Source: Aureococcus anophagefferens
Taxonomy: Eukaryota > Sar > Pelagophyceae > Pelagomonadales > Pelagomonadaceae
DNA: 64,000 nucleotides
Reading direction: 5' to 3'
Assembly (NCBI RefSeq): GCF_000186865.1
Contig: NW_008705590.1
Coordinates: 289,870 to 353,869, forward strand
Part shown: in pieces, positions 1-64,000 of the stretch
Layout: every line of letters starts with the position of its first letter
Position numbering within the stretch: the first letter of the stretch is position 1
Program-made: the position numbers and the translations under genes
Notes under the pieces: model-generated
Databases searched by the model: none
What the model saw: only the letters and a program-made list of their open reading frames with translations
What the model was told of the DNA's origin: nothing

Positions 1-1
1 C

Positions 2-3000
2 CTCTTCCTCGCCGTCGGCGCCCAGGCCAACACGCCACCTGTCAAGGTCTCGACCTACGACGCCCTGAACGCAGCCGTTCTCAACGGCGACCACAAGATC
101 TTGGTGGAAAGCGATATCACCTTCGCCGCCCCTATTGAGATCCCCGCGGGCAAGAACATCCGAATCTACGCGAAAAAAAACGCCCGGCAGACGCTCGACG
201 GCAACGGCGAGACGCAGCTCTTCCGCGTCGACGGGACGCTCACGCTCCAACACCTCGTGCTCGCGGAGGGCTACGCGACGAACGGCTTCTGCTCGTACAC
301 CGAAAACTCCGGCGAGGCCTGCGGCGGCGGCGCCGTGCACGTCGACGTGGACGCGCACCTCATCGTCGACGGCTGCGCCTTCCGGGACTCGCAGGCGCGC
401 TACGGCGGCGCGATCTACACCTACGGCGGCGCCGTCGACGTCTCCGGCTCGACGTTCACGGAGAACGGCGCCTACGAGGCCGGCGGCGCCGTCTGGACCT
501 ACGCGCACGTGGCGCTCTCGATCTCGAACTGCGAGTTCACGGGCAACGTCGCCATCAAGGCCGGCGCGGTCTTCACCGGCGGCGACGCGACCATCGCCGA
601 CTCGACGTTCTCGGGCAACGTCGCGACGGCCTCGGAGCCGTCCGACGACGACCACGCGGGCGGCTTCTGGGGCGGCGAGGGCGGCGCGATCTGGGTCAAC
701 GAGGACACGGTGCGCGTCGACCGCTGCGCCTTCGAGGGCAACCGCGCGCGCACCGAGGGCGCGGCGATCTACGTCCGGAACCTCGGCGAGGCCGTCGTCG
801 CCGCGACGACCTTTTCGGGCAACCAAGCGGACTGCGACGGCGTCGTGACGACGGGCCGCTACTCCTGCGTCGAGGGCCTCGACGACGTCCACCCGGCGTC
901 GGACCGCGCGGTCGTCGACTGCCGCGACGACTGCCCGGGCGGGAGCGTCGGCGCGTGCGCGCCCGTCGGCGACGGCGTCTGCCAGAGCTGCGCCTGCGAG
1001 CTCGAGACGGGCGCGTCGACGGCCCTGGTCCTCGAGGACGTGAACCCCGGGGCCTTCAATGCGAACGCGGACGCGCGCGCGGCGTTCGAGGCGGACGTCG
1101 GCGGCCGCCTCGGCCTCGTCGTCGACGGCGACAACGCCATCGACTGGGTCGTCGCGTCGCCCCTCGCGGTCCACGACTACGGCTACACGGACGACGCGAA
1201 GGTCACCTTCGGCGTCGCCGGCGACGCGGACGCGCTCCTCGCGGCGCTTCTGGAAGCGCTGAACGTCGGCGGCATCCCCGGCTGGGCCGTGGACCTCGGG
1301 CCGCTCGGCGCGGCGCCCGTCGACGTCGCCGCGTCGCGCGAGGCGGCGGAGACGGAGACCTTCGACCGCACGGAGCCCGGCGACACAGCCGTCGCGTCGT
1401 CGGCGATCGTCGTCGACGGCCTCGACGCCGCGGACGTCGACGCGGACGGCGACGTGCTCGAGGGCCTCGCCGCGGCCGTCGCACTCGCCATCGGCGCCGC
1501 GCCGAACCAGGTCGCCAACGTCGCCGCCAAGTGGTACCCGGCCTACGAGGGCACGGACCTCTACACGAATTTGGCGTCCACGGTCCACTTCGACGTCGCC
1601 GTCCGCGCGTGGCCGTGTGGAAATCAAATCTTCAACCCGACTTCAATGTGCGCGTAATCGACCGATTTGGACCAGACTCTTTCGCCGTGCTTCGAGAACT
1701 CGCTGAGAGCAATCGATTCGTCCAAAAATCAGCCGAATCGACTTCGATTTGACCGAGCTAGAGAATTCTGAAGTTTGGCCCCGACGTCCCAGCTCACTGG
1801 TTGATTTCCACACAGGCGCGTGGCCGACGAAGCACTGGAGCAGCGACTCCTTCACGGACGCCGCGGGGCTCGAGGCCGCGCTCGAGGCGGCCCTCGACGG
1901 CGGCGGCCTCGCGGCGGCCGTCGCGAACGAGCGCGCGCTCCGCACCGCCGTGCTCGACGAGGCCGCGACGCGGACCGCGATCGCCGCGCAGACGTCCGCG
2001 GGGCCCCACGGCCGGGTGACGCGCGCGACCTCGTCCGCCGTCGTCCTCTCGGGCGTCTCCGCGGCGGCCTTCGCCGACGACGGCGACGCGGCCGGCGCCT
2101 TCGCCGAGGCGCTCGCCGACGCGCTCGCGGTCGACGCGGGCGCCGTCTCCGCCGTCGAGGCGACGGCGCCCGGCGCCTACGGGTCGCAGCGGGCGCAGGT
2201 CGCCTTCGAGCTCGACGACCGGCGCGACGCGCGCCTCGTGCTCGACGACCTCTACCGCGTCGCGCTCGTCGACACGACGCTCAACGACTACCTCCGCGAG
2301 TCCGACGTCGCGGCGCTCCGCGGCGCGGCCATCGACTGGGGGGAGACGACGCGGTCCCTCGAGACGCTGACCTTCACGCACGCCAAGGACGACGGCACGC
2401 CCGCCGCGGCGACGCACGCGATCGTACTCGACGGCGTCGCCCCCGACGTGCTCGCGGCCGACGCCGACGCGCTGCGGGCCTTCGCGACGTCCTGCGCCGC
2501 GGTCTTAGGCGCGTCGCACCTCCAGGTCTCGGGCGTCACGTCGACGGCCTACCACTACGTCGCCGGCGACGAGTTGTGGGTCGAGTCCTGCCCGACGCTC
2601 GAGGCGCTGCCCGAGGACTCGGCGCTGTGCCCCGACGACCTCGACCTCGACGCGTGCGACGCGCCGGGCCGCGCGATCGGCGACCTCTGCGAGGGCGACG
2701 GCGAGTGCGGCACGGACAAGCACCTCGACAACTGCGGGAACGCCGACGACAAGAACGCGGACATCTACCGCGTCGTCGCGGACATCTACCGCGGGCCGGC
2801 GCACGCGGGCGTCGTGCCCCGCGGCGCGCTCGTCGCCTTCGACGTCGCGCTGCGCGCGTGGCCCGCGCGGTCGACGCCCCTGCGCACGGCCGGCGCGACC
2901 AAGGCCGCGCTCCTCGGCGCCCTCGACGGGCCCTTCGCGGACGCCTTCCGCAAGTACGGCGCGGGCACGGCGCTCGCCGGCGCCGCGATCAACTTCGTCG

Positions 3001-3446
3001 GCTCCGTCGCCGCGCTCGACGGCGAGGCCGTCTGCTGCGCGGCGCCCGACGACGACCACCACGGCGCGCACCACGATCCCGACGACCACGAGTCGGTCCA
3101 CGACGCCGCCGCGCACCACGGCGCGCACCCCGCGCCCGCCTCCTCCAAGAAGTCGTCGTCGTCGTCCGACTCGTCGGCCGTCGTCGCCGCGGCCGTCGCC
3201 GCCATCGGGCTCGTGATCGTCCTCGGCGCCTTCGCCGGCTACCGCGTCCGCCGGCGCTCGTCGCCGCGCGAGACGGCGCACGCGGGCGACGTCGAGCTCG
3301 AGGACGTCGAGCCCGACCGGGCGGCGGCCCTGGGCACCTTCCCGAAGGAGCACCCGAGCCGCGTCTCCGACTCGCGCCTCTTCCCGATCAAGCAGGCCCA
3401 CCGCGAGACCAAGTCCCCCCTCTACCCGAACGCGGAGATGATCTGA
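2..3446 (+). CDS. Beta-helix ectodomain, single-pass membrane protein (5' partial)
   Basis: The frame is open from base 2, so the start lies upstream; the first residues (LFLAVGAQA) look like the end of a signal peptide. Residues up to about 265 form repeated turns of the type GGAIY...STFTENGAYEAGGAV, typical of right-handed parallel beta-helices (Pmp/pectate-lyase-like). A cysteine-rich linker follows. Four diverged modules of the pattern A-(I/V)-V-L-x-G-V...F-x-A-D-x-D-A then occur at about 1018-1130, 1405-1500, 2035-2150 and 2418-2510. Near the C-terminus a His/Asp-rich and Ser/Lys stretch precedes one membrane helix (about 3175-3245) and a basic cytoplasmic tail, which suggests a type I surface protein. 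A 211-bp introner intron (1605-1815, GC-AG, phase 1) interrupts the gene; removing it restores VRAWPTKHW, matching the LRAWP seen in a later module. The ligand or substrate is unknown. Confidence 0.75.
1605..1815 (+). mobile_element. Introner copy 1 (203-bp family), acting as an intron
   Basis: The element is 1613-1815, beginning CCGTGTGGAAATCAA and ending TTGATTTCCACACAG, an inverted repeat with one mismatch. The 8-bp duplication GCGCGTGG lies at 1605-1612 and again at 1816-1823. The predicted intron runs from the GC of the first copy to the element's terminal CAG. Exon phase is 1 on both sides, and splicing removes exactly element plus one duplication. The sequence is visibly AT-richer than the flanking exons. 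It belongs to the same subfamily as the copy at 50088. Confidence 0.93.
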
Positions 3447-3561
3447 GCGCGTTTCCAAGTAGTGCTCGAGAGGTCTAAATACACATCCCATGTTGTTTTT
3501 AGCGATTATCCACAAAAACCAGGGGCGGCAGACTGATCGAGGAGGAGACGGCGACGAAACG

Positions 3562-4749
3562 ATGGACCAAACAAACGAACGGAGTAATACGACAGAAGAT
3601 GAGCGCGGGGAGCCGGAATGGAGGATCAAACAGCGAGAATTCGAGCAGAGGAAGGCGCGGGTCAAACTCGATCTCAAGACCTGCACGATTTGCGGCGCAG
3701 AGAACGCCAAGCTATGCAAGGGCTGCGGCTCCGTGGCGTACTGTTCGACTGCTTGTCAACGAGTCGACTGGCGCGAGCGGGGTCACCGGAAGGCGTGCAA
3801 CAAGATCCGAGACGAACGCGCGGCGGAAGCGGCGCGGGCGGAAGCGCCGCCGTCGCCGCCGCGCGCGGTGTTCTACGGCCCCGCGCCGCGGTCGCACGCC
3901 GACGAGGTCCGCGCGCGCATCGCCGCGGAACACGAGATCGCTCGAGCGTTGCGCGAGGCGAACCCGGAGCCGGAGCAGGTGAATGGGCGGTACGGTTCGC
4001 GGTGCCCGATCTGCTTTGACGACTGGGTCAATATCCACGACGTTAACATCAGAAGCTGTTGTTCTCGCCAAATCTGTCAACAGTGCGCCGCCAAGTTTCG
4101 AGGTAAGCCGTGTCCTCTCTGCCGAACGCCGGCATCCCAAACTTATGCTGAAGAATTGGCAAGAATCCAACGCCACGTGGATAACGACGTCCCGGAAGCG
4201 ATGGCGCAGCTGGCAACTTTACACAGTGGCGGTAGACTCGGCCTCGTGAAATCCGGCCAGAAGGCCAAGGCGTTACTCAAGCGTGCCGTGGCCCTCGGAT
4301 TTGTACCAGCGATGGCACAGCTTGCAATTCTATACCGAGACGGGGACGGCATCAAGCCAGACCGAAGGAAGGCGAAGCGGTTGTTTCGCGCGGCCGCGGA
4401 CCGTGGTCATGCAAACGCTCAATTTCAGTTGGCGAGGCTGCTTTATTATGACAATTATCAGGATAGCTCATGGGACATGGAGGACCACCTGCACTGGCTC
4501 AGAGCTGCCGCAGCGCAGCGCCATGCTGAGGCGGAATATATGCTTGGCTGTCACAGCGCGTCTGGCGACGGCAAACCTGGAGAGGAAGACCTCGACGAAT
4601 GCAGACGCTGGTTGGCGCGCGCGGCCGACCATGGAGACAAAAAAGCGAGATATGTGCTCGACCGGCTGACTGGTGTCGTGGATCCCGGCGTCGCTGTCGC
4701 TCTCTTCAAAGCGGCGCCGGCGGCGACGGCGCCCGGGCGCACTGGCTGA
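3562..4749 (+). CDS. MYND zinc finger / RING / Sel1-repeat protein
   Basis: The protein of about 395 residues has three parts. The first is a MYND-type zinc finger (CTICGAENAKLCKGCG...YCSTACQ...H-x3-C, about residues 38-76). The second is a RING-like finger (CPICFDDW...CCSRQICQQC...CPLCR). The third is four or five Sel1-like helical repeats (AMAQLATLHSGG, AMAQLAILYRDGDG, ANAQFQLARLLY, AEAEYMLGCHSASGDG). The family role is protein-protein scaffolding, and the RING suggests possible ubiquitin-ligase activity; the target is unknown. The start at 3562 sits in a good context (AACGATGG); an in-frame ATG at 3490 would add 24 residues. Base composition and codon use are less GC-extreme than in neighbouring genes. 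A lineage-specific expanded family is possible but is inference. Confidence 0.85.
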   Translation: MDQTNERSNTTEDERGEPEWRIKQREFEQRKARVKLDLKTCTICGAENAKLCKGCGSVAYCSTACQRVDWRERGHRKACNKIRDERAAEAARAEAPPSPPRAVFYGPAPRSHADEVRARIAAEHEIARALREANPEPEQVNGRYGSRCPICFDDWVNIHDVNIRSCCSRQICQQCAAKFRGKPCPLCRTPASQTYAEELARIQRHVDNDVPEAMAQLATLHSGGRLGLVKSGQKAKALLKRAVALGFVPAMAQLAILYRDGDGIKPDRRKAKRLFRAAADRGHANAQFQLARLLYYDNYQDSSWDMEDHLHWLRAAAAQRHAEAEYMLGCHSASGDGKPGEEDLDECRRWLARAADHGDKKARYVLDRLTGVVDPGVAVALFKAAPAATAPGRTG

Positions 4750-4853
4750 CCTCAAAGAGCTGCGATGCATGCCTGTTTTCTTCGCCCAATCCTCAGCACC
4801 AGTCGCTGTTATGCCGCCGCAAGCGCGCGTAAAAATCGGGAACGCGGCGCGCC

Positions 4854-7268
4854 CTAGTGGTCGTCGAAGCGGCGCGCGGACGCGAGCGCGGTCGCGAGGG
4901 AGCCGTCGGCGAAGGCGGCGTAGAAGGTGAGGACGATGGCGGCGAGGACGGCGAGGAGCGCGTGCTGGAGGATCGCGGCGGGCCGCGCGTCGCCCGCCTG
5001 GGACCGGAGCGCGGCCGCGACGGCGAAGACGGCCGCGGCGACCTTGAGGTAGGCGACGTCGATGCGCTCGTGCGCGTACGTCGCCGCGTCGGCCCCGGCG
5101 ACGGCGTCCGCGGGCGCCTTGCGGCCCACGACCAGATCCAGGCCGTCCTGGCGCGACCCGTCGTAGATGGCCGCGCGCAGGCCGCGGACCGCGGCCGCGG
5201 CCCACCCGCCCGCGCGGTCCGCGAGCCGCGCCGCCGCGCCCCCACCCGCCGCGGGCGCCCAGCGCGCCGCCGTGCCCGCGCGGAGCACGGCGAGGGCGTC
5301 GGCGTGGCCCCGCCAGGCGGCGAGGAGCTGGCGCCGCGCGTAGGCCTCGTCGCCGAGCGCGACGCGGTCCGGCCCGAGCGCCGCGTCGTCGCGCGCGGCG
5401 ACCAAAGCGTCGCACGCGCACCGCGCCATGGCCTCGTCGACGTCGTCGATCTCGTCGCAGCCCACGAAGAGCACGACGCCGCTCACGTCGACGCCCCCCG
5501 GCTCCGCCGCGGCGCCGCGGCTCGCGACGCGGCGGCGGCGCACGTCGTGCGCCGCGGACAGATCCCCCAGATCCGCGCCGGGCGCGACGACGACGTGGCG
5601 CACCTTGGCGCCGCGCGCCGCCGACGCGAGCACCGCCGCGGCGGCCTTGAGCCGCTGGCGCACGGATTCCTGCCGCCCGCCGTCGACGGACGCCCAGGCC
5701 GCCGTCCGCGCGATGAGGTCGACCATCGTGACGAACGCGCCGCCGTACGTCGCCCGGAGCTGGTCGACGTGCGCCTCGAGCGCCGCGACGTCGCGCGCGT
5801 GCTGCGACGGCGCGGGCTTCGGTCCCGCCGCCGACGGCGCGCGGGGCCGCCGCGGCGACGCCGACGCGTCGGGCGCCGCGGGCGCGCCGCCGTCGTCGAG
5901 GGGCGCGAGCTCGGGCGTCGGCGCGAGCGTGGGCGCGAGGCTCGGCTTCCGCTGCGGCGACGCCAAATTCGCGAACGACGACTTGCGCTTGAGCAGCGCG
6001 ACGCGCGGCGCGACCTTGACGGCGTAGTCCAGCGGCAGCGGCGGGCTCGACCGCGCCAAGGTCACGGAGAAGGCCGCCGCGGGCGCGGCCCGGGATTTGG
6101 ACGTCGCGACGAGCAGCTCCGTCTCCGCGGTCGCGGCGGCCTTGCACTGCGCGTCCAGGCCCCGCTTCGACAGGCGGCGGCCGCAGTGGTCCACGGCCGT
6201 CCGCGTGACGATGAGCGCGACGACGGCGGCGTCGCCCGCGGCCGTCGCGCCGAGATCCACCGCGTCGACGACGACGTGGCCCGCGACGGCGCACCACCGC
6301 GCGGCACCCGCGTCGACGAGCGCCTTGAGCGGGATCGCGTTCCAGAGCATGCGCGGGTCCGCGTGGTCGTAGAGGTAGGAGTCGCCGCCGCGGTCCGGCG
6401 CGTCGTCGTCGACGTCGCCGCGGCGCCGGACGCCGTCGTTCGCGACGACGGCCGCGGCCTCGGCCGCGGCGACGTCCGCGAGCTCGCAGACGCGCGGCGC
6501 CGTGTGCGTCGCCGCGGGCGACCGCGTGCTGTAGACCCAGGGCTGCTCGCTGAGGGCCCGGTGCAGGAGCCGCAGGCAGAGCTTCTCGTCGGCCTTCTGC
6601 TTCGAGTTGAGCCGCTTCGCGGACTTGGGCGCGACGGGCAGCACGCCGACCTTGGTCGCGCGGCGGAGCGCGCGGACGTCGAGCACGGCCTTGGGCCAGC
6701 GGAGCCGCGCGTCGTCGAGCAACGCCGCGTCGCCGCCGCGCCGGAGCACGGGCTCGCTCGAGAGCACGACGGCGACGTGCGGGCCGGACGTCATCTCGTA
6801 GACGCCGAGCACGGCCTCGCAGGGCACGCGGCCGCTCGCCTCGTGCGCGAGCTCCGGCGTGGCCCACTCGTAGGCGTCGTCGTCGGCCTCGGGGCTCGGC
6901 GGCGCCGGCGCCGGCGCGGGCGCGTCGGGAGCCTTGGCCTTCTTCTTCCCGAAGCCGAACTTGGGGCTCTTCTTCGGCGACTTCGGCCGCTTGCCCGCGG
7001 GGCTCAGGTCGCCGTCGGACTGCGAGCCGGGCGACTCCGGGCTCGCGGGCCGCCGCACCTTGACGGGCTGCACGACCTTCGCGACGACGCCGGCCTTGTT
7101 CGACGTCAGGAGCAGCGGCGCGAGGCCGGGCTCCGAGCTCTCCAGGAGCACGCCGTCGCCGTGCGCGCGCAGCCACCGCGTCGTGTTCGCCCAGCGCGGC
7201 GCGCGCGCGCGCGGCGGGGACGCCGCGCCCGGGGCGCCGCCCTTCACGGGCGTGACGGGCGGGGCCAT
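4854..7268 (-). CDS. SAC-domain phosphoinositide phosphatase-like protein, probably catalytically dead
   Basis: This 804-residue protein reads like a Sac1-type lipid phosphatase. It has an N-terminal SAC region (LGVYEMTSGPHVAVVL), the segment LLHRALSEQPWVYSTRSP, DPRMLWN, and LIVTRTAVDHCGRRLSKRG ending in an ETEL motif. The late SAC block is ADALAVLRAGTAARW followed by IYDGSRQDGLDLVVG. Two C-terminal membrane helices (VAAAVFAVAAAL and LLAVLAAIVLTFYAAF) match the ER/Golgi anchoring of Sac1. The catalytic P-loop (family RTNCxDCLDRTN, a Cys-x5-Arg) should lie at GVVLFVGCDEIDDVDEA, where the Arg is missing and the Cys is displaced. An insert of low complexity rich in Pro/Lys/Ala lies at about residues 70-130. 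The fold call is fairly secure; inactivity is inferred. Confidence 0.75.
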   Translation of the reverse strand: MAPPVTPVKGGAPGAASPPRARAPRWANTTRWLRAHGDGVLLESSEPGLAPLLLTSNKAGVVAKVVQPVKVRRPASPESPGSQSDGDLSPAGKRPKSPKKSPKFGFGKKKAKAPDAPAPAPAPPSPEADDDAYEWATPELAHEASGRVPCEAVLGVYEMTSGPHVAVVLSSEPVLRRGGDAALLDDARLRWPKAVLDVRALRRATKVGVLPVAPKSAKRLNSKQKADEKLCLRLLHRALSEQPWVYSTRSPAATHTAPRVCELADVAAAEAAAVVANDGVRRRGDVDDDAPDRGGDSYLYDHADPRMLWNAIPLKALVDAGAARWCAVAGHVVVDAVDLGATAAGDAAVVALIVTRTAVDHCGRRLSKRGLDAQCKAAATAETELLVATSKSRAAPAAAFSVTLARSSPPLPLDYAVKVAPRVALLKRKSSFANLASPQRKPSLAPTLAPTPELAPLDDGGAPAAPDASASPRRPRAPSAAGPKPAPSQHARDVAALEAHVDQLRATYGGAFVTMVDLIARTAAWASVDGGRQESVRQRLKAAAAVLASAARGAKVRHVVVAPGADLGDLSAAHDVRRRRVASRGAAAEPGGVDVSGVVLFVGCDEIDDVDEAMARCACDALVAARDDAALGPDRVALGDEAYARRQLLAAWRGHADALAVLRAGTAARWAPAAGGGAAARLADRAGGWAAAAVRGLRAAIYDGSRQDGLDLVVGRKAPADAVAGADAATYAHERIDVAYLKVAAAVFAVAAALRSQAGDARPAAILQHALLAVLAAIVLTFYAAFADGSLATALASARRFDDH

Positions 7269-7643
7269 CGATCACACGCGCGGCACGAGGGGCTGCTTCG
7301 CGGCGCGCGCGGGCCGCTTCGATGCGTCGGGCGGCGGTGGCGGCGGCGCGTCGACGAGCGCGTCGATTGATGCCACACAGGCCGCGACTCTGTGATTTAT
7401 CCACAGGCCCGGCAAGTGCAACACGAATCTTCAACTTGCACTGCAACCCGGGCGCCGCTCTCGCAGCCCGACGCAGCAAGACGAGCCCGCGGCAACGCCG
7501 GAGGAGGAACAAGCGAGAGTCTTCGAGTACATGTTCGCCCAGAGCCCATTCCTCGTGCACGACTGAGGGCTGCCCGAATTGCAATCCTCGGCAGCCCGCC
7601 TCGGCTGCCCGAATTGCAGACCTCGGCGGCCCGAATCCCCGGG
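7269..7643 (+). other. Divergent intergenic region with short direct repeats
   Basis: This is a 375-base non-coding stretch between the start codons of the SAC-like gene (minus) and the GH92 gene (plus), so it probably holds both promoters. It is less GC-rich than the genes. The 16-base word GGCTGCCCGAATTGCA occurs at 7568-7583 and 7603-7618, with a partial third copy at 7626-7636. No clear TATA box was recognised. Confidence 0.5.
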
Positions 7644-10251
7644 ATGGGACGCGCGCCGCCCTGGTGGTGCGCCCTCGCCGCCGCCGCGGCGCCGACGGAC
7701 CACGTCGACGTCTTCGTCGGCACGGTGAAGACCGGCAACACGTTCCCGGGCGCGACGTGGCCCCACGGCCTCGCGCAGCTGTCGCCGATCCTGGAGCCGC
7801 CGCGGGGCATGCTCTGGCACTACAACTCGGGCTACCACGTCGAGCCCGGCGCGACGTCGTCGCGGGCCCGGGGCATGGGCCACACGGCGCTCTCGGGCAC
7901 GGGCCTCAACGACGGCGGCGACTTCGTGCTGCGGCCCTGCGAGCGCCTAGCGCGGCTCGACCACGGCTCCGAGACCGCGCGGCCGGGCTTCTACGCGGCG
8001 AGGTTCGCCTGCGAGGGCGGCGGCGGCGCGGCGACGATGGCCGCGGCCGCCGCGCCGCGCGGCGGCGTCTTCGAGGTCGACTTCGACGGCGACGGCGACG
8101 TCGTGTCGCTCTACCTCGACGCGGCGTCGCCCCTCGACGCGGTCCTCGAGGCCTCCGCGGCCGTCAAGGGCGCGACGCTCGCCGCGACGCGGTCCTCGAG
8201 GCACACGCACCACTGCGCGGCGGACCACGCGACCTTTCTCCACGCGACGTTCTCGTCGCCGCCGTCGCTGGCCCAGCTCTCGGCGACGCTCTGGCGCCTC
8301 TCGTTCCGGCGCGGCGACGGGCCGCTCGTCGTCGCCGTCGGCCTGAGCCACGCCTCCGCGGCGGGCGCGGCGCGCAACGCGCCGCAAACGCCCGCGTCGC
8401 TCGCGGGCCAGGCCGACGCCGCGGACGGACAAGGGTGATTCAACGTCGCTTCAACGTGAGTGTTCCGCGCGCGCGCGTTCCGGAAAAAGCATCCACGCGT
8501 CGAGACCGTTCCGAGAGATGATCGCTCGTCCAAAAATCAGCCGAAACGAGTGGAAACCGGCCGAGCTAGGAGCCTTTGAAGTTGGGAATTTCGCACTCTT
8601 GTCCTGCCCAGGCCGACGCCGCGGACGCCGCCTGGGCCGCGCTCCTCGGCCGCGCGCGCGTCCGCGGCGACGACGGCGACGTCGGCCGCTTCTACACGGC
8701 GCTCTACCACGCGTTCCTCGGGCCGACGCTCTTCTCCGACGCCGACGGGTCCTACGTCGCCCGCGGCGCGCGGAGGCGCGCGGCCGAGGGCCGCGCGATC
8801 TACTCCACCTTCTCCCTCTGGGACACGTACCGCGCGGCCGCGCCGCTCGGCCTGCTCCTCGAGCCGGAGCGCGCCGCGGACTACGCGCGGAGCCTCCTCG
8901 CGTTCTCCACGGAGGACAAGGTGCTCCCGCGCTGGGTCTTGTTCGGCAAGGACACGGGCTGCGCGCGCGCGGCGTCCGAGGCGCCCGCCCGAGGCGACGT
9001 TTTTTTCGACAGGCATGTCGGGCTACCCCGCGGCCGTGGTCTTGGCGGACGCCGTGCTCAAGAATCGGTCGGAGTTCCCGCCGGGCCTCGCGGCGCGCGC
9101 GGCGGAGCACGCGATCGCGACGGCGCGCGCCTTCGACCCGGCGCTGCGCCGCAACGCCCACCTGCCGAGCACGCAGGGCTTCTCCGTGTGCCGCGGCGGC
9201 GTCCCGGCGCGCGCGACGGACCCGCCGCCACCGGTCGCCGCCCGCGCAGGTCGCGGGGCCTGGAGGCCGCCGTCGCGGACAAGTGCGTGTCGCGCCTCGC
9301 GGCGCGCTCGGCGACGCCGCCGCCGCGGCCGAGTTCGAGCGGCGCGCGGGGCTCTACCGCGAGTACTACGACGCGGACCGCAGGCTCATGGCCGCGCGCG
9401 AGCCCGGCGGCGCCTTCGTCGCGGCCGCGGGCGAGGCCTTCGACCCCGCGGGCGCCTTCGAGGAGGGCACGCCGCTCCAGTACACGTTCATGGTCCCCGG
9501 GGACGCGGAGGGCCTCGCCGCGCTCCTCGGCGGGCCCGACGCGCTCGGCGACCGCCTCGACGACTACTTCCTCCGCGCGTCCATGGCCAACCCGACGCGC
9601 CAGCTCGACCTCACGACGGGCACCATCGGCGGCCACTGCCAGGGCAACGAGCCGGGCCACCACGCGCCCTACCTCTACAACGTCGCGAACCGGCCCTGGC
9701 GGACCGCGGAGACGATCGACGCGATCAACGAGCTCTACACGGCGTCGGAGATCCCCGGCAACGACGACGTCGGCCAGACGTCCGCGTGGTTCGCCTGGTC
9801 CGCGCTCGGCCTGTACCCGGTGGACCCCTGCGGCGACCGCCTCCACCTCGGGAAGCCGCTCTTCATGCGCGCGGACGTTGACGTCCGCGCCACCCTCGAC
9901 GGCGCGGCGCGCGTGCTGACGATCCTCGGCGACGGCTGCCGCGACCGCGGCGCCCACGTCCAGTCCGTCTGGTTCGAGGGCTCTCGCGTCGCGGCGCACG
10001 AGGTCGCCTGGGCCGACGTGGCCAACGGCGGCGTGCTGCGCTTCGTCTGCGGCGCGCCGGCCGTCGACTACGCGACCGCGCCGCCGCCGCCGGCGCCGCG
10101 GCTCCGCGCGGCCGCCGCCGGCCGCGGCCCGCCGCTCGCGGCGCGCGGCGCGGCGGCCGCGGCCGTCGCCGCCGTCCTGCTCCTCGCGCGGCGGAGCTGC
10201 CGGCAGGGCGCGAGCGCCATCGCCGCGCCGCCGCCCGCGAAAGAGATGTAG
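7644..10251 (+). CDS. Glycoside hydrolase family 92 alpha-mannosidase-like protein (three introns, one frame break)
   Basis: The start MGRAPPWWCALAAAAAP gives a short signal peptide. GH92 landmarks follow in order: VFVGTVKTGNTFPGATWPHG, GMGHTALSGTG, FYTALYHAFLGPT, FSLWDTYRAAAPL, DTGC-MSGYPAA across an intron, GTIGGHCQGNEPGHHAPYLYNVAN and GNDDVGQTSAWFAWSALGLYP. The family removes alpha-linked mannose from glycans using Ca2+. A hydrophobic helix and RRSC near the C-terminus suggest a membrane anchor. Introns inferred from frame and family match: 8412-8611 (an introner, GC-AG), 8961-9012 (GC-AG) and 9173-9249 (GC-AG, less certain). At about 9300-9312 the frame changes by one base between SRLAAR and LGDAAAAAEF with no plausible intron, so an assembly error or a true frameshift is likely. 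Confidence 0.8.
8412..8611 (+). mobile_element. Introner copy A (192-bp family), acting as an intron
   Basis: The element is 8420-8611, ending TTGTCCTGCCCAG. The 8-bp duplication GCCGACGC is at 8412-8419 and 8612-8619. The predicted intron is GC-AG, phase 0, 200 bases. The 5' inverted repeat is eroded (CGCGGACGG where the sister copy at 37462 has CTGGGCAGC in the same sense). It shares the internal word CGTCCAAAAATCAGCCGAA (8527-8545) with the 203-bp family. Its orientation relative to the host gene is opposite to the copy at 37462. Confidence 0.88.
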
Positions 10252-10795
10252 GTCGCGAGACGCCGGCTAAAGGGAGCCGTGTTGTGATGTCGTGGTGCCG
10301 ATGCCGCTTGTTTGTGCGCTCCTCGGGAGCCCCCCCGAGGCCCGGTGCGGCTTTAGTGGGCCCCCCATGCCTTGCTCGCCGGCACCCCACGAACCCCCCT
10401 GGATAAGCAACCCCCCATGCCGGTGTGCGTCGCCTAATGCGCCCGAGACTCGAGAAACGCTAGGACGAGCGTCCCGATCGAGTTGACAGCTTCTTCTCTT
10501 GCGCGCGCGCGGCGTCACATGCCACCCACCCTCCCGCCCGGCCCTTCTCCATTCTGGGGGGGGGGCATCATGGCCTCGTCGAGAGCCCGTGGAACGAGAG
10601 CGCCCGTTTCGCAAGTGCGGCTCGAGGGCCGCGGCGAGATCGAGCACGCGCGGACACCCCGAGCGCGAGGTGCCCGCGCGCATGCGCGAGCCGAGAGCTT
10701 GCGCGGGGGCGCCGGCGCGGGCGTGGCGAGAAATCGCTTCGCGGTCGCGCGGTCGCGCTCGTTCGACGAAACGAGTGCCGTCCTCGTAGGTCAAG
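10252..10795 (+). other. Intergenic region, no gene recognised
   Basis: This is 544 bases between the GH92 stop and the start of the EF-hand/sulfotransferase gene. It holds runs of C and G and the word CCCCCCATGCC twice (about 10363 and 10410). No RNA gene or conserved protein was seen. It presumably contains the terminator of one gene and the promoter of the next. Confidence 0.4.
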
Positions 10796-12190
10796 ATGGT
10801 GTGTGTGTGGCGACTTGTCCTGGCGACGTTCGCGTGCGTGGGGAAGTCCGAGGGGTTCTGCTGCTGGTGGTCTGCGACGGGGGACCCGTGCGACTGCTCG
10901 GAGACGTCGAAGGCCAGCAACCTCGCGACCTCTCTAGCGTGCGTCGACGGCGGAGGCTCGTGGTGCTCGGAGGACGGCGAGCAGTCCGCGCCGGAGGACG
11001 GCGAGCAGTCCGCAGCGGTCCGGCGAGGCAGGGCCGTCCGCGCGCGTCCGGGGCCGCGCCACAAAGCGCCGGTCGGCCGTTTTCACGCCGGGGCTCCGCC
11101 GCGCACCATCGCGGCGCCGGCCTACAGCGAGGAGGAGGTGAGCGCCCTGCGCGGCATCTTCGCGCTCTACGACCCCGACGGCACGGGCGAGATCGGGTCG
11201 AACGACCTCGAGAACCTGTTCAAGAAGATTGGCTTCTTCAATTATGCCGCCGTCGAGCTCATCAAGCAGTTCGACGTCGAGGAGCCGAAGACGATCGACT
11301 TCGCCAAGTTCCTGGAGATGGTCAAGGCGGGCCAGCCGGACCAGCCCGGCGAGGAGCCCGACCGGAAGCCGCTCGATGGCGGCGAGCAGTCCGCGCCGGA
11401 GGACGGCTCCTCCTCGTGCGCGTGCCGCTCGATTATGGCGGGGATCATCGACGAGTGGTGCCAGCTGTCCGATTGCGATCCTGCATTTGCCGCGCAGTGC
11501 TCTTCTGCGTGCCCGACGGCGCCAGGAGCGACGCCGGATGGGTGTGAACGAAATTGGTTATTTCAAGTCAGCACCGGTCGTTCCGGAAGCACGAGTCTAA
11601 TGGCGATGTTGAACGATCTCCCAAATGTCTACATCGCGGGCGAAAATGATGGTTTATTTGAATCCTTGTACGCCTTACACAAGTCGAGCATTCGTACTGA
11701 ACGCGAGAGCAAGAACGGGGTCTACCATGGTGCGTGGTGGCACCATCCTGTTGAGAGATCAAAACTTAGACGGAGCGCGCGAACCTACGTTGAATCTGCC
11801 ATCGGTCTCAAACAAAATCAAAACTACACATGGGTCGGCTTTAAAGAAATCCGATTCAGAACTGCCGACGAGTTGGACTATATTTTGTCTCTTTTTCCTT
11901 GCTCCAAAGTTATCGTCAATATTCGTCGAGACGTCGCTCAACAACAGAAATCCGCGTTCGAAAAAACAATCCCCATTTGGAAACTCAAATCTCACAACGA
12001 TATGCTCTTAAAATGGAGCACAAAACATCGTAATCGCGTCTTCACGCTCGCTTTAGAAGACTTTACCCTTGCCAACTTGAATCGTCTGGCGGTTTGGCTC
12101 GACTTTCCAAACTGTCATTTCAAACAAATCGCTCATGCGAACCGCGACGGTGGGTATGGAGCTGATAATCGTCACTTTGTGACTTGTTGA
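10796..12190 (+). CDS. EF-hand / sulfotransferase fusion, secreted or luminal
   Basis: This 464-residue single-exon protein starts with a signal peptide (MVCVWRLVLATFACVGKSEG) and a Cys/Trp-rich segment. An EF-hand pair follows (ALYDPDGTGEIGSNDLENLF and the degenerate TIDFAKFLEMV, about residues 125-180). After a second Cys-rich linker comes a sulfotransferase domain: FQVSTGRSGSTSLM resembles the 5'-phosphosulfate-binding loop and VIVNIRRDVAQQQKSAF the 3'-phosphate-binding segment. The family transfers sulfate from PAPS to carbohydrate or protein in the Golgi. The short repeat EQSAPEDGEQSA occurs in both linkers. From about 11540 to the stop the DNA is strikingly AT-richer than the first half, so the domains may have different histories. 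Calcium regulation of the enzyme is inference. Confidence 0.8.
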   Translation: MVCVWRLVLATFACVGKSEGFCCWWSATGDPCDCSETSKASNLATSLACVDGGGSWCSEDGEQSAPEDGEQSAAVRRGRAVRARPGPRHKAPVGRFHAGAPPRTIAAPAYSEEEVSALRGIFALYDPDGTGEIGSNDLENLFKKIGFFNYAAVELIKQFDVEEPKTIDFAKFLEMVKAGQPDQPGEEPDRKPLDGGEQSAPEDGSSSCACRSIMAGIIDEWCQLSDCDPAFAAQCSSACPTAPGATPDGCERNWLFQVSTGRSGSTSLMAMLNDLPNVYIAGENDGLFESLYALHKSSIRTERESKNGVYHGAWWHHPVERSKLRRSARTYVESAIGLKQNQNYTWVGFKEIRFRTADELDYILSLFPCSKVIVNIRRDVAQQQKSAFEKTIPIWKLKSHNDMLLKWSTKHRNRVFTLALEDFTLANLNRLAVWLDFPNCHFKQIAHANRDGGYGADNRHFVTC

Positions 12191-12406
12191 AATACAAACC
12201 CTCACACGCGAATTCTACTCACTATAAAAACTCATTTCTCTCCCCCACATGAATGCTCATATACTCGTACTCGGGAGGTCTGAGGGACCGCACGCGTCGG
12301 CGCTGGGATTCGACGACAGGGCCGTCGATCCATAACGAGGCCCCCTCCTCGGGATATGCTACTCGCCTGTGTGCGAATCAGGTGCGCATCTTCGCCTTAG
12401 GCGCCC

Positions 12407-13669
12407 CTACCACGGGCTCTCTCTCACGGGGCGTCTCCGCGCGCACGATCCGCGGGCGTGGTACGCGTCGGCGACGTCGGCGGCGAAGGGGGCGACGCAG
12501 GCGACGGCGCCGACGGCGACCGCGGCGGCCTTGGCCGCGCCGACGACGCGGTCGATGGGCGCGTCCGGGACGAGGCCCCGCGCCGCCTGCCTGCCGCCGT
12601 CCGCCGCGACGGCCGCGAGCGCCCAGGCGACGACGAAGCCGTAGAGCGGGTCGCCCGTCGTCCGGAGCACGTAGGCCGCCGCGGCCGCGGCGACGGCCAC
12701 GGAGCCGAGGGCCCCGGCCTCCTTGACCCGGAGGTCCGCGCCGCGGAGCGCGAGGTACTTGTTGATGTTCACGAGCGTCGCGCACGTGACCCACGCGAAG
12801 TGGAGCGACAACGGCCAGCGCACGAGGAGGTCGTTGCGCAGGCCCCGGAGCGGGCCCGCGGCGTAGAGGTCGAGCCCCTGGAGCGCCGCGTGGGCCTTGC
12901 CGAGGAAGAACGCCGTCGCGGCCAGCGCCGCCGACGGGATCCAGAGCGCGCCGGGGCCGCAGACCGACGGCCGGAACAGCCCGCACCAGGCGACCTGGCA
13001 GAGCGTGCCCGCGCACCAGGGCGCGGCGATGGCCGCGCCGACGTCGAAGACGGGGTGGCCCGGGTCCGCGGCCGTGACCAAAAGCATAGTGACGCACTCG
13101 CCGAGGAAGATGGGGCCCCAGATCGCAAAGGCCCAGCCCGCGGGCGCGAGCAGGTTCGCCGTCGCCGCCGTCGGCGCGCCGTCGCCGCCGCCGTCGTAGC
13201 GGCCGGGCACCATGACGGCGACGTTGTTCAGCGTCCAGCACGCCGCGACGGCCGCCTGCCACGGCGCGGGACCCCGGCGGGCGACCGCCGCGCGGACCGC
13301 CGTCGTCGCCAGGCCCGCGGCGGCGTAGGCCGCGACGACCTTCGGCGACAGCGGCGGCTGGGCCGGCCGCGCGTCGCCGCCGCGCAGGCCTTCGAGCGCG
13401 GCGCCGTTGCCGCGCGCCTCGGCGTGCGAGCGTTGCAGCTCGGTGATGTATGCGGCGGCACTGAGGCCTTCGAGCTCAACGTCCGCGCGCTCGAGCGCTC
13501 CGCGCCGTTGCTGCGCAGCTCGACGCCAGGCGTACGCGGCGGCGCTGATGCCTTCGAGCGCGGAGTGCTCCGCGCCGTTGCTGCGCAGCTCGCTGACGCC
13601 AGGCGGACCGCGAGGCTCGTGCAAGGCCGTCGCCGAGCACGCGAGAAGTAGGATCTTTGAGAGAGCCAT
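12407..13669 (-). CDS. Multi-pass membrane protein resembling TspO/MBR family, repeat-bearing N-terminus
   Basis: The start MALSKILLLACSATA is a signal-like sequence. A repeated N-terminal region follows (units ending ALEGISAAAY, ELEGLSAAAY, ALEGL; DNA repeat at 13385-13612). The rest has five or more hydrophobic helices. LLAPAGWAFAIWGPIFLGE and LVRWPLSLHFAWVTCATLVNI resemble signature segments of TspO/MBR-like (tryptophan-rich sensory) proteins, which are small membrane proteins linked to tetrapyrrole and sterol transport. The family assignment rests on these two segments only. The gene converges on the sulfotransferase gene, with 216 bases between the stops that show nothing recognisable. 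Confidence 0.6.
   Translation of the reverse strand: MALSKILLLACSATALHEPRGPPGVSELRSNGAEHSALEGISAAAYAWRRAAQQRRGALERADVELEGLSAAAYITELQRSHAEARGNGAALEGLRGGDARPAQPPLSPKVVAAYAAAGLATTAVRAAVARRGPAPWQAAVAACWTLNNVAVMVPGRYDGGGDGAPTAATANLLAPAGWAFAIWGPIFLGECVTMLLVTAADPGHPVFDVGAAIAAPWCAGTLCQVAWCGLFRPSVCGPGALWIPSAALAATAFFLGKAHAALQGLDLYAAGPLRGLRNDLLVRWPLSLHFAWVTCATLVNINKYLALRGADLRVKEAGALGSVAVAAAAAAYVLRTTGDPLYGFVVAWALAAVAADGGRQAARGLVPDAPIDRVVGAAKAAAVAVGAVACVAPFAADVADAYHARGSCARRRPVRESPW
13385..13612. repeat. Imperfect 80-bp tandem repeat inside a coding region
   Basis: About two and a half diverged units begin GCCTTCGAGC near 13388, 13468 and 13551. Each carries a GTTGC(x0-3)GCAGCTCG block, and two carry GCGGCGGC(A/G)CTGA. 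On the minus strand they encode repeats ending ALEG(I/L)SAAAY, so length change is in units close to 27 residues. Confidence 0.65.
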
Positions 13670-13761
13670 TTGAGTTGGCAGCGTCAACGTCGTTCTTGAA
13701 CTTCAATCAATTGATTGAGACCTCACCTGATCCGTATTCACCAAAGCAATTAGGTAGTACG

Positions 13762-16607
13762 ATGCCCCAGTTTCACCAAGGCAGCCCCGCGCCGCCGGTG
13801 GCCGGCGCCGAGGCGATGAACGGCATGAAGCGCAGCGTCGCGCGGAGCCACAGCAACCAGCGCATGGGCAGCGCCTCGGGCGGCTCGCGCCTCGCCCGGA
13901 CGCCGAGCGGAAAGGCGACCGTGAGCCGCATGAACTCGAAGCAGCGCGTGACCAACGCGGCGAGCGCGCGCCTCGCGAGCGGCGAGAGCGTGGCGCTGCG
14001 CGACGTCAACGGGAACACGGAGCAGGTCATCCAGGCGCTGCAGAACATGATCTCCGACAAGACGGGCAACTCGGCGACGGGCGCCGCCTTTCTCCGCGCG
14101 CTCGTCTTCGACGAGGCCGCGGACGCGGTCGTCGACCACAAGGTCGCCAACGCGCGCAAGATGTTCGACCCGGAGCTGAACATCTCGCTCATGCGCGCCG
14201 CGCAGCTGCCGCCGGACATGCGCGGCCGCGCGGAGATGCGGACGATCGCGCGGCACCTCGGCTGGCACCCCTTCTTCTCGTCCGTGCGCGGCTACCTCAA
14301 GCAGAAGCTCTTCCGCAACATCCGCCTCGTGTCGCCGCGCCTCGGCGACGTCGTCGTGCTCCAGGGCGACCTCGCGGACTCCATCTTCATCTGCTACCAC
14401 GGCATCTTCGCGGTGCACTCGGCGAGCGACGAGGACCTGTTCACGATCCGGCGGCGGCGCGACCGCGTGCTCGCCATCCCCGTGGCCTCCTCCGAGGACG
14501 CCTACACGCGGTCGTCGGAGAAGAAGCTGGGCCCGCGCGTCGCGACGCTCAAGCGCGGCAACTCCTTCGGCGAGCGCGGGCTCTCGCCGGCCGTGTCCGA
14601 GGTGCGCAACGCGACGGTCGCGGCGTTCAGCGACGACTGCCACCTCTTCTGCATCCACCGCGAGGACCTGCTGGGCGACGGCGGCGTGACCGCGGAGATG
14701 AAGCGGCGGCGGCCGACGAACTTCGGGGAGGCGGGGCCCGACGAGCTCCTCCTCGAGGTGCTGGGCAAGCCCGCGAATTTAAGGACCCAGGGCGACATCG
14801 AGCTCATCGCGACCAAGTGCGGCTGGCACGCCTTCTTCGAGGGCGCGGACCCCGAGGCGACGCGCGTCGTCTTCCGCCAGCTCAAGGTCGTCCGCGCGCC
14901 GCCGGGCCGCGTCGTCCTGTGCCGAATTCAACCACTGGTTTGGGTGGTCCTGACCAAACTTGAGAATTCTCTAGCTCGGTCAAATCGAAGTCGATTCGGC
15001 TGATTTTTGGACGAATCGATTGCTCTCATCGAGTTCTCGAAGCCAAGCCAAAGAAGTTGCGTCGAAACATTCGCGTACGCTCACATTGAAGTCGGGTTGA
15101 AGATTTGAATTCGGCACAGGCGTCGTCGTGCTCCAGGGCGACCTCGCGGACTGCTTCTACCTCGTCTACTGGGGCGGCTGCAGCGTCTGGGCCACGCCCA
15201 AGGCCAAGGCGCTCAACCAGTGGAAGGGCCTCAATTTGTGGATCCCCGAGGACGGCGCCGACGACGGGAAGCCGCGCGTCTGCAAGCTGCCCGTCGCGCT
15301 CCGTGTGGAAATCAAATATTCAACCCGACTTCAATGTGCGCGTATGCGACGGTTTCGACGCAAGCTCTTCTGCTGTGCTTCGAGAACTCAATGAGAGAAA
15401 ACGATCCATCCAAAAGTCAGCCGAAACGACTTCGATTCGACCGAGCTCGAGAGTTCTGAAGTTTGGTGGGGACCCCCCATACCAGTGGTTGATTTCCGCC
15501 CAGGTCGCGCTCGCGGGCAAGCAGGTCGCGAAGCTCGAGACGGGCCAGAGCTTCGGCGAGAGCGGCCTGGACCCGGCGGGGAACAAGCGCCGCACGGCGT
15601 CGATCATCTCCATGGGCGCGCGCGCGCCGCGCGGCGACGGCTCGCCCATCCGGCCCGACGCGCCGCGCGACGGCGACACGCTCCTCCTCGTCGTCTACCG
15701 CGACGACATCGACAACCGCACGCAGCAGGCGGCGAACGCGACGCAGGACGCCGCGCGGCGCGCGTCGTTGAGCGGCGCCGTCGACGAGGCGACGGGCGAG
15801 CGGCTCACGCAGGCGCAGATCGACGAGGCCGCGGACGACCTCGCCATCGCCGAGTCGGAGGTCGCGCGGCGCAAGACGGAGTGCCAGTCTTTGGAGGCGC
15901 GCGACGTCGCGCCCGCGCGCGAGCGGCGCCGGTCCTCCGTCGTCGCGCGCGAGACCGAGGAGCAGGCCGAGCGCAAGTCGCGCGCGTCCGCGCTCCGGAG
16001 CCGGCTCTCCGCGACGGGCGGCGGCGTCCGCGCGCGCAAGTCCCTCCGGAGCCGCATCTCCAACGCGGGCGCCGAGGACCAGCTCAAGGGCATCGCGGCC
16101 CTCGCCCTCGCCCACGAGGAGCACCGCGGCGACACCATCGACGAGGAGGACAGCGGCGACTCGTCCACGGGCGACGAGTCGTCGGGCGACGACCTCGAGG
16201 ACTCGCTCGAGGACGCGTCGCGCGACCTCGACGACTCGGCGGAGGCGTCCGCGGGCAAGGCCCCGGAGGAGCCGCCGGACGCCGACGACGCGGGCATCGA
16301 CGTCAACGACGAGGAGCTCGAGCGCGACTGGAACAAGTGGCGCCGCGTCGCCTACGTCGTCGAGCTCGAGAACTACGACAAGCTCACCAAGGGCGGCCGC
16401 ATGACGAAGATCCGCGACTCGAAATCGAAGAAGAAGCGGGGCACGTCGGCCCAGCGCAAGGGGTCCGGCGCGCCGAGCGGCAGCGGCGACAGCGACCTCG
16501 ACGCGGCCGTCGCCGCGCGGCGCCGCAAGGAGTCCGTCTCCGACGGCGGCCCCGACGAGGACGCGCCGGGGAAGGACGAGGAGGAGCGGCCGGCGGAGCC
16601 GACTTAA
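13762..16607 (+). CDS. Double cyclic-nucleotide-binding-domain protein with two introner introns
   Basis: Three exons (13762-14908, 15120-15292, 15504-16607) join to 2424 bases, 807 residues, without frame conflict. Two CNB-type beta-barrels are visible. The first has GDVVVLQGDLADSIFICYHGIFAV...GNSFGERGL. The second, GRVVVLQGDLADCFYLVYWGGCSV...GQSFGESGLDP, is split by both introners. In the family these pockets bind cAMP or cGMP; the phosphate-binding cassette (FGE-x-(A/G)-L-x-x-x-x-R-x-A) is only partly kept, so binding is uncertain. The N-terminus is basic and Ser/Asn-rich and the C-terminus is charged and low-complexity. It could be an orphan PKA-regulatory-like protein. The chosen ATG (TACGATGCC) lies clear of the divergent neighbour; an in-frame upstream ATG at 13657 would overlap it. 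The stop overlaps the stop of the convergent HD-domain gene. Confidence 0.8.
14909..15119 (+). mobile_element. Introner copy 2 (203-bp family), reverse orientation
   Basis: The element is 14917-15119, with perfect inverted ends CTGTGCCGAATTCAA and TTGAATTCGGCACAG. The 8-bp duplication GCGTCGTC is at 14909-14916 and 15120-15127. The intron is GC-AG, phase 1, and splicing restores PPGRVVVLQGD. The element body is the reverse complement of copies 1, 3 and 5 relative to the gene, yet still ends in CAG. Confidence 0.94.
15293..15503 (+). mobile_element. Introner copy 3 (203-bp family), forward orientation
   Basis: The element is 15301-15503, beginning CCGTGTGGAAATCAA and ending TTGATTTCCGCCCAG. 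The duplication GTCGCGCT is at 15293-15300 and 15504-15511. The intron is GT-AG, phase 0, restoring LPVALAGKQVAKL. It leaves a middle exon of 173 bases between itself and copy 2. Confidence 0.94.
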
Positions 16608-17380
16608 GGTGCTAGGCAGTAGCGCGCGGCGGCGGCCGCGGCGGCCGCGGCGCACGCGACCTGCGCGGCGAGCTCGGCGCGCAGGCGCCACTTCTCCGCC
16701 GCCGCGTTCCGCCGCGCGTCGGCCTCGCGCGCCGCGAAGCGGTCCGAGGAGAAGACGGTGTGGGCCGGCGACGCCGCGGACGCGAGGAATCGCGACCGGC
16801 CGAAGCGCCAGCCGACGCCGGAGACGTGCGCGTACTCCCGGCGCACGTTCGCCGCGTAGCGCAGGTACGTCGGCCGGTCCGCCGCGAGGATGGCCATGTC
16901 GAAGTCCATGAAGAGGCGGCAGTCGCCGCCCGCGTCGGCGCCGCAGCGGTGCGTGAACGTGAGCTCGATCCACCGGACCACCCGCTCGCGACGCGGCGCG
17001 GAGAACGCGACGGGGTTGACGGCCTCCCTGGCGAAGGCGGCGAAGCGCTCGGCGGACCGGCGCTCGTTGGCGCCGCCGCCGCCGTGTTTGGCGTCGTAGA
17101 CGACGTCGTGGAAGAACGTCGCGAGCTCCACGGCCTCGGCGTCGTCCAGCGCGTCGCGCGCGTCGAACGCGAGGGTCAGCATGGCGTCGACGTGCTCGAG
17201 CGTGTGGTAGAAGCGACCCGGGCCCTCGTAGCTGTCGCGCAGCTCCCGCCACCAGGCCTCCGCCGCGTCGTCGGCGACGTGCAGGCTGTGGCAGAGCGCG
17301 AACCACCGGCGCCGCGTCCGCTCGACGACGGCGGGAGACGTTTTGCATGCGTAGCACTTGTTCGGCATCATCGCGGCCAT
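16604..17380 (-). CDS. HD-superfamily metal-dependent phosphohydrolase
   Basis: This 258-residue protein matches the predicted HD phosphohydrolase group typified by COG4339. It has YEGPGRFYHTLEHVDAML, then the metal-binding ATFFHDVVYD with NERRSAERF, then WIELTFTH and DFDMAILA. The His-Asp pair would bind divalent metal and hydrolyse phosphate esters or nucleotides; the substrate is unknown. The N-terminus carries the Cys-x2-Cys segment MMPNKCYACK. The C-terminus ends in an alanine-rich hydrophobic stretch, possibly one membrane helix. Its stop codon (16606-16604) overlaps that of the convergent cNMP-binding gene within TTAA. Confidence 0.8.
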   Translation of the reverse strand: MAAMMPNKCYACKTSPAVVERTRRRWFALCHSLHVADDAAEAWWRELRDSYEGPGRFYHTLEHVDAMLTLAFDARDALDDAEAVELATFFHDVVYDAKHGGGGANERRSAERFAAFAREAVNPVAFSAPRRERVVRWIELTFTHRCGADAGGDCRLFMDFDMAILAADRPTYLRYAANVRREYAHVSGVGWRFGRSRFLASAASPAHTVFSSDRFAAREADARRNAAAEKWRLRAELAAQVACAAAAAAAAARYCLAP

Positions 17381-17461
17381 GCCGCTGTGGTGTTTCGCCT
17401 CAGACGGCTGCTGTTACGGGGAGCTTCACGCAGCACCCTCGATTTTTACCGCAAGGACGAT

Positions 17462-17496
17462 CAAGGGGATCTTCAAGATACTTGAAGATCCCCTTG
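17462..17496. repeat. Perfect 16-bp inverted repeat with 3-base loop
   Basis: The arms are 17462-17477 (CAAGGGGATCTTCAAG) and 17481-17496, separated by ATA. The match is perfect in an intergenic region shared by two divergent genes (starts at 17380 minus and 17617 plus). It could be a regulatory palindrome, a transcribed hairpin or a tiny mobile-element relic. Confidence 0.9.
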
Positions 17497-17616
17497 GGAC
17501 GATGAACCTTTGATGATGCCGCCAAACGTGCCGCTAACACCGAAGGGATGAAAGCCAGCCCAGTAATCCAGTAGGGAGGCTGCCCGCCAGTAGGCGAGGC
17601 TGCCTCCAAAAGAGGG

Positions 17617-20429
17617 ATGTCGGAGGCCATGTTCGCGGCGGCGACGGCGGCGCTCCAGCAGGCCGTCGCCCTCTCGCGCGAGGAGCGCGACGGCGCGCTC
17701 GCGACGGCGGCGCAGGAGGTGCGGGCGCGGGAGACGGCCGTGCGGGTGCAGGGCGAGCTCGAGGCCATGGTGGCGCAGGCGACGGCGCAGCGCGAGGCCT
17801 GCGCCGCCGAGGCGAGCGCCGCGGCGGACCGGGGCGCGGCGTCGGCGGCGGCGGCGGCGGCGGCGGCGGCGCGGAGCGAGGCGTGCGAGGCGTCGCTCGT
17901 GGCCGTCGGCGCGGAGCGCGACGCCTGGGCGTCGCGGGCCGCGGAGCTCGAGGCGTCGCTCCAGTACGTGGAGGCCGCGCGCGAGGCCGCGGAGGCGCGC
18001 GCGGCCGAGGCCGAGGACGCGCTCGCGGCGTCGGCCGCGCGCGCCGGGAGGCGGCGCTCGAGACGCTGCGGCGCGACTGCGTCGCCGAGGCGAGCCGCCA
18101 GCTCGCGGCCGACGCCGCGCGGTCCGAGGCCCGGGGCGACGCCGACGCCGCGCGGGCCCGGGCCGACGCCGCGCGCGCGGAGGACGCGGCGCTGTCCGCG
18201 CGCGCCGCGGACGTCGCCGCGCGCGCGCTCGCGGCCGCGTGCGCGGCCGCGGCGGAGGCGCGCGTCGCCGAGGCGTCGGACGCGGCGCTCGGCGCGTTCA
18301 CGGCCGCGTCCGCCGACGACCGGCGCCGCGTCGTCGAGGCCTGGGCCGAGGACCGCGCTGCGACGACGACGCGGTTCCTCGAGCGCCTCGAGGCCCTGGA
18401 CCGCGAGCTCGCCCTGGAGCGCGCGGCGGCGGAGGTGGCGGCCTTCGCGCTGAGCGACGCCCTCGAGGACCTCGCGCCCGTCGCGGCGATCCTCGAGATC
18501 GAGGGCGAGGACCGCGGGTCGCGGTCCGCGTCGCTCGAGCGCGCCGACGACTGCGAGACGCTCTACCACCCCTTCCCGACGCTCCTCGTCGAGCGGCCGC
18601 GCGAGGCGCCGCGGCCCGCGTCGCCCGCGGGCGCGGACCCCGTCGGCGTCGAGGGCCCCGTCGACGATGGCCCGGGCAAGGTTGATCCCGCGCCGCGGCT
18701 CCGGCTGCTGGCGGCGACGCTGCGGCGCCGGTCGGCGGCGCTGCGCGGGGCCATCGAGGACGCCGTCGCCGCGTGCGACGCCGCGGCCGTCGCCGCCTAC
18801 GAGGCCGAGTGCGAGGCCGAGCGCGCCGCGGCGGAGCTCGCGGCGGAGGCGGAGGAGGAGGAGGACGACGACGACGGCGCGTCGTCGAGCCGGTCGTCGG
18901 CGTCGCCGGCGGCGGCGCTCGAGGCGGCGCCGGGGACGCCGCGCGCGCGGGGCAAGAAGCGGTGCTCCGTGGACCTGCTGTCGCCGCCGAAGCGGTGGCG
19001 CGAGGCCGCGGCGACCGGCGCGGCCGCGCCGCTCCGCGGCGGCGACCTCGCGGGCGTCTGCGACGACGTCGAGGCGCGCGCCGAGGAGGACGACGGCGGC
19101 GACGGCGCCGTCAAGGTCTGGGTGCGCGTGCGGCCCGTCAAGGCCGGCGACGACGCGGAGGACGTCCTCGACGCGGACGGGTCCGCGCTCGTGCTCCGGG
19201 ACCCGGCGATCCCGGGCCTCGTGCAGCGCTTCGACTTCGACGGCGTGCTGGACTCGCGCGCGGGCGCGACCCAGCGGCGCGTCTTCGACGACGTCGGGCG
19301 AGACGTCGTGCTCTCGGCGTTCCGAGGCTTCAACACGACGCTCTTCGCGTACGGCCAGACGGGCTCGGGGAAGACGCACACCATGGTCGGCGACGACGAC
19401 CGGCCGGGCCTCGTGCCCTTCGTCGCGACGGCGCTCTTCGCCCTCGAGGCGCGCCGCGCGGCGCGCGACGGCGACGACGGCGACGACGACGCGCCGTACC
19501 TCGCGGCGCGCGGCGAGCGGCGCGTCGACGCGGCCTACCTGGAGATCTACCAGGACCAGCTCCGCGACCTCCTGGGCGACGACGACGACGCGGCGGCGCT
19601 GAAGCTGCGGGAGCACCCGAAGCGCGGCGTCTACGTCGAGGGCCTCACGCGGTGGGCGCTCGAGTCGCCGCGGGAGCTGCTGGACCTGCTGGAGGTCGGC
19701 GCGGCGCGGCGCACGGTGGCGGCGACGCGCATGAACCGCGACTCGTCGCGGTCGCACGCGGCGCTCTTCCTGACCTTCGACGACGGCCGCGGCGCGTCGA
19801 CGCAGCTGACCTTGGTGGACCTCGCGGGGTCCGAGCGCACGCGGAAGAGCGGCGCGAGCGGCAAGGCGGCGCAGATGCGCGAGGCCTGCGCCATCAACTC
19901 GTCGCTGTCGACGCTGGGCCGCTGCGTCGCCGCGCTCGTCGCCGCGCGGAAGCACGCGGCGGACGGCGCCGCGGGCCCGGCGCCGCCCGCGCCGCCCTTC
20001 CGCGACAGCCCCCTGACCTGGCTCCTCCGCGAGGCCTTGGTCGGCGACTCGCGGACCTGGATGATGGCCTGCGTCGACGCGAGCGACGCGCAGCGCGGCG
20101 AGACGCACAGCACGCTGCGGTACGCGGCGTCGGCCCGGAGCCTCCGGACGCGCGCCAAGGTCAACGCGGACCCCGTCGCGGCGCTGCTCAAGGCCCTGCG
20201 CGCCGAGGTCGAGGACCTCAAGGCCCAGCTCGCGGCCGCCGGCGGCCGCGGCGCGCCGCGCGCGGCCGCGGCGCCGCCGCCGCCGGCGCAGCTCCCGCCG
20301 CAGCCCGCGCTCGCGCTCCGCGCGTCCCTGGGCTTCCTCGACGCCGCCGACGACCTCTGCGACGAGCTCGGCGACGCGCGCAGCGACGGCGACGACGAGG
20401 GCGACGAGGACGAGGGCTGGGGCACGTAA
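17617..20429 (+). CDS. Kinesin-like motor protein, motor near the C-terminus (one frame break)
   Basis: About 480 residues of Ala/Glu-rich coiled coil precede the motor. The motor begins VKVWVRVRP (about 19110) and contains the P-loop GQTGSGKTHTM, switch I NRDSSRSHA, switch II DLAGSE, YLEIYQDQLRDLL and a terminal STLRYAASARSLRT. A short neck, a Pro-rich stretch and an acidic tail end the protein. The motor hydrolyses ATP to move on microtubules. Internal or C-terminal motors are typical of kinesin-14, but the motor sequence does not settle the subfamily. Near 18046 the coiled-coil frame shifts by one base (AASAARA to REAALETL), with no convincing intron. The gene is otherwise intact. Confidence 0.85.
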
Positions 20430-20527
20430 GTGCAGGTGAGTTTTTTATTTTTTTGAACAGCGGGGGGTCGCGGGGCCCGCGCGGCGCGGGGGGGGGCGCG
20501 CCGCGCGCGGGCGTGCCGCGCGCGGCG

Positions 20528-20905
20528 TCATTGCGGCGCGCAGAAGGCGCCGCGGGGCGCCGCCGGGCCCTGGGTCTTGGCGACGTAGCGCGCGGCGCGC
20601 CGCCGGCCCGGGCCGCGCGGGCGGACGCCGGGCCGCGCCTTGCCGCCGGGGCCGCGGTTCCGGTTGCGCGCCTCCTGGGCGAGGGCGTTCTGGATGGACT
20701 CGATGGGGTAGGTGCTGACGAGGGGCTTGTAGGTCCAGATGGACGGCGCGCTGCCGCGCGTGAGGTAGTAGTCGGACAGGGCGACGTTGGACAGCGGCGA
20801 CAGGGCCTCGAAGCTGTCGGCGCCCTCCTCCCACTTGAAGCCGAGGAGCGCGGAGGCGGGCGCGGGCGGCGCGCGGGCGCTGGGACCGGGGGCGAGGCTG
20901 TACAT
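20528..20905 (-). CDS. Small basic protein of unknown function
   Basis: This is a 125-residue reading frame starting MYSLAPGPSARAPP. The middle (LLGFKWEEGADSFEALSPLSNVALSDYYLTRG followed by WTYKPLVSTYPIESIQNALAQEARNRN) has the look of a folded conserved segment. The C-terminus is Arg/Gly/Pro-rich, like a nucleic-acid-binding tail. No family was recognised. It converges on the kinesin gene, with 98 bases between the stops. It could be spurious, but its amino-acid mix is more protein-like than the antisense frames around it. Confidence 0.5.
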   Translation of the reverse strand: MYSLAPGPSARAPPAPASALLGFKWEEGADSFEALSPLSNVALSDYYLTRGSAPSIWTYKPLVSTYPIESIQNALAQEARNRNRGPGGKARPGVRPRGPGRRRAARYVAKTQGPAAPRGAFCAPQ

Positions 20906-21202
20906 GGCTGCGTGACTCGGGTCGAGGCAATGGGCTGTTGTTTAGATCTCGGTCTCGAGCGTGCGAAGTGCCCTAAGCGCCCTGCAGGCCAATGTTGTCC
21001 ACCCTTATCTTCTCACCTCAGAAGTAACTCAACACACTCGTGCAGTACTGCAACCATATATTTTAGTTGAGTTTAAGTGAGAAATTCAAGGCCATGTCAA
21101 AAGGTAACATACCTCCGACCCTGTTGGTGCTGTAGCCATGCAGCTAAGGTGCAGCCCCAGTCCATCGGCGCAGACCAGCCTGGGCTGCCGCCTCGCGCGA
21201 CC

Positions 21203-22591
21203 ATGATGTTCGCCATGATCGACGACGACGGCCCGCGCGCGTCCATGATCCGCGTGCTCAAGGACCAGATCGCCGCCGCCGAGCGCCAGGTCGCCGGTGC
21301 GCGCGACGACGGGTTAAAGACCGTGGCGCGGAACCTGCTCATGCAGCTGTCCTACGGCCTCGGGTCGACGCTGGGCCAGCTCACGGCCGAGGAGCGCCTC
21401 ACGCTGGTCCTCGACGGCTGCGTCGGCCCCGGCGACGGGTCCGAGGCCACGCAGGCCGCCGCGGACCGGCTCTGCTACGAGGAGGCCGCCGCGCGGCTGT
21501 CGACGGCCGTCGGCCTCGCGCCCGGCGGCAAGTGGCCCGAGGCCGAGGACGCGCTCGCCGCGGCCCTCGCCGGCCTCGGCGGGGCCAGCGCGGCGCCGCC
21601 GGACCGCGCGTCGCCGGCGACGGTCGCCGCGCTCTTCGACGACTTCGCGCAGAGCTTCGACGACACGATGGCCGAGGTCGCCTACGAGGCGCCCATGCTC
21701 GCGGCGGCGACCGTCGACGCGCGCGTGACCTGGGACCGGCGCGGCCGCGCCTACGAGACGTGCTGCGACGTCGGCTGCGGCACGGGCCTCGGCGCCGCGG
21801 CCGTCGCCGCGTCCGTCGCGGGCCCGTTCGTCGGCCTCGACGCGTCCAGACGCATGGCCGAGCGCGCCCGGGCCCGGCGGCGCTTCGACGAGGCGAACGG
21901 GGCGCCCGTCTACGGCGAGGTCCTCGTGGGCGACGTCCTCGAGGAGCGGACGGTGGCCGCGGCCGCCGACCGGGGCCCGTACGACCTCGTCTTGGCCGTG
22001 GACGTCGCGTGCTACTTCGGCGCGCTCGAGCCGCTGCTCGACGTCTTCGAGTTCCTGGCCAAGCCCGGCGGCGACGTCGTCTTCTCCGTCGAGCGCGCGG
22101 GCGACGACGCGGAGGACTGGGCGCTCGCGGAGACGGGCCGCTACAAGCACGACGTCCGGTACGTCATCCGCGCGGCCGCGGCCGCGGGCCTCGAGTGCCT
22201 CGAGCGGCGCGGGCTCTCGGGCACGGGCCGCACGGAGGACGGCAAGCCCGTGCGCGTCACCGTGCTCTGCCTCACGAAGCCCGACCCCGCGAACGCGCCG
22301 CCGGCGCCGCCGGACGGCGACCACCCCGTCGTCGAGGCCGAGGCGCCGCCGCCCGTGCCGCCCGCGGCGGCGCCGCCGCGCGCGCGGACCGCGGCGCCGG
22401 GCCTCCGCGCGTCGACGCCGCCCGCGGGGCCCCGGACCGCGGCGACGTCGCCGCGGCAGCTCAAGCTCCAGCGGCCGGGGTCGTCGACGGCGCGCGCGCG
22501 GCCCGCGGCGCGGCCCGCGACGACGCCGGAGGCGCGGCGGCCCCTCCCCGGCCTGCCGCGCGCGACCCCGTCCTTCCCGTCCGTGCGATAG
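21203..22591 (+). CDS. SAM-dependent methyltransferase, TPR-methyltransferase-like
   Basis: This protein of about 462 residues has a class I methyltransferase fold. LFDDFAQSFDDTMAEVAYEAP matches the lead-in of the bacterial and organellar group. Motif I is CDVGCGTGLGAAAV and the acidic loop is VGLDAS. YDLVLAVDVACYFG and LAKPGGDVVFSVE form the post-motifs. The substrate is unknown. An N-terminal helical region (RVLKDQIAAAERQV) precedes it, and the last 120 residues are Pro/Ala-rich and disordered. The ATG at 21203 (GACCATGATG) is the best-placed start; the preceding 300 bases are AT-richer and non-coding. Confidence 0.8.
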   Translation: MMFAMIDDDGPRASMIRVLKDQIAAAERQVAGARDDGLKTVARNLLMQLSYGLGSTLGQLTAEERLTLVLDGCVGPGDGSEATQAAADRLCYEEAAARLSTAVGLAPGGKWPEAEDALAAALAGLGGASAAPPDRASPATVAALFDDFAQSFDDTMAEVAYEAPMLAAATVDARVTWDRRGRAYETCCDVGCGTGLGAAAVAASVAGPFVGLDASRRMAERARARRRFDEANGAPVYGEVLVGDVLEERTVAAAADRGPYDLVLAVDVACYFGALEPLLDVFEFLAKPGGDVVFSVERAGDDAEDWALAETGRYKHDVRYVIRAAAAAGLECLERRGLSGTGRTEDGKPVRVTVLCLTKPDPANAPPAPPDGDHPVVEAEAPPPVPPAAAPPRARTAAPGLRASTPPAGPRTAATSPRQLKLQRPGSSTARARPAARPATTPEARRPLPGLPRATPSFPSVR

Positions 22592-22601
22592 GTCCTTTTT
22601 C

Positions 22602-23012
22602 TTACGTGGGCAGGACGAGCTCGAGCGCGACGACGCCCTCGAGGGTCGCCGCCGCCGAGCAGAGGCGGAGCGCGGCCAGGGGCTGTTGGGCCGCGTCCTC
22701 GAACGCGAGCACGGCGCCGACGAGGTCCGCCTTCGGCACCGGCGCCGACGCGCGGCCGTCGGCCGATCGGAAGACGCCGCCGTCGCACGCCACCAGCGCG
22801 CTGAAGAACGCCGTCGGGCACAGCGCGACGATGGCCGCGACGCTCGCGCCGACGTAGGCGCCGCTCGCCGTCCGCGGCAGCTCCTTCAGCGTCGCGAGCG
22901 ACAGCTGGGCGCAGTGCTTGCCCGCCAGGACTCGAAAGTCGGGCGCGACGGCGTCGTCCGCGACGGCGCCGGCGATGGCTTTCACGAAGCCGGGCTCGAG
23001 CTGGGCTGCCAT
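22602..23012 (-). CDS. Small hydrophobic protein of unknown function
   Basis: This 136-residue frame starts [20 protein letters not shown]. It contains a moderately hydrophobic stretch ([23 protein letters not shown]) and ends [10 protein letters not shown]. No family was recognised. Its stop lies 10 bases from that of the convergent methyltransferase gene. The composition is plausible for a real protein, without Arg-rich antisense character, but no motif proves it. Confidence 0.5.
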
Positions 23013-23184
23013 GGGGCGTCACTCGCAGCTCTTACAAGCGCGGCTCTCTCACGAAGCAGCCCGTGCCGACGACATATGCATGGCTACAACATCCGTTCAT
23101 CATCAGCCCAGATTTCAAACTCGAGGTGAGGCTCTTCTCTGAGAGTCTCCGCCGGCGCGGCCTGAACCACCACAGCACAACCGC

Positions 23185-24772
23185 ATGCGCCCTGCGCTCA
23201 CGAAGATGGCGCCGACGAACGACCTGCCGCAGCTCACGTGCATCGTCGCCGCCGTCGCCGGGTCCTACGGCATCGGCAAGGACGGCACGCTGCCGTGGAA
23301 GCTCGCGCGCGACCCGCGTCCCGAGCGACGCGCGCACCCCCGGAACACCAAACCCGCAGGCCGGCGACATGAAGTACTTCAAGAAGGTGACGAGCGCCGC
23401 GCCGGAGGGCAAGACGAACGCGTGCGTCATGGGCCGGAAGACGTGGCTGTCGATCCCGCCCAAGTTCCGGCCGCTCGGCGGGCGCAAGAACGTGGTGCTG
23501 TCGCGCAACCCGAACGCGCGCGAGGAGCTCGGCCTGCCGCCGGACGTCTTCGTCTGCCCGAGCCTCGACGCGGCCGTCGACGCGCTCGCGGGCGAGGCGG
23601 ATTTGGGCGAGGTCTTCGTCATCGGCGGCGGCCAGGTCTACGCGTCGGCCCTCGCCGACGCGCGCTGCACGAAGGTGCTCCTCACGTCCATCGACGACGC
23701 CGCGGGAGCCTTCGCCGACTGCGACGCGGTCTTCCCGGATCCCGCGAAGGCGGGCTTCGCGTCCGCGGCGTCCGGCGAGGCTTTGGTCGAGAACGGCGTC
23801 GCCTACCGCTTCGAGACGCTCACGCGGCCGGCGAAGAAGCCGCCGCTCCGGGAGTCCAACGGCCCGCCCGCGCCGCCGCCGGCAAACGAGAAGCCCGCGG
23901 CGCCGAACCACGAGGAGAAGCAGTACCTCGACCTCATCGCCGAGATCCTCGACCGCGGCGTCCGCCGCGGCGACCGCACGGGCACGGGCACCATCTCCAT
24001 CTTCGGCGCGCGCATGTCCTTCAGCCTCCGGAACGACCGGTTCCCCCTGCTGACGACGAAGCGCGTCTTCTGGCGCGGCGTCGCCGAGGAGCTCGTCTGG
24101 TTCGTGAGCGGGTCGACGAACGGGAAGCTCCTGGCGGACAAGGGCATCCACATCTGGGACGGCAACGGGAGCCGCGAGTTCCTCGACCGGCGGGGCCTGG
24201 GCCACCGCGAGGAGATGGACCTGGGCCCCGTCTACGGCTTCCAGTGGCGCCACTTCGGCGCCAAGTACGTCGACATGCACAAAGACTACGCGGGCGAGGG
24301 CGTGGACCAGCTCGCGGCCTGCGTCGAGACCATCAAGCAGGACCCGAACTCGCGGCGCATCGTCCTGTCCGCGTGGAACCCCGCGGACCTCGACGAGATG
24401 GCGCTGCCGCCGTGCCACATGTTCTGCCAGTTCTACGTCGCGAACGGCGAGCTCTCCTGCCAGATGTACCAGCGGTCCGCGGACATGGGCCTCGGCGTGC
24501 CCTTCAACATCGCGTCCTACGCGCTCCTCACGCGCATGGTCGCGCAGGCCACGGGCCTAAAGCCGGGCGACTTCGTCCACGTCATCGGCGACGCGCACGT
24601 CTACTCGAACCACGTCGACGCGCTCAAGGTCCAGCTCCAGCGCGAGCCCCGGCCCTTCCCGACGCTCACAATCAACCCGGCGAAGACGGGCATCGACGAC
24701 TTCGAGTTCGCCGACTTCACCGTCGAGGGCTACAAGCCCTACCCCAAGATCGACATGAAGATGGCCGTCTAG
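23185..24772 (+). CDS. DHFR-TS: Bifunctional dihydrofolate reductase-thymidylate synthase
   Basis: Two exons (23185-23304, 23360-24772) give 510 residues. The DHFR part has [42 protein letters not shown] and [14 protein letters not shown]. After a Pro-rich linker the TS part has [13 protein letters not shown], the catalytic [30 protein letters not shown] and [18 protein letters not shown] reduces dihydrofolate with NADPH; TS makes dTMP from dUMP. The fused form is typical of plants, algae and many protists. The 55-base intron uses a GC donor (LPWKL to AGDMKYF). Its first eight bases (GCGCGCGA) resemble the first eight of exon 2 (GCCGGCGA), possibly an eroded target duplication. A second in-frame ATG lies at 23206. 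Confidence 0.95.
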
Positions 24773-25066
24773 GATCGCGGCGTAAGAAACAAGCTCGGGA
24801 CGACGGCGTTGCGCCGATACCGCCGGCCGGGGTCGGCCTCGAGCGCAGGGCGCCTAGGATGCGTGCGGGGTGTAGTGTTGGCCTCGACGCGCTGAGCGCC
24901 AGTGCGCTAGCCCGGCAGCCTCCCGGCTGACTCAGCCGCCTCGAGCTGACAGTGAAGCAAGTAGTGAAGCACGTTTCAGAAGCATCTCGATCTCGCCGGG
25001 CTGCCGGCTGTATTGTGCGTTCCTGCAGCAACGCTCGCAGCTCAGCACATCGCGCGGGGCCCACCC

Positions 25067-25720
25067 ATGATGAAGGTCGCGCTGGCGGCCCTGTGCGCGG
25101 TCGCCGCCGCTGAAGAACAAGGCTTTGGCGCAGCTGGAGGGTGCGCGTCGACCAATGGGACGATCATCGAAGCCGACCAAGACTGCTCGGGCGCCGATGT
25201 GTGGCCCGTCAAAACGTGTGACAGCGTGTTCTGGACGAAGAAGCACCGGGAGTGGAGCCGGACGCGTCTTCCCGGGGGCGATTGCGGCCACCGCTGCTGT
25301 CGCGCGCGCGTCTTGCGAAGCGACCGCGAACGCTGCTGCGAGTTGCACTGGTGGGCCATCGTCATGGTCGCCCTGTCCTCGGCCCTGGGGTTCTTCCTCA
25401 TCTTCATCGTGGGTATCCCCGCCTACTGCGACAGCCTGGAGGAGGGGGGTCGGGGTGGCGGTGCCGTCCGGCCGGCCCGCCAGTGGAGCGGGTCCTTCCG
25501 CCAGTGGAGCGTCCGCGGCCGCGAGCCCCGCAAGGTCGAGATGGTCGAGGACTTTGCGCACCGGTCCCCGCACGGGACGACGGTCGACGCGGCAGTCGTC
25601 GGCGCGCCCGGCGACCACGCGCTCTCCGACGAAATCGCCCGGCTCGGCGCGCTGCGCGACCGAGGCCTCCTCAGCGACGCGGAGTTCGCCGCGGCGAAGC
25701 GGAAGGTCCTCGGCGTCTAG
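25067..25720 (+). CDS. Signal peptide, single-pass membrane protein with C-terminal SHOCT domain
   Basis: The start MMKVALAALCAVAAA is a signal peptide. A Cys-rich ectodomain follows, then one membrane helix (WWAIVMVALSSALGFFLIFIVGI). A basic cytoplasmic region repeats RQWSGSFRQWSVRG. The last 30 residues, EIARLGALRDRGLLSDAEF and AAKRKVLGV, match the SHOCT module (short C-terminal oligomerising helix pair). No enzymatic function can be read. The stop lies 36 bases from the stop of the convergent MFS gene. Confidence 0.7.
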   Translation: MMKVALAALCAVAAAEEQGFGAAGGCASTNGTIIEADQDCSGADVWPVKTCDSVFWTKKHREWSRTRLPGGDCGHRCCRARVLRSDRERCCELHWWAIVMVALSSALGFFLIFIVGIPAYCDSLEEGGRGGGAVRPARQWSGSFRQWSVRGREPRKVEMVEDFAHRSPHGTTVDAAVVGAPGDHALSDEIARLGALRDRGLLSDAEFAAAKRKVLGV

Positions 25721-25756
25721 GCGCCACGAGGGACCACGTCCCCGATAAAAGAGGCC

Positions 25757-27103
25757 CTACGCGTCCTTCTTGCATTCGTCCTCGCGCGGCGGCGCCGGCG
25801 CCGCCGCGCGGAAGGGCGGGAAGCAGGCGAGCACGGCGCCGAGCGCCGCGAGGTGGAAGCCCGCGGCGACGCGCGGCTGGTCCCCGGGCGCGACGCCGTC
25901 GAACGCGATCCCGCCGAGCAGGGGCGCGGCGACGCCGACGGACGACATGAGCACGTCGAGCGACGCGAGCGCGGCCGCGACGTCGCTCCGGGGCACGGCC
26001 TCCGTGAACATGGCCCGGAGCGAGATCGTCGACACCTGGCTCGCCGCGGCCGACAGCGGGAAGATGGCGAGCGCGTAGGCGAGGAGCGACGGGTCCGCGA
26101 GGGCCTTGGCGACGACGGGCACGGCGTCGACGCGGAGGGCCGCCGCGGCCGCCGCGGCAAAAGGAACCGCGGGCGACCGCCGCCAGAACGCCGCGGGCGC
26201 GGCCTCGGCGAGCGCCGCGACGAGGAACGCGGCCGCCGCGGCGCGCACGAGGGCCGGCGCGCCGAAGCGCCGCGTGAGCGCGCCCGCGAGGTGCCACGAC
26301 GACAGCACGCCCACGAAGGACTTGAACGTGCCCAGGTAGGCGGCGTCGCCGCGCGTCAGGTCCCAGCGCTCGAGCTCGTAGAGCTGGCGCGTCACGGCCG
26401 CCGCGCGGCCCGCGAAGGCGAGCGCGAGCCGCGCGACGCAGACCGCGGCGACGTCGCGCGACGCGAGCACGGTCCGCCTGAGCCGCGCCACGAGCGACTC
26501 CGCGGGCGCCTTCGCGTCGCGCGGCTCCGCGGCCGCGGCGGCGCCCGCGGGCAGGGCCAGCGAGATCAGCGCGAAGTCAAAAGCGTATAATCCGACGGCG
26601 ACGGCCGACGGGTAGCGCGCGTCGCCGAAGCTGTTGAGGTAGCCGCCGAGCGACTGGCCGGCGATCCACGACACTTGCGCCGCCGACGACACGCGGCCGA
26701 TCCAGAGCGCGCGCTCCGCGCCGGGCTCCGTGAGCTCCGTCATCAAAGCCGTCGACGCGGTCATGGTCTGCTTGCAGAGGCCGACGACGACGCGGCTCAG
26801 CACCAAGACCTCGAACGGCGCCGACGGCCAGCCGACCATCGCGTACGCGGATCCCGCGCCGACAAAGTTCAAAAGTAATAAGCCCTTGCGCCCCAGGGCC
26901 CCGTCCGACAGCGCGCCGAGCGCGAGGCCGCCGACGATCTGCGCGACGCTGTAGGTCGAGCCGACGAGGCCCAGCGCCTTGCTGGACACGCCGAGCTCGC
27001 GGAAGCGCGCGGGCAGCAGCGGCACGACGAGCGACACGGCGAGCAGGTCGAGCAGCACGGCGCCGACGATGACGCGCTTCTGGTTCTCGCGGCTAAGAGG
27101 CAT
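25757..27103 (-). CDS. Major facilitator superfamily transporter
   Basis: This 448-residue protein has about twelve hydrophobic segments. It begins MPLSRENQKRVIVGAVLLDLLAVSLVVPLLP, with the loop 2-3 signature GGLALGALSDGALGRKGLLLL and later GVAAPLLGGIAFDGVAPG. The pattern is that of TetA-like and SLC22A18-like drug:H+ antiporters. The substrate is unknown. The chosen ATG is the one adjoining the first membrane helix; the frame is open farther upstream, but those residues are low-complexity. Confidence 0.85.
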   Translation of the reverse strand: MPLSRENQKRVIVGAVLLDLLAVSLVVPLLPARFRELGVSSKALGLVGSTYSVAQIVGGLALGALSDGALGRKGLLLLNFVGAGSAYAMVGWPSAPFEVLVLSRVVVGLCKQTMTASTALMTELTEPGAERALWIGRVSSAAQVSWIAGQSLGGYLNSFGDARYPSAVAVGLYAFDFALISLALPAGAAAAAEPRDAKAPAESLVARLRRTVLASRDVAAVCVARLALAFAGRAAAVTRQLYELERWDLTRGDAAYLGTFKSFVGVLSSWHLAGALTRRFGAPALVRAAAAAFLVAALAEAAPAAFWRRSPAVPFAAAAAAALRVDAVPVVAKALADPSLLAYALAIFPLSAAASQVSTISLRAMFTEAVPRSDVAAALASLDVLMSSVGVAAPLLGGIAFDGVAPGDQPRVAAGFHLAALGAVLACFPPFRAAAPAPPREDECKKDA

Positions 27104-27272
27104 CGTTCCAAAGGCTTGCGCGGCGCGTCGATGAGTCGCACGGTTAGATGAGCAGCGTCTCAGACCTCGATGATCACGTCCACCATCCGCTTCTGTGGTT
27201 TTGGCGATCCGTTGTGGCAATTGCAGAGCTGGCAAAGCATGATGCGACATGACTAGGCTTTGACGCAAAAGC

Positions 27273-28157
27273 ATGCGCCTCCGCCTACTCCGCGGCGACA
27301 TCTCGCGCGCGAAAGCAGGTGCAATCATCACGAGCGCCAACGACGCTTTGATCGGCAACGAGAACCCGCTCTACTGGCGCTTCACGTCGCGGAAGAACGT
27401 CGACGGCGCCGTGCGCGAGGCCGCCGGCCCCGGCCTGCGCGCCGCGTGCCTCGCGCTGCCGGAGGTGGAAGCGGCGCCCTACGCCGACGAGGAGCCGCGC
27501 GACATCTCCCGCTGGGCGGAGACGGCGAAGCGCGGCGCGTCGGCGACGCTGCGCTGCGCGCCGGGCGCCGCCGTCGCGACGCGCGCCTTCGGCCTCGAGG
27601 CCGACTGGTGCGTCCACGCCGTCGCGCCGGACAGCGAGTTCGGCTACGAGGGCCACTACCAGGGCATGCCCGGCATCCGCGGCGAGGAGGTCCGCGCGCG
27701 GAGCCGCCCGCCGCTGGCGCGGCTCCGCGGGTCCTACGAGAGCGCTTTGGACATCTGCCGCGAGGTCGGCGCGTCGTCCGTCGCCGTGCCCGCGCTCGGC
27801 GCGGGCGTCAAGGGCTGGCGCCCGGCCATCTCCGCGGCGATCCTCGTCGACGCGCTCTGCCGCAAGCGCGCGTCGCTGCCGGCGGACGTCGACGTTTTTC
27901 TGGGCTCGGACGACGCCTGGGTCGCCTTCGGCAAGAGCTTCCGGCTCCTGCTCGGCGCCGCGGACGAGGTCGAGGACGACCCGAAGGGCCCGATCGCGTG
28001 GCGCTTCGACGACGACGACGCGCGGCTGCCCTACGACGCGGCGGCGGACACGACCGTGGACCTCTCGCTGATCCCCGACCTGCGGCCGCGGCCGCGGCGG
28101 AAGAACGCGGGCTACGCGGGCGACCACTGGGCGCCGACGGACAACGGCTGGGGATAG
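27273..28157 (+). CDS. Macro-domain (ADP-ribose-binding) protein
   Basis: This 294-residue protein begins almost at once with the macro fold: LLRGDISRAKAGAIITSANDALIG, then NVDGAVREAAGPGLRAACLAL and later VAVPALGAGVKGWRPAISAAI. These segments line the ADP-ribose pocket, with Asn and Asp in the usual places. Known members bind or hydrolyse ADP-ribose on proteins, or poly-ADP-ribose. A long insert between the first and second halves and an acidic C-terminal extension are unusual. The gene is head-to-head with the MFS gene (169 bases) and converges on the EDR2-C gene with 28 bases between stops. Confidence 0.85.
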   Translation: MRLRLLRGDISRAKAGAIITSANDALIGNENPLYWRFTSRKNVDGAVREAAGPGLRAACLALPEVEAAPYADEEPRDISRWAETAKRGASATLRCAPGAAVATRAFGLEADWCVHAVAPDSEFGYEGHYQGMPGIRGEEVRARSRPPLARLRGSYESALDICREVGASSVAVPALGAGVKGWRPAISAAILVDALCRKRASLPADVDVFLGSDDAWVAFGKSFRLLLGAADEVEDDPKGPIAWRFDDDDARLPYDAAADTTVDLSLIPDLRPRPRRKNAGYAGDHWAPTDNGWG

Positions 28158-28185
28158 GGTCTTGCGAGAGAAAAATCGGGCGCCC

Positions 28186-29565
28186 CTAGAGGTCCGCGGC
28201 GAGCCACGCGTCCATGTCGGGCGCGTCGTTGAGGTCGATGTTGTTGAGGCGCATGCAGGCGAGGATGCCCTCGGGGAGCTCCGCGACGGAGCGGCCCTCG
28301 ACGAGCCAGCCGATGTCGCAGACGAGCTTGGGGAACTTGGGGAGGAGCTTGAAGAGGGCCTGGTTCGACGTCGCCGCGAAGTCGAGGCCCACGTCGAGGC
28401 CGAACTCGTAGTAGTCGTCGTCGCGCGACACCTGCACGACCCCGGGCCGCTCGCCGACGAGCGCCGCCGCCGCCATGAGCACGGGCTTGGCGTTGAACTG
28501 GTGCAGCAGGCGCGGCAACCCCAGCGACGCGTCGCCGATGTTGTCGACGCGCGCGACGCCCTTGAAGGCGCCGTTGAGCACGGACATGGTCTCCGCGTTG
28601 TTCGCGTAGTACTGCCAGAGGCCGAGGTGCGGCGGCCAGTCCTCGCGGGGCCGCTCCTTGATGATCCGCGCCGTCTCCTCCGTGACGCGCCACCAGCAGA
28701 CGACCTGCCAGCCCTGGGGCGCGCCCTCGCGCTCGCGCTCCTCGGGCTTCGGCGGCCCGCCGAAGAGCGCCGGCGGCTCGCCCGGGAAGAACATGTTCTG
28801 GACGAGGATCCGCGGGCACCAGGCCGGCAGGTCCTCCTCGTGGGGGCGCTTCGGAGGTAATTGGGCCCGCGCGGGCAGGTCGAAGAGGGGCGCCGCGCGG
28901 CGGAGGACGTCGAGCGCGAAGGGCTCGTACAATTCCTCCGCGCTCGGGAACTTCTTCTTGTCGCGGAGGTAGTCCGGGCCCCGGAGGACGAAGCGGCTCG
29001 CGACGGACGGCTCCCAGGTGCCGACGTCGCCGGCGACGGCGGCCTTGCGCGTCGACGACCCGGGCACGGCCTTGACGGTCACGGATTGGAGCGTCGACGC
29101 GCGGCGGCTCCTAGCGAGCGCCTTCTGCGCGTCGAGCACGTCGAGCGACGGGAACGGCGGCTCGTCCATCTGCGCCTCGTAGCCGCCCAACCAGACCGTG
29201 TCCAGGAACCCGCCGCGGCCCGCGCCGCGGATCGGCGCCGGCGCGCGCGCCCGGACGAGCGAGATGACGGTGGCGACGAGCGCGACGAGGAGCACGGGCC
29301 GCGCGAGCGCGCCGAGCCGCGCGGCGTCGTCTCCCACCAGGTAGCGCAGCGCGAAGACGTGCGCGCCCGTGACGACGGCGGCCCAGCAGATGCGGTCCCC
29401 GGGCGCGAGCTCCGCGACGGCGAGGTCCGCGCCGCAGCTCGCCGCCTTGAGCGTCGCCGCCGCCGCCGCGTGCGTCGCGAGCACGACCTCGGCGTCCATG
29501 GCGGGGTCCGGCGGCTCGGCGTCGATGACTTCCAACGCGACCTTGTCCTTGCGGCGCAACCGCAT
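28186..29565 (-). CDS. EDR2 C-terminal (DUF1336) domain membrane protein
   Basis: This 459-residue protein has an N-terminal acidic and hydrophobic region with one or two membrane helices (RPVLLVALVATVISLV). The C-terminal half fits the plant EDR2-C/DUF1336 domain: FVLRGPDYLRDKKKFPSAEE, CPRILVQNMFFPGEPP, GVARVDNIGDASLGLPRLLHQFNAKPVLM, YYEFGLDVGLDFAATSNQALF and VAELPEGILACMRLNNIDL. In plants the domain follows a START lipid-binding domain; none was recognised here. A lipid-related role is inference. The frame is open upstream to 29691, but those residues are encoded by a palindromic repeat region, so MRLRRKDK at 29565 is preferred. Confidence 0.75.
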   Translation of the reverse strand: MRLRRKDKVALEVIDAEPPDPAMDAEVVLATHAAAAATLKAASCGADLAVAELAPGDRICWAAVVTGAHVFALRYLVGDDAARLGALARPVLLVALVATVISLVRARAPAPIRGAGRGGFLDTVWLGGYEAQMDEPPFPSLDVLDAQKALARSRRASTLQSVTVKAVPGSSTRKAAVAGDVGTWEPSVASRFVLRGPDYLRDKKKFPSAEELYEPFALDVLRRAAPLFDLPARAQLPPKRPHEEDLPAWCPRILVQNMFFPGEPPALFGGPPKPEEREREGAPQGWQVVCWWRVTEETARIIKERPREDWPPHLGLWQYYANNAETMSVLNGAFKGVARVDNIGDASLGLPRLLHQFNAKPVLMAAAALVGERPGVVQVSRDDDYYEFGLDVGLDFAATSNQALFKLLPKFPKLVCDIGWLVEGRSVAELPEGILACMRLNNIDLNDAPDMDAWLAADL

Positions 29566-29604
29566 CCGTCGACGCCCGCGTGCGGGCGTCGAGCGTCGAT
29601 GCGG
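29561..29604. repeat. Long inverted repeat at a divergent promoter
   Basis: The arms TCGACGCCCGC and GCGGGCGTCGA are separated by two bases, and an outer pair CGCATC / GATGCG extends the symmetry. A further GACGCCCGTCGACGC lies at about 29638. The region is between the starts of the EDR2-C gene (minus) and the K+ channel gene (plus), and could be a regulatory palindrome or a hairpin in a 5' UTR. Confidence 0.7.
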
Positions 29605-29825
29605 TGGGTGGTGGACGATGCGAGGCGCTTCGGGCCGACGCCCGTCGACGCCGTGGGTGGCCGAGAGAGAGGCCGGCTGGATGCTGCCCATGGTGAAGTT
29701 GGCTCGCTTCGCCTCGCCACTGAGCCGGCCGCTCGCCGAAGGTGACGGCAGGCTCGGCTTGGGGCTGGGCTGGATGCTGCCCCCTTGGTGAGGCGGACGG
29801 TGCCGTCGAATCGGAGGACGCCAGC

Positions 29826-30887
29826 ATGGCGACCGATGCGGCCGCGAGCAAGCCCCTGCTGCCCCCCGCGCCGGACTATGGAAAGTCGCAGTCGAGCGCG
29901 TCCGAGTGGGAGGAGGACGGCTACAGGGGCCACTCCTTCTTCCACGGCCGGAACATGGCCGACGAGGAGAAGGCCGCCGGCGGCTCGATGCGCTGGTGGG
30001 CCGCGGCCCTCATCTTGTTCTACTTCGTCTTAGGTATCACCTACTACACGTACTTCGCGGACCCGGAGCACTTCGACTTCCTCGACAGCGTCTACTTCTG
30101 CGTGACGACGCTGACGACCGTCGGCTACGGCGACCTCAACACGAAGTACGACGAGGACGGCTCCGTGCAGGACATGATCTTCACGAGCTGCTTCGTGCTG
30201 CTCGGCGTCGGCCTCATCGGCACGGCCCTCGGCGTCGTCATGGCCTACGCGCTGGACCAGGAGGACGCCATCGCGGCCACGCTGCGGGAAGACGACGACT
30301 TCGACCCGTCGGCGCCGCGGACGGAGGAGGTCTGCGGTTTGCACCTGTCGGAGGCCGAGGCCAAGGTCGCGTTCCAGGTGCCCATGGTCTGCGGCTTGCT
30401 AGCCCTGGGCACGGTGTGCTACAAGTTCATCGAGGACACGACGGTGACCGTGGCCTTTTACTGGACCGCGGTGTCCGTGACGACCGTCGGCTACGGCGAC
30501 GTCTTCCCGAGCACGCGGGGCGGCAAGATCTTCGCGATGTTCTTCCTCCTGGGGGGCTGCGGCGTCATGGCCAAGGCCGTGGGCGACGTCGCGGGGCTGC
30601 CCCTCGAGCGGCGGAAGCGGCGCAACGAGCAGGCGGTCCTCGCGCAGTACGGCGAGGACCTGGACCCCGACGAGTTCCACGAGATTTTGACGTCCTTCCG
30701 GGACCTGGGCCTCGCCGCGGCGAGCGACGGCTCCTGCTCGAAGACGGAGTTCGTGCTGAGCATGCTGCTGAAGCTCGACCGCGTCAACCAGCACGACATC
30801 CGGCGGTGCGCGCGCGTCTTCGACGACCTCGACATCGACAAGAGCGGCCGCCTCGACAAGGCGGACCTGACGAAGAAGGAGTCCTGA
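29826..30887 (+). CDS. Two-pore-domain potassium channel with C-terminal EF-hand region
   Basis: This 353-residue protein has four membrane helices and two pore loops. Each loop carries the K+ selectivity filter: FCVTTLTTVGYGDLNT and TAVSVTTVGYGDVFPS. The cytoplasmic C-terminus has a degenerate EF-hand followed by a canonical one (FDDLDIDKSGRLDKADL). This is the architecture of plant TPK vacuolar channels, which are Ca2+-activated. MATDAAASKP at 29826 is the preferred start; the frame is open upstream but over low-complexity repeats. The tail RNMADEEKAAGGS before helix 1 is soluble and probably cytosolic. Confidence 0.92.
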   Translation: MATDAAASKPLLPPAPDYGKSQSSASEWEEDGYRGHSFFHGRNMADEEKAAGGSMRWWAAALILFYFVLGITYYTYFADPEHFDFLDSVYFCVTTLTTVGYGDLNTKYDEDGSVQDMIFTSCFVLLGVGLIGTALGVVMAYALDQEDAIAATLREDDDFDPSAPRTEEVCGLHLSEAEAKVAFQVPMVCGLLALGTVCYKFIEDTTVTVAFYWTAVSVTTVGYGDVFPSTRGGKIFAMFFLLGGCGVMAKAVGDVAGLPLERRKRRNEQAVLAQYGEDLDPDEFHEILTSFRDLGLAAASDGSCSKTEFVLSMLLKLDRVNQHDIRRCARVFDDLDIDKSGRLDKADLTKKES

Positions 30888-30962
30888 CAAGTAAATTCGC
30901 AACGTTGGATTCGAAGCCGCGTTCCGCGGGATGCGTTCGTAGCTTTCGAGTCGCTTACGTGG

Positions 30963-32198
30963 CTAGCAGTCCTCGTCGAGCTTCGCGCGCGCGTAGGCGA
31001 CGTCGACGCGCGCGTCGGCTTCGCGCGCCTCGGCGTCGCGGAGCGCGTCCTCGAGGCTCGCGCTCCGGATCGACGCGGCTTTGAGGTCCGCCGCGAGCTT
31101 GGTGAACGCGCAGGCCGCCGCGGCCTCGAGCTGCGTGTTGAGGTCGAGCGCGCAGAAGCACGCGAGCGCGAAGGACACGGCGGACAGCTTCGCGAGCGTC
31201 TCGGGCGCGAACGAGGTCCGCGGCCACTCGGTCTCGGCCGCCCTGGCGTCGACGGCGAGCGCGGCGACGTCCGGCGTCGCCGCGCGCGCGATGTCGACGA
31301 CGGGCTCGGCCGCCGACCACATGGCCTCCTCGACGACGACCTCGGCCGCGGGCTCGGTCGCGACCGCCGCCACTTCCAGCCGCGCCGGCGCGGCGGGCTC
31401 CGCGACCGCCGCCGACTCGGCCCGGGCGGCCTCCGGCGCCGGCGCGGCCCGCTCGACCGGCGGCGGCGCCACCGCCGACTCGAGCCGCGGCGCGTCCTGG
31501 CGGCGCCGCGCCGCGAGGGACTCGTCGAAGGACGCCGCCCGTTCCTTGAACTGCGTCAGCCAGCGCGCCTCGTAGGCCTTGGCCCGCTGGCCCGGGTCCT
31601 CGATGTCCAGGAGCCGCGGGGACGCGTCGGCGGCGGACGTCGAGGCGACGGACGACGTCGCGATGGGCACGGCGTCCGACGGCCGCTTGTACCGCTTCGC
31701 GATGATCTCCTCCATGGACGCCGCGCGGTCGCGCAGCTCCTGCATCGCGCGCTCCGCGTAGTCGCTGCGCCGCTGGTCCAGGTCCCCGAGGGTCGCCGGC
31801 GGCGGGACCGCGTAGGCGACGGACGTCGACGACACGGACAGGGGCGGCATGGAGTTGAGGATGTTCGCGGCGCCCTCGCGCGCGCTCTCGAGCGCCGCGG
31901 TCCGCCGCCGGTCGCCGTCGGGCACGAAGCTGTCGACGTAGGCCGCGGCCTCGAGGCGGGCCTCGGCCGCGGCGTCGATGACGAAGGGGCGGCGGCGCCC
32001 CAGGCGCAGGGGCGCGGTCATGAAGCTGAAGAGGCGCAGGAACAGTGTGCCGAGCCGGAACCGCGGCTCCGGCGCGAGGATCGACGGGAGCGCGAACGCC
32101 TCAGCGGAGGTGATGGTCGGCGGTCGCCGCGGCATGGTCGGGCTCCGGAAAGCCGTCACACATACTGTAACAGTGAGGACAGCTAGCTTGGCGCGCAT
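30963..32198 (-). CDS. Predicted plastid-targeted protein of unknown function
   Basis: This is a 411-residue protein. MRAKLAVLTVTVCVTAFRSPTMPRRPP is a signal peptide with Phe at the predicted cleavage site followed by a basic stretch, the bipartite plastid signal of secondary red-plastid algae. Conserved-looking helical segments are FVIDAAAEARLEAAAYVDSF and two related motifs, DQRRSDYAERAMQELRDRAAS and GQRAKAYEARWLTQFKERAAS. The second half is Ala/Glu/Pro-rich. One weak hydrophobic helix (LAKLSAVSFALACFCALDL) lies near the C-terminus, followed by a coiled coil. No domain family was recognised. Confidence 0.65.
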   Translation of the reverse strand: MRAKLAVLTVTVCVTAFRSPTMPRRPPTITSAEAFALPSILAPEPRFRLGTLFLRLFSFMTAPLRLGRRRPFVIDAAAEARLEAAAYVDSFVPDGDRRRTAALESAREGAANILNSMPPLSVSSTSVAYAVPPPATLGDLDQRRSDYAERAMQELRDRAASMEEIIAKRYKRPSDAVPIATSSVASTSAADASPRLLDIEDPGQRAKAYEARWLTQFKERAASFDESLAARRRQDAPRLESAVAPPPVERAAPAPEAARAESAAVAEPAAPARLEVAAVATEPAAEVVVEEAMWSAAEPVVDIARAATPDVAALAVDARAAETEWPRTSFAPETLAKLSAVSFALACFCALDLNTQLEAAAACAFTKLAADLKAASIRSASLEDALRDAEAREADARVDVAYARAKLDEDC

Positions 32199-32581
32199 AT
32201 TCGAGGGAGCGCGGCGGCGTCGACGGAGACCGTTGGGTCGCCCAACGTCGTCTTTGCCGCTCTCGACTGGCGTCACGCGGGAAATGAGTGCTTCTGCAGC
32301 TGCTCGTGGAATTTGAACGAGGTCGACCACGCGCGGGCCAGTGCCGCTTCGCTTCCGAGGCCTTGTTCGCTCCAGATCGCTCCGGGATGGCTCCGGGGTT
32401 GCCCCGGATCGCCGGGTTCCCGTCCGACTCGTGTCCGAGCGCGTGGGATCGCTTCGGATCGCCGCAGATCGCCGCGGCGCGCGGATCTTGCGCAGGGATC
32501 GCGCAGGGATCGCTCCGGATCGCCACCGGGATCCTGGTGGCACCGGCCTCTGCGGCACACGTCCCCGCATCCCCGAAACCC
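32199..32581 (-). other. Intergenic region with degenerate GGATCGC repeats
   Basis: This is 383 bases upstream of the plastid-targeted gene and downstream of the GT92 gene (both minus). From about 32365 to 32530 the words GGATCGC, GATCGCC and GATCGCTCCGG recur many times with irregular spacing. No gene was recognised. It probably carries the promoter of the gene ending at 30963. Confidence 0.5.
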
Positions 32582-34699
32582 TTATTTAACCCGATGCAGC
32601 CCCCCCTTCGCGCGTTCGCCCTCCGCCGGCCGCCGTCCCAGCGCCGCCCGCGACGGCGTCCCCGAAAAACCCTCAGCTTCGGGCCACGCGGCCTCCAACC
32701 CCGCGGCGCCGCGCATGGCCGCGAGCGCGCCCTCGTCCCACGTCGACCGCAGGACCCCGCGCGCGACGTCCGCGAAGCGCGCGGGCGCGTCGTCGAGGCA
32801 CCAGCACCAGCCGAACGCCGCGCGGTTCTCGTCCTCGGCGTCGCAGGACGAGACGTCGCCGCCGAGCTTCTTCCGCTTCGCCTTGTCCTCCTTGGTCATC
32901 GCCGCCAACCGCCGCGCGGCGGCCGCAGCCGCGTCCGCGCAGGGGAGGGCCTGGTCGTCGAAGCGCGTCATGCGCGGGTGGTACACGGCGGCGAACTTGC
33001 GCTCCTCGGCGGCCGACGGGTCCCGCGAGTCGATCGCGCGCGCGTTCAGCGCCGTGTCGAGAGCATACCCGCCCCGCAAGTGCGCGAGCACGAGCGATTG
33101 CTGCGGGTCCAGCGTCTTGATGCGCCCCGCGGACCGCGACGCCTTGCGCACGTAGTGGACCCACAGATACTCGGCCGACGCGTGCGCGACGAGCTTCTGG
33201 CGGTGCATCTGCGCCTTGCCCGCGCACGCGCCCGCGTCCAGCAGCGTGCCGCCGCCCCGCCCGACGGCGCCCCGGCCCGAGTCCCGGGGGCAGCGCGCGT
33301 AGAAGACGCAGGGCAGCGATAAAGCCCGCGGCACGGGCCGCGCCGCCGAGTATGAGGACACGAGCGCCCGGAGCGGCTGATCCGGCGCGCCCGGCGGCGG
33401 CACCAAAAATTCGTCGACGTCGACGTGCGTGACCCACGAGGCCCCGGCGGCGACGGCGCGCCGGTGGCACGCGTTCTGCGCCGCGTACTGGCTCGGCCGG
33501 CCAAACATGCCCTGGGTCGTCAGCGTGCCGTTCGTCTCGGCGACGACGCGGCGCTCGAACGCGGCCGGGTCGCACGACGCGGACCGGTCGTCGTTGACGG
33601 CAGGCCAGGCGACGTGCGTCGCGCCGCCCGGCAGCGGCGCGAGGGCTATCTGGAGCGGCGATGCCGCGCGCCAGCCGTCGCCGCCGTCGCGGAGCGCCGC
33701 GGCGTAGACGCCGTCGCTGTTGTCCATGATGGCGACGTGGTCGACGCCGAGCGCCAATAAATGCGCGAGCCACTCGGCGACGCGCGCGGCCGGCAGGCCC
33801 TGGGCGACGTTGTCGCGGTCGAGGTAGGCGCCGCCGCGGACCCAGGCGCAGGCGGCGATGGTCGGTCTCGATTCTTGTTCCAGCGCGGGCACGCGCCGTT
33901 GCAAGACGACGGGGATGGCCGGGTGCGCGGCGGTCGCTTCCGCGAAGGCGGCCTTGGACGTCGCCACGCGCGCGACGACGCCGCCGCCCCGCGCGCAGGC
34001 CGCGCCGCGGAGCGCCTCGGGGACCGGGCACGTGAAGGTGAACGTCGACCGCGCCTTCAGGTAGACGCCCGCGTCCGCCGCGTCCGCGGCCACGACGACC
34101 TCGGCGCCGCCGTCGGAGAACGCGCAGTAGAGCGCGAGCTTGTTGCGGTCCGTCGCGCGGCTCGCGAACTCGGCGTTGAGCGCCGCGGCGACGGCCTTGC
34201 GGACCTTGGTGCGCCACTGGCTCGACACGCAGACCTGGCAGCCCTTCTTCTCCTTCACGAGGTCCGCGCGCCACGCGCGCCAGTCGTCGAGGCCCGCGCG
34301 CTCGAGCGTGCGCTCGCGCGCGTCGCAGGCGCCCTCGAGCTGGCCGACGAACGTCGCGGCCGCGCAGCCGTCGCGCTCCGCGGCGAAGGCGTGGTACAGC
34401 GCGAACGGCAGGCCGTGCGCCGACGACGGGTGCAGCGGCACGGCCGTCTCGTCGCGGCCCGGGGACGCGGGTCGCGGCGGCGAATGCGGCGGCGCTGGCT
34501 CCGCCGGCGGCGGCCGTCGCGCCTCCGCCGGCGGCGGTCGTCGCGGCGCCGCCGGCGGCGGCGCGGCGTCCGTCGTCGACGTCGCGAGCGCCGCCGCCGG
34601 CGCCGCGTCGTGCCGCGGCAGCGACGCGTGGTGGCGCAGGTTCAGCAGCGCCACGACCAGCGCGCAGGCGACGAGCGCCAGCACGCCGCGGCGCGCCAT
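32582..34699 (-). CDS. Glycosyltransferase family 92 (DUF23) type II membrane protein
   Basis: This 705-residue protein has a short cytosolic end, one signal-anchor helix (GVLALVACALVVALLNL) and a Pro-rich stem. The catalytic region shows GT92 features: ACAWVRGGAYLDRDNVAQ, VAEWLAHLLALGVDHVAIMDNSD, QNACHRRAVAAGASWVTHVDVDEFLVPP (metal-binding DVDEF) and a late HYVRKA. Characterised members add galactose to N-glycan core or plant cell-wall chains in the Golgi; the substrate here is unknown. A Cys-rich KGCQVCVSSQWR segment precedes the domain. The frame is intact with no intron. Confidence 0.8.
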   Translation of the reverse strand: MARRGVLALVACALVVALLNLRHHASLPRHDAAPAAALATSTTDAAPPPAAPRRPPPAEARRPPPAEPAPPHSPPRPASPGRDETAVPLHPSSAHGLPFALYHAFAAERDGCAAATFVGQLEGACDARERTLERAGLDDWRAWRADLVKEKKGCQVCVSSQWRTKVRKAVAAALNAEFASRATDRNKLALYCAFSDGGAEVVVAADAADAGVYLKARSTFTFTCPVPEALRGAACARGGGVVARVATSKAAFAEATAAHPAIPVVLQRRVPALEQESRPTIAACAWVRGGAYLDRDNVAQGLPAARVAEWLAHLLALGVDHVAIMDNSDGVYAAALRDGGDGWRAASPLQIALAPLPGGATHVAWPAVNDDRSASCDPAAFERRVVAETNGTLTTQGMFGRPSQYAAQNACHRRAVAAGASWVTHVDVDEFLVPPPGAPDQPLRALVSSYSAARPVPRALSLPCVFYARCPRDSGRGAVGRGGGTLLDAGACAGKAQMHRQKLVAHASAEYLWVHYVRKASRSAGRIKTLDPQQSLVLAHLRGGYALDTALNARAIDSRDPSAAEERKFAAVYHPRMTRFDDQALPCADAAAAAARRLAAMTKEDKAKRKKLGGDVSSCDAEDENRAAFGWCWCLDDAPARFADVARGVLRSTWDEGALAAMRGAAGLEAAWPEAEGFSGTPSRAALGRRPAEGERAKGGLHRVK

Positions 34700-34875
34700 G
34701 GGTCTAGACCGCCGGTACAGCTAGGTCGCTTCCAGGCTCGTCGCAGCGCCCATCCTTTGTGGCAAGAACAAGTTGAACATCACCAAAAACGTTGCACCCC
34801 CGACCAAGCGCTAACTCGAGGTGAGGCCGCCGCCCGGCGCGTCGGAGGCAGCCCTCCGGGCGCGCGCCGGTCACC

Positions 34876-37800
34876 ATGAGCCATGCCGTGGCGACGAACA
34901 CGATGATGCGGCTGCCCGCGAGCGAGCTCATGACCATGCGCGAGGAGTTCGAGGCCGAGGAGGACGGGCTGACGCTGGACCAGTTCGTGCGCGTCATGCT
35001 GCGGCGCGCGCGGCACACGAGCAAGCGCAAGTACGAGAAGCTCGCGCGCGCGAAGCGCATGGCGCGGCGCCACGCGCCCGCCGACGAGGAGCCGGCGCCG
35101 ACCTTCGAGAGCGACGACAGCGACGTCGACGAGAGCGACGAGGTCTACGACGCGAGAGGGGCCATCCGGCCCATGGTGGGCCTCGACGGCCGGGCGAACC
35201 TGGGCGCCGTCGACGACCTCTGCGAGCTCTTCGACCAGATCGATGTGAACGGCGACCAGCACCTCGAGTGGGAGGAGTTCACGTCGTTCGTCATCGAGCA
35301 CGGGATGGAGAAGTCGGACGACGACCGCGGCGGGCTCCACGACCGCTACCTGGAGCGCAAGGTGACCTGCGAGCCCGTGGGCTGGCGGCCCCACGGCGGC
35401 GGCGGGCCGGGGCCCTTCAAGCTCTTCCGCTGGATCCCGGAGCTGCGGCTCCTCTGCATCTGCGCGGCGGGCTGCTGGGCGCTCTTCTCGCCGTTCCCGC
35501 GCGCGGCGGCCGCGCGCGACCACGTCCGCGCGGTCTTCCAGTGCTCCCTGGCGCCGGCGGAGGAGACGTCGGCGACGGCGGAGGAGGTCGACGGGTCCCA
35601 GCTCCTGGCCCAGTCCCAGGCGCTCCTCGAGGGCGGCGGCGACGACGACGGCGACGACGCGCGCGAGCAGCCGTCCGCGTCCACGAACCCGGACGCGGCG
35701 CCGCGGTCCACGGTCAAGGACGCCGTCATCGAGTGCCTCGACGTGGTCTTCGCGCCCAAGGATGAGCTCATCATCGCGCTGTGCAGCGACCTGACGCTGC
35801 GGTTCTACCACATGTCGAGCCGCCAGTCCGTCCACGAGGAGACGGTCAACGCCAAGGGCGCGACGCGCCTCGCGCTGCCCCACACGCGCGCGGCCTGGTG
35901 GGCCGGGGCCTTGCTGGAGGGCCGCCACGTCGGCGCGCGCCTGCTCTTCCTCGCGGGGCCCCGGGCGACGGTGACGGCGCTCGCGGTGCGGCCGTTCGAC
36001 CCGCGGCCGCGGCCCGGCGCGGACCGCGACAAGGGCGAGCCCCCGGGCGTCACGCAGCTCGAGGGGCTGCACGGCCACTCCGACGTCGTCAGCGACGTCG
36101 TCGTGCTGGAGCAGCCGCGGACCATCGTCGGGCCGCCCGCGTCCGGCGGCGCGTTCGGCGCGGACGACGGCGACGTGCTGCCGCGCGAGGTCGGCCTCCT
36201 CGCGACGGCGTCCATGGACCGGACCATCAAGCTCTGGGAGCTGCCCGCCATGGTCTGCGTGTCGACGCTCGAGGGCCACAGCGCGGGCGTGCGGTCGCTG
36301 TCCTACGACCGCGCGCAGCACGTGCTCCTGAGCGCGGGCTTCGAGTTCGGCGTGCGGGCCTGGGGCGTGTCGGGCCACCAGGCCTTCCCCCTCTTCGCCC
36401 TCGAGGGCGGCCACGCGACGTCCGTGCGCTCCGTCTGCGCGGCGCCGGGCGGGTCGCGGTCCGCGGTGTCGCTCGACGACGACGGCGTCTTCGCCTGTGC
36501 CGAATTCAACCACTGGTTTGGGGGGTCCCCACCAAACTTCAGAACTCTCTATCTCGATCAAACCGAAGTCGATTCGGCCGACTTTTGGACGAATGGATTG
36601 CTCTCATCGATTTCTCGAAGCACAGCAGAAAACCTTGCGTCGAAACGGTCGCATACGCTCACATTGAAGTCGGGTTGAAGATTTGATTTCCACACAGGTC
36701 CTGGCGTGGTGGGACACGTCGCGCGACTCCGCGTCGTCGGCGTCGGACCGCCTGACGCACGCCGTCACCTTAAGCGGCGACGACTGCGCCGTCGTCGTGC
36801 CCGTGGGCTTCGGCGTCGACGTCGAGATGGCCCAGCACAAGCAGCGGGAGGCCGCGCGCGCGCGGTCGCTGGAGCTCGACAAGCTCGCGCAGCGGCGCCA
36901 GTCGCTGTTGGACGCCAAGGGCGGCGGCTCGCCGCTGCGCCCGCCGACGTCGGGCCCGCGCTTCGAGTCGGAGTCGCTGGAGACGGAGCGCGAGGCGCTG
37001 GACGCGGCGACGGCGTCCGCGGCGATCGCCTACTCGACGAACGCGATTTCGCTGGCCTGCGGCGGGAAGCGGGGCGTCTTGCGGCTCTTGGACGCGAACG
37101 ACCACCGCGACGCCGAGGCGCCGCCGACGCTCGTCGCCTATTCGCCGCTGACGCACGAGATCGTGACGGCGCACGGCGGCGCGATCAAGTGCTGGGACGT
37201 GCAGATGGGCCTCCTGAAGAAGGAGCACAGTCTGGGCGACGGGCCGCGCGCCGCGGACGTGAGCGGCCTGAGCTTCGACGCGCGCGGGCGGCGCCTGCTC
37301 GTCGCGGACCGCGCGGGCGCCGTCGGCATCCGCCGCGTCCGCGACGCCGCGCCGCTCATGTCGCTCGGCCGGCACCGCGCGGAGGTCGCGGGCCTCGTCT
37401 ACGCGCCCCAGGACCGGGTCGTCGTGACCGTGGGCTGGGACCGGTGCCTCCACGTCTACGACGGGGCAGCAAAAGAGAGCGAAATTCCCAACTTCAAAGG
37501 CTCCTTTCTCGGCCGTTTTCCACTCGTTTCGGCTGATTTTTGGACGAGCGATCATCTCTCGGAGCGGTCTCGACGCGTGGGCGCTTTTTCCGGAACGAGC
37601 GCGCGCGGAACACTCACGTTGAAGCGACGTTGAATCACCCTTGTGCTGCCCAGGTCTACGACGAACGCGAGGAGAACCCGGACGACGCGCTGCTCCGGGC
37701 CGTCGCGAACGCGCACGCGGCGGACATCACGGGCGTCGCGCTCTCGCGCGACACGGGCCTCATCGCGACGTGCGACGCGACGGGCGGCATGAAGCTCTGG

Positions 37801-39495
37801 GACTTTTTGGACCTGGGCCTCGTCGCGGAGGTGCGGGACGGCGCGGGGAAGCTGCTGCCCCAGGCGACGGCCATGGCGTTCCTCGAGCCCTACCCGCTCC
37901 TGGTGGTCTGCGACGGCGCGTCGGGCGTCCACGTCGTGCCCACGCTAAAAAACACGGCGCCCAAGGACGCGAAGACGCAGGAGCGGCGCGTCGCGCTGCG
38001 CTTCGAGAACGGCAAGTCGGCATTCGTCGACGGCGGCTTCCGGAAGGGCGCGGCGGCTAGATGCGTCGCGACGGCCGTGGACCTCGAGGGCGGCAAGGAG
38101 ATCGCCGGCGGCGTCAAGCGGGGGCGGGTGCTCGTCTACACGGGCGACTCGCGGGGCGACGTGCAGATCTTCGACATCAAGCCGCGGCTGCGGGCCATGG
38201 GCGTCGCCGTCGTGCCCGGCGGCGACGTCCGCTGGCGCAAGCCCGGCTACAACTGCCGGCGGAAGCTGCGGCGGGACCACGCCCTGTCGTCCTTCGGCGA
38301 CGAGGGCGACGCGGCGCCGCGGGCGCCGCCGAAGCGCCGCGACAGCGTGCTCGCGCCCACGGACCCGACGGAGCCGCCCGAGGAGAGCGCCGCCGAGGCC
38401 GCGAAGCGGCGGTCCAAGCCCGCGTTCTCCGAGCTCACGGAGCGGCGCTGGACGGCCCACGGCGGCGCCGTGACGTGCCTCCTGCTCGTCGAGGACCCGC
38501 CGCGCCTGCTGACGGCGTCGGCCGACGGCTCCGTGAAGTGTTGGACGGTGCGGGCGAGCCGCTCGGCGCGCTCACGTTCGGCCGCGACGAGGACGCCAAG
38601 GCCCTGCGCGTGCTCGCGGCGCCGGGCAAGCTCACGATCGGCGAGCGCATGGCCCAGACGTCGACGGGCGCCAACGCGGCGAAGATCTGGCGCTTCCTCG
38701 GGCCCAAGGACATCAAGCGCCAGCGCACGCGCGCGCGCGACCGCGCGCGCGACGTGCTGCGCGTCGTCTTCGACGAGAAGCGCGAGGAGGACCGCGCCCT
38801 CGCCGCCGAGGAGGAGCTCGCGCGGGCCAAGGAGGAGACCGCGCGCAAGGTCCGCGAGCGGACCGCGTCGTCGGCCGACGACGACGCGCCGCGCGACGAC
38901 GGCGGCGACGAGGGCGACGACGGCGCCAAGGAGGAGCGGGGCCGCGTCTTCGGCCAGCTCGCCGGCGAGGAGACCTGGGCCGTGTCCGAGTTCGACAAGA
39001 TCAAGGAGCAGGCGCGCGCGACGCGCGAGGCCGAGCGCAAGAAGGCCGAGGCCGCCAAGGGCGTCAAGAAGAGGAAAAAGAAGAAGAAGGCGCCGCCGCC
39101 GCCGAAGCGCGACGAGTCGAGCGTCGGCGGCGGCTCCCTGGAGACGCGCGAGGACGACGACGCGGAGCCCATCGTCCTCGACGACGACTCCGTCCTCGAG
39201 GCGAACGAGGCGAAGCGGAAGCAGGAGGAGCTCGTGCGGCGGGAGATCCGGAAGAATGAGCTCCAGCAGGACCCCGACGACCCGGACAACTGGGGCATCG
39301 GGTCGCGGAACCGGGAGCAGGCCATGTACGGCCACCTCTACAAGGAGCTAAAGGGCCGGAAGCGCGTCGAGACGCGGAACCGCGCGGCCGTCAAGCCGCC
39401 GGGCACGGCGGCCCACGAGCGCGCCCTCGTGCGNCAGCTCATCGAGCCCAGCGACTTTCTGAAGAAGCAGTTCGGGCCGGGGGGCAAGTACGGCG
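34876..39495 (+). CDS. EF-hand and WD-repeat protein with two introners, interrupted by an assembly gap
   Basis: Exons are 34876-36486, 36698-37453 and 37654 to the gap. The N-terminus has a degenerate EF-hand (FEAEEDGLTLDQF) and a canonical one (FDQIDVNGDQHLEWEEF). Many WD repeats follow, such as GHSDVVSDVVVL...LATASMDRTIKLWELP, LAWWD, HGGAIKCWDV and GLIATCDATGGMKLWDF. The order EF-hand then WD resembles WDR49/WDR64-type proteins, often cilium-linked. Both introners are phase 0 and GT-AG. At about 38553 the frame shifts by one base (SVKCWT to GAGEPLGALTF), with no clear intron. A charged, Lys-rich coiled region then reaches the gap; one N also occurs at 39434. The sequence after the gap probably belongs to the same gene. 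Confidence 0.8.
36487..36697 (+). mobile_element. Introner copy 4 (203-bp family), reverse orientation, mixed ends
   Basis: The element is 36495-36697. Its left end is CTGTGCCGAATTCAA (as in copy 2), while its right end is TTGATTTCCACACAG (as in copies 1, 5 and 6). The target duplication has drifted: GTCTTCGC at 36487-36494 versus GTCCTGGC at 36698-36705. The intron is GT-AG, phase 0, restoring DDDGVLAWWD. Only the downstream, exonic copy encodes protein. Confidence 0.92.
37454..37653 (+). mobile_element. Introner copy B (192-bp family)
   Basis: The element is 37462-37653, beginning CGGGGCAGCA and ending TGCTGCCCAG (inverted ends with one mismatch). The duplication GTCTACGA is at 37454-37461 and 37654-37661. 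The intron is GT-AG, phase 0, restoring CLHVYDEREE. Its body is the reverse complement of the copy at 8420. Confidence 0.93.
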
Positions 39496-39545
39496 NNNNN
39501 NNNNNNNNNNNNNNNNNNNNNNNNNNNNNNNNNNNNNNNNNNNNN
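39496..39545. other. Assembly gap (50 N)
   Basis: Fifty undetermined bases, probably a placeholder of arbitrary length, lie inside a gene. Reading frames are open on both sides, but their phase relation cannot be known. Confidence 1.
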
Positions 39546-39547
39546 CC

Positions 39548-40552
39548 CTCGGCGCGTCGCGGTCCGCGCCGGTCCTCGCCGCGCCGGAGCGCGCGCTCTT
39601 CCCCGGCCGCGACGCGGCCCTCGCGACGTCCGCGGCGCGGCAGGGCGACGCTGCGCGGCGGCTCCGCGAGGGCCGGTCCATCGCGCCGCTGTCGGACCTG
39701 CCGCCCCTCGACGGCCAGCCCGAGGTCGCGACGGGCGTCCGCGAGAAGCTCGGCCACTGGAGGGACCGCGTCGCGTCCTTCGCGCGCGCGACGGAGGAGA
39801 CGAGCCCGCGCGGCTACGTCTACCGCGTCCGCGCGCCGCTCCTCGAGCGCTCGCGGAGCGCCGCGACGCTCCGGTCCTCGGCGCGGCCGGCCAAGGGGGC
39901 GACGAAGGCGCCCCTGCCCCGCGCGGCGACGGAGGCCGTCGCCGCGCCCCTGCCGCGCCACGGCCACCGCCAGCAGTACGGGCCCTACCCCTACGCGAAC
40001 ATCGACCGCTTCGTCGGCGCCTACAAGGCCTGCGTCGCGCCGAGCCAGCGCTTCGGCGCGCCCGTGGCCGCGCGCGCGGTCCTCGACCACCCCGTCGTCG
40101 CGGACAACGACTACCTCCGCAAGCGCGGCGACGACGTCCTCGGCCGCGCGGGCGCCGCGGGCACGCTGGGCCTCCGGGGCCTGCTCCGCGGCTTCTTCCC
40201 CCTCATCAAGCCCAGCGAGCTCAGCGAGGTCGCCGACGGCTTCCTCGCGCGCAACGGCGTCGGGCCCTGGGCGCGCAAGGCCGGCGGCGGCGAGCGCGAG
40301 AACGAGCTCCGCGCCATCTTCGACCTCTTCGACGTCGACCGCGCGGGCGCCGTCGACCTCCGCGAGCTCGCCGACGCCGTCAACGAGGGGTCCAGCGCCC
40401 TCGCGGGCAACGAGGACTGGCCCGCCCTCGCCGGCGCCCTCTTCGACCACCTCGCCGCGCTCGAGCGCCGCGCGGCGCCCGGCGGCAAGGCGCGCGTGTC
40501 CTTCGACCAGTTCGCCGACATCGTCCAGAGCGCCATCTCCACGCGGGACTAA
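39548..40552 (+). CDS. C-terminal part of the EF-hand/WD gene or a separate EF-hand protein (5' end in gap)
   Basis: The open frame from the gap to a stop at 40552 encodes about 334 residues. It begins LGASRSAPVLAAPERALFPGRD. An internal segment, YANIDRFVGAYKACVAPSQRFGAP, looks conserved. EF-hand-like helices follow, with LRAIFDLFDVDRAGAVDLRELADAV as the best Ca2+-loop candidate and a second at KARVSFDQFADIV. No start codon is evident near the gap. Continuity with the upstream WD gene is likely because both are EF-hand proteins on one strand, but this is not proven. Confidence 0.65.
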   Translation, partial: LGASRSAPVLAAPERALFPGRDAALATSAARQGDAARRLREGRSIAPLSDLPPLDGQPEVATGVREKLGHWRDRVASFARATEETSPRGYVYRVRAPLLERSRSAATLRSSARPAKGATKAPLPRAATEAVAAPLPRHGHRQQYGPYPYANIDRFVGAYKACVAPSQRFGAPVAARAVLDHPVVADNDYLRKRGDDVLGRAGAAGTLGLRGLLRGFFPLIKPSELSEVADGFLARNGVGPWARKAGGGERENELRAIFDLFDVDRAGAVDLRELADAVNEGSSALAGNEDWPALAGALFDHLAALERRAAPGGKARVSFDQFADIVQSAISTRD

Positions 40553-40622
40553 CACGGGGAAGTTTGCGCGCCTGAAGCGCGCGCGGGCGAGCATGAGGCC
40601 CCGGGTATTAGCCTCGCAAAAT

Positions 40623-41200
40623 TCACGCGTACCTGCTCTCGACGGCGGCGCCCTTCGAGCACGGCTTGTATTTCGAGTCGGAGGAGCACGGCTTGTAGTC
40701 CTGGGCGAGCGCGTCGAAGCCGGCGAAGGCGCCCGCCGCGTCGAAGGTGAGCTCGTAGACGGAGTCGTAGTCGTCGCTCTTCCAATCCGGGATGGATTTC
40801 GTGGGCACGCCGAGGTCCGCCGCGAGGTATTGGATGTTTTCGTGCTCCCAGGCGACGAGGGTCACCGTCTCCGCGCGCGCGGCTTCCTTGATCGCGGCCG
40901 CGGCCGCGGCGTTGCCGCCGTTGAACTCGTGGCCGTGCGCGAAGGACACCGTCAGGTTCAGGTGCTGCGCGATGGGCTCCACCGTGAGCCAGCAGCGCTC
41001 GCACTCGGGCGGCTCGCGGTACTGGTCCGCGAAGATCTTCGTCGGCGTCGCAAAATGGTGCTTCTTCGACGTCTCGCCGTCGAAGATCTGAGGCAGCCGC
41101 CGCTCCACGTCTTCTCGCCGTGCCTGATGATGTAGACGGTATGGTTCGTGTCGGCGGCGGCGGCCAGGCACGCGCCCAGGGGCGCGAGAAGGAGGCGCAT
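40623..41200 (-). pseudogene. Histidine-phosphatase-family gene, frame-broken just after the catalytic motif
   Basis: The start MRLLLAPLGACLAAAADTN is a signal peptide. It is followed by the phosphohistidine motif VYIIRHGEKTWSGGCL. The frame then ends in nonsense, while a second frame continues PQIFDGETSKKHHFATPTKIFADQY, ERCWLTVEPIAQHL, SFAHGHEFNGGN and VTLVAWEHENIQYLA (the second catalytic His region) to the stop. The break is near 41090-41105, and roughly ten residues usually found after RHGEKTW also seem to be missing. It may be a decaying gene, an assembly deletion or an unrecognised intron. The family hydrolyses phosphomonoesters. Confidence 0.6.
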
Positions 41201-41335
41201 CGTGCCTTTGGGGCGTTCGTGAGAAGCTTTTGCCACTTCTTGGCTTGAAGCGTTCTTGAACCAAAGTTGCTGCCGAGCCTAAACTCGTGCTCCGCGGTGG
41301 GCAGCCCTCCGTCTTCGGACCTGCACGCACGCGCG

Positions 41336-43254
41336 ATGATGCTGCGCGCCGGCGCCGCCCTGCGGCCGCGCCTGGCGTGTGCGCGGTGCCTGTCGTCGCG
41401 CGAGGAGTGCCACGAGCGGCTCGCGACGACGCAGAAGGGCCACGTGAAGCCCCTGAAGACGAAGCAGAAGGGCGTCGACATCCTGCACGACCCGCTCTGG
41501 AACAAGGGCATGGCCATGGACTACCCGGAGCGGGACCGCCTCAACCTGCGGGGCCTCGTGCCGCCGCGCGTGAAGACGCTCGAGGAGCAGGCCGCGCGCG
41601 TCATGGCGCAGCTCCGGGGGGACTTCGCCGACGACGACGACGGCCGCCTGCGGAAGAACAAGTTCCTCCAGGAGCTCCACAACCGCAACGAGACGCTCTA
41701 CCACCGCGTGCTCGCGGACAACATCGCCGAGCTCGCGCCGCTCGTCTACACGCCGACCGTCGGCGCGGTCTGCGAGAACTTCGGGGCCCAATTTAGGCGC
41801 GCGAGGGGCATGTACTTCTCCGTCCAGGACCGGGGCCTCTTCTCGTCCATGGTCTGGAACTGGCCCCACGACGACGTCCACATCATCGTCGTCACCGACG
41901 GGTCGCGGATTTTGGGGCTCGGCGACCTCGGCGCGCACGGCATGGGCATCCCCATCGGGAAGCTCGCGCTCTACTGCGCGGCGGGCGGCATCGCGCCGCA
42001 CCGCGTCATGCCCGTCATGCTCGACGTCGGCACGAACAACGCCGCGCTCCTCGAGGACGACGACTACCTCGGCGTCCAGAAGCCGCGGCTCGAGGGCGAC
42101 GAGTACTTCGCCATGGTCGACGAGTTCATGTCCGCCGTCTTCGAGCGCTGGCCCGACACCGTCGTCCAGTTCGAGGACTTCGAGTCGTCGAAGGCCCAGC
42201 CGATCTTGGACAAGTACCGCCACACGCGGCGCTGCTTCAACGACGACATCCAGGGCACGGGCCAGCGTCCCGTGGCCGTGACGATTTTCGAGCGATTTCG
42301 GCTGGGAACACGATGAAGCATCGTGACCGTCGTGCTTGGTAGGCACGGGCTGCGTGACGCTCGCGGGCGTGCTCGCCGCGGGCCGCCAGGCGGGGCTCCG
42401 GCTCTCGGAGATGTCGTTCCTCTGCGCGGGCGCGGGCTCCGCGGGCCTGGGCGTCTGCCTCCAGCTCGTCGACGGCATGGTCGCGGACGGCCTGAGCCGC
42501 GAGGAGGCCATGAAGCGCTTCGTCATCTGCACGTCCGTCGGCGCCATCGGCCGCGCGGACGGCGCGCACGGCGACCCGAACGCGGCGCGCGGGCTCAGCG
42601 CGGAGCGCGAGATCTGGGTCAACGACGCCGTGAGCGACGGCGCGAGCCTCGAGGACGCCGTCCGCGAGTTCCGGCCGACGTGCCTCCTCGGCCTCGCCGC
42701 GCAGCCGGGAGGCCTCTTCACGGAGTCCCTCGTGACATCCATGCTCGCCTACACGGAGACGCCCGTCGTCATGCCCATGTCGAACCCGACGGCGAAGCAC
42801 GAGTGCACGCCGCGCCAGGCCTGGGAGTGGACGGACGGCAAGGCCATCGTCGCGACGGGGTCGCCCTTCGACCCCGTGGAGATCAACGGCAAGACGCTCA
42901 TCCCGTCGCAGTGCAACAACATGTACGTCTTCCCGGGCCTCGGGCTCGCGGCGTCCGTCGGCGGAGTGACGTCCGTGACGGACCCCATGCTCTACGCCGC
43001 CGCCGTCGCCTGCGTCGACGCGATGACGGACGAGGAGTTCGCGTCCGGCCGCACGAGTCCCGGCCATCGACCGCATCCGCGACGTCTCCCACCTCGTCGC
43101 CGTCCGCGTCATCGAGGTCGCCCTCGCGGAGGGCATGTGCACGAAGATCGCGCCCGAGGACGTCGCCGAGCCGGGCAGCCTCGCGAAGCTCGTCTCCAAG
43201 AAGATGTACGACCCCGTCTACGCGCCCCTCGTCGACCCCTCCTACGGCAACTAG
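41336..43254 (+). CDS. NAD(P)-dependent malic enzyme, probably mitochondrial (one frame break)
   Basis: The start MMLRAGAALRPRLACARCLSS is an Arg-rich mitochondrial-type presequence. Signatures are LYHRVLADNIAELAPLVYTPTVG, VVTDGSRILGLGDLGAHGMGIPIGKL, FEDF, RCFNDDIQGTGCVTLAG (across an intron), FLCAGAGSAGLG and MSNPTAKHECTP. The enzyme decarboxylates malate to pyruvate. The 88-base intron (42255-42342, GC-AG, phase 1) is flanked by a perfect 8-base repeat. Near 43057 the frame shifts by one base between EEFASGRT and VPAIDRIRDVSHLVA. The natural C-terminus then follows, ending at 43254. An assembly indel or recent mutation could explain the shift. Confidence 0.9.
42255..42342 (+). mobile_element. 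Candidate short introner-like intron in malic enzyme
   Basis: The 8-base word GCACGGGC occurs at 42255-42262 and 42343-42350, exactly bounding an 80-base insert that ends TAG. Splicing GC-AG restores DIQGTGCVTLAG. No convincing terminal inverted repeat is left and the insert is unlike the two main families. It may be a third or eroded family, or an intron with chance repeats. Confidence 0.5.
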
Positions 43255-43362
43255 GACTCGGTCGTATATGCACACTTGCGAGCGGTCCTCGCGCGCGTCG
43301 CGGGCGCGTCGGACGTCGCCATCGGATTCCTCGGCGGCGGGGCTTCGCCGCGCGTCTTCGGC

Positions 43363-43916
43363 TTACTTGAGCTTGAGCTTGACGTCGTCGTCGAGGGCGA
43401 CGCCCGTGCCGACGACGAGCACCATCATGTAGACGATCGGCGCGGGCATCTGGAAGATCGACTCGGGCGCGGAGCCCGTCCACGGGTGCGTGTACTGGAC
43501 GGCGAAGATGCAGAGGAGCCAGGCGCCGTAGATCGCGCAGACGACCTTCTTGACCTTGGCGTCGCCGTAGTACGTCGCGGCGATGGCGATGAAGCAGAGC
43601 GCGAACGCGAAGAGGCCGCAGACCGCGCAGACGTGGAAGACGATCGGGTGCCTGCGAGCGCGGGGGTCGGCCGCGGCGCGCGGCGCGAGGCCGAGACGTT
43701 CGAGCTTCGCGCGGCGCGAGTACTCCGCGCCGCGGCGAACATGGGCGGGATCTTCTTGGTGGAGAAGCTGCCGGGGGCCCCGAAGATGTCGGCCTCCGTG
43801 AGCATGCCGCCCCCGAGCGTGATGAGGCCGCCGTCATCGGCGAAAAGGTGGCTCAGCCAAGTTGGGCACATGAGGAGCGTGACGAGCGCGATCGAATAGG
43901 GGACGGCGTTCTTCAT
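43363..43916 (-). CDS. Small multi-pass membrane protein with one predicted intron
   Basis: Exon 1 starts MKNAVPYSIALVTLLMCPTWL and continues DDGGLITLGGGMLTEADIFG and KKIPPMFAAA. After a predicted 77-base GC-AG intron (43728 down to 43652), exon 2 reads HPIVFHVCAVCGLFAFALCFIAIAATYYGD, VCAIYGAWLLCIFAVQYTHPW and PAPIVYMMVLVVGTGVALDDDVKLKLK. This gives about four membrane helices in roughly 158 residues. No family was recognised. The intron is inferred from frame and hydrophobic continuity. Confidence 0.6.
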
Positions 43917-44431
43917 AATTAAGGGTACCTGCGACGCGGAGGGGCGTCCCCCGCGGCGCTGGGCGTCGGTGGGACGCGGCGCGCGAGCACGATAGGAACT
44001 GCTCAAGATCTGCTGAGGAACTGATGAGCTTCGCTGAATCTCAGTGGACAAAAAACCATCATCCTCACCGCCGTCCACCCCCCCCGCAATGCTGAACCCG
44101 AGATTGCCCGTCGACCGCACCCACGATGAAGCTCCACCTACTCGTCCTTCTCCTCGGCCGCCGTGCCACGGTGGTCCTCAACCTTAACCCGGTCTTCGCG
44201 GAGCGGCGCGGGAGGCGGACTTCCTCCAGGGGAAGAGCTCTGCGTGGATCGGCAACAACCAGGGGCCGGAGTGAAGGTTTCTTCGGAGTTGCCACTGGGC
44301 TAAGGCACGTGAGTAAGGCTCCGCGCGGGCTACGCGCCTGCAACGTAGCCTCAAGGTGGCCTTTGGCGTCGACAGTTCCGACGCTCTCACAAGGTGAGAG
44401 GCGCCGGGGAGGAGCCCAGCGCCCAGACACC
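43917..44431 (+). other. Intergenic/5' leader region, AT-richer
   Basis: This is 515 bases between two divergent genes. An in-frame ATG at 44126 (MKLHLLVLLLGRRA) would extend the ankyrin protein by 102 residues, but the composition here is unlike the coding part and the added residues are Arg-rich. It is therefore treated as promoter and 5' UTR. No RNA gene was recognised. Confidence 0.45.
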
Positions 44432-46255
44432 ATGGAATCAGACGACGAGGAGAGCGTCGCCCGCGACTGTTCCTCATTCCTGCAGGCCGCGTCGTCCGTC
44501 GTTCCGACGGAATCCGAAACGACGGACGAGGAGGAGCCGCTCCCCGACGCGAAGGAGAGCACGGAGCCGCCGCCGCCGCCTCCCTGCGACGCGGGCGACG
44601 GCGAGGACAGCGACAGCGAGGATGACCTGCCGTATAGGGTCATACACGCGCGGCGGCGCGCGGCGTCGATCGCGTCGTCGTCGGCGCCCGCGACCGTGAC
44701 CGCGCCCGCGACGCCCGCGCCCGCGCCGAAGCCGCCCGCGCCCGCGGCGCCCGCGACGCCGCCGCCGCGGAGCAAGGCGCCGCTCCCGGCGACGACGTCG
44801 CCGCCCCGGCGGAGCGCGACGCCGCCCCGGGGCCGGAAGTCGGCCGCGACGGCGACGCCGCCGGCGACGGAGACGCGGCGGAGGAAGCGGCGGCCGCCGG
44901 ACGGCGGCGCGCTGCTCCGCGTCTGCCGCACGCGGCGGGCCGACATGAGCCGCGCGGCCGCCGACGCGCGCGCGGCGCTCCGCGACGGCTGCCCCGTCGA
45001 CGCGCTCGACGACAACGGCCTCACGGCCCTGCACCTGGCCGCGTTCAACGGCGTCGCCGAGGTCGTCGACGCGCTCGTGGAGGCCGGCGGCCCGAACTTC
45101 GTCGCGCGCGAGAGCCGCGGTGGCATGAACGTGTTGCATTTTGCAACCGGCGCCGGCGCGTCCGACGATGCGTTCCCCTTCGTCGCCGCGCTCTTCGCCG
45201 CCGCGCCGCGGACGCTGCTGCTGGGCCTCTCGCTCGCGCGCGAGCACCAGGGGCAGCTCACGCCGAAGGACCGCGCGGTCCTGAATGGGCACGAGCGCCT
45301 GGCGCTGCTCTTCGGCGCCGTCGAGCGGCTCGACGACGCTGAGGTCGAGCGCATCCTCGCGACGGCGTGTGCGCCGCCGCCGCCGCCGCTGCCGCGCGCG
45401 CGGTCGAGGCCCGCGGCCGCCGCCGCCCCGCGGGTCTGGGCAACGCCCATGGCGCGCCCGCGGGCGAGCTCTTCTGACGAGGAGCTCGAGCTCGCCGCGT
45501 TCTTCGGCGTCCCGCGCCCGCCCACGCTCGAGAGAGCTCCTCCCATGTCGGCCTTCGAGAACACCCTCCTGGAGGACGACAGCGACGGCGACGACGACGA
45601 GGCCATGCCCGCGGCGCCCCCGTTGGCGCCGCCCGCGCGCGTCACGGCGGCGGCGCCCCCGCCGCACGCGCCCCCGCCGCTGCCGCGGTCGCTGCCGCCC
45701 CGCGGCCCCGGCATCGCCGCGCGCCAGCTGCCGAACGCGACCTTCGCGCCCATCGCGAACCCCGACCAGCGGCGGCCGTCGCCGCCGAAGCCGCGGGCCG
45801 CGTCCTCCGGCCAGTCGTCCATGAACCTGCAGCAGCTGCTCCAGGACGTCGTGCAGCAGCTCGGCAAGGAGGAGCGCATCCGGTTCCGCGAGTTCGTCCA
45901 GGAGCTCAAGGCGAAGCGCGACGCGGGCGAGATCCCGTCGCTGAGCGAGGCGCTGCTCGCGGGCGGCGAGAATGTCGTCGGGAACGACGTCTGGCGCCGC
46001 GCCTGCGCGAAGCAGGACGCGCGGGCGCGGTCGTCGAGCGAGGAGGCCGAGGAGGGCCGCGCGCGTCCACCGGAGCCGCGGGCGCGTCCCGCCGAGCCGC
46101 GGGCGCGTCCTCCCGAGCCTCCCGCCGCGCCCCGCGCGCCGAAGCGCCGCCGCTTCGAGGCGGTCCCGGCGAACGCCGTCGTCATCGACATCGGCGACTC
46201 GGACGACGACGCGCCGCCGCCGCCGAACCGGCCGCACGTCATCGACCTGACCTAA
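44432..46255 (+). CDS. Ankyrin-repeat protein with C-terminal SUMO-interaction-like motifs
   Basis: This protein of about 607 residues starts with an acidic stretch (MESDDEESVARD; context ACACCATGG) and a Pro/Ala-rich linker. Two or three ankyrin repeats follow (LDDNGLTALHLAAFNGVAEVVDALVEAGG, MNVLHFATGAG...). Later come a Pro-rich region, a helical segment (MNLQQLLQDVVQQLGKEERIRFREFVQEL) and the repeat RPPEPRARPAEPRARPPEP. A basic KRRRF precedes two motifs, VVIDIGDSDDD and the terminal HVIDLT. Hydrophobic cores followed by acidic residues are the hallmark of SUMO-interacting motifs, and KRRR could be a nuclear signal. A nuclear, SUMO-linked role is inference. The stop overlaps that of the convergent gene. 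Confidence 0.7.
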   Translation: MESDDEESVARDCSSFLQAASSVVPTESETTDEEEPLPDAKESTEPPPPPPCDAGDGEDSDSEDDLPYRVIHARRRAASIASSSAPATVTAPATPAPAPKPPAPAAPATPPPRSKAPLPATTSPPRRSATPPRGRKSAATATPPATETRRRKRRPPDGGALLRVCRTRRADMSRAAADARAALRDGCPVDALDDNGLTALHLAAFNGVAEVVDALVEAGGPNFVARESRGGMNVLHFATGAGASDDAFPFVAALFAAAPRTLLLGLSLAREHQGQLTPKDRAVLNGHERLALLFGAVERLDDAEVERILATACAPPPPPLPRARSRPAAAAAPRVWATPMARPRASSSDEELELAAFFGVPRPPTLERAPPMSAFENTLLEDDSDGDDDEAMPAAPPLAPPARVTAAAPPPHAPPPLPRSLPPRGPGIAARQLPNATFAPIANPDQRRPSPPKPRAASSGQSSMNLQQLLQDVVQQLGKEERIRFREFVQELKAKRDAGEIPSLSEALLAGGENVVGNDVWRRACAKQDARARSSSEEAEEGRARPPEPRARPAEPRARPPEPPAAPRAPKRRRFEAVPANAVVIDIGDSDDDAPPPPNRPHVIDLT

Positions 46256-46794
46256 GTGTTAGCCGCCTGGTCTGCGACGACGACGGAGTCCGTGACCCAG
46301 CAGTTCGCGTAGGCGCGGCGGTCGTCGTCGGCGGCGTAGTCCGGCTGCCGCGAGAGGACGAAGTTGTACTCGAGGAGCGGCGGGATTGCGAAGGGCGCCG
46401 ACGACCCGCCCGCGGGGAAGACGCGCACGCGCACGACCTTGCGGCCCTCGGACGGGCTGATGGCGCCCACGAAGGCCCAGCGGCTGCACCGGACCATGGG
46501 CGCGTAGTCCGGGTTGCCCTGCAGCATGGACGCGAAGCGCTTCCAGGGCCCCGTGACGGCCTTGTTCGCCGGGCTCGCGAACTTGAAGCAGCGCATGACG
46601 TCGCCGTCGCGCAGCGCGTTCATCTGCGCGGCGACGACGTCCTCGGGCGCGGCTTTGGGCGTCGGCCGCCGGGGCAGCGCCGCCTCGTCGTCGGCCGCGC
46701 TCGCCGCGCGCCGCGGGATCGACGCGCGGCGCGGCGTCGGCGCGAAGCCCGCGGCCGCCGCGAGCGCGAGCGCGAGGACGACGCGCCGCTTCAT
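46252..46794 (-). CDS. Plastid-targeted DUF4864-like protein
   Basis: This 180-residue protein begins MKRRVVLALALAAAAGFAPTPRRAS, a signal peptide with the GFAP cleavage motif and a basic transit region. The mature part (VVAAQMNALRDGDVMRCFKFASPANKAVTGPWKRFASML, then YAPMVRCSRWAFVGAI and a C-terminal YANCWVTDSVVV) resembles DUF4864, a small domain of unknown function found in plastid proteins. The ATG overlaps the stop of the preceding same-strand gene (ATGA). The stop overlaps that of the convergent ankyrin gene. Confidence 0.7.
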   Translation of the reverse strand: MKRRVVLALALAAAAGFAPTPRRASIPRRAASAADDEAALPRRPTPKAAPEDVVAAQMNALRDGDVMRCFKFASPANKAVTGPWKRFASMLQGNPDYAPMVRCSRWAFVGAISPSEGRKVVRVRVFPAGGSSAPFAIPPLLEYNFVLSRQPDYAADDDRRAYANCWVTDSVVVADQAANT

Positions 46795-47063
46795 CGCGCC
46801 GCGAGGTACTGCGAGGCCTTCTCGAGGACGACGGACAGGACGATCGCGGCGACGAAGAAGCCGCCCTTCTCCGCGATGGCCTTGCCGATGACCGGGTCGA
46901 ACTCGCGCTTCTCCCGCGGCTCGGCGCGCAGCAGCAGCGCGCGGCCGCGCGGCGCGTCGGGCGCGGGCGAGAAGGCGACGCGAGCGCGCTCGCGGCGCGA
47001 GGCGACCGGCGCGAAAGCGGATGCGGAAGCAGCCACGCAGACGAGGACCACGACCAGGCGCAT
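46791..47063 (-). CDS. Small plastid-targeted single-helix membrane protein
   Basis: This 90-residue protein starts MRLVVVLVCVAASASAFAP, a textbook heterokont bipartite signal with ASAFAP. A basic transit region follows, then a short mature part: KREFDPVIGKAIAEKGGFFVAAIVLSVVLEKASQYLAAR, with one membrane helix. Its size suggests a subunit of a thylakoid complex, but no subunit was identified. Its TGA stop shares three bases with the ATG of the next gene, which also has its own plastid signal. Confidence 0.75.
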   Translation of the reverse strand: MRLVVVLVCVAASASAFAPVASRRERARVAFSPAPDAPRGRALLLRAEPREKREFDPVIGKAIAEKGGFFVAAIVLSVVLEKASQYLAAR

Positions 47064-47066
47064 CGA

Positions 47067-47110
47067 TTGCAATGAGACTGCAATGAGAACTGCAACACAC
47101 TGCAACATAC
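47067..47110. promoter_or_regulatory. Four about 11-bp CTGCAA repeats between divergent genes
   Basis: The words TTGCAATGAGA, CTGCAATGAGA, CTGCAACACA and CTGCAACATAC follow one another, with spacing of about one helical turn. They lie in the 111 bases between the plastid gene (minus) and the ASH-domain gene (plus). A transcription-factor array is possible. Confidence 0.4.
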
Positions 47111-47174
47111 ACTCCGTATCCGATACAACCGCGCTACCCCGTCGCTCGACGATGCCTCTGCCAAAACCGTGAGC

Positions 47175-50100
47175 ATGTCGAAGCGGAACAGCATCAAGAA
47201 GAGCAAGGGCCCCGTGGAGCCCGAGGTCGAGGAGGCCAAGGGCCACAACCCGAAGGAGGACGCCGCCGTCGGGTCCATCTCGCACATCCTGCGCACGCTC
47301 TTCCGCGGGCTCTACGAGGACGAGGCGCGCGAGAAGGCCGAGGCCGAGGAGCAGGAGAAGCTCCAGGCGGAGCAGGACGCCAAGGCGCAGAAGAAGGCGA
47401 AGAAGAAGGGCAAGGCGAAGAAGGGCGCGAAGACGGGCCGGGAGGCGGCCGTCGAGGACGACGCGTCGCTCGACGACGACGACGACGACGGCGCGGTCGA
47501 GCACGGCGACGCGCCCTGGTTCGACGCGAGCCACCTCAAGGACGTGGAGCACACCAAGGCCCTCGCCGCGCGGCGCCAGGACGCCATCGCCGCGCGCCTG
47601 GGCCGGCAGCAGAAGCAGGCGGACGGCCTTTTAGCGTACATGGGCGAGCAGATCCGCGTCGCCGCGGCGGCCGACGAGGAGGAGGAGCGGTCGCTGAAGA
47701 AGCGGGGCCTGCTCGTCTCGGCGCACATCCCCCAGGCCGCGTCCCAGCTCGAGCTCACGTCCGCGGCGCTCGCGGACGGCGGCCACTTCTCCGCCGCTTT
47801 GGTCACGGCCGCGGACCTCATCGAGGCGAACCGCAAGGCGCTCGCGCGGCGCTCGGGCAACATGGAGGCCGCGGGCGTCACGTCCAAGGCGTCGGCGGTC
47901 CTCGCCACGGGCGCGCCGGGCTACTTCAAGCTCACGGCGACGAACAAGGTCCGCCAGAAGCTCGCGCTCCAGCGGAGCCACGGCCCCTGCGGCGACAAGG
48001 GCGACCCGACGGCGCTCACGCTCCTGCGCACGTCGCTGTCGGCGCCGGGCGCCGACGAGGGCTCGGGGTCCGCGACGACGGCGCGGCCGAGGCGGCCCGA
48101 CGTCGGCGCGTCCGTCGAGCAGCAGGATTTAGACCTCAAGGTGCTGACGCGCATGGAGCAGAAGCTCCACTTCCTGCGGAACCCGCGCTACGACGCGCAC
48201 AACCCAAACCACCAGCGGCGTCTCACCGCGCGGCCGCCGTCGCCGCGGCGCATCGGGCGGGAGACGTACGCGGAGACGGACCCGGCGGCGATCGCGCGCC
48301 GGGAGGCGCTCGACCGCGACGGCGACGGCGCCGAGGAAACGCAGCTGCGCGACGTGCCCCTCGTCATCGTCGAGCCCCGGGAGGTCGCCTTCAGCAACCA
48401 CGTCGTCGGCGGCGCCTACGAGCAGGCGCTCTCGATCAAGAACGCGTCGGCGATCTCGCGGCGGCTGCGCCTGCTCCGCCCGCGGACCAAGTTCTTCACC
48501 GTGGCGTCGGTCAAGTGGCCCGGCGCCAGGGACAGTGGCAACCTCGCCCCGGGCATGTCGCTGCGGGTCCTCATCCGCTTCGAGCCGGACAGCCTGGCGG
48601 ACTACGAGGACGAGCTTAGAGTGGTGTCGGAGATCGGCGAGGTTTCGGTGCGCCTGCGCGCGACGCGGGACCCGCCGGTGCTCACGCTGCCGGACCAGCT
48701 GGACGTGGGCGCCTGCCACCTCGGCGGAAGACTGGAGACGTCCTTCGCGGTGACGAACGCGGGCGGGCCCGGCCGCTTCCGATTATTGCGGGAGCAGGAC
48801 TACCCGTCGCCCGTCGCCGCCCAGCGCTACAGCGACACGATGCGGCTCTTGCCCTACTACACGGTGAAGCCGACGTCCTTCGATTTAGGGCGGGACGAGA
48901 CGACGCAGATCCGGGTCACGTTCGCGCCGGACGGCGCGCCGGGCGAGCACCGCGCGAACTTTCTGCTCATCGGCGACGACTGCCGCGTCGTCACGCACGT
49001 GCTCGTGGGCCGCGCCGAGGCCGTCGAGGTCACGGCGTCGGACCTCGACGGCGTGGATTTACTGGCGGACGCGTCGTACGCGCCGCCGGACGCGCTCGGG
49101 TTTGAGTCGCTGCCGCTCGGCGCTTCCGCGACGCACGAGGTGTCGCTGCTGAACCGCGGCGAGCTGCCGCTGGCCTTCGACTGGCGCGTCGACGAGGACG
49201 CGCCAGATTCGGGTTTTACAGTGGCGCCCGTCGCGGGCGTGCTCGAGCCGCGGTCGAAGCAAAAAATCACGGCGAGCTTCTCGCCGTCGCTCGCGGCGCC
49301 CGTCGGCGCGACGGCGGCGCTGGTCGTGCGCGGCGTGCCGCGGCTCGCCGCGGGCTCCCTGCCCGTCGTCGGCGCGAGCGACCGCGAGGGCCGGGGCGAC
49401 TTCGTCGACGTCGAGGCGTACAAGTTCGCGATGCGCGGCGCGGGCCACCGCGTGCGCCTCGACGCGGCGCCGCGCTGCGTGGCGCTGCCCTGCGCGCTGG
49501 GCCTGGGCAACGTCTACGAGCTCGACGAGGAGCTCGTGACGCTGTCGAACCCGACGGGCGCGCCCGTCGAGTGGTTCTGGGGCGCCGCGGCGACGCGCGG
49601 CGCCCTCGTCCTCCCGGACGCGCTGCTCGCGCCGGACCCGGCTATAGCGGCGGCGACGGTCGAGTGGGAGCCGAGCCGGGGCGTGCTCGGGCCCGGCGAA
49701 TCCGTCGAGTGCATGATGCGCCTCGACGCGACGCGCGTCGGCTCGACGGATCTCGCGCTGCCCTGCTTCGTCGTCGACCGGCGCGGCGGCGACCCCTACG
49801 AGTCCTGCCGCGTCGTGCTCAACTGCGAGACGTCCGGGGGGCGCCTGCGCTTCGCGGAGCCCGAGGTGGACCTGGGGTTGATCGCGGTGGGCGCGAAGAA
49901 GGAGCACGTCATCACATTCACAAACGCGACGTCCGGCGACCTCGAGTTCTCCTTCGCCGAGGTCGCCGACGCGGGCCTCGGCGGGAGGCACTCGGGCTCC
50001 CAGAAGTCGCTCGGGGGCCGGTCGTCGTCGAAGGCGTCCGACGGCAGGAAGTCGAAGTCGGACGCGTCGAACGGCGACGGCGAGAACCCGTGTGGAAATC

Positions 50101-53100
50101 AAATCTTCAACCCGACTTCAATGTGCGCGTAATCGAACGATTTGGACCAGACTCTTTCGCTGTGCTTCGAGAACTCGACGAGAGCAATCGACCCGTCCAA
50201 AAATCAGCCGAATCGACTTCGATTTGATTGAGATAGAGAGTTCTGAAGTTTGGTGGGGACCCCCCAAACCAGTGGTTGATTTCCACACAGGCGAGAACAA
50301 CGAGTTCAAGATCGACTCGCCCTACTGCCAGCTCATGTTCGACCCGCCCGTCGGCACGGTGGGGCCCCGGGGCGAGGCGTCCGTGCGCGTCGTCTGCTCC
50401 GCGGGCAAGCTGCCGCAGCGGCTCCGCGCGCACGCGCGCGTCGACGTGCGGAGCGGCCGCGCGGCCGCGGAGCCCCAGTTCATGAGCCTGCGGGGCGAGG
50501 TCCAGGCGCCCAAGGTCTACCTGACGGAGACGGACGTCGACCTCGGCGTCGTCTACGTCGGCGTGCCCGTGACGCGGTCGCTGCGGCTCGTGAACCTGTC
50601 GAACCTGTCGACGCGGTTCAAGTGGGAGCGGCCCGGCGGCGCGTCGTCGACCTTCGACCTCGGCTTCAGCCCGCCGAGCGACGTGCTCGACGCGAAGCAG
50701 GTCTGCGACGTGACCATGACGTTCTGCGCGCTCTCCGCGGGCGTCGTCGACGAGGTGCTCGGCTGCCGCATCTTCGGCATGTCGCTGCCCCTGGGCTTCA
50801 CATTAAAGGCCATCTCCAAGGCCGCGGTGCTCGCCTACGAGCTGTTGCCCGACGGCGCCGAGCCGCCGCCGGCGCTCGCGGACGCGGCGCTGCCCCAGCT
50901 GCCCGAGGGCGTGTCCGTGCCGTCGCAGCCGCCGCCGCCGAAGCTCGACTTCGGCGCGGGCGTGCCCCTCTTCGAGCGCAAGACCGTGCGCCTCGCCATC
51001 CGCAACCTCAGCGCCATCGCCGCCAAGTTCTCCATCGCGCCGAAGAAGTACCCCGTGGCGAAGCGCGACCCCGCGCCCGGCGACGCGGCGTCGGCCGCGT
51101 CGGGCGGCACGGCGCGCGGCCGCCGCAAGCCCATCCTGGACGACTCGCTGGAGAGGACGAACACGTTCACGAGCGTCGGCGGCCGGGCGCACAACGCGAA
51201 GCGCCGCGTGGCCGCGGAGGACTCGGAGGTGCTCGGCGGGGGCAACGGCGTCGCGTTCTCCGTGTCGCCCGCGGCGGGCGTGCTCGTGCCCTGGGGCGTG
51301 CTCGTCGTCACCGTGACGGCCTACAACAACATGGCGGGCCTCTTCACGGACGCTTTAGAGTGCGACGTCGAGTCCGTGCCCGCGAGCCGGCTGCCCATCC
51401 GCCTGAGCGTCCGGGGCTGCCCGCTGACGCTACGGCCCGAGTGCGCGGGGCTGGACCTGATCACGTCGCCGGAGCGGCCCATCCTGAACTTCGGCCAGAT
51501 GTGCGTCGGGTCGCCCCAGGCGCTGGCGAAGCACGTGCGCGTGCGCAACAGCGGGCCCGTCGACGCGCTGCTGACGTGGCGCGTCGTGCCCGAGGGCGGC
51601 GGCGCGGGCGACGAGGACCGCGCCGTCGACGTCGCCGCGAGGTACGTCGGCGGCGACGACCCCGTGCGGCTCACCATCAAGTGGCACGAGCAGGTCGAGT
51701 ACGACCCGCCTTTTACGGTGGACCCGCCGGAGCTCAAGGTGCCCGCGCACGGCGACGGCGCGTTCGTCGTGCGCCTCCGGCCGGACACGGTAGCTCCCGG
51801 GTCGCGCCACCTCGAGGACGCGGGGCCGTCCGGCACGGTGCGCGCCATGATGGTCGCGGACGCGCTCTGGGTGTCGCGGCCGAAGACGCCGGGCGCGTCC
51901 GCGGACCTCGACAACGAAGCGGACGGGCCCAAGGTCGAGAACCGCCTCGCGGGCCTGTCGCTGACGACGCTGAGCACCGTGGGCCGCGCGAGCGGCATCC
52001 TGAAGAAGGCCAACGACCCGCGCGTGCTCCAGGCGCTCAAGGTCGTCCTCGACACGAAGCTCGTGCGCCCGCGGCTCCAGCTCGAGAAGGCCGCGGCGGA
52101 CGGCGGCCACACGCTGCGCTTCAAGACCTGGTCGACGACGGTCATCGACACGCGCGTGCGGCGCAACGCGGCGACGGCGACCTTTTTTCCCGCCGCGGGG
52201 CTCGCGGCCGCGGCCGCGGGCGACCCGTCGACGGCCGTCGCGCGGAGCGGCGACCCGGGCTCGCCCGGCGACCCGCCGGGCACGGCGTCCGGCGCGTCCG
52301 TGGCCACGTCCACGGGCGGCATCCCGTCGAGTCTGCACCGGCGGGCCATGCTCCGCAACGTCGCCGACATCCCCCTGACGTGCTCGCTCGACGTGACGTC
52401 GCCGTTTTCCATATTGACCGCGTCGTCGACGTCCTTCTCCTACAAGGGCCGCGACTGCCTCCACAGCGACCTGCATTTGCTCCCGCGGCGGAGCCTCAAT
52501 TTGGACATCCTGTTCAGCCCGCCGCCGCTGCCGCCGTCGTCGCCCTTGGAACCCGCGAAGCTCAAGTACGACTACGACGGCGAGCTCATCGTGCGCTTCT
52601 CGACGGGCCAGGAGCAGCGCGTGGCGCTCCAGGGCACCGTCGTGCGGCCGGCGCTCGTGGCGTCGCCGCCGGCCCACGACTTCAAGGTCGTGCGCACGGA
52701 CGGGTCGTCGTGCCTGAGCCTCTTCCTCTCGAACCCGACGGAGGTCGACATCGAGTGGCAGCTCCGCCACGTGCCGCGCGGCGACCGCGTCTCCGACGGC
52801 ATCGACGGCGACAACGCGCCCCTCGACTCCGTCGACGACCCCTCCGTCTTCGACTTCAGCGACGTCACCGCGCACATGACGGGGCCGTCGCTGCCCTTGA
52901 AGTCGGCCGCCGCGTGCGTGCCCAAGGACTTCAACCGCCTCGCGGACTCCCTCTTCTCCCAGACGGTCACGGCCCTCACCTGGAAGCCGGGCGGCGGCGA
53001 CCACGACGAGGCCGTCACGTCCCTCGACGCGGCGCTCCGCGCGGAGGCGCGCGCGAACCCGCGCGTGCCGCTCCCGGTCACCGTGACCTTCAAGCCCAAG

Positions 53101-53235
53101 CGCGACGTCAAGTACTGCAGCCGCTTCCGCTTCGACGTCCACAAGGGCGAGCCCTTCGACATCGTCCTCCAGGGCGTCGGCTCCTACGAGGAGAACGTCC
53201 TGCCCCTGACCGTTCGCGTCGCGGGGAACGCCTAA
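47175..53235 (+). CDS. ASH-domain (HYDIN/CFAP/DLEC1-type) cilium-associated protein with one introner
   Basis: Exons 47175-50079 and 50291-53235 join to 5850 bases, 1949 residues. After a Lys/Glu-rich coiled region (KAEAEEQEKLQAEQDAKAQKK), the protein consists mostly of immunoglobulin-like ASH/MSP-type beta domains: LVIVEPREVAFSNHVVGGAYEQALSIKN, PPVLTLPDQLDVGACHLGG, YVGVPVTRSLRLVNLSNLST and LIVRFSTGQEQRVALQGTV. The C-terminus is FKPKRDVKYCSRFRF followed by GVGSYEEN. Such domains occur in HYDIN, CFAP47/65/74 and DLEC1, structural proteins of motile cilia; which one this is cannot be settled here. The introner (GC-AG, phase 1) restores GDGENNEFKIDSPYC. The start is the ATG at 47175 (GAGCATGTCG). 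Confidence 0.8.
50080..50290 (+). mobile_element. Introner copy 5 (203-bp family), forward orientation
   Basis: The element is 50088-50290, beginning CCGTGTGGAAATCAA and ending TTGATTTCCACACAG. The duplication GCGAGAAC is at 50080-50087 and 50291-50298. The intron is GC-AG, phase 1. It is very close in sequence to copy 1; both carry GATTTGGACCAGACTCTTTC where copies 2, 3, 4 and 6 carry a TTTCGACGCAAG-type segment. Confidence 0.94.
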
Positions 53236-53398
53236 AAGGAGACGCAAGTTGGTTTATCCATCAAGGTGACGTTCAAGGTGAAGTTTTTTTCTCCACAAAT
53301 CGCCACAGCGGCGCAAAAAACCGCGCCGTCGCAGCGCGCCGATTTGTCACAGCGGCGACGTCGCCTTCGCGCAATAAAACCGCCTCGCCCTCGAGACC

Positions 53399-55858
53399 AT
53401 GGCCACCATGTCGCAGCGGTACCGGTGCACGGGGTCGAACGGCGCCGTCGTCCGCGAGGGCTGCGAGATGGACAGCGAGGTCGTCGGCGAGCTCGACTCC
53501 ATGGAGGAGGTCGTGGGCGTGGAGAGCCGCGTGGCGTCCAACGGCCTCGAGCGCATCCGCATCGAGGGCGAGACGCCCGGCTGGGTGAGCCTGCGGCTCC
53601 TCGAGCCCGCGGACGGCGCGGCGGGCGCCAAGGACCGGACGCTCGTCGTCGAGTGGCGCGAGGCCAAGGTCGTCCTCAAGAAGATCACGCTCGACACGGA
53701 CCGCGGCGCGACGTGCGGCGACGTGAAGCGGTCGCTCTTCGCCATGACGCGCGTCGCCGTCGCGCGCCAGCGCCTGAGCCTCGAGTCGAGCCGCGAGCCG
53801 CCCGAGCGCGACCCGGAGCCGCTCGACGACGACGCGCCCGCGCCGACGGGGCGGACCAAGGGCCGGCGCGTCGTCATGCGCGAGGCCAAGCCCCAGAAGC
53901 TGCCCGCGGGCTTGGATGGGTCCGGGCTCGGCGCCTTCCTCCAGAGCAACAGCGCCGTGACGCCGAGCGGCGGGCTGAAGCCCAAGGTCGAGGACCCCGC
54001 GCCCGCGCATCTGCGGTCGACGGGCACGCTCTGCGGCGGCTCCTTCACGACGCGGAAGCGCACGCCCTACTACGCCAAGAAGATGCGGAACCGGGGCTTC
54101 GACCCCGACGAGGACAAGCCCACGCCCGCGGCGCCGGCCGCGCCCGCGCCGCGCGTGGCCGCGGCGCCGGGGACCGCGCGGACCGACGACGCGGGCACGT
54201 TCACGGCCTGCCCCGACGACAGCGACTCGTCGAGCTCCGACGAGGAGGCCGGGGACGAGCCCGTCGTCGAGGTCGTGAGCAGCGACGCGAACCGCGGCCG
54301 CCGCGGCGGGCCCCGGAAGCCGCGGGCGCGGCGGCGCCGCGTGCTCGTCGTCTTCGACGGCGACCGGCTGTCGCGGCGGCTGCCCCACAAGGTGCGCTAC
54401 ACCTTCCCGCGCGCCGCGGCGCCGCGGGACGCCGTCGCGGCGCCGGACCTCGTGGCCGCGTTCGCGGAGCGCTACGCGTCCCTGCCGGGGACCTCGCCGC
54501 TCGCCGCCGCGCACGTCGTCGACCGCTTCGGCACCGTCGTCGGCGCGGACGACGAGCTGCTCCTCTACTGCGACGCGCCGCTCAAGGTGAAGCTCGGCGC
54601 CGCGCCGGCGAAGCCCGAGGCGCCCGCGCTGGCGACGTGGGGCTACAACTGCGCGACGCCGGCGCCCGCGCCCGTCCGCTTCTTCGCGCGGAAGCGCGTC
54701 GAGGCCGTGGCCTGCGGCTGGCTCCACTGCGTGGCGACGACGGAGAGCGGCGTCGCCTTCGCCTGGGGCGCCAACGGCTTCGGCCAGCTCGGCACGGGCG
54801 ACGAGAAGCCGCGGAAGCTGCCGACGCGCGTCGCGCTCCCGTCGGGCGACGGCGGCCCGCGGCTCCTCAAGCTCGCGTGCGGCGCGCACTTCAGCCTCGC
54901 CGTCGACGCGTCCAAGAAGCTCTGGAGCTGGGGCCGCTACCAGGCGTCGAACTGGCCCCTGAAGTTCGCGGAGACCTGGGCGAGCCGCGCGGCGACCGAC
55001 GCCGCGGACGTGGGCCTGCCGCCGCGCGGCGACGTGCTGGCGATCGCCGCGGGCGACGCGCACGCCGCGGCCTTGGTGTCGTGCCGCGAGGCCGCCGTCG
55101 ACGTCGGCCCGCGCGTCGTCGTGACGGCGTGCTACGCCTGGGGCTACGACGACCGGCTCCAGCTGGGCGTCGACGGCGCGAAGGCCGAGGGCCAGCGGAA
55201 GCCGCGGCGCGTCGCGAGCCTCGACGCGCTCCCGGGCACTTTAAAGGACGTCGCCTGCGGCGGCAGCCACACGGCCGTGCTCACGTCCAAGGGCGAGGTC
55301 TACTGCTGGGGCGACAACTCCTGCGGCCAGGGCGGCAAGCTCAACCGCGCGCCGTTCCGCGAGCCGCACCGGCTCGAGGTCCCGGAGGCCGCGAAGCTCC
55401 GCTGCGGCCGCCACGCGACGCTGTGCATCGGCCGCGACGGCGGCGCCTACCTCCTCGGCGCCCTGAACACGGGCGGCAGCGACTCGGCGACGCCGACGTC
55501 CTTCGACGTCGCCGTCGCCGACGGCGCGGCGCCGCCGCCGCCGCCCGCGGGCGCGCGCGACACGCTCGCGACCTTCGAGCGGTCCCTCGCGACGGCCGCG
55601 CCCGAGTTCGTCGCCGGCGACGTCGCCGACGCCGCCATCTCCGAGGCCCACTGCCTCCTCCTCAAAAGCGACGGCCGCCTCGCGGGCTTCGGCTACAACG
55701 CCTACGGCCAGGCCACGGGCGCGCTCAACCGGGACGTCGTCAAGGAGCCCAAGGCCGTCGACGCCGGCGCCGTCCACGTCGCCGGCGTCACGGCCGTCAC
55801 CGCGCTCGCGGCCTGCGGCGGCACGTCCGCCGTCGTCGTCCGCAAGGCCGCCGCGTGA
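53399..55858 (+). CDS. RCC1-repeat protein
   Basis: This 819-residue protein starts MATMSQRYRCTGSNGAVVREG, an SH3-like N-terminal region. A charged linker contains SSDEEAGDEP and basic RGRRGGPRKPRARRRR. The C-terminal half is an RCC1-type beta-propeller: VEAVACGWLHCVATTESG, AFAWGANGFGQLGTGD, LACGAHFSLAVD, VACGGSHTAVLTSKGEVYCWGDNSCGQGG and LAGFGYNAYGQATG. RCC1 proteins can be guanine-nucleotide exchange factors or scaffolds; the linker gives no further clue. Acidic and basic tracts may place it in the nucleus. It follows the ASH gene by 163 bases and converges on an ankyrin gene with 33 bases between stops. Confidence 0.85.
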   Translation: MATMSQRYRCTGSNGAVVREGCEMDSEVVGELDSMEEVVGVESRVASNGLERIRIEGETPGWVSLRLLEPADGAAGAKDRTLVVEWREAKVVLKKITLDTDRGATCGDVKRSLFAMTRVAVARQRLSLESSREPPERDPEPLDDDAPAPTGRTKGRRVVMREAKPQKLPAGLDGSGLGAFLQSNSAVTPSGGLKPKVEDPAPAHLRSTGTLCGGSFTTRKRTPYYAKKMRNRGFDPDEDKPTPAAPAAPAPRVAAAPGTARTDDAGTFTACPDDSDSSSSDEEAGDEPVVEVVSSDANRGRRGGPRKPRARRRRVLVVFDGDRLSRRLPHKVRYTFPRAAAPRDAVAAPDLVAAFAERYASLPGTSPLAAAHVVDRFGTVVGADDELLLYCDAPLKVKLGAAPAKPEAPALATWGYNCATPAPAPVRFFARKRVEAVACGWLHCVATTESGVAFAWGANGFGQLGTGDEKPRKLPTRVALPSGDGGPRLLKLACGAHFSLAVDASKKLWSWGRYQASNWPLKFAETWASRAATDAADVGLPPRGDVLAIAAGDAHAAALVSCREAAVDVGPRVVVTACYAWGYDDRLQLGVDGAKAEGQRKPRRVASLDALPGTLKDVACGGSHTAVLTSKGEVYCWGDNSCGQGGKLNRAPFREPHRLEVPEAAKLRCGRHATLCIGRDGGAYLLGALNTGGSDSATPTSFDVAVADGAAPPPPPAGARDTLATFERSLATAAPEFVAGDVADAAISEAHCLLLKSDGRLAGFGYNAYGQATGALNRDVVKEPKAVDAGAVHVAGVTAVTALAACGGTSAVVVRKAAA

Positions 55859-55891
55859 CCCTTTTTTATGCGCCGCGGACTTTAAAACGAC

Positions 55892-57310
55892 CTAGCACCG
55901 CGCGGCGTCGAAGAAGGCGAGGAGGTGTGGCGCGGCGGCCGCGGCGACGTCGCGCGCGGTGCGCCCCCGCGCGTCGGGCCGCCGCGCGTCGAGGCGCCGG
56001 TCGGCGAGGAGGCGGCCGAGGGCGCGCGCCGAGTCCATCTCGACGCAGGTGTGGAGGGGCGTCGCGCGGTCCGGCTCCGAGCCCGGCGCGGCGAGGTCCT
56101 CCGCGCTCAGCCGCGGCAGGAGCACGTCGAGCAGGTCCGCGGCGTCCCAGGCGCAGAGCTTGTGGAGCGCCGTGAGGCCGAAGGCGTCGCGGCCGTTGGC
56201 GACGCAGGCCGCGTCGTCGAGGCGCCTCGCGAGGTCCTCGGGCGCGCCGCCGGGATACGCGAGGAGCTTGCCGAGATTCGTCGAAGAGTCGTCGGGCGCC
56301 CTCTTGCGGCGCCGCGCGAAGTCCCGCGACGCCGCGGCGGCGACGGACTGGCGCGGTTCGTCGGCGGGCGCCCCGGGCGCCGCCGAGGGTTCGTCGGCGG
56401 GCGCGTCCGGCGCGGCCCCGGCGGCCCGGGACGCCTTGAGCTCGCGCATGCGCGCCGCGACGGCCGCGTCGATCTCCGCGTGCGACAGCGGCTTGAGCGG
56501 GCTCTGCTTCGGCGGCGCGGGTGGCCGCGGCGCGGCGGCGGCGGAGGCCCGGGGCGTCCGCGGCGCGTGGGGCGTCCGCGACGTCTTCGCCTCGTCGCCG
56601 CCGGGCGGCGTCCTCGGCGTCGCGGGGGTTTCAGGTTTGGCCGCGGGCGCGGCGGCGGCGACGCGGAGCGCGGCCACTTCGCCGCGGGGCCGCCGGGGCG
56701 ACGCGGCGGCGAGGGCGTCGTCGTCGGCGAGGGCGGCGATGCGCGGGTCGTCCGCGCCCAGGAGCGCGCCGACGCAGCCGACGTCCGCGCGCTCGTCTCG
56801 CGCGACGCGCAGGGGCACGCGGCGCCAGGCGTCGGGCGCGTCGAGTTTCGCGCCCGCGGCGACGAGGAGGTCGATGGTCCGCGCGTCGCCCGCCGCCGCG
56901 GCCGCGTGGAGCGGCGTCTCGCCCCAGTCGTTTATAGCGCGCGCGTCGAATCGCCGGTTCTCGAGGAGCGCGGCCGCGGCGCGCGCGGCGCCGGCGGCCG
57001 CGGCGGCGTGGAGCGCCGTGTCGCCGCGCTCGGAGCGCAGCGGGAGCGCGGGCTGGTGGGGCAGGAGCAGCGCCACGCAGGCCTCGGCGTCGGCCGCGGC
57101 GGCGTGATGCAGCGCCGTGCGGCCCTCCTCGTCGCGGAAGTGCACCGCGTGGCGGCAGGCCTCGAGGAGCTCGCCGACGCGCGCCGCGTCGCCGCGGCCC
57201 GCGGCGGCGAGGAGCTGCGCCCCGGACGCCTCGAGGCCGCCGCCGGCGAACAGCATCGGTCGACCGGTGCGGGGCAGCGTTTTGTACTCGACCGAGGGGG
57301 CAAACATCAT
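55892..57310 (-). CDS. Ankyrin-repeat protein
   Basis: This 472-residue protein starts MMFAPSVEYKTLPRTGRPML. N-terminal ankyrin repeats are RDEEGRTALHHAAAADAEACVALLL, RGDTALHAAAAAGAARAAAALL and WGETPLHAAAAAGDARTIDLLVAAGA. A Pro/Ala/Thr linker with TPRTPPGG and TPRASAAA follows. A second ankyrin block near the C-terminus reads DAFGLTALHKLCAWDAADLLDVLL, then RATPLHTCVEMDSARALGRLL and DARGRTARDVA. These are protein-binding scaffolds; no catalytic domain is present. The partner is unknown. Confidence 0.8.
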   Translation of the reverse strand: MMFAPSVEYKTLPRTGRPMLFAGGGLEASGAQLLAAAGRGDAARVGELLEACRHAVHFRDEEGRTALHHAAAADAEACVALLLPHQPALPLRSERGDTALHAAAAAGAARAAAALLENRRFDARAINDWGETPLHAAAAAGDARTIDLLVAAGAKLDAPDAWRRVPLRVARDERADVGCVGALLGADDPRIAALADDDALAAASPRRPRGEVAALRVAAAAPAAKPETPATPRTPPGGDEAKTSRTPHAPRTPRASAAAAPRPPAPPKQSPLKPLSHAEIDAAVAARMRELKASRAAGAAPDAPADEPSAAPGAPADEPRQSVAAAASRDFARRRKRAPDDSSTNLGKLLAYPGGAPEDLARRLDDAACVANGRDAFGLTALHKLCAWDAADLLDVLLPRLSAEDLAAPGSEPDRATPLHTCVEMDSARALGRLLADRRLDARRPDARGRTARDVAAAAAPHLLAFFDAARC

Positions 57311-57448
57311 TTATTGCAGGGAAAGGAGCTGCCAGCGGCATTCGGGCAATCATGATGTTGGGAAGCACGAAGGATGATCACTCCCAGCCTCGATGAGACG
57401 TGGATGGAGCGAGCCTCGCACCTGCCGCGCGCGTCGCATGACTGCCGC

Positions 57449-57571
57449 ATGAAGCCGAAGGCGTCGCCGTCCATCTCGGGCGCATGAAGGCGAAGCGGCC
57501 CCTCGCGTCGCCGTCCATCTCGGGCGCATGAAGGCGAAGCGGCCCCTCGCGTCGCCGTCCATCTCGGCCGG
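57449..57571 (+). repeat. Tandem repeat carrying three ATGs in three frames
   Basis: Units of 35, 44 and about 44 bases each begin ATGAAG and end near CCGTCCATCTCGG; the first unit lacks nine bases. Their ATGs at 57449, 57484 and 57528 fall in the three different reading frames; only the last opens the zinc-finger/ubiquitin-like gene. Confidence 0.85.
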
Positions 57572-59033
57572 CCGGCCGGCGAAGCCGGCGCCGCTCGCCG
57601 TGGCGCCGCCGTGCACGCCGGCGTCGGCGACGTGCCGGCGGCCGGGCTGCGTCTCCTTCGTCGCCGTCGACGGCTTCTGCTCCGCGTGCTGCCCGGCGGC
57701 GTCGCCGTCCAGGTACGCGCCGTCGATGACGGCGCCGCGGCCCGCGGCGGCGGCGGCGCCGCGGCCCGCGGCCGAGGACCTGGCGCGGTGCCGCGCGCCC
57801 AAGTGCCGCCACCCGGCCGTCGCCAACGGCTACTGCGAGCTCCACCACGGGAGCCCCGTCGACGAGGACGCGATCTGCCGCGCCGCGGGCTGCACGTTTT
57901 ACGTCGAGAGCGCGGGCCTCCACTTCTGCGCCGCGCACCGGCCCGGCCGGCCCATGCCCCTGTCGCCGAACAAGCGGCTGCTCTCGGCGGCCGCGCCGCG
58001 CGGCGCCGCGCCGGCCGCGGCGCAGTGGGGCCTCGCGACGTCCGACGCGCCGTCGCCGCCGCCGGCCGCGTCCGACGACGCCGCGGGCCCGGCCTTCCAG
58101 GTCCTCGTGGCGACGCCCGCGGGCGCGACGCTCCGCCGCGACGTGCGGCCGAAGGAACGCGTCGCGGCGCTCTTCGACGCCGTCGCCGCGTGGACGCGCC
58201 TCGACGTCGCGGACCTCCGGCTCGTCGTCGCCGGCGTCGTGCTCGAGGGCCACCGCCGGGTGCGCCACTACCGCGGCCTGCGGCGCAACGCGAAGGTCCA
58301 CGTCGCGCTGCGCATGGGCGGCGAGACGCCCTGGGGCCCGTGCTTGCACCAGTGGGTCCGGGCCATCCAGGTCAACGGCGCGGACGTGCCCGTCGGCGGC
58401 GGCGACGGCCGGTACCCGAGCGCGGACGCCTTCGAGGCGCTGACGCGCGCGGTCGTCGGGCCCGACGGGCGCGCGCGCGTCGTCGTCACGTTCCACGGAC
58501 CGGACCGCGCGTTCAACCGGCAGCTGGCCTGGGGCCGCGTCGAGCCCCGGCGCGGCGGCAGCGCCGTCGACGTCCGGGTCGACGAGCCGCTCCGGCGGTG
58601 CTTCGGCCTCGCGGTCCGCGACGGCCGGCGCCGGGGCTTCGAGGACGGCGCGCCGGCGTCGGACTTCCTCGACCTCCGGCCCGGCGACGCGACGGCCGCG
58701 GCCGTCGCCGGGCCGCCCCAGGGCGAGCTCGACCACCGCGCGCGCGCCGGCTTCGCGTTCCGCTACGACTACTTCGGCGACTGCCGCCAACTGACGCTCC
58801 AGTTCGCCGGCGTCGTCCCGGACACGGAGTACCTCTTCGGCCTCGCGGCCCCGGGCCGGCTCGTCCACGACGGCGACGCGGGCGAGCGCCCGGGCTTCCG
58901 CGACGGCGCGACGTACCGCGTCGTCTTCGGCGCCTCGCGGCGGCCGCCGCCGGCCGCGGCGCCGCCGGAGGAGCCCGCGCCCGTCGTCGTCCCGGCGCCG
59001 GCGCGGCGGCGACGATGTTGCGCGGTATCGTAG
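57528..59033 (+). CDS. Zinc-finger / ubiquitin-like / CaaX-box protein
   Basis: This 501-residue protein has three Cys/His units near the N-terminus with the pattern C-x4-C-x8-10-C-x2-(C/H) (CRRPGCVSFVAVDGFCSAC, CRAPKCRHPAVANGYCELHH, CRAAGCTFYV...FCAAH), similar to WRKY19-type fingers. About residues 185-265 read as a ubiquitin-like fold: FQVLVATPAGATLRRDV, then LRLVVAGVVLEGHRRVRHY and VHVALRMGG, recalling ubiquitin's LRLRGG end. A C-terminal domain with FAFRYDYFGDCRQLTLQFAGVV is unrecognised. The last residues are RRRRCCAVS, a polybasic stretch plus CaaX box that predicts prenylation and membrane attachment. Function is unknown. The start is the last of three repeated ATGs. Confidence 0.7.
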   Translation: MKAKRPLASPSISAGRPAKPAPLAVAPPCTPASATCRRPGCVSFVAVDGFCSACCPAASPSRYAPSMTAPRPAAAAAPRPAAEDLARCRAPKCRHPAVANGYCELHHGSPVDEDAICRAAGCTFYVESAGLHFCAAHRPGRPMPLSPNKRLLSAAAPRGAAPAAAQWGLATSDAPSPPPAASDDAAGPAFQVLVATPAGATLRRDVRPKERVAALFDAVAAWTRLDVADLRLVVAGVVLEGHRRVRHYRGLRRNAKVHVALRMGGETPWGPCLHQWVRAIQVNGADVPVGGGDGRYPSADAFEALTRAVVGPDGRARVVVTFHGPDRAFNRQLAWGRVEPRRGGSAVDVRVDEPLRRCFGLAVRDGRRRGFEDGAPASDFLDLRPGDATAAAVAGPPQGELDHRARAGFAFRYDYFGDCRQLTLQFAGVVPDTEYLFGLAAPGRLVHDGDAGERPGFRDGATYRVVFGASRRPPPAAAPPEEPAPVVVPAPARRRRCCAVS

Positions 59034-59051
59034 TGTGGCACTTAGGGAGCT

Positions 59052-61020
59052 CTAGCGGCCGTCGGCGACCGACTTGGCCCGGGACGGCGTATTCGCGTCC
59101 GGGCTGTCGTCGCCGCGGCGCGCGCGGGGCGCGGGCGAGTCGGCGCCGCGGCCGCCGCAGCGCGGGAGCGACTTGGCGCGGAGCATGCGGGACCGCTTGG
59201 ACACCGTCGACGCGCGGCCGGCCGCCGGCGAGAGCTCGAGGGACGTGAAGGCGAAGAACTCCTCGAGGCGGAAGCTCGCGTATCCACCGAGGCACCCAAG
59301 CCGCGCGACGTCGGCGAGGCGCGGCCGGTCCGCCGCTTTAACGGCGAACAAGGCCGCGAGGAGCGCCTCGAGGCCCGCGACGGCCTTCGCGCGCGCCCGC
59401 CCGTCGGACCGCGTCTCCGCGCGTTTCTGGCCCTCGACGAGCGCCGCGGCCGCGAGGCTCGACGCGAAGCGGCCCGCGATGGCCGCCGCGTGGCGGTCCG
59501 CGTCGTCCTCGAGGAGGAGCATGCCGAGGAAGGGCGGCTCGTTGGGCAGCGACGCGGACGTCGCGACCTCGTAGAGCACGCAGCCCAGGCCGTAGGCGTC
59601 GACGGCCGCGCCGCGGACGCCCGCGGCGCCCGCCGGCGGCGCCGGCCCCGCGGCGTCGTCGCCGTCGGCGTCGCCGTCGGCGAAGCACTCGGGCGGCTGG
59701 TAGACCTCGGTGCCGCCGACGCTCGAGGACCGGGAGCCGCCGCCGGCCGCGTGCTCCGCGTAGCGCCGCGCGGCGTCGGACCGCGCGGGCCCCGCCGCCG
59801 CCGCGACGGCGAGGCCGAAGTCGCCGATCTTGATCGTGCCCCGGAGCACGAAGACGTTCTCGAGCTTGATGTCGCGGTGCACGACGCCCTGGGCGTGCGC
59901 GTACGCGAGGCCCGTCGCGCACTGGCGCGTGACCTCGACGACGGCGGGCAGCGGGAAGGGCACGCCGGAGGCGACGTGGTCCAGTAAGCTTCCGCCGGCG
60001 CAGTCCTCCATGGCGATGCACGCGTAGTCGGCGACGGCGCCGCCGCGGAGGTCGAGCGCGAAGAGGCCGTTGGAGCCGTCCTCGCGGTGCACGAAGGTGT
60101 CGTAGTAGGCGACGATGTGGTCGTGGCGCAGGGCCTGCAGGTGCCGCGCCTCGTCGAGCACGTTCTGCAACCCGTGGATGTCGCGCTCGAGGTCGACGCG
60201 CACCTGTGTGGAAATCAATTCTTCAACCCGACTTCAATGTGCGCGTATGCGACAGTTTCGACGCAAGCTCTTCGGCTGTGCTTCGAGAACTCGACGAGAG
60301 CAATCGATTCGTCCAAAAATCAGCCGAATCGACTTCGATTTGACCGAGCTAGAGAATTCTGAAGTTTGGTCAGGACCACCCAAACCAGTGGTTGATATCC
60401 ACACAGACGCGCACGAGTTTCAGCACGACGCCCGCCGGCGTCGCGCAGCGCCAGACCGCGCCGAAGCCGCCCTCGCCGATCTTCTCGTCGACGCGCACGG
60501 CGCCGGCGCAGAGGCGGCACGCGCAGGGCACGCGCGCCCGCTTGGGCCCCAAGAGCGGCGACGCGACCAAGGCGTCGAACGCCGCGAGGAATCCGCCGAC
60601 GGCCAGCAGGAGCACGGCGCCGACGCCCGGCGCGAACCAGGGGCCCAGCAGGTCCGCGAAGTCGTCGGACGTCGTCCGCTCGACCTTGAAGTTCGCGCTC
60701 CGCCCGACGAGGCAGCTGTTCACGAGCGCCAGCGCCGCCCGGAGCCGCAGCTCGCCGCCGCGCGCGCCGCAGGACCCGTCGAGCGCGCCGAGCCGCGCCG
60801 CGACGCGCTTCCGCAGGGCCGCCACGGCCTCCGTCGGCCGGCCCGTCGTCGCGTCCCACATGGACGCCCTGTCGCCGGGCTCCGATTCCGCCGTGAACGC
60901 GGCGTCGGCGTCGTCCACCAGGTCCGCGAGGCCGCAGCGCGTGCCCGCGGCGTCGCCCTCGGACTCGTCGGCGCCCTGGGTCAGCTCGATGATCGACGCC
61001 TGAGAGAGACGGGATCTCAT
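59052..61020 (-). CDS. Single-pass transmembrane Ser/Thr protein kinase with an introner inside the kinase domain
   Basis: Exons 61020-60415 and 60203-59052 give 585 residues. MRSRLSQASIIELT opens a soluble N-terminal region, then one membrane helix (VGAVLLLAVGGFLAAFDALV, about residue 118). The kinase domain follows: glycine loop IGEGGFGAVW, Lys in VVLKLV, catalytic HRDIKLEN, metal-binding GDFGLA, and activation-segment end GGTEVYQPPE. All core residues are present, so an active kinase is expected, with the kinase in the cytosol. The introner lies directly after the VVLKL strand, and splicing restores LKLVRVDLERDIHGL. The C-terminal tail is basic and Ser-rich (SKRSRMLRAKSLPR). The ligand is unknown. 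Confidence 0.88.
60204..60414 (-). mobile_element. Introner copy 6 (203-bp family), in a minus-strand gene
   Basis: The element is 60204-60406; on the plus strand it begins CTGTGTGGAAATCAA and ends TTGATATCCACACAG, one mismatch between the arms. The duplication is ACGCGCAC on the plus strand (60196-60203 and 60407-60414), GTGCGCGT in the sense of the gene. The intron is GT-AG, phase 0. The element body is antisense relative to its gene. Confidence 0.95.
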
Positions 61021-61395
61021 GTCTCGGCGGGTGCGGGCGGATATTCTTTCAAATTCCTTCTGCCGGTTTGAGATGGACGCCGGAGGCGGACGAGCGACGC
61101 GCGCTGCGGTTCCGATAGGGAATACACAGCTTGAGCTTTCGGTGATGATGGCGCGTCGGACCCCGCAGCTGTCGACGCGACGAGCTGCAGGAGCAACGCT
61201 ACTGTGCGGTCCAGAGACAGAGCCATTGGGCTGAAGCCAGCCAGCCGCCCGCCGCCCCGGCGCCGGCCCGCCCGGGGGTCCGACGCTCGCTATCGTGCGC
61301 GCCGTGCGCAGGCTCGACGACTCCCGGGGGCAGGACACGGGAGGCTCCGTTGCTGCTCTACGCCACGGTGTTACGCCCCCGGCGACCTCGCCGCC
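61021..61395 (-). other. Intergenic region upstream of the kinase gene
   Basis: This is 375 bases between the kinase start and the stop of the next minus-strand gene. It has mixed composition with no repeats or RNA gene recognised, and presumably holds the kinase promoter. Confidence 0.4.
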
Positions 61396-62898
61396 TCACT
61401 TCCCCGGGTCCCCTTTCCGCTTCGCGGACCGCGTGCGCACGGCCGAGCGGCGTTTTTTCGCGGGCGCGGTGGCGGTCTTCTCGGCCTCCTTCGGCGCCTC
61501 GTAGTAGGGGTTCTCCGCCGCGGCCGAGGCGACGGCGACCGGCGCCGGCGCGGGCTCCTCGTCGACGGCGTTGGCCGCGGCGATCTCCGCGGCCTCCGCG
61601 GCCGCGGCCGCGGCCGCGGACGGCGCCGCGCGCGTCGCCGCGTACTTGCCGAGCGCGTCGACGAGCAGGTCCATGAGGTCGGCCTCGCCCGTGAGCTCGT
61701 CGATGCGGTCCCGCGTGGCGACGAGGTCGAGGCCGCCGCCCGCGGCGACGAGCGCGAACTCGAGCCGGCCGTCGGCCTCGACGCCGGCGTTCGTGAGCGT
61801 CTCCCAGCGGAGCGCGCCGAGCTGGCCCGACGACGGGTCCGCGGGCGCCACGAAGGCGACGGGCCGCGCGCCGCGGATCGCGAGCGTCGCGTCGACGGAC
61901 CGGAGCGCCGTCGGCCCCCACTCGCCGCAGAGCCACGACGACAGCGGCTCCGGCGCCCAGTCGTAGCGCGCGTCGAGGCGGCTCGCCAGGGCCTTGGTGG
62001 ACTTCCCCGCCTGGAGCACCTCGGCGAGCAGGGCCGCCCAGTCGTCCGCGGACGGCGCCTTCTCGCCCGCGGCGGACCGGACCTCGAACTTGGCCAGGCC
62101 CGGCTTCAACTCGGGCGACGCGAGGGCCGCGACGACGGCGTCGGCGACGGCGCCGCGCCGCGTCGCCGCCAGCGGCTTGGCGGCGACGCCCTGCGCCTCG
62201 CGCATCTGGCCCCGCTCCGTCGCCGCGGCCATGTCGCCGAGGCCGAGCCACGTGCCGGAGCTGAACATCTGGTCCTCGCCCTTGGCGCCGTCGCGGACGA
62301 CGGCGACGCGCGCGCCGCGGCGGCCGAAGTCGTCCTCGAGCACGGGCTCCTTGAGCAGGCCGCTCTTGAAGGCCTGCAGCTCGCCCTCCAGCGCGACGCC
62401 GCCGAAGAGGGGCCCGTGGAGGACGACGCACGCGGTCCGCGCGGCGCCGCCGAGCGCCTTGGTCGCGACGGCCGCCGGGTCGCTGAAGCCCTTGTCGAAG
62501 CCCGGCACCCTGCCGAGCACGGCCCGCAGGCCGCCGGCCTCCTCCTCGCCGTCGCCGCCGCCGGGCCCGACGACGACGACCGTCGCCGGCGTCGGCTCGC
62601 ACGCGTCCAGGAGCTTGGACAGCGCGACGTCGTCGGACCCGTCGCCGCAGCACACCGCCGCGTCGACGCGGCCGCTCCGGCCCTCGCCGTCGACGACGCG
62701 CACGACCTCGGCGCCGCCCGCCGCGAGCCGGGCGGCGATGCCGTCGGCGACCGTGCCGCCCGACGGGCCGCAGACGGCGACTCGCTTTGACGCGGACAGC
62801 GCCGACGACCGGCGCGGCGCGGCGCGCAGGCTCTGGGTGCGGAAGCCGGCGGCCAGGGCCAGCGTGAGCGCTAGCATCTTGCAGCTTGACCACGCCAT
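61396..62898 (-). CDS. Predicted plastid-targeted protein with a nucleotide-binding-like N-terminus
   Basis: This 500-residue protein begins MAWSSCKMLALTLALAAGFRTQSLRAAPRRSS, a signal peptide with Phe at the cleavage site plus a basic transit region. The mature part opens KRVAVCGPSGGTVADGIAARLAAGGAEVVRVVDGE, which reads like a Rossmann-type beta-alpha-beta with a Gly-rich turn. DAAVCCGDG and ATVVVVGPGGG follow. Further blocks (GVALEGELQAFKSGLLKEPVL; YDWAPEPLSSWLCGEWGPTALRS; FVAPADPSSGQLGALRWETL) look conserved, but no family was recognised. The C-terminus is Ala/Lys-rich (PAKKRRSAVRTRSAKRK). Confidence 0.65.
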   Translation of the reverse strand: MAWSSCKMLALTLALAAGFRTQSLRAAPRRSSALSASKRVAVCGPSGGTVADGIAARLAAGGAEVVRVVDGEGRSGRVDAAVCCGDGSDDVALSKLLDACEPTPATVVVVGPGGGDGEEEAGGLRAVLGRVPGFDKGFSDPAAVATKALGGAARTACVVLHGPLFGGVALEGELQAFKSGLLKEPVLEDDFGRRGARVAVVRDGAKGEDQMFSSGTWLGLGDMAAATERGQMREAQGVAAKPLAATRRGAVADAVVAALASPELKPGLAKFEVRSAAGEKAPSADDWAALLAEVLQAGKSTKALASRLDARYDWAPEPLSSWLCGEWGPTALRSVDATLAIRGARPVAFVAPADPSSGQLGALRWETLTNAGVEADGRLEFALVAAGGGLDLVATRDRIDELTGEADLMDLLVDALGKYAATRAAPSAAAAAAAEAAEIAAANAVDEEPAPAPVAVASAAAENPYYEAPKEAEKTATAPAKKRRSAVRTRSAKRKGDPGK

Positions 62899-62994
62899 GG
62901 TTTGATCGGCTCGCCAGTGCTCCGCAAAGGCCCGCTGGAGGATTTTGTGGCATTTGTCCGAGAGGCCAGCTCGCCACAGGATTTTGTGGGTGCG

Positions 62995-64000
62995 ATGGCA
63001 TCGTCGCTGGTCCACCTGCGCTTGACTGGCCAAAAACCCGACACATACCAGGCCACGCCGAATCTGCCGCCGATCGACGGCCGCTGCAAGTCGCACGTCT
63101 TGATGGCGCTGGATAAGCACAAAAAGATGTTCAAGAACAAGAAGCTGCGACAGCAGCTCCACAACGACGTGTTTTTCGTGTCGAAGATCAGCGGCGTCTT
63201 CCACCACGCTTTAAACTCCGTCTTCGAAGCGCTCACGCAGCGCTACACGGACCTCGGCGAGGGCGAGGTGATGAAATGGTTTTCTTCAGAGTACTTGGAG
63301 AACGGCGCGTGGACGCGCGCGGAGCTGCCGCCGGGCTTCCCCAATGACACGAACACGCTCGAGGCCTCCAACAAGACGCTCAAGGAGCAGTGCACGGAAT
63401 ATACGATGAAACCCGTCCTCGCCTTCCTCTCGGACATCTTCGCCTACGTGCAGGACAAGAGCCAGCTCAACGCGGAGTTCGCGTACGACGCGCCGCCGTC
63501 GACGCCGCAGACGAAGCTGGCGAAGGACGCGACGGCGGTCCTGAGCTCGGTGCAGCTCCTCAAGGGCGTCGAGGTCTCCTACGACATGCTCACCTCGGGG
63601 ACCCACCTCACGTCCATGCTCCTCATCATCGGCGTCAAGCCGGACCTCGCGGCGCCGCCCGTCGCGTTCATCTCCGACGCGACCTACGTCGACATGCTCC
63701 GCGCGCTCGACACGAACGACAAGGAGGCCTGGACGACGGAGGTCGACCGCCGGCTCGCACCGTTCGTCGGGCTCGCGACGGGCGACGCGTCGTCGTCGTC
63801 GGGCCGCGGCGCGCGCGCGCCGTCGTGGGGCGCCGTCACCGCGGCCCTCGACGCGGGGATTTTGCTAGTCCCGCTCGAGGGCGGCAACTTCTTCTGCACC
63901 TGCGGCGACTACCAGCACAGGGGCGTGTGCAAGCACGCCCTCGCGTACAAGGTCATGAACAACCCCACCGCCCTCACAGGCGCCACCGACGACCGCCCGT
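62995..64000 (+). CDS. MULE transposase-like SWIM zinc-finger protein (3' partial)
   Basis: The frame is open from about 62889 to the window end. The first ATG is at 62995 (MASSLVHLRLTGQKPDTY). Transposase-like features are DTNTLEASNKTLKE, which resembles the segment after the catalytic core in MULE transposases and FHY3/FAR1 proteins, and a SWIM finger FFCTCGDYQHRGVCKHALAYKV (C-x-C-x8-C-x-H). The DDE catalytic core that should precede these is absent, because the upstream sequence belongs to a divergent gene starting at 62898. It is therefore either a 5'-truncated transposon remnant or a domesticated gene. Codon use is slightly less GC-rich at its start. Confidence 0.7.
   Translation, partial: MASSLVHLRLTGQKPDTYQATPNLPPIDGRCKSHVLMALDKHKKMFKNKKLRQQLHNDVFFVSKISGVFHHALNSVFEALTQRYTDLGEGEVMKWFSSEYLENGAWTRAELPPGFPNDTNTLEASNKTLKEQCTEYTMKPVLAFLSDIFAYVQDKSQLNAEFAYDAPPSTPQTKLAKDATAVLSSVQLLKGVEVSYDMLTSGTHLTSMLLIIGVKPDLAAPPVAFISDATYVDMLRALDTNDKEAWTTEVDRRLAPFVGLATGDASSSSGRGARAPSWGAVTAALDAGILLVPLEGGNFFCTCGDYQHRGVCKHALAYKVMNNPTALTGATDDRP

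What the first reader, a model, noticed from the sequence alone, without database searches (positions are those of the whole stretch)
1605..60414. Six 203-bp introners with inverted ends and 8-bp target duplications, each an exact intron
Copies at 1613, 14917, 15301, 36495, 50088 and 60204 are all exactly 203 bases, with ends of the form CTGTGTGGAAATCAA / TTGATTTCCACACAG. Each is flanked by 8-base repeats. Removing element plus one repeat restores the protein frame every time, and in the cNMP-binding, ASH and kinase genes the total length stays divisible by three. This is DNA-transposon insertion that created introns. Introners are known in Aureococcus and Micromonas; six in 60 kb suggests a very active burst.
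Basis: partly seen in the sequence, partly recalled or inferred. Interest (0 to 1): 0.92.

Follow-up and report, generated by a model that had tools for sequence, protein, structure and literature searches.

The report
Jumping DNA that becomes algal introns
Short jumping DNA pieces in the genome of a brown-tide alga sit inside genes as what look like ready-made introns; this was already known for this alga, but counting copies across the genome suggests that one of the two families carries a splice signal at only one of its two otherwise matching ends.

Summary
In detail: six 203-bp elements with inverted ends and 8-bp duplications (perfect in 5 of 6), frame restored in 6 of 6 when 211 bp are removed. 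Two copies of a second family B (introns 8412-8611, 37454-37653) were missed. A gene product matches Aureococcus anophagefferens proteins at 99-100%, so these are the ~210-bp introners already described there (Huff 2016, recalled; PMC9481584, passages). On the gene strand, inferred from codon usage alone, the duplication starts GC/GT in 165 of 168 copies and the element ends CAG in 164 of 168: donor borrowed from the target, acceptor carried. Environmental proteins of 97-99% identity read across 3 of 4 family A sites tested, and one carries an insertion the window lacks. Possibly new: family B ends are polarity-locked. With exact end octamers, copies with one acceptor end number 1122, with two about 6, with none 0. 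No autonomous partner with these ends was found; no RNA evidence was available.

The parts
1605..1815 (+). family A introner as intron: duplication GCGCGTGG (1605-1612) + element 1613-1815; second duplication 1816-1823; direct orientation
14909..15119 (+). family A introner as intron in the cNMP-binding gene: duplication GCGTCGTC + element 14917-15119; reversed orientation; environmental protein P0001 is uninterrupted here
15293..15503 (+). family A introner as intron in the same gene: duplication GTCGCGCT + element 15301-15503; direct; occupied in P0001, whose frame runs into it
36487..36697 (+). family A introner as intron in a WD40 gene: duplication GTCTTCGC / GTCCTGGC (6 of 8) + element 36495-36697; reversed; environmental protein P0018 is uninterrupted here
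50080..50290 (+). family A introner as intron in a HYDIN/CFAP-like (ASH, Ig-like) gene: duplication GCGAGAAC + element 50088-50290; direct
60204..60414 (-). family A introner as intron in a kinase gene on the minus strand: duplication GTGCGCGT (60414-60407) + element 60406-60204; reversed; environmental protein P0003 is uninterrupted here
8412..8611 (+). family B introner as intron (200 bp), direct; its gene-left end reads CGCGGACG, the same bases as in the exon downstream, instead of CAGGGCAG
37454..37653 (+). family B introner as intron (200 bp) in the same WD40 gene, reversed; duplication GTCTACGA; P0018 is uninterrupted here
2..3446 (+). host gene, right-handed beta-helix protein (open frame after removing 1605-1815)
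13597..16607 (+). host gene, cyclic-nucleotide-binding protein (open frame after removing both introners; relatives carry PF00027)
34825..39351 (+). host gene, WD40 protein; open frame after removing the two introners, true end not determined
47076..53235 (+). host gene, HYDIN/CFAP-like protein
59052..61395 (-). host gene, protein kinase
38066..38082 (+). uninterrupted site in the window (approximate): P0018 runs into a family B introner here, the window does not

Best explanation
These are introners: non-autonomous DNA transposons (MITE-like) with inverted ends and 8-bp target duplications. Inserted in an exon, an element duplicates 8 bp of coding sequence. If those 8 bp begin with GC or GT on the gene strand, the first copy supplies the 5' splice site; the element's own last bases (CAG) supply the 3' splice site, so splicing removes exactly one duplication plus the element and restores the message. 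Shown here: anatomy, copy number, frame restoration, the GY and CAG on the gene strand, and uninterrupted sites in close relatives. Inferred: that the transcripts are really spliced there, and that a cut-and-paste transposase acting in trans moved them. Family A can provide CAG from either end and is found in both orientations. Most family B copies have CAG at only one end; they fall into lineages that fit genes in one orientation.
For: Anatomy and frame. Genome copies: 774 exact 15-base ends (control 0), 1822 exact cores (control 0), 1122 B copies with exact end octamers (control 1). Sample of 176 distinct full-length copies (82 A, 94 B; 9 partial, 1 edge and 15 duplicate hits dropped): duplication 8/8 in 136 of 176 against 0.4% in an equally optimised mispaired control. 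Gene strand from codon usage, tested on pieces of the window's own five genes (150 of 152 right; 150 of 151 with the final model), usable for 168 of 176: GY at the duplication start in 165 of 168 (dinucleotide background in those genes 19.6%; wrong strand 20 of 77 A and 36 of 91 B), CAG at the gene-right end in 164 of 168. In the subset not picked by its ends (82 usable of 84): GY 80 of 82, CAG 79 of 82. Second end base, in usable copies with at least 6 of 8 matching (1 A and 3 B dropped): at the acceptor end T (read inward) in 75 of 76 A and 86 of 88 B; at the other end the consensus base in only 53 of 76 and 66 of 88 (Fisher 5e-7, 1e-5). Uninterrupted sites: P0001 at 14917, P0018 at 36495 and 37454, P0003 at 60204. 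Insertion in P0018 that the window lacks. Coding-like flanks in 82 of 84 copies against 70-71% of random pieces (many random pieces overlap, so p values are rough).
Against: No RNA reads could be examined. Four of 168 copies lack CAG and three lack GY; some may be misplaced ends. Site 15301 is occupied, not empty, in P0001. P0021 crosses the 36495 site but diverges six residues later, so it is weak. The uninterrupted sites rest on protein records; that their gene callers do not splice is inferred from P0001 and P0018 running into introner sequence. Three annotated A. anophagefferens kinases (P0004, P0006, P0008) do not follow the junction proposed at 60204. The codon model was trained on the window's own five genes. 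No autonomous transposase bearing these ends was found.
Confidence: 0.95

Rival explanations
1. RNA-based spread: excised introns are reverse-spliced into other messages, copied to DNA and recombined in (as proposed for fungal introner-like elements; PMC9860276, section read).
For: Insertions are strongly exonic (82 of 84 against about 70% of random pieces) and look like exact introns.
Against: 8-bp duplications in 136 of 176 copies and symmetric inverted ends; both orientations relative to the gene, 85 direct and 83 reversed of 168, which reverse splicing does not give; the intron's first 8 bases differ between copies apart from the leading GY.
Confidence: 0.02
2. Ordinary MITE insertions in weakly expressed genes or pseudogenes, with splicing incidental.
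For: No transcript data.
Against: GY on the gene strand in 165 of 168, nearly invariant acceptor end beside a relaxed other end, frame restored in 8 of 8 window copies, close protein matches on both sides of the join in three genes.
Confidence: 0.02
3. For the family B end rule only: the terminal second base is set at insertion, or by inversion of the interior between the inverted ends, so it follows the gene strand rather than an inherited lineage.
For: The base follows gene orientation in both element orientations; a few reversed copies (such as L049) sit inside direct clades with both ends switched; other end positions are alike at the two ends of a copy (position 9 p = 6e-10, position 11 p = 4e-9, 77 copies), so the ends may exchange sequence.
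Against: Orientation is strongly clustered on a tree built without the ends: 9 changes against 29.7 in shuffles, 0 of 500 as low, as expected of inherited one-way lineages with some switches; but well-supported branches alone force only 2 changes, and near-copies make labels cluster.
Confidence: 0.25
4. The mobilising enzyme is a P-element-type (TNP-like) transposase; the alternatives are hAT-type or another 8-bp-duplication superfamily.
For: The only hit among three transposase families tried is PF21787 on contig 25 (43 bits; 45 bits on exon 1). P elements make 8-bp duplications and hAT elements have CAGGG-like ends (both recalled).
Against: The single copy found carries 7 in-frame TAG in its first exon and more stops after it; no family A or B ends were seen near it, and its left side reads N. 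PF05699 and PF18758 gave nothing, but their controls rang nowhere, so absence is not shown.
Confidence: 0.3

Closest known systems
Introner elements of Aureococcus anophagefferens (Huff, Zilberman and Roy 2016, Nature, doi 10.1038/nature20110; not held, recalled)
   Same: Same or nearly same species by protein match; about 210-bp introns (length quoted in PMC9481584, passages read); non-autonomous DNA transposons with inverted ends and duplications, one splice site carried and one co-opted (recalled).
   Different: No difference in kind.
Introners surveyed by Gozashti et al. 2022 (PMC9860276; passages and section 8 read)
   Same: Their Fig. 2B class: 3' splice site carried, 5' splice site taken from the target duplication (shown for Symbiodinium, 4 bp, with inverted ends).
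   Different: 8-bp duplication here. Their Aureococcus sp. example (TARA MAG, Fig. 2F) is another mechanism, carrying both splice sites and adding 12 bp to the transcript.
Pelagomonas calceolata introns (PMC9481584, passages read)
   Same: Intron length peak near 210 bp, compared there to Aureococcus introners.
   Different: Sequence relation to families A and B not tested.
Introners of Amoebophrya (PMC7789003, passages read)
   Same: Introns with inverted repeats and flanking direct repeats that appear to spread like transposons.
   Different: Direct repeats are 3-5 nt there and most of its introns have non-canonical splice sites; another lineage.

Membership tests
Introner (intron-generating transposon) | many near-identical introns dispersed in one genome | tested here: met
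   hundreds to over a thousand exact matches, controls 0-1
Introner (intron-generating transposon) | removal restores the coding frame exactly | tested here: met
   8 of 8 window copies
Introner (intron-generating transposon) | one splice site carried, the other co-opted from the duplication | tested here: met
   by sequence: CAG 164 of 168; GY 165 of 168 on the gene strand
Introner (intron-generating transposon) | transcripts spliced at these sites | not testable with these tools
   no RNA reads
Introner (intron-generating transposon) | site empty in relatives | tested here: met
   proteins only: 3 of 4 family A sites tested and 1 of 1 family B site; 15301 occupied; sites 1613, 50088 and 8412 not tested
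MITE (non-autonomous cut-and-paste DNA transposon) | terminal inverted repeats | tested here: met
MITE (non-autonomous cut-and-paste DNA transposon) | target duplication of fixed length | tested here: met
   8 of 8 in 136 of 176
MITE (non-autonomous cut-and-paste DNA transposon) | autonomous partner with the same ends | tested here: inconclusive
hAT superfamily | 8-bp duplication and CAGNG-type ends (recalled) | tested here: inconclusive
   family B CAGGG at one end only; family A CTGTG
hAT superfamily | hAT dimerisation domain (PF05699) encoded by a partner | tested here: inconclusive
   no match, but the control rang nowhere
P-element superfamily | TNP-like RNase H domain in a partner with these ends | tested here: inconclusive
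   one interrupted copy, ends not seen
Aureococcus anophagefferens introners | same species | tested here: met
   P0017 and P0020, named A. anophagefferens, 99-100% identical to the WD40 protein
Aureococcus anophagefferens introners | sequence identical to the published families | not testable with these tools
   the 2016 paper and its sequences are not held

The most novel reading that the evidence does not exclude
Family B introners are polarity-locked. Their two ends are kept alike except at the second base, where one end is the transposon-type CAGGG and the other a splice acceptor (CCCAG outward). Counting exact end octamers over the whole genome, copies with exactly one acceptor end number 1122, with two about 6 (13 places, 7 of them offset artefacts), with none 0. 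A single terminal base change therefore turns the transposon into an intron maker for one orientation, and the scarcity of two-acceptor copies, which could splice in either orientation and should do better, suggests that one unaltered end is needed for mobility: a trade-off between jumping and splicing. Lineages switched orientation by changing both ends: 9 times on the best tree, at least twice by well-supported branches.
Probability: 0.5. Interest if true: 0.65.

Novelty: already known. Interest (0 to 1): 0.45.

Why it matters
Introners are a leading explanation for how genomes gain many introns at once, and this is one of the founding examples seen from raw sequence. The end-polarity rule, if it holds, makes an open question testable: how a transposon becomes splice-competent without losing mobility. 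The environmental alleles (uninterrupted sites, and an insertion absent from the window) suggest that insertion is recent enough to be polymorphic, so the cost of a newborn intron could be measured in wild populations.

Tried and rejected
Autonomous partner: KDZ (PF18758) and hAT (PF05699) gave no match with silent controls, so nothing is concluded; P-type (PF21787) gave one interrupted copy. Its region contains an old introner inside the transposase gene: taken as an insertion into it, not as the origin of the introners.

Viral carriers: the core in IMG/VR gave one 20-base match, in L169, a contig of 39% GC that looks like an unrelated phage. The 15-base end gave 43 matches; none of the 44 loci matched the family models at E 1e-3: chance.

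A first reading of family B as having 14-20 bp duplications was dropped: 30 copies printed show longer ends and 8-bp repeats, and measures 8/8 in 75 of 94.

Family A both-ends-mutated test: 43 places with one CC end, 2 of which do not look like the family, against 1 place with two, also not the family. With few copies expected this is not informative.

Sampling bias: most A loci outside the core-targeted set were chosen by a perfect end or by similarity to the 1613 copy, and 30 B loci by similarity to one copy. The core-targeted set plus the window was therefore counted apart; there the B used/unused contrast is weaker (p = 0.02), and nearest-neighbour identity is lower (A 92.6%, B 95.8% at the median) than in the whole sample (95.0%, 97.4%).

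Searches that found no report of the end rule: (listings) and passages, in the held library only; Huff 2016 is not held.
Full report
OBSERVATION. Taking out one repeat plus the element leaves an open frame through the join in all six; natural-looking protein continues across the joins of a beta-helix protein, a cNMP-binding protein (two introners), a WD40 protein, a HYDIN/CFAP-like protein and a kinase on the minus strand. Three copies are direct and three reversed relative to the gene. Two further introners of a second family (B, 192 bp, ends CAGGGCAGG.../...CCTGCCCAG) lie at 8412-8611 and 37454-37653, also frame-restoring. A and B share an interior core.

GENOME AND SPECIES. The window is part of a 49.05-Mb assembly of 86 contigs. 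The WD40 protein is 99-100% identical to two proteins named Aureococcus anophagefferens (P0017, P0020), and a published strain has 49.9 Mb and 70.5% GC (PMC11237714, part 1 of 2 of the text read). So this is A. anophagefferens or something extremely close. Exact counts: family A end 774 (control 0), shared core 1822 (control 0). The window has 5 exact cores where 2.4 are expected (P = 0.09), so it is not exceptional. In the set not chosen by ends, nearest-neighbour identity is 92.6% (A, 31 copies) and 95.8% (B, 51 copies) at the median and mean pairwise identity 83% and 90%: B looks the younger family, though the set was chosen by an intact core.

HOW THE INTRON IS MADE. 176 distinct full-length copies were collected. 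Gene strand was inferred from codon usage in the flanks, without using splice motifs (150 of 152 test pieces correct; 150 of 151 for strand and for frame with the final model), for 168 of 176. On that strand the 8-bp duplication begins GC (96) or GT (69) in 165 of 168, against 19.6% of dinucleotides in the training genes; the element ends CAG in 164 of 168. Read on the wrong strand the duplication begins GY in 20 of 77 A and 36 of 91 B copies. GC is three times as common as GT in this coding DNA but only 1.4 times as common among donors (p = 9e-8), so GT is favoured though GC is widely used. The duplication matches 8/8 in 136 of 176 against 0.4% in a mispaired control with the same end search. 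Introns begin after codon position 3, 1 and 2 in 67, 40 and 61 cases (p = 0.03). Among usable copies with at least 6 of 8 matching (4 dropped), the acceptor end is nearly invariant at its second base (75 of 76 A; 86 of 88 B) while the other end of the same elements departs from its consensus there (23 of 76; 22 of 88) although positions 1 and 3 beside it hardly do. In family A other end positions vary about as much at both ends. That within-element contrast is the best evidence here, short of RNA, that splicing is under selection. In the subset not chosen by its ends the contrast is strong for A (p = 2e-5) and weak for B (p = 0.02).

RECENT INSERTION. Environmental protein P0001 (99% identical) reads without break over the 14917 site but runs into introner sequence at 15301 (the same read-through letters). 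P0003 (97%) is continuous over the 60204 site; P0018 (98%) over 36495 and over the family B site at 37454, and then runs into a family B introner at a place near 38073 where the window is uninterrupted. So presence and absence go both ways between close relatives. These are protein records: that their gene callers do not splice is inferred from these run-ons. Against: site 15301 is occupied in P0001, P0021 is ambiguous, and three annotated A. anophagefferens kinases do not follow the 60204 junction. Copies sit in coding-like sequence in 82 of 84 cases against about 70% of random pieces.

END POLARITY OF FAMILY B. In the 91 usable copies the gene-left end is never CTG; it is CAG (67), CGG (15), CCG (5) or other (4), while the gene-right end is CAG in 88. 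Because the ends are inverted, this means one transposon-type end and one acceptor end per element, and which is which follows the gene: direct copies have the acceptor at their right end, reversed copies at their left. Genome-wide with exact octamers and 170-182 bases between: one acceptor end 1122 (571+551; control 0 and 1), none 0 (controls 1 and 1), two 13 places (controls 2 and 2), of which 7 start with an offset CTGGGCAGGGC and 6 look genuine from their printed starts. Copies with other base changes in the octamers are not counted. On a tree made without the ends, orientation clusters (9 changes against 29.7 shuffled, 0 of 500 as low; well-supported branches force 2; the tree is poorly resolved and near-copies help clustering). 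Positions 9 and 11 are mostly alike at the two ends, so the opposite state at the second base stands out. Family A differs: both ends are usually CTGTG, so either orientation can splice, and both are found (44 direct, 33 reversed).

INTERPRETATION. Best reading: the known Aureococcus introners. The most interesting addition is that family B became splice-competent by a one-base change at one end, in both directions, and that elements altered at both ends barely exist, as if one intact end were needed to move. An alternative, interior inversion or end exchange, would also keep the outer bases in register with the gene; a few copies that switched orientation inside a clade (such as L049) fit it. 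This was not settled.

PARTNER. No autonomous element with these ends was found. The only transposase match, among three families tried, was a P-element-type gene on contig 25 with in-frame stops, split by an old introner of this same kind. Whether it ever moved these elements is unknown.

NOVELTY. Introners in this species are in print (Huff 2016, recalled, not held; cited for the ~210-bp length in PMC9481584, passages read). The end-polarity count was not found in the papers held (searches; passages of PMC9860276), which does not show that it is unpublished.

Noticed in passing
L213:4459-6460 (G000 contig 25, near 178372): A P-element-type (PF21787) transposase gene whose first exon of 398 codons has 7 in-frame TAG, no TAA or TGA, and only 6 CAA/CAG codons; the second part has TAA, TAG and TGA. 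Could be decay or an odd code; not resolved.
   Followed up: partly
L213:5654-5813: An old introner (family B model E = 8e-19, family A 1.5e-13) splits that transposase gene; flanking words GTAAGCTA/GTAAACTT, 6 of 8; ends CGGAG and CATAG.
   Followed up: partly
8412-8430: The gene-left end of the family B copy reads CGCGGACG, the same 8 bases that follow the duplication in the downstream exon, instead of CAGGGCAG; looks like an end overwritten from the exon.
   Followed up: no
G000:C27:39448-39653: An element with family A ends (CCGTGTGGAAATCAA...CCACACAG, 206 bp) but an unlike interior: possibly another introner family or a trace of the parent element.
   Followed up: no
family A and B interiors (e.g. 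1718-1737, 8526-8545): A 20-base core, TCGTCCAAAAATCAGCCGAA, is shared by both families (1822 exact copies; 5 in the window) and nearly by the old copy in L213, although much of the rest differs. Its function (branch point, enzyme binding?) is unknown.
   Followed up: no
family B alignment column 189 (about 16 bases from the right end): A in 37 of 41 direct copies but 10 of 49 reversed copies: a second base that follows orientation, a possible branch-point adenine.
   Followed up: no
39434 and 39496-39545: 51 unknown bases (N) in the window.
   Followed up: no
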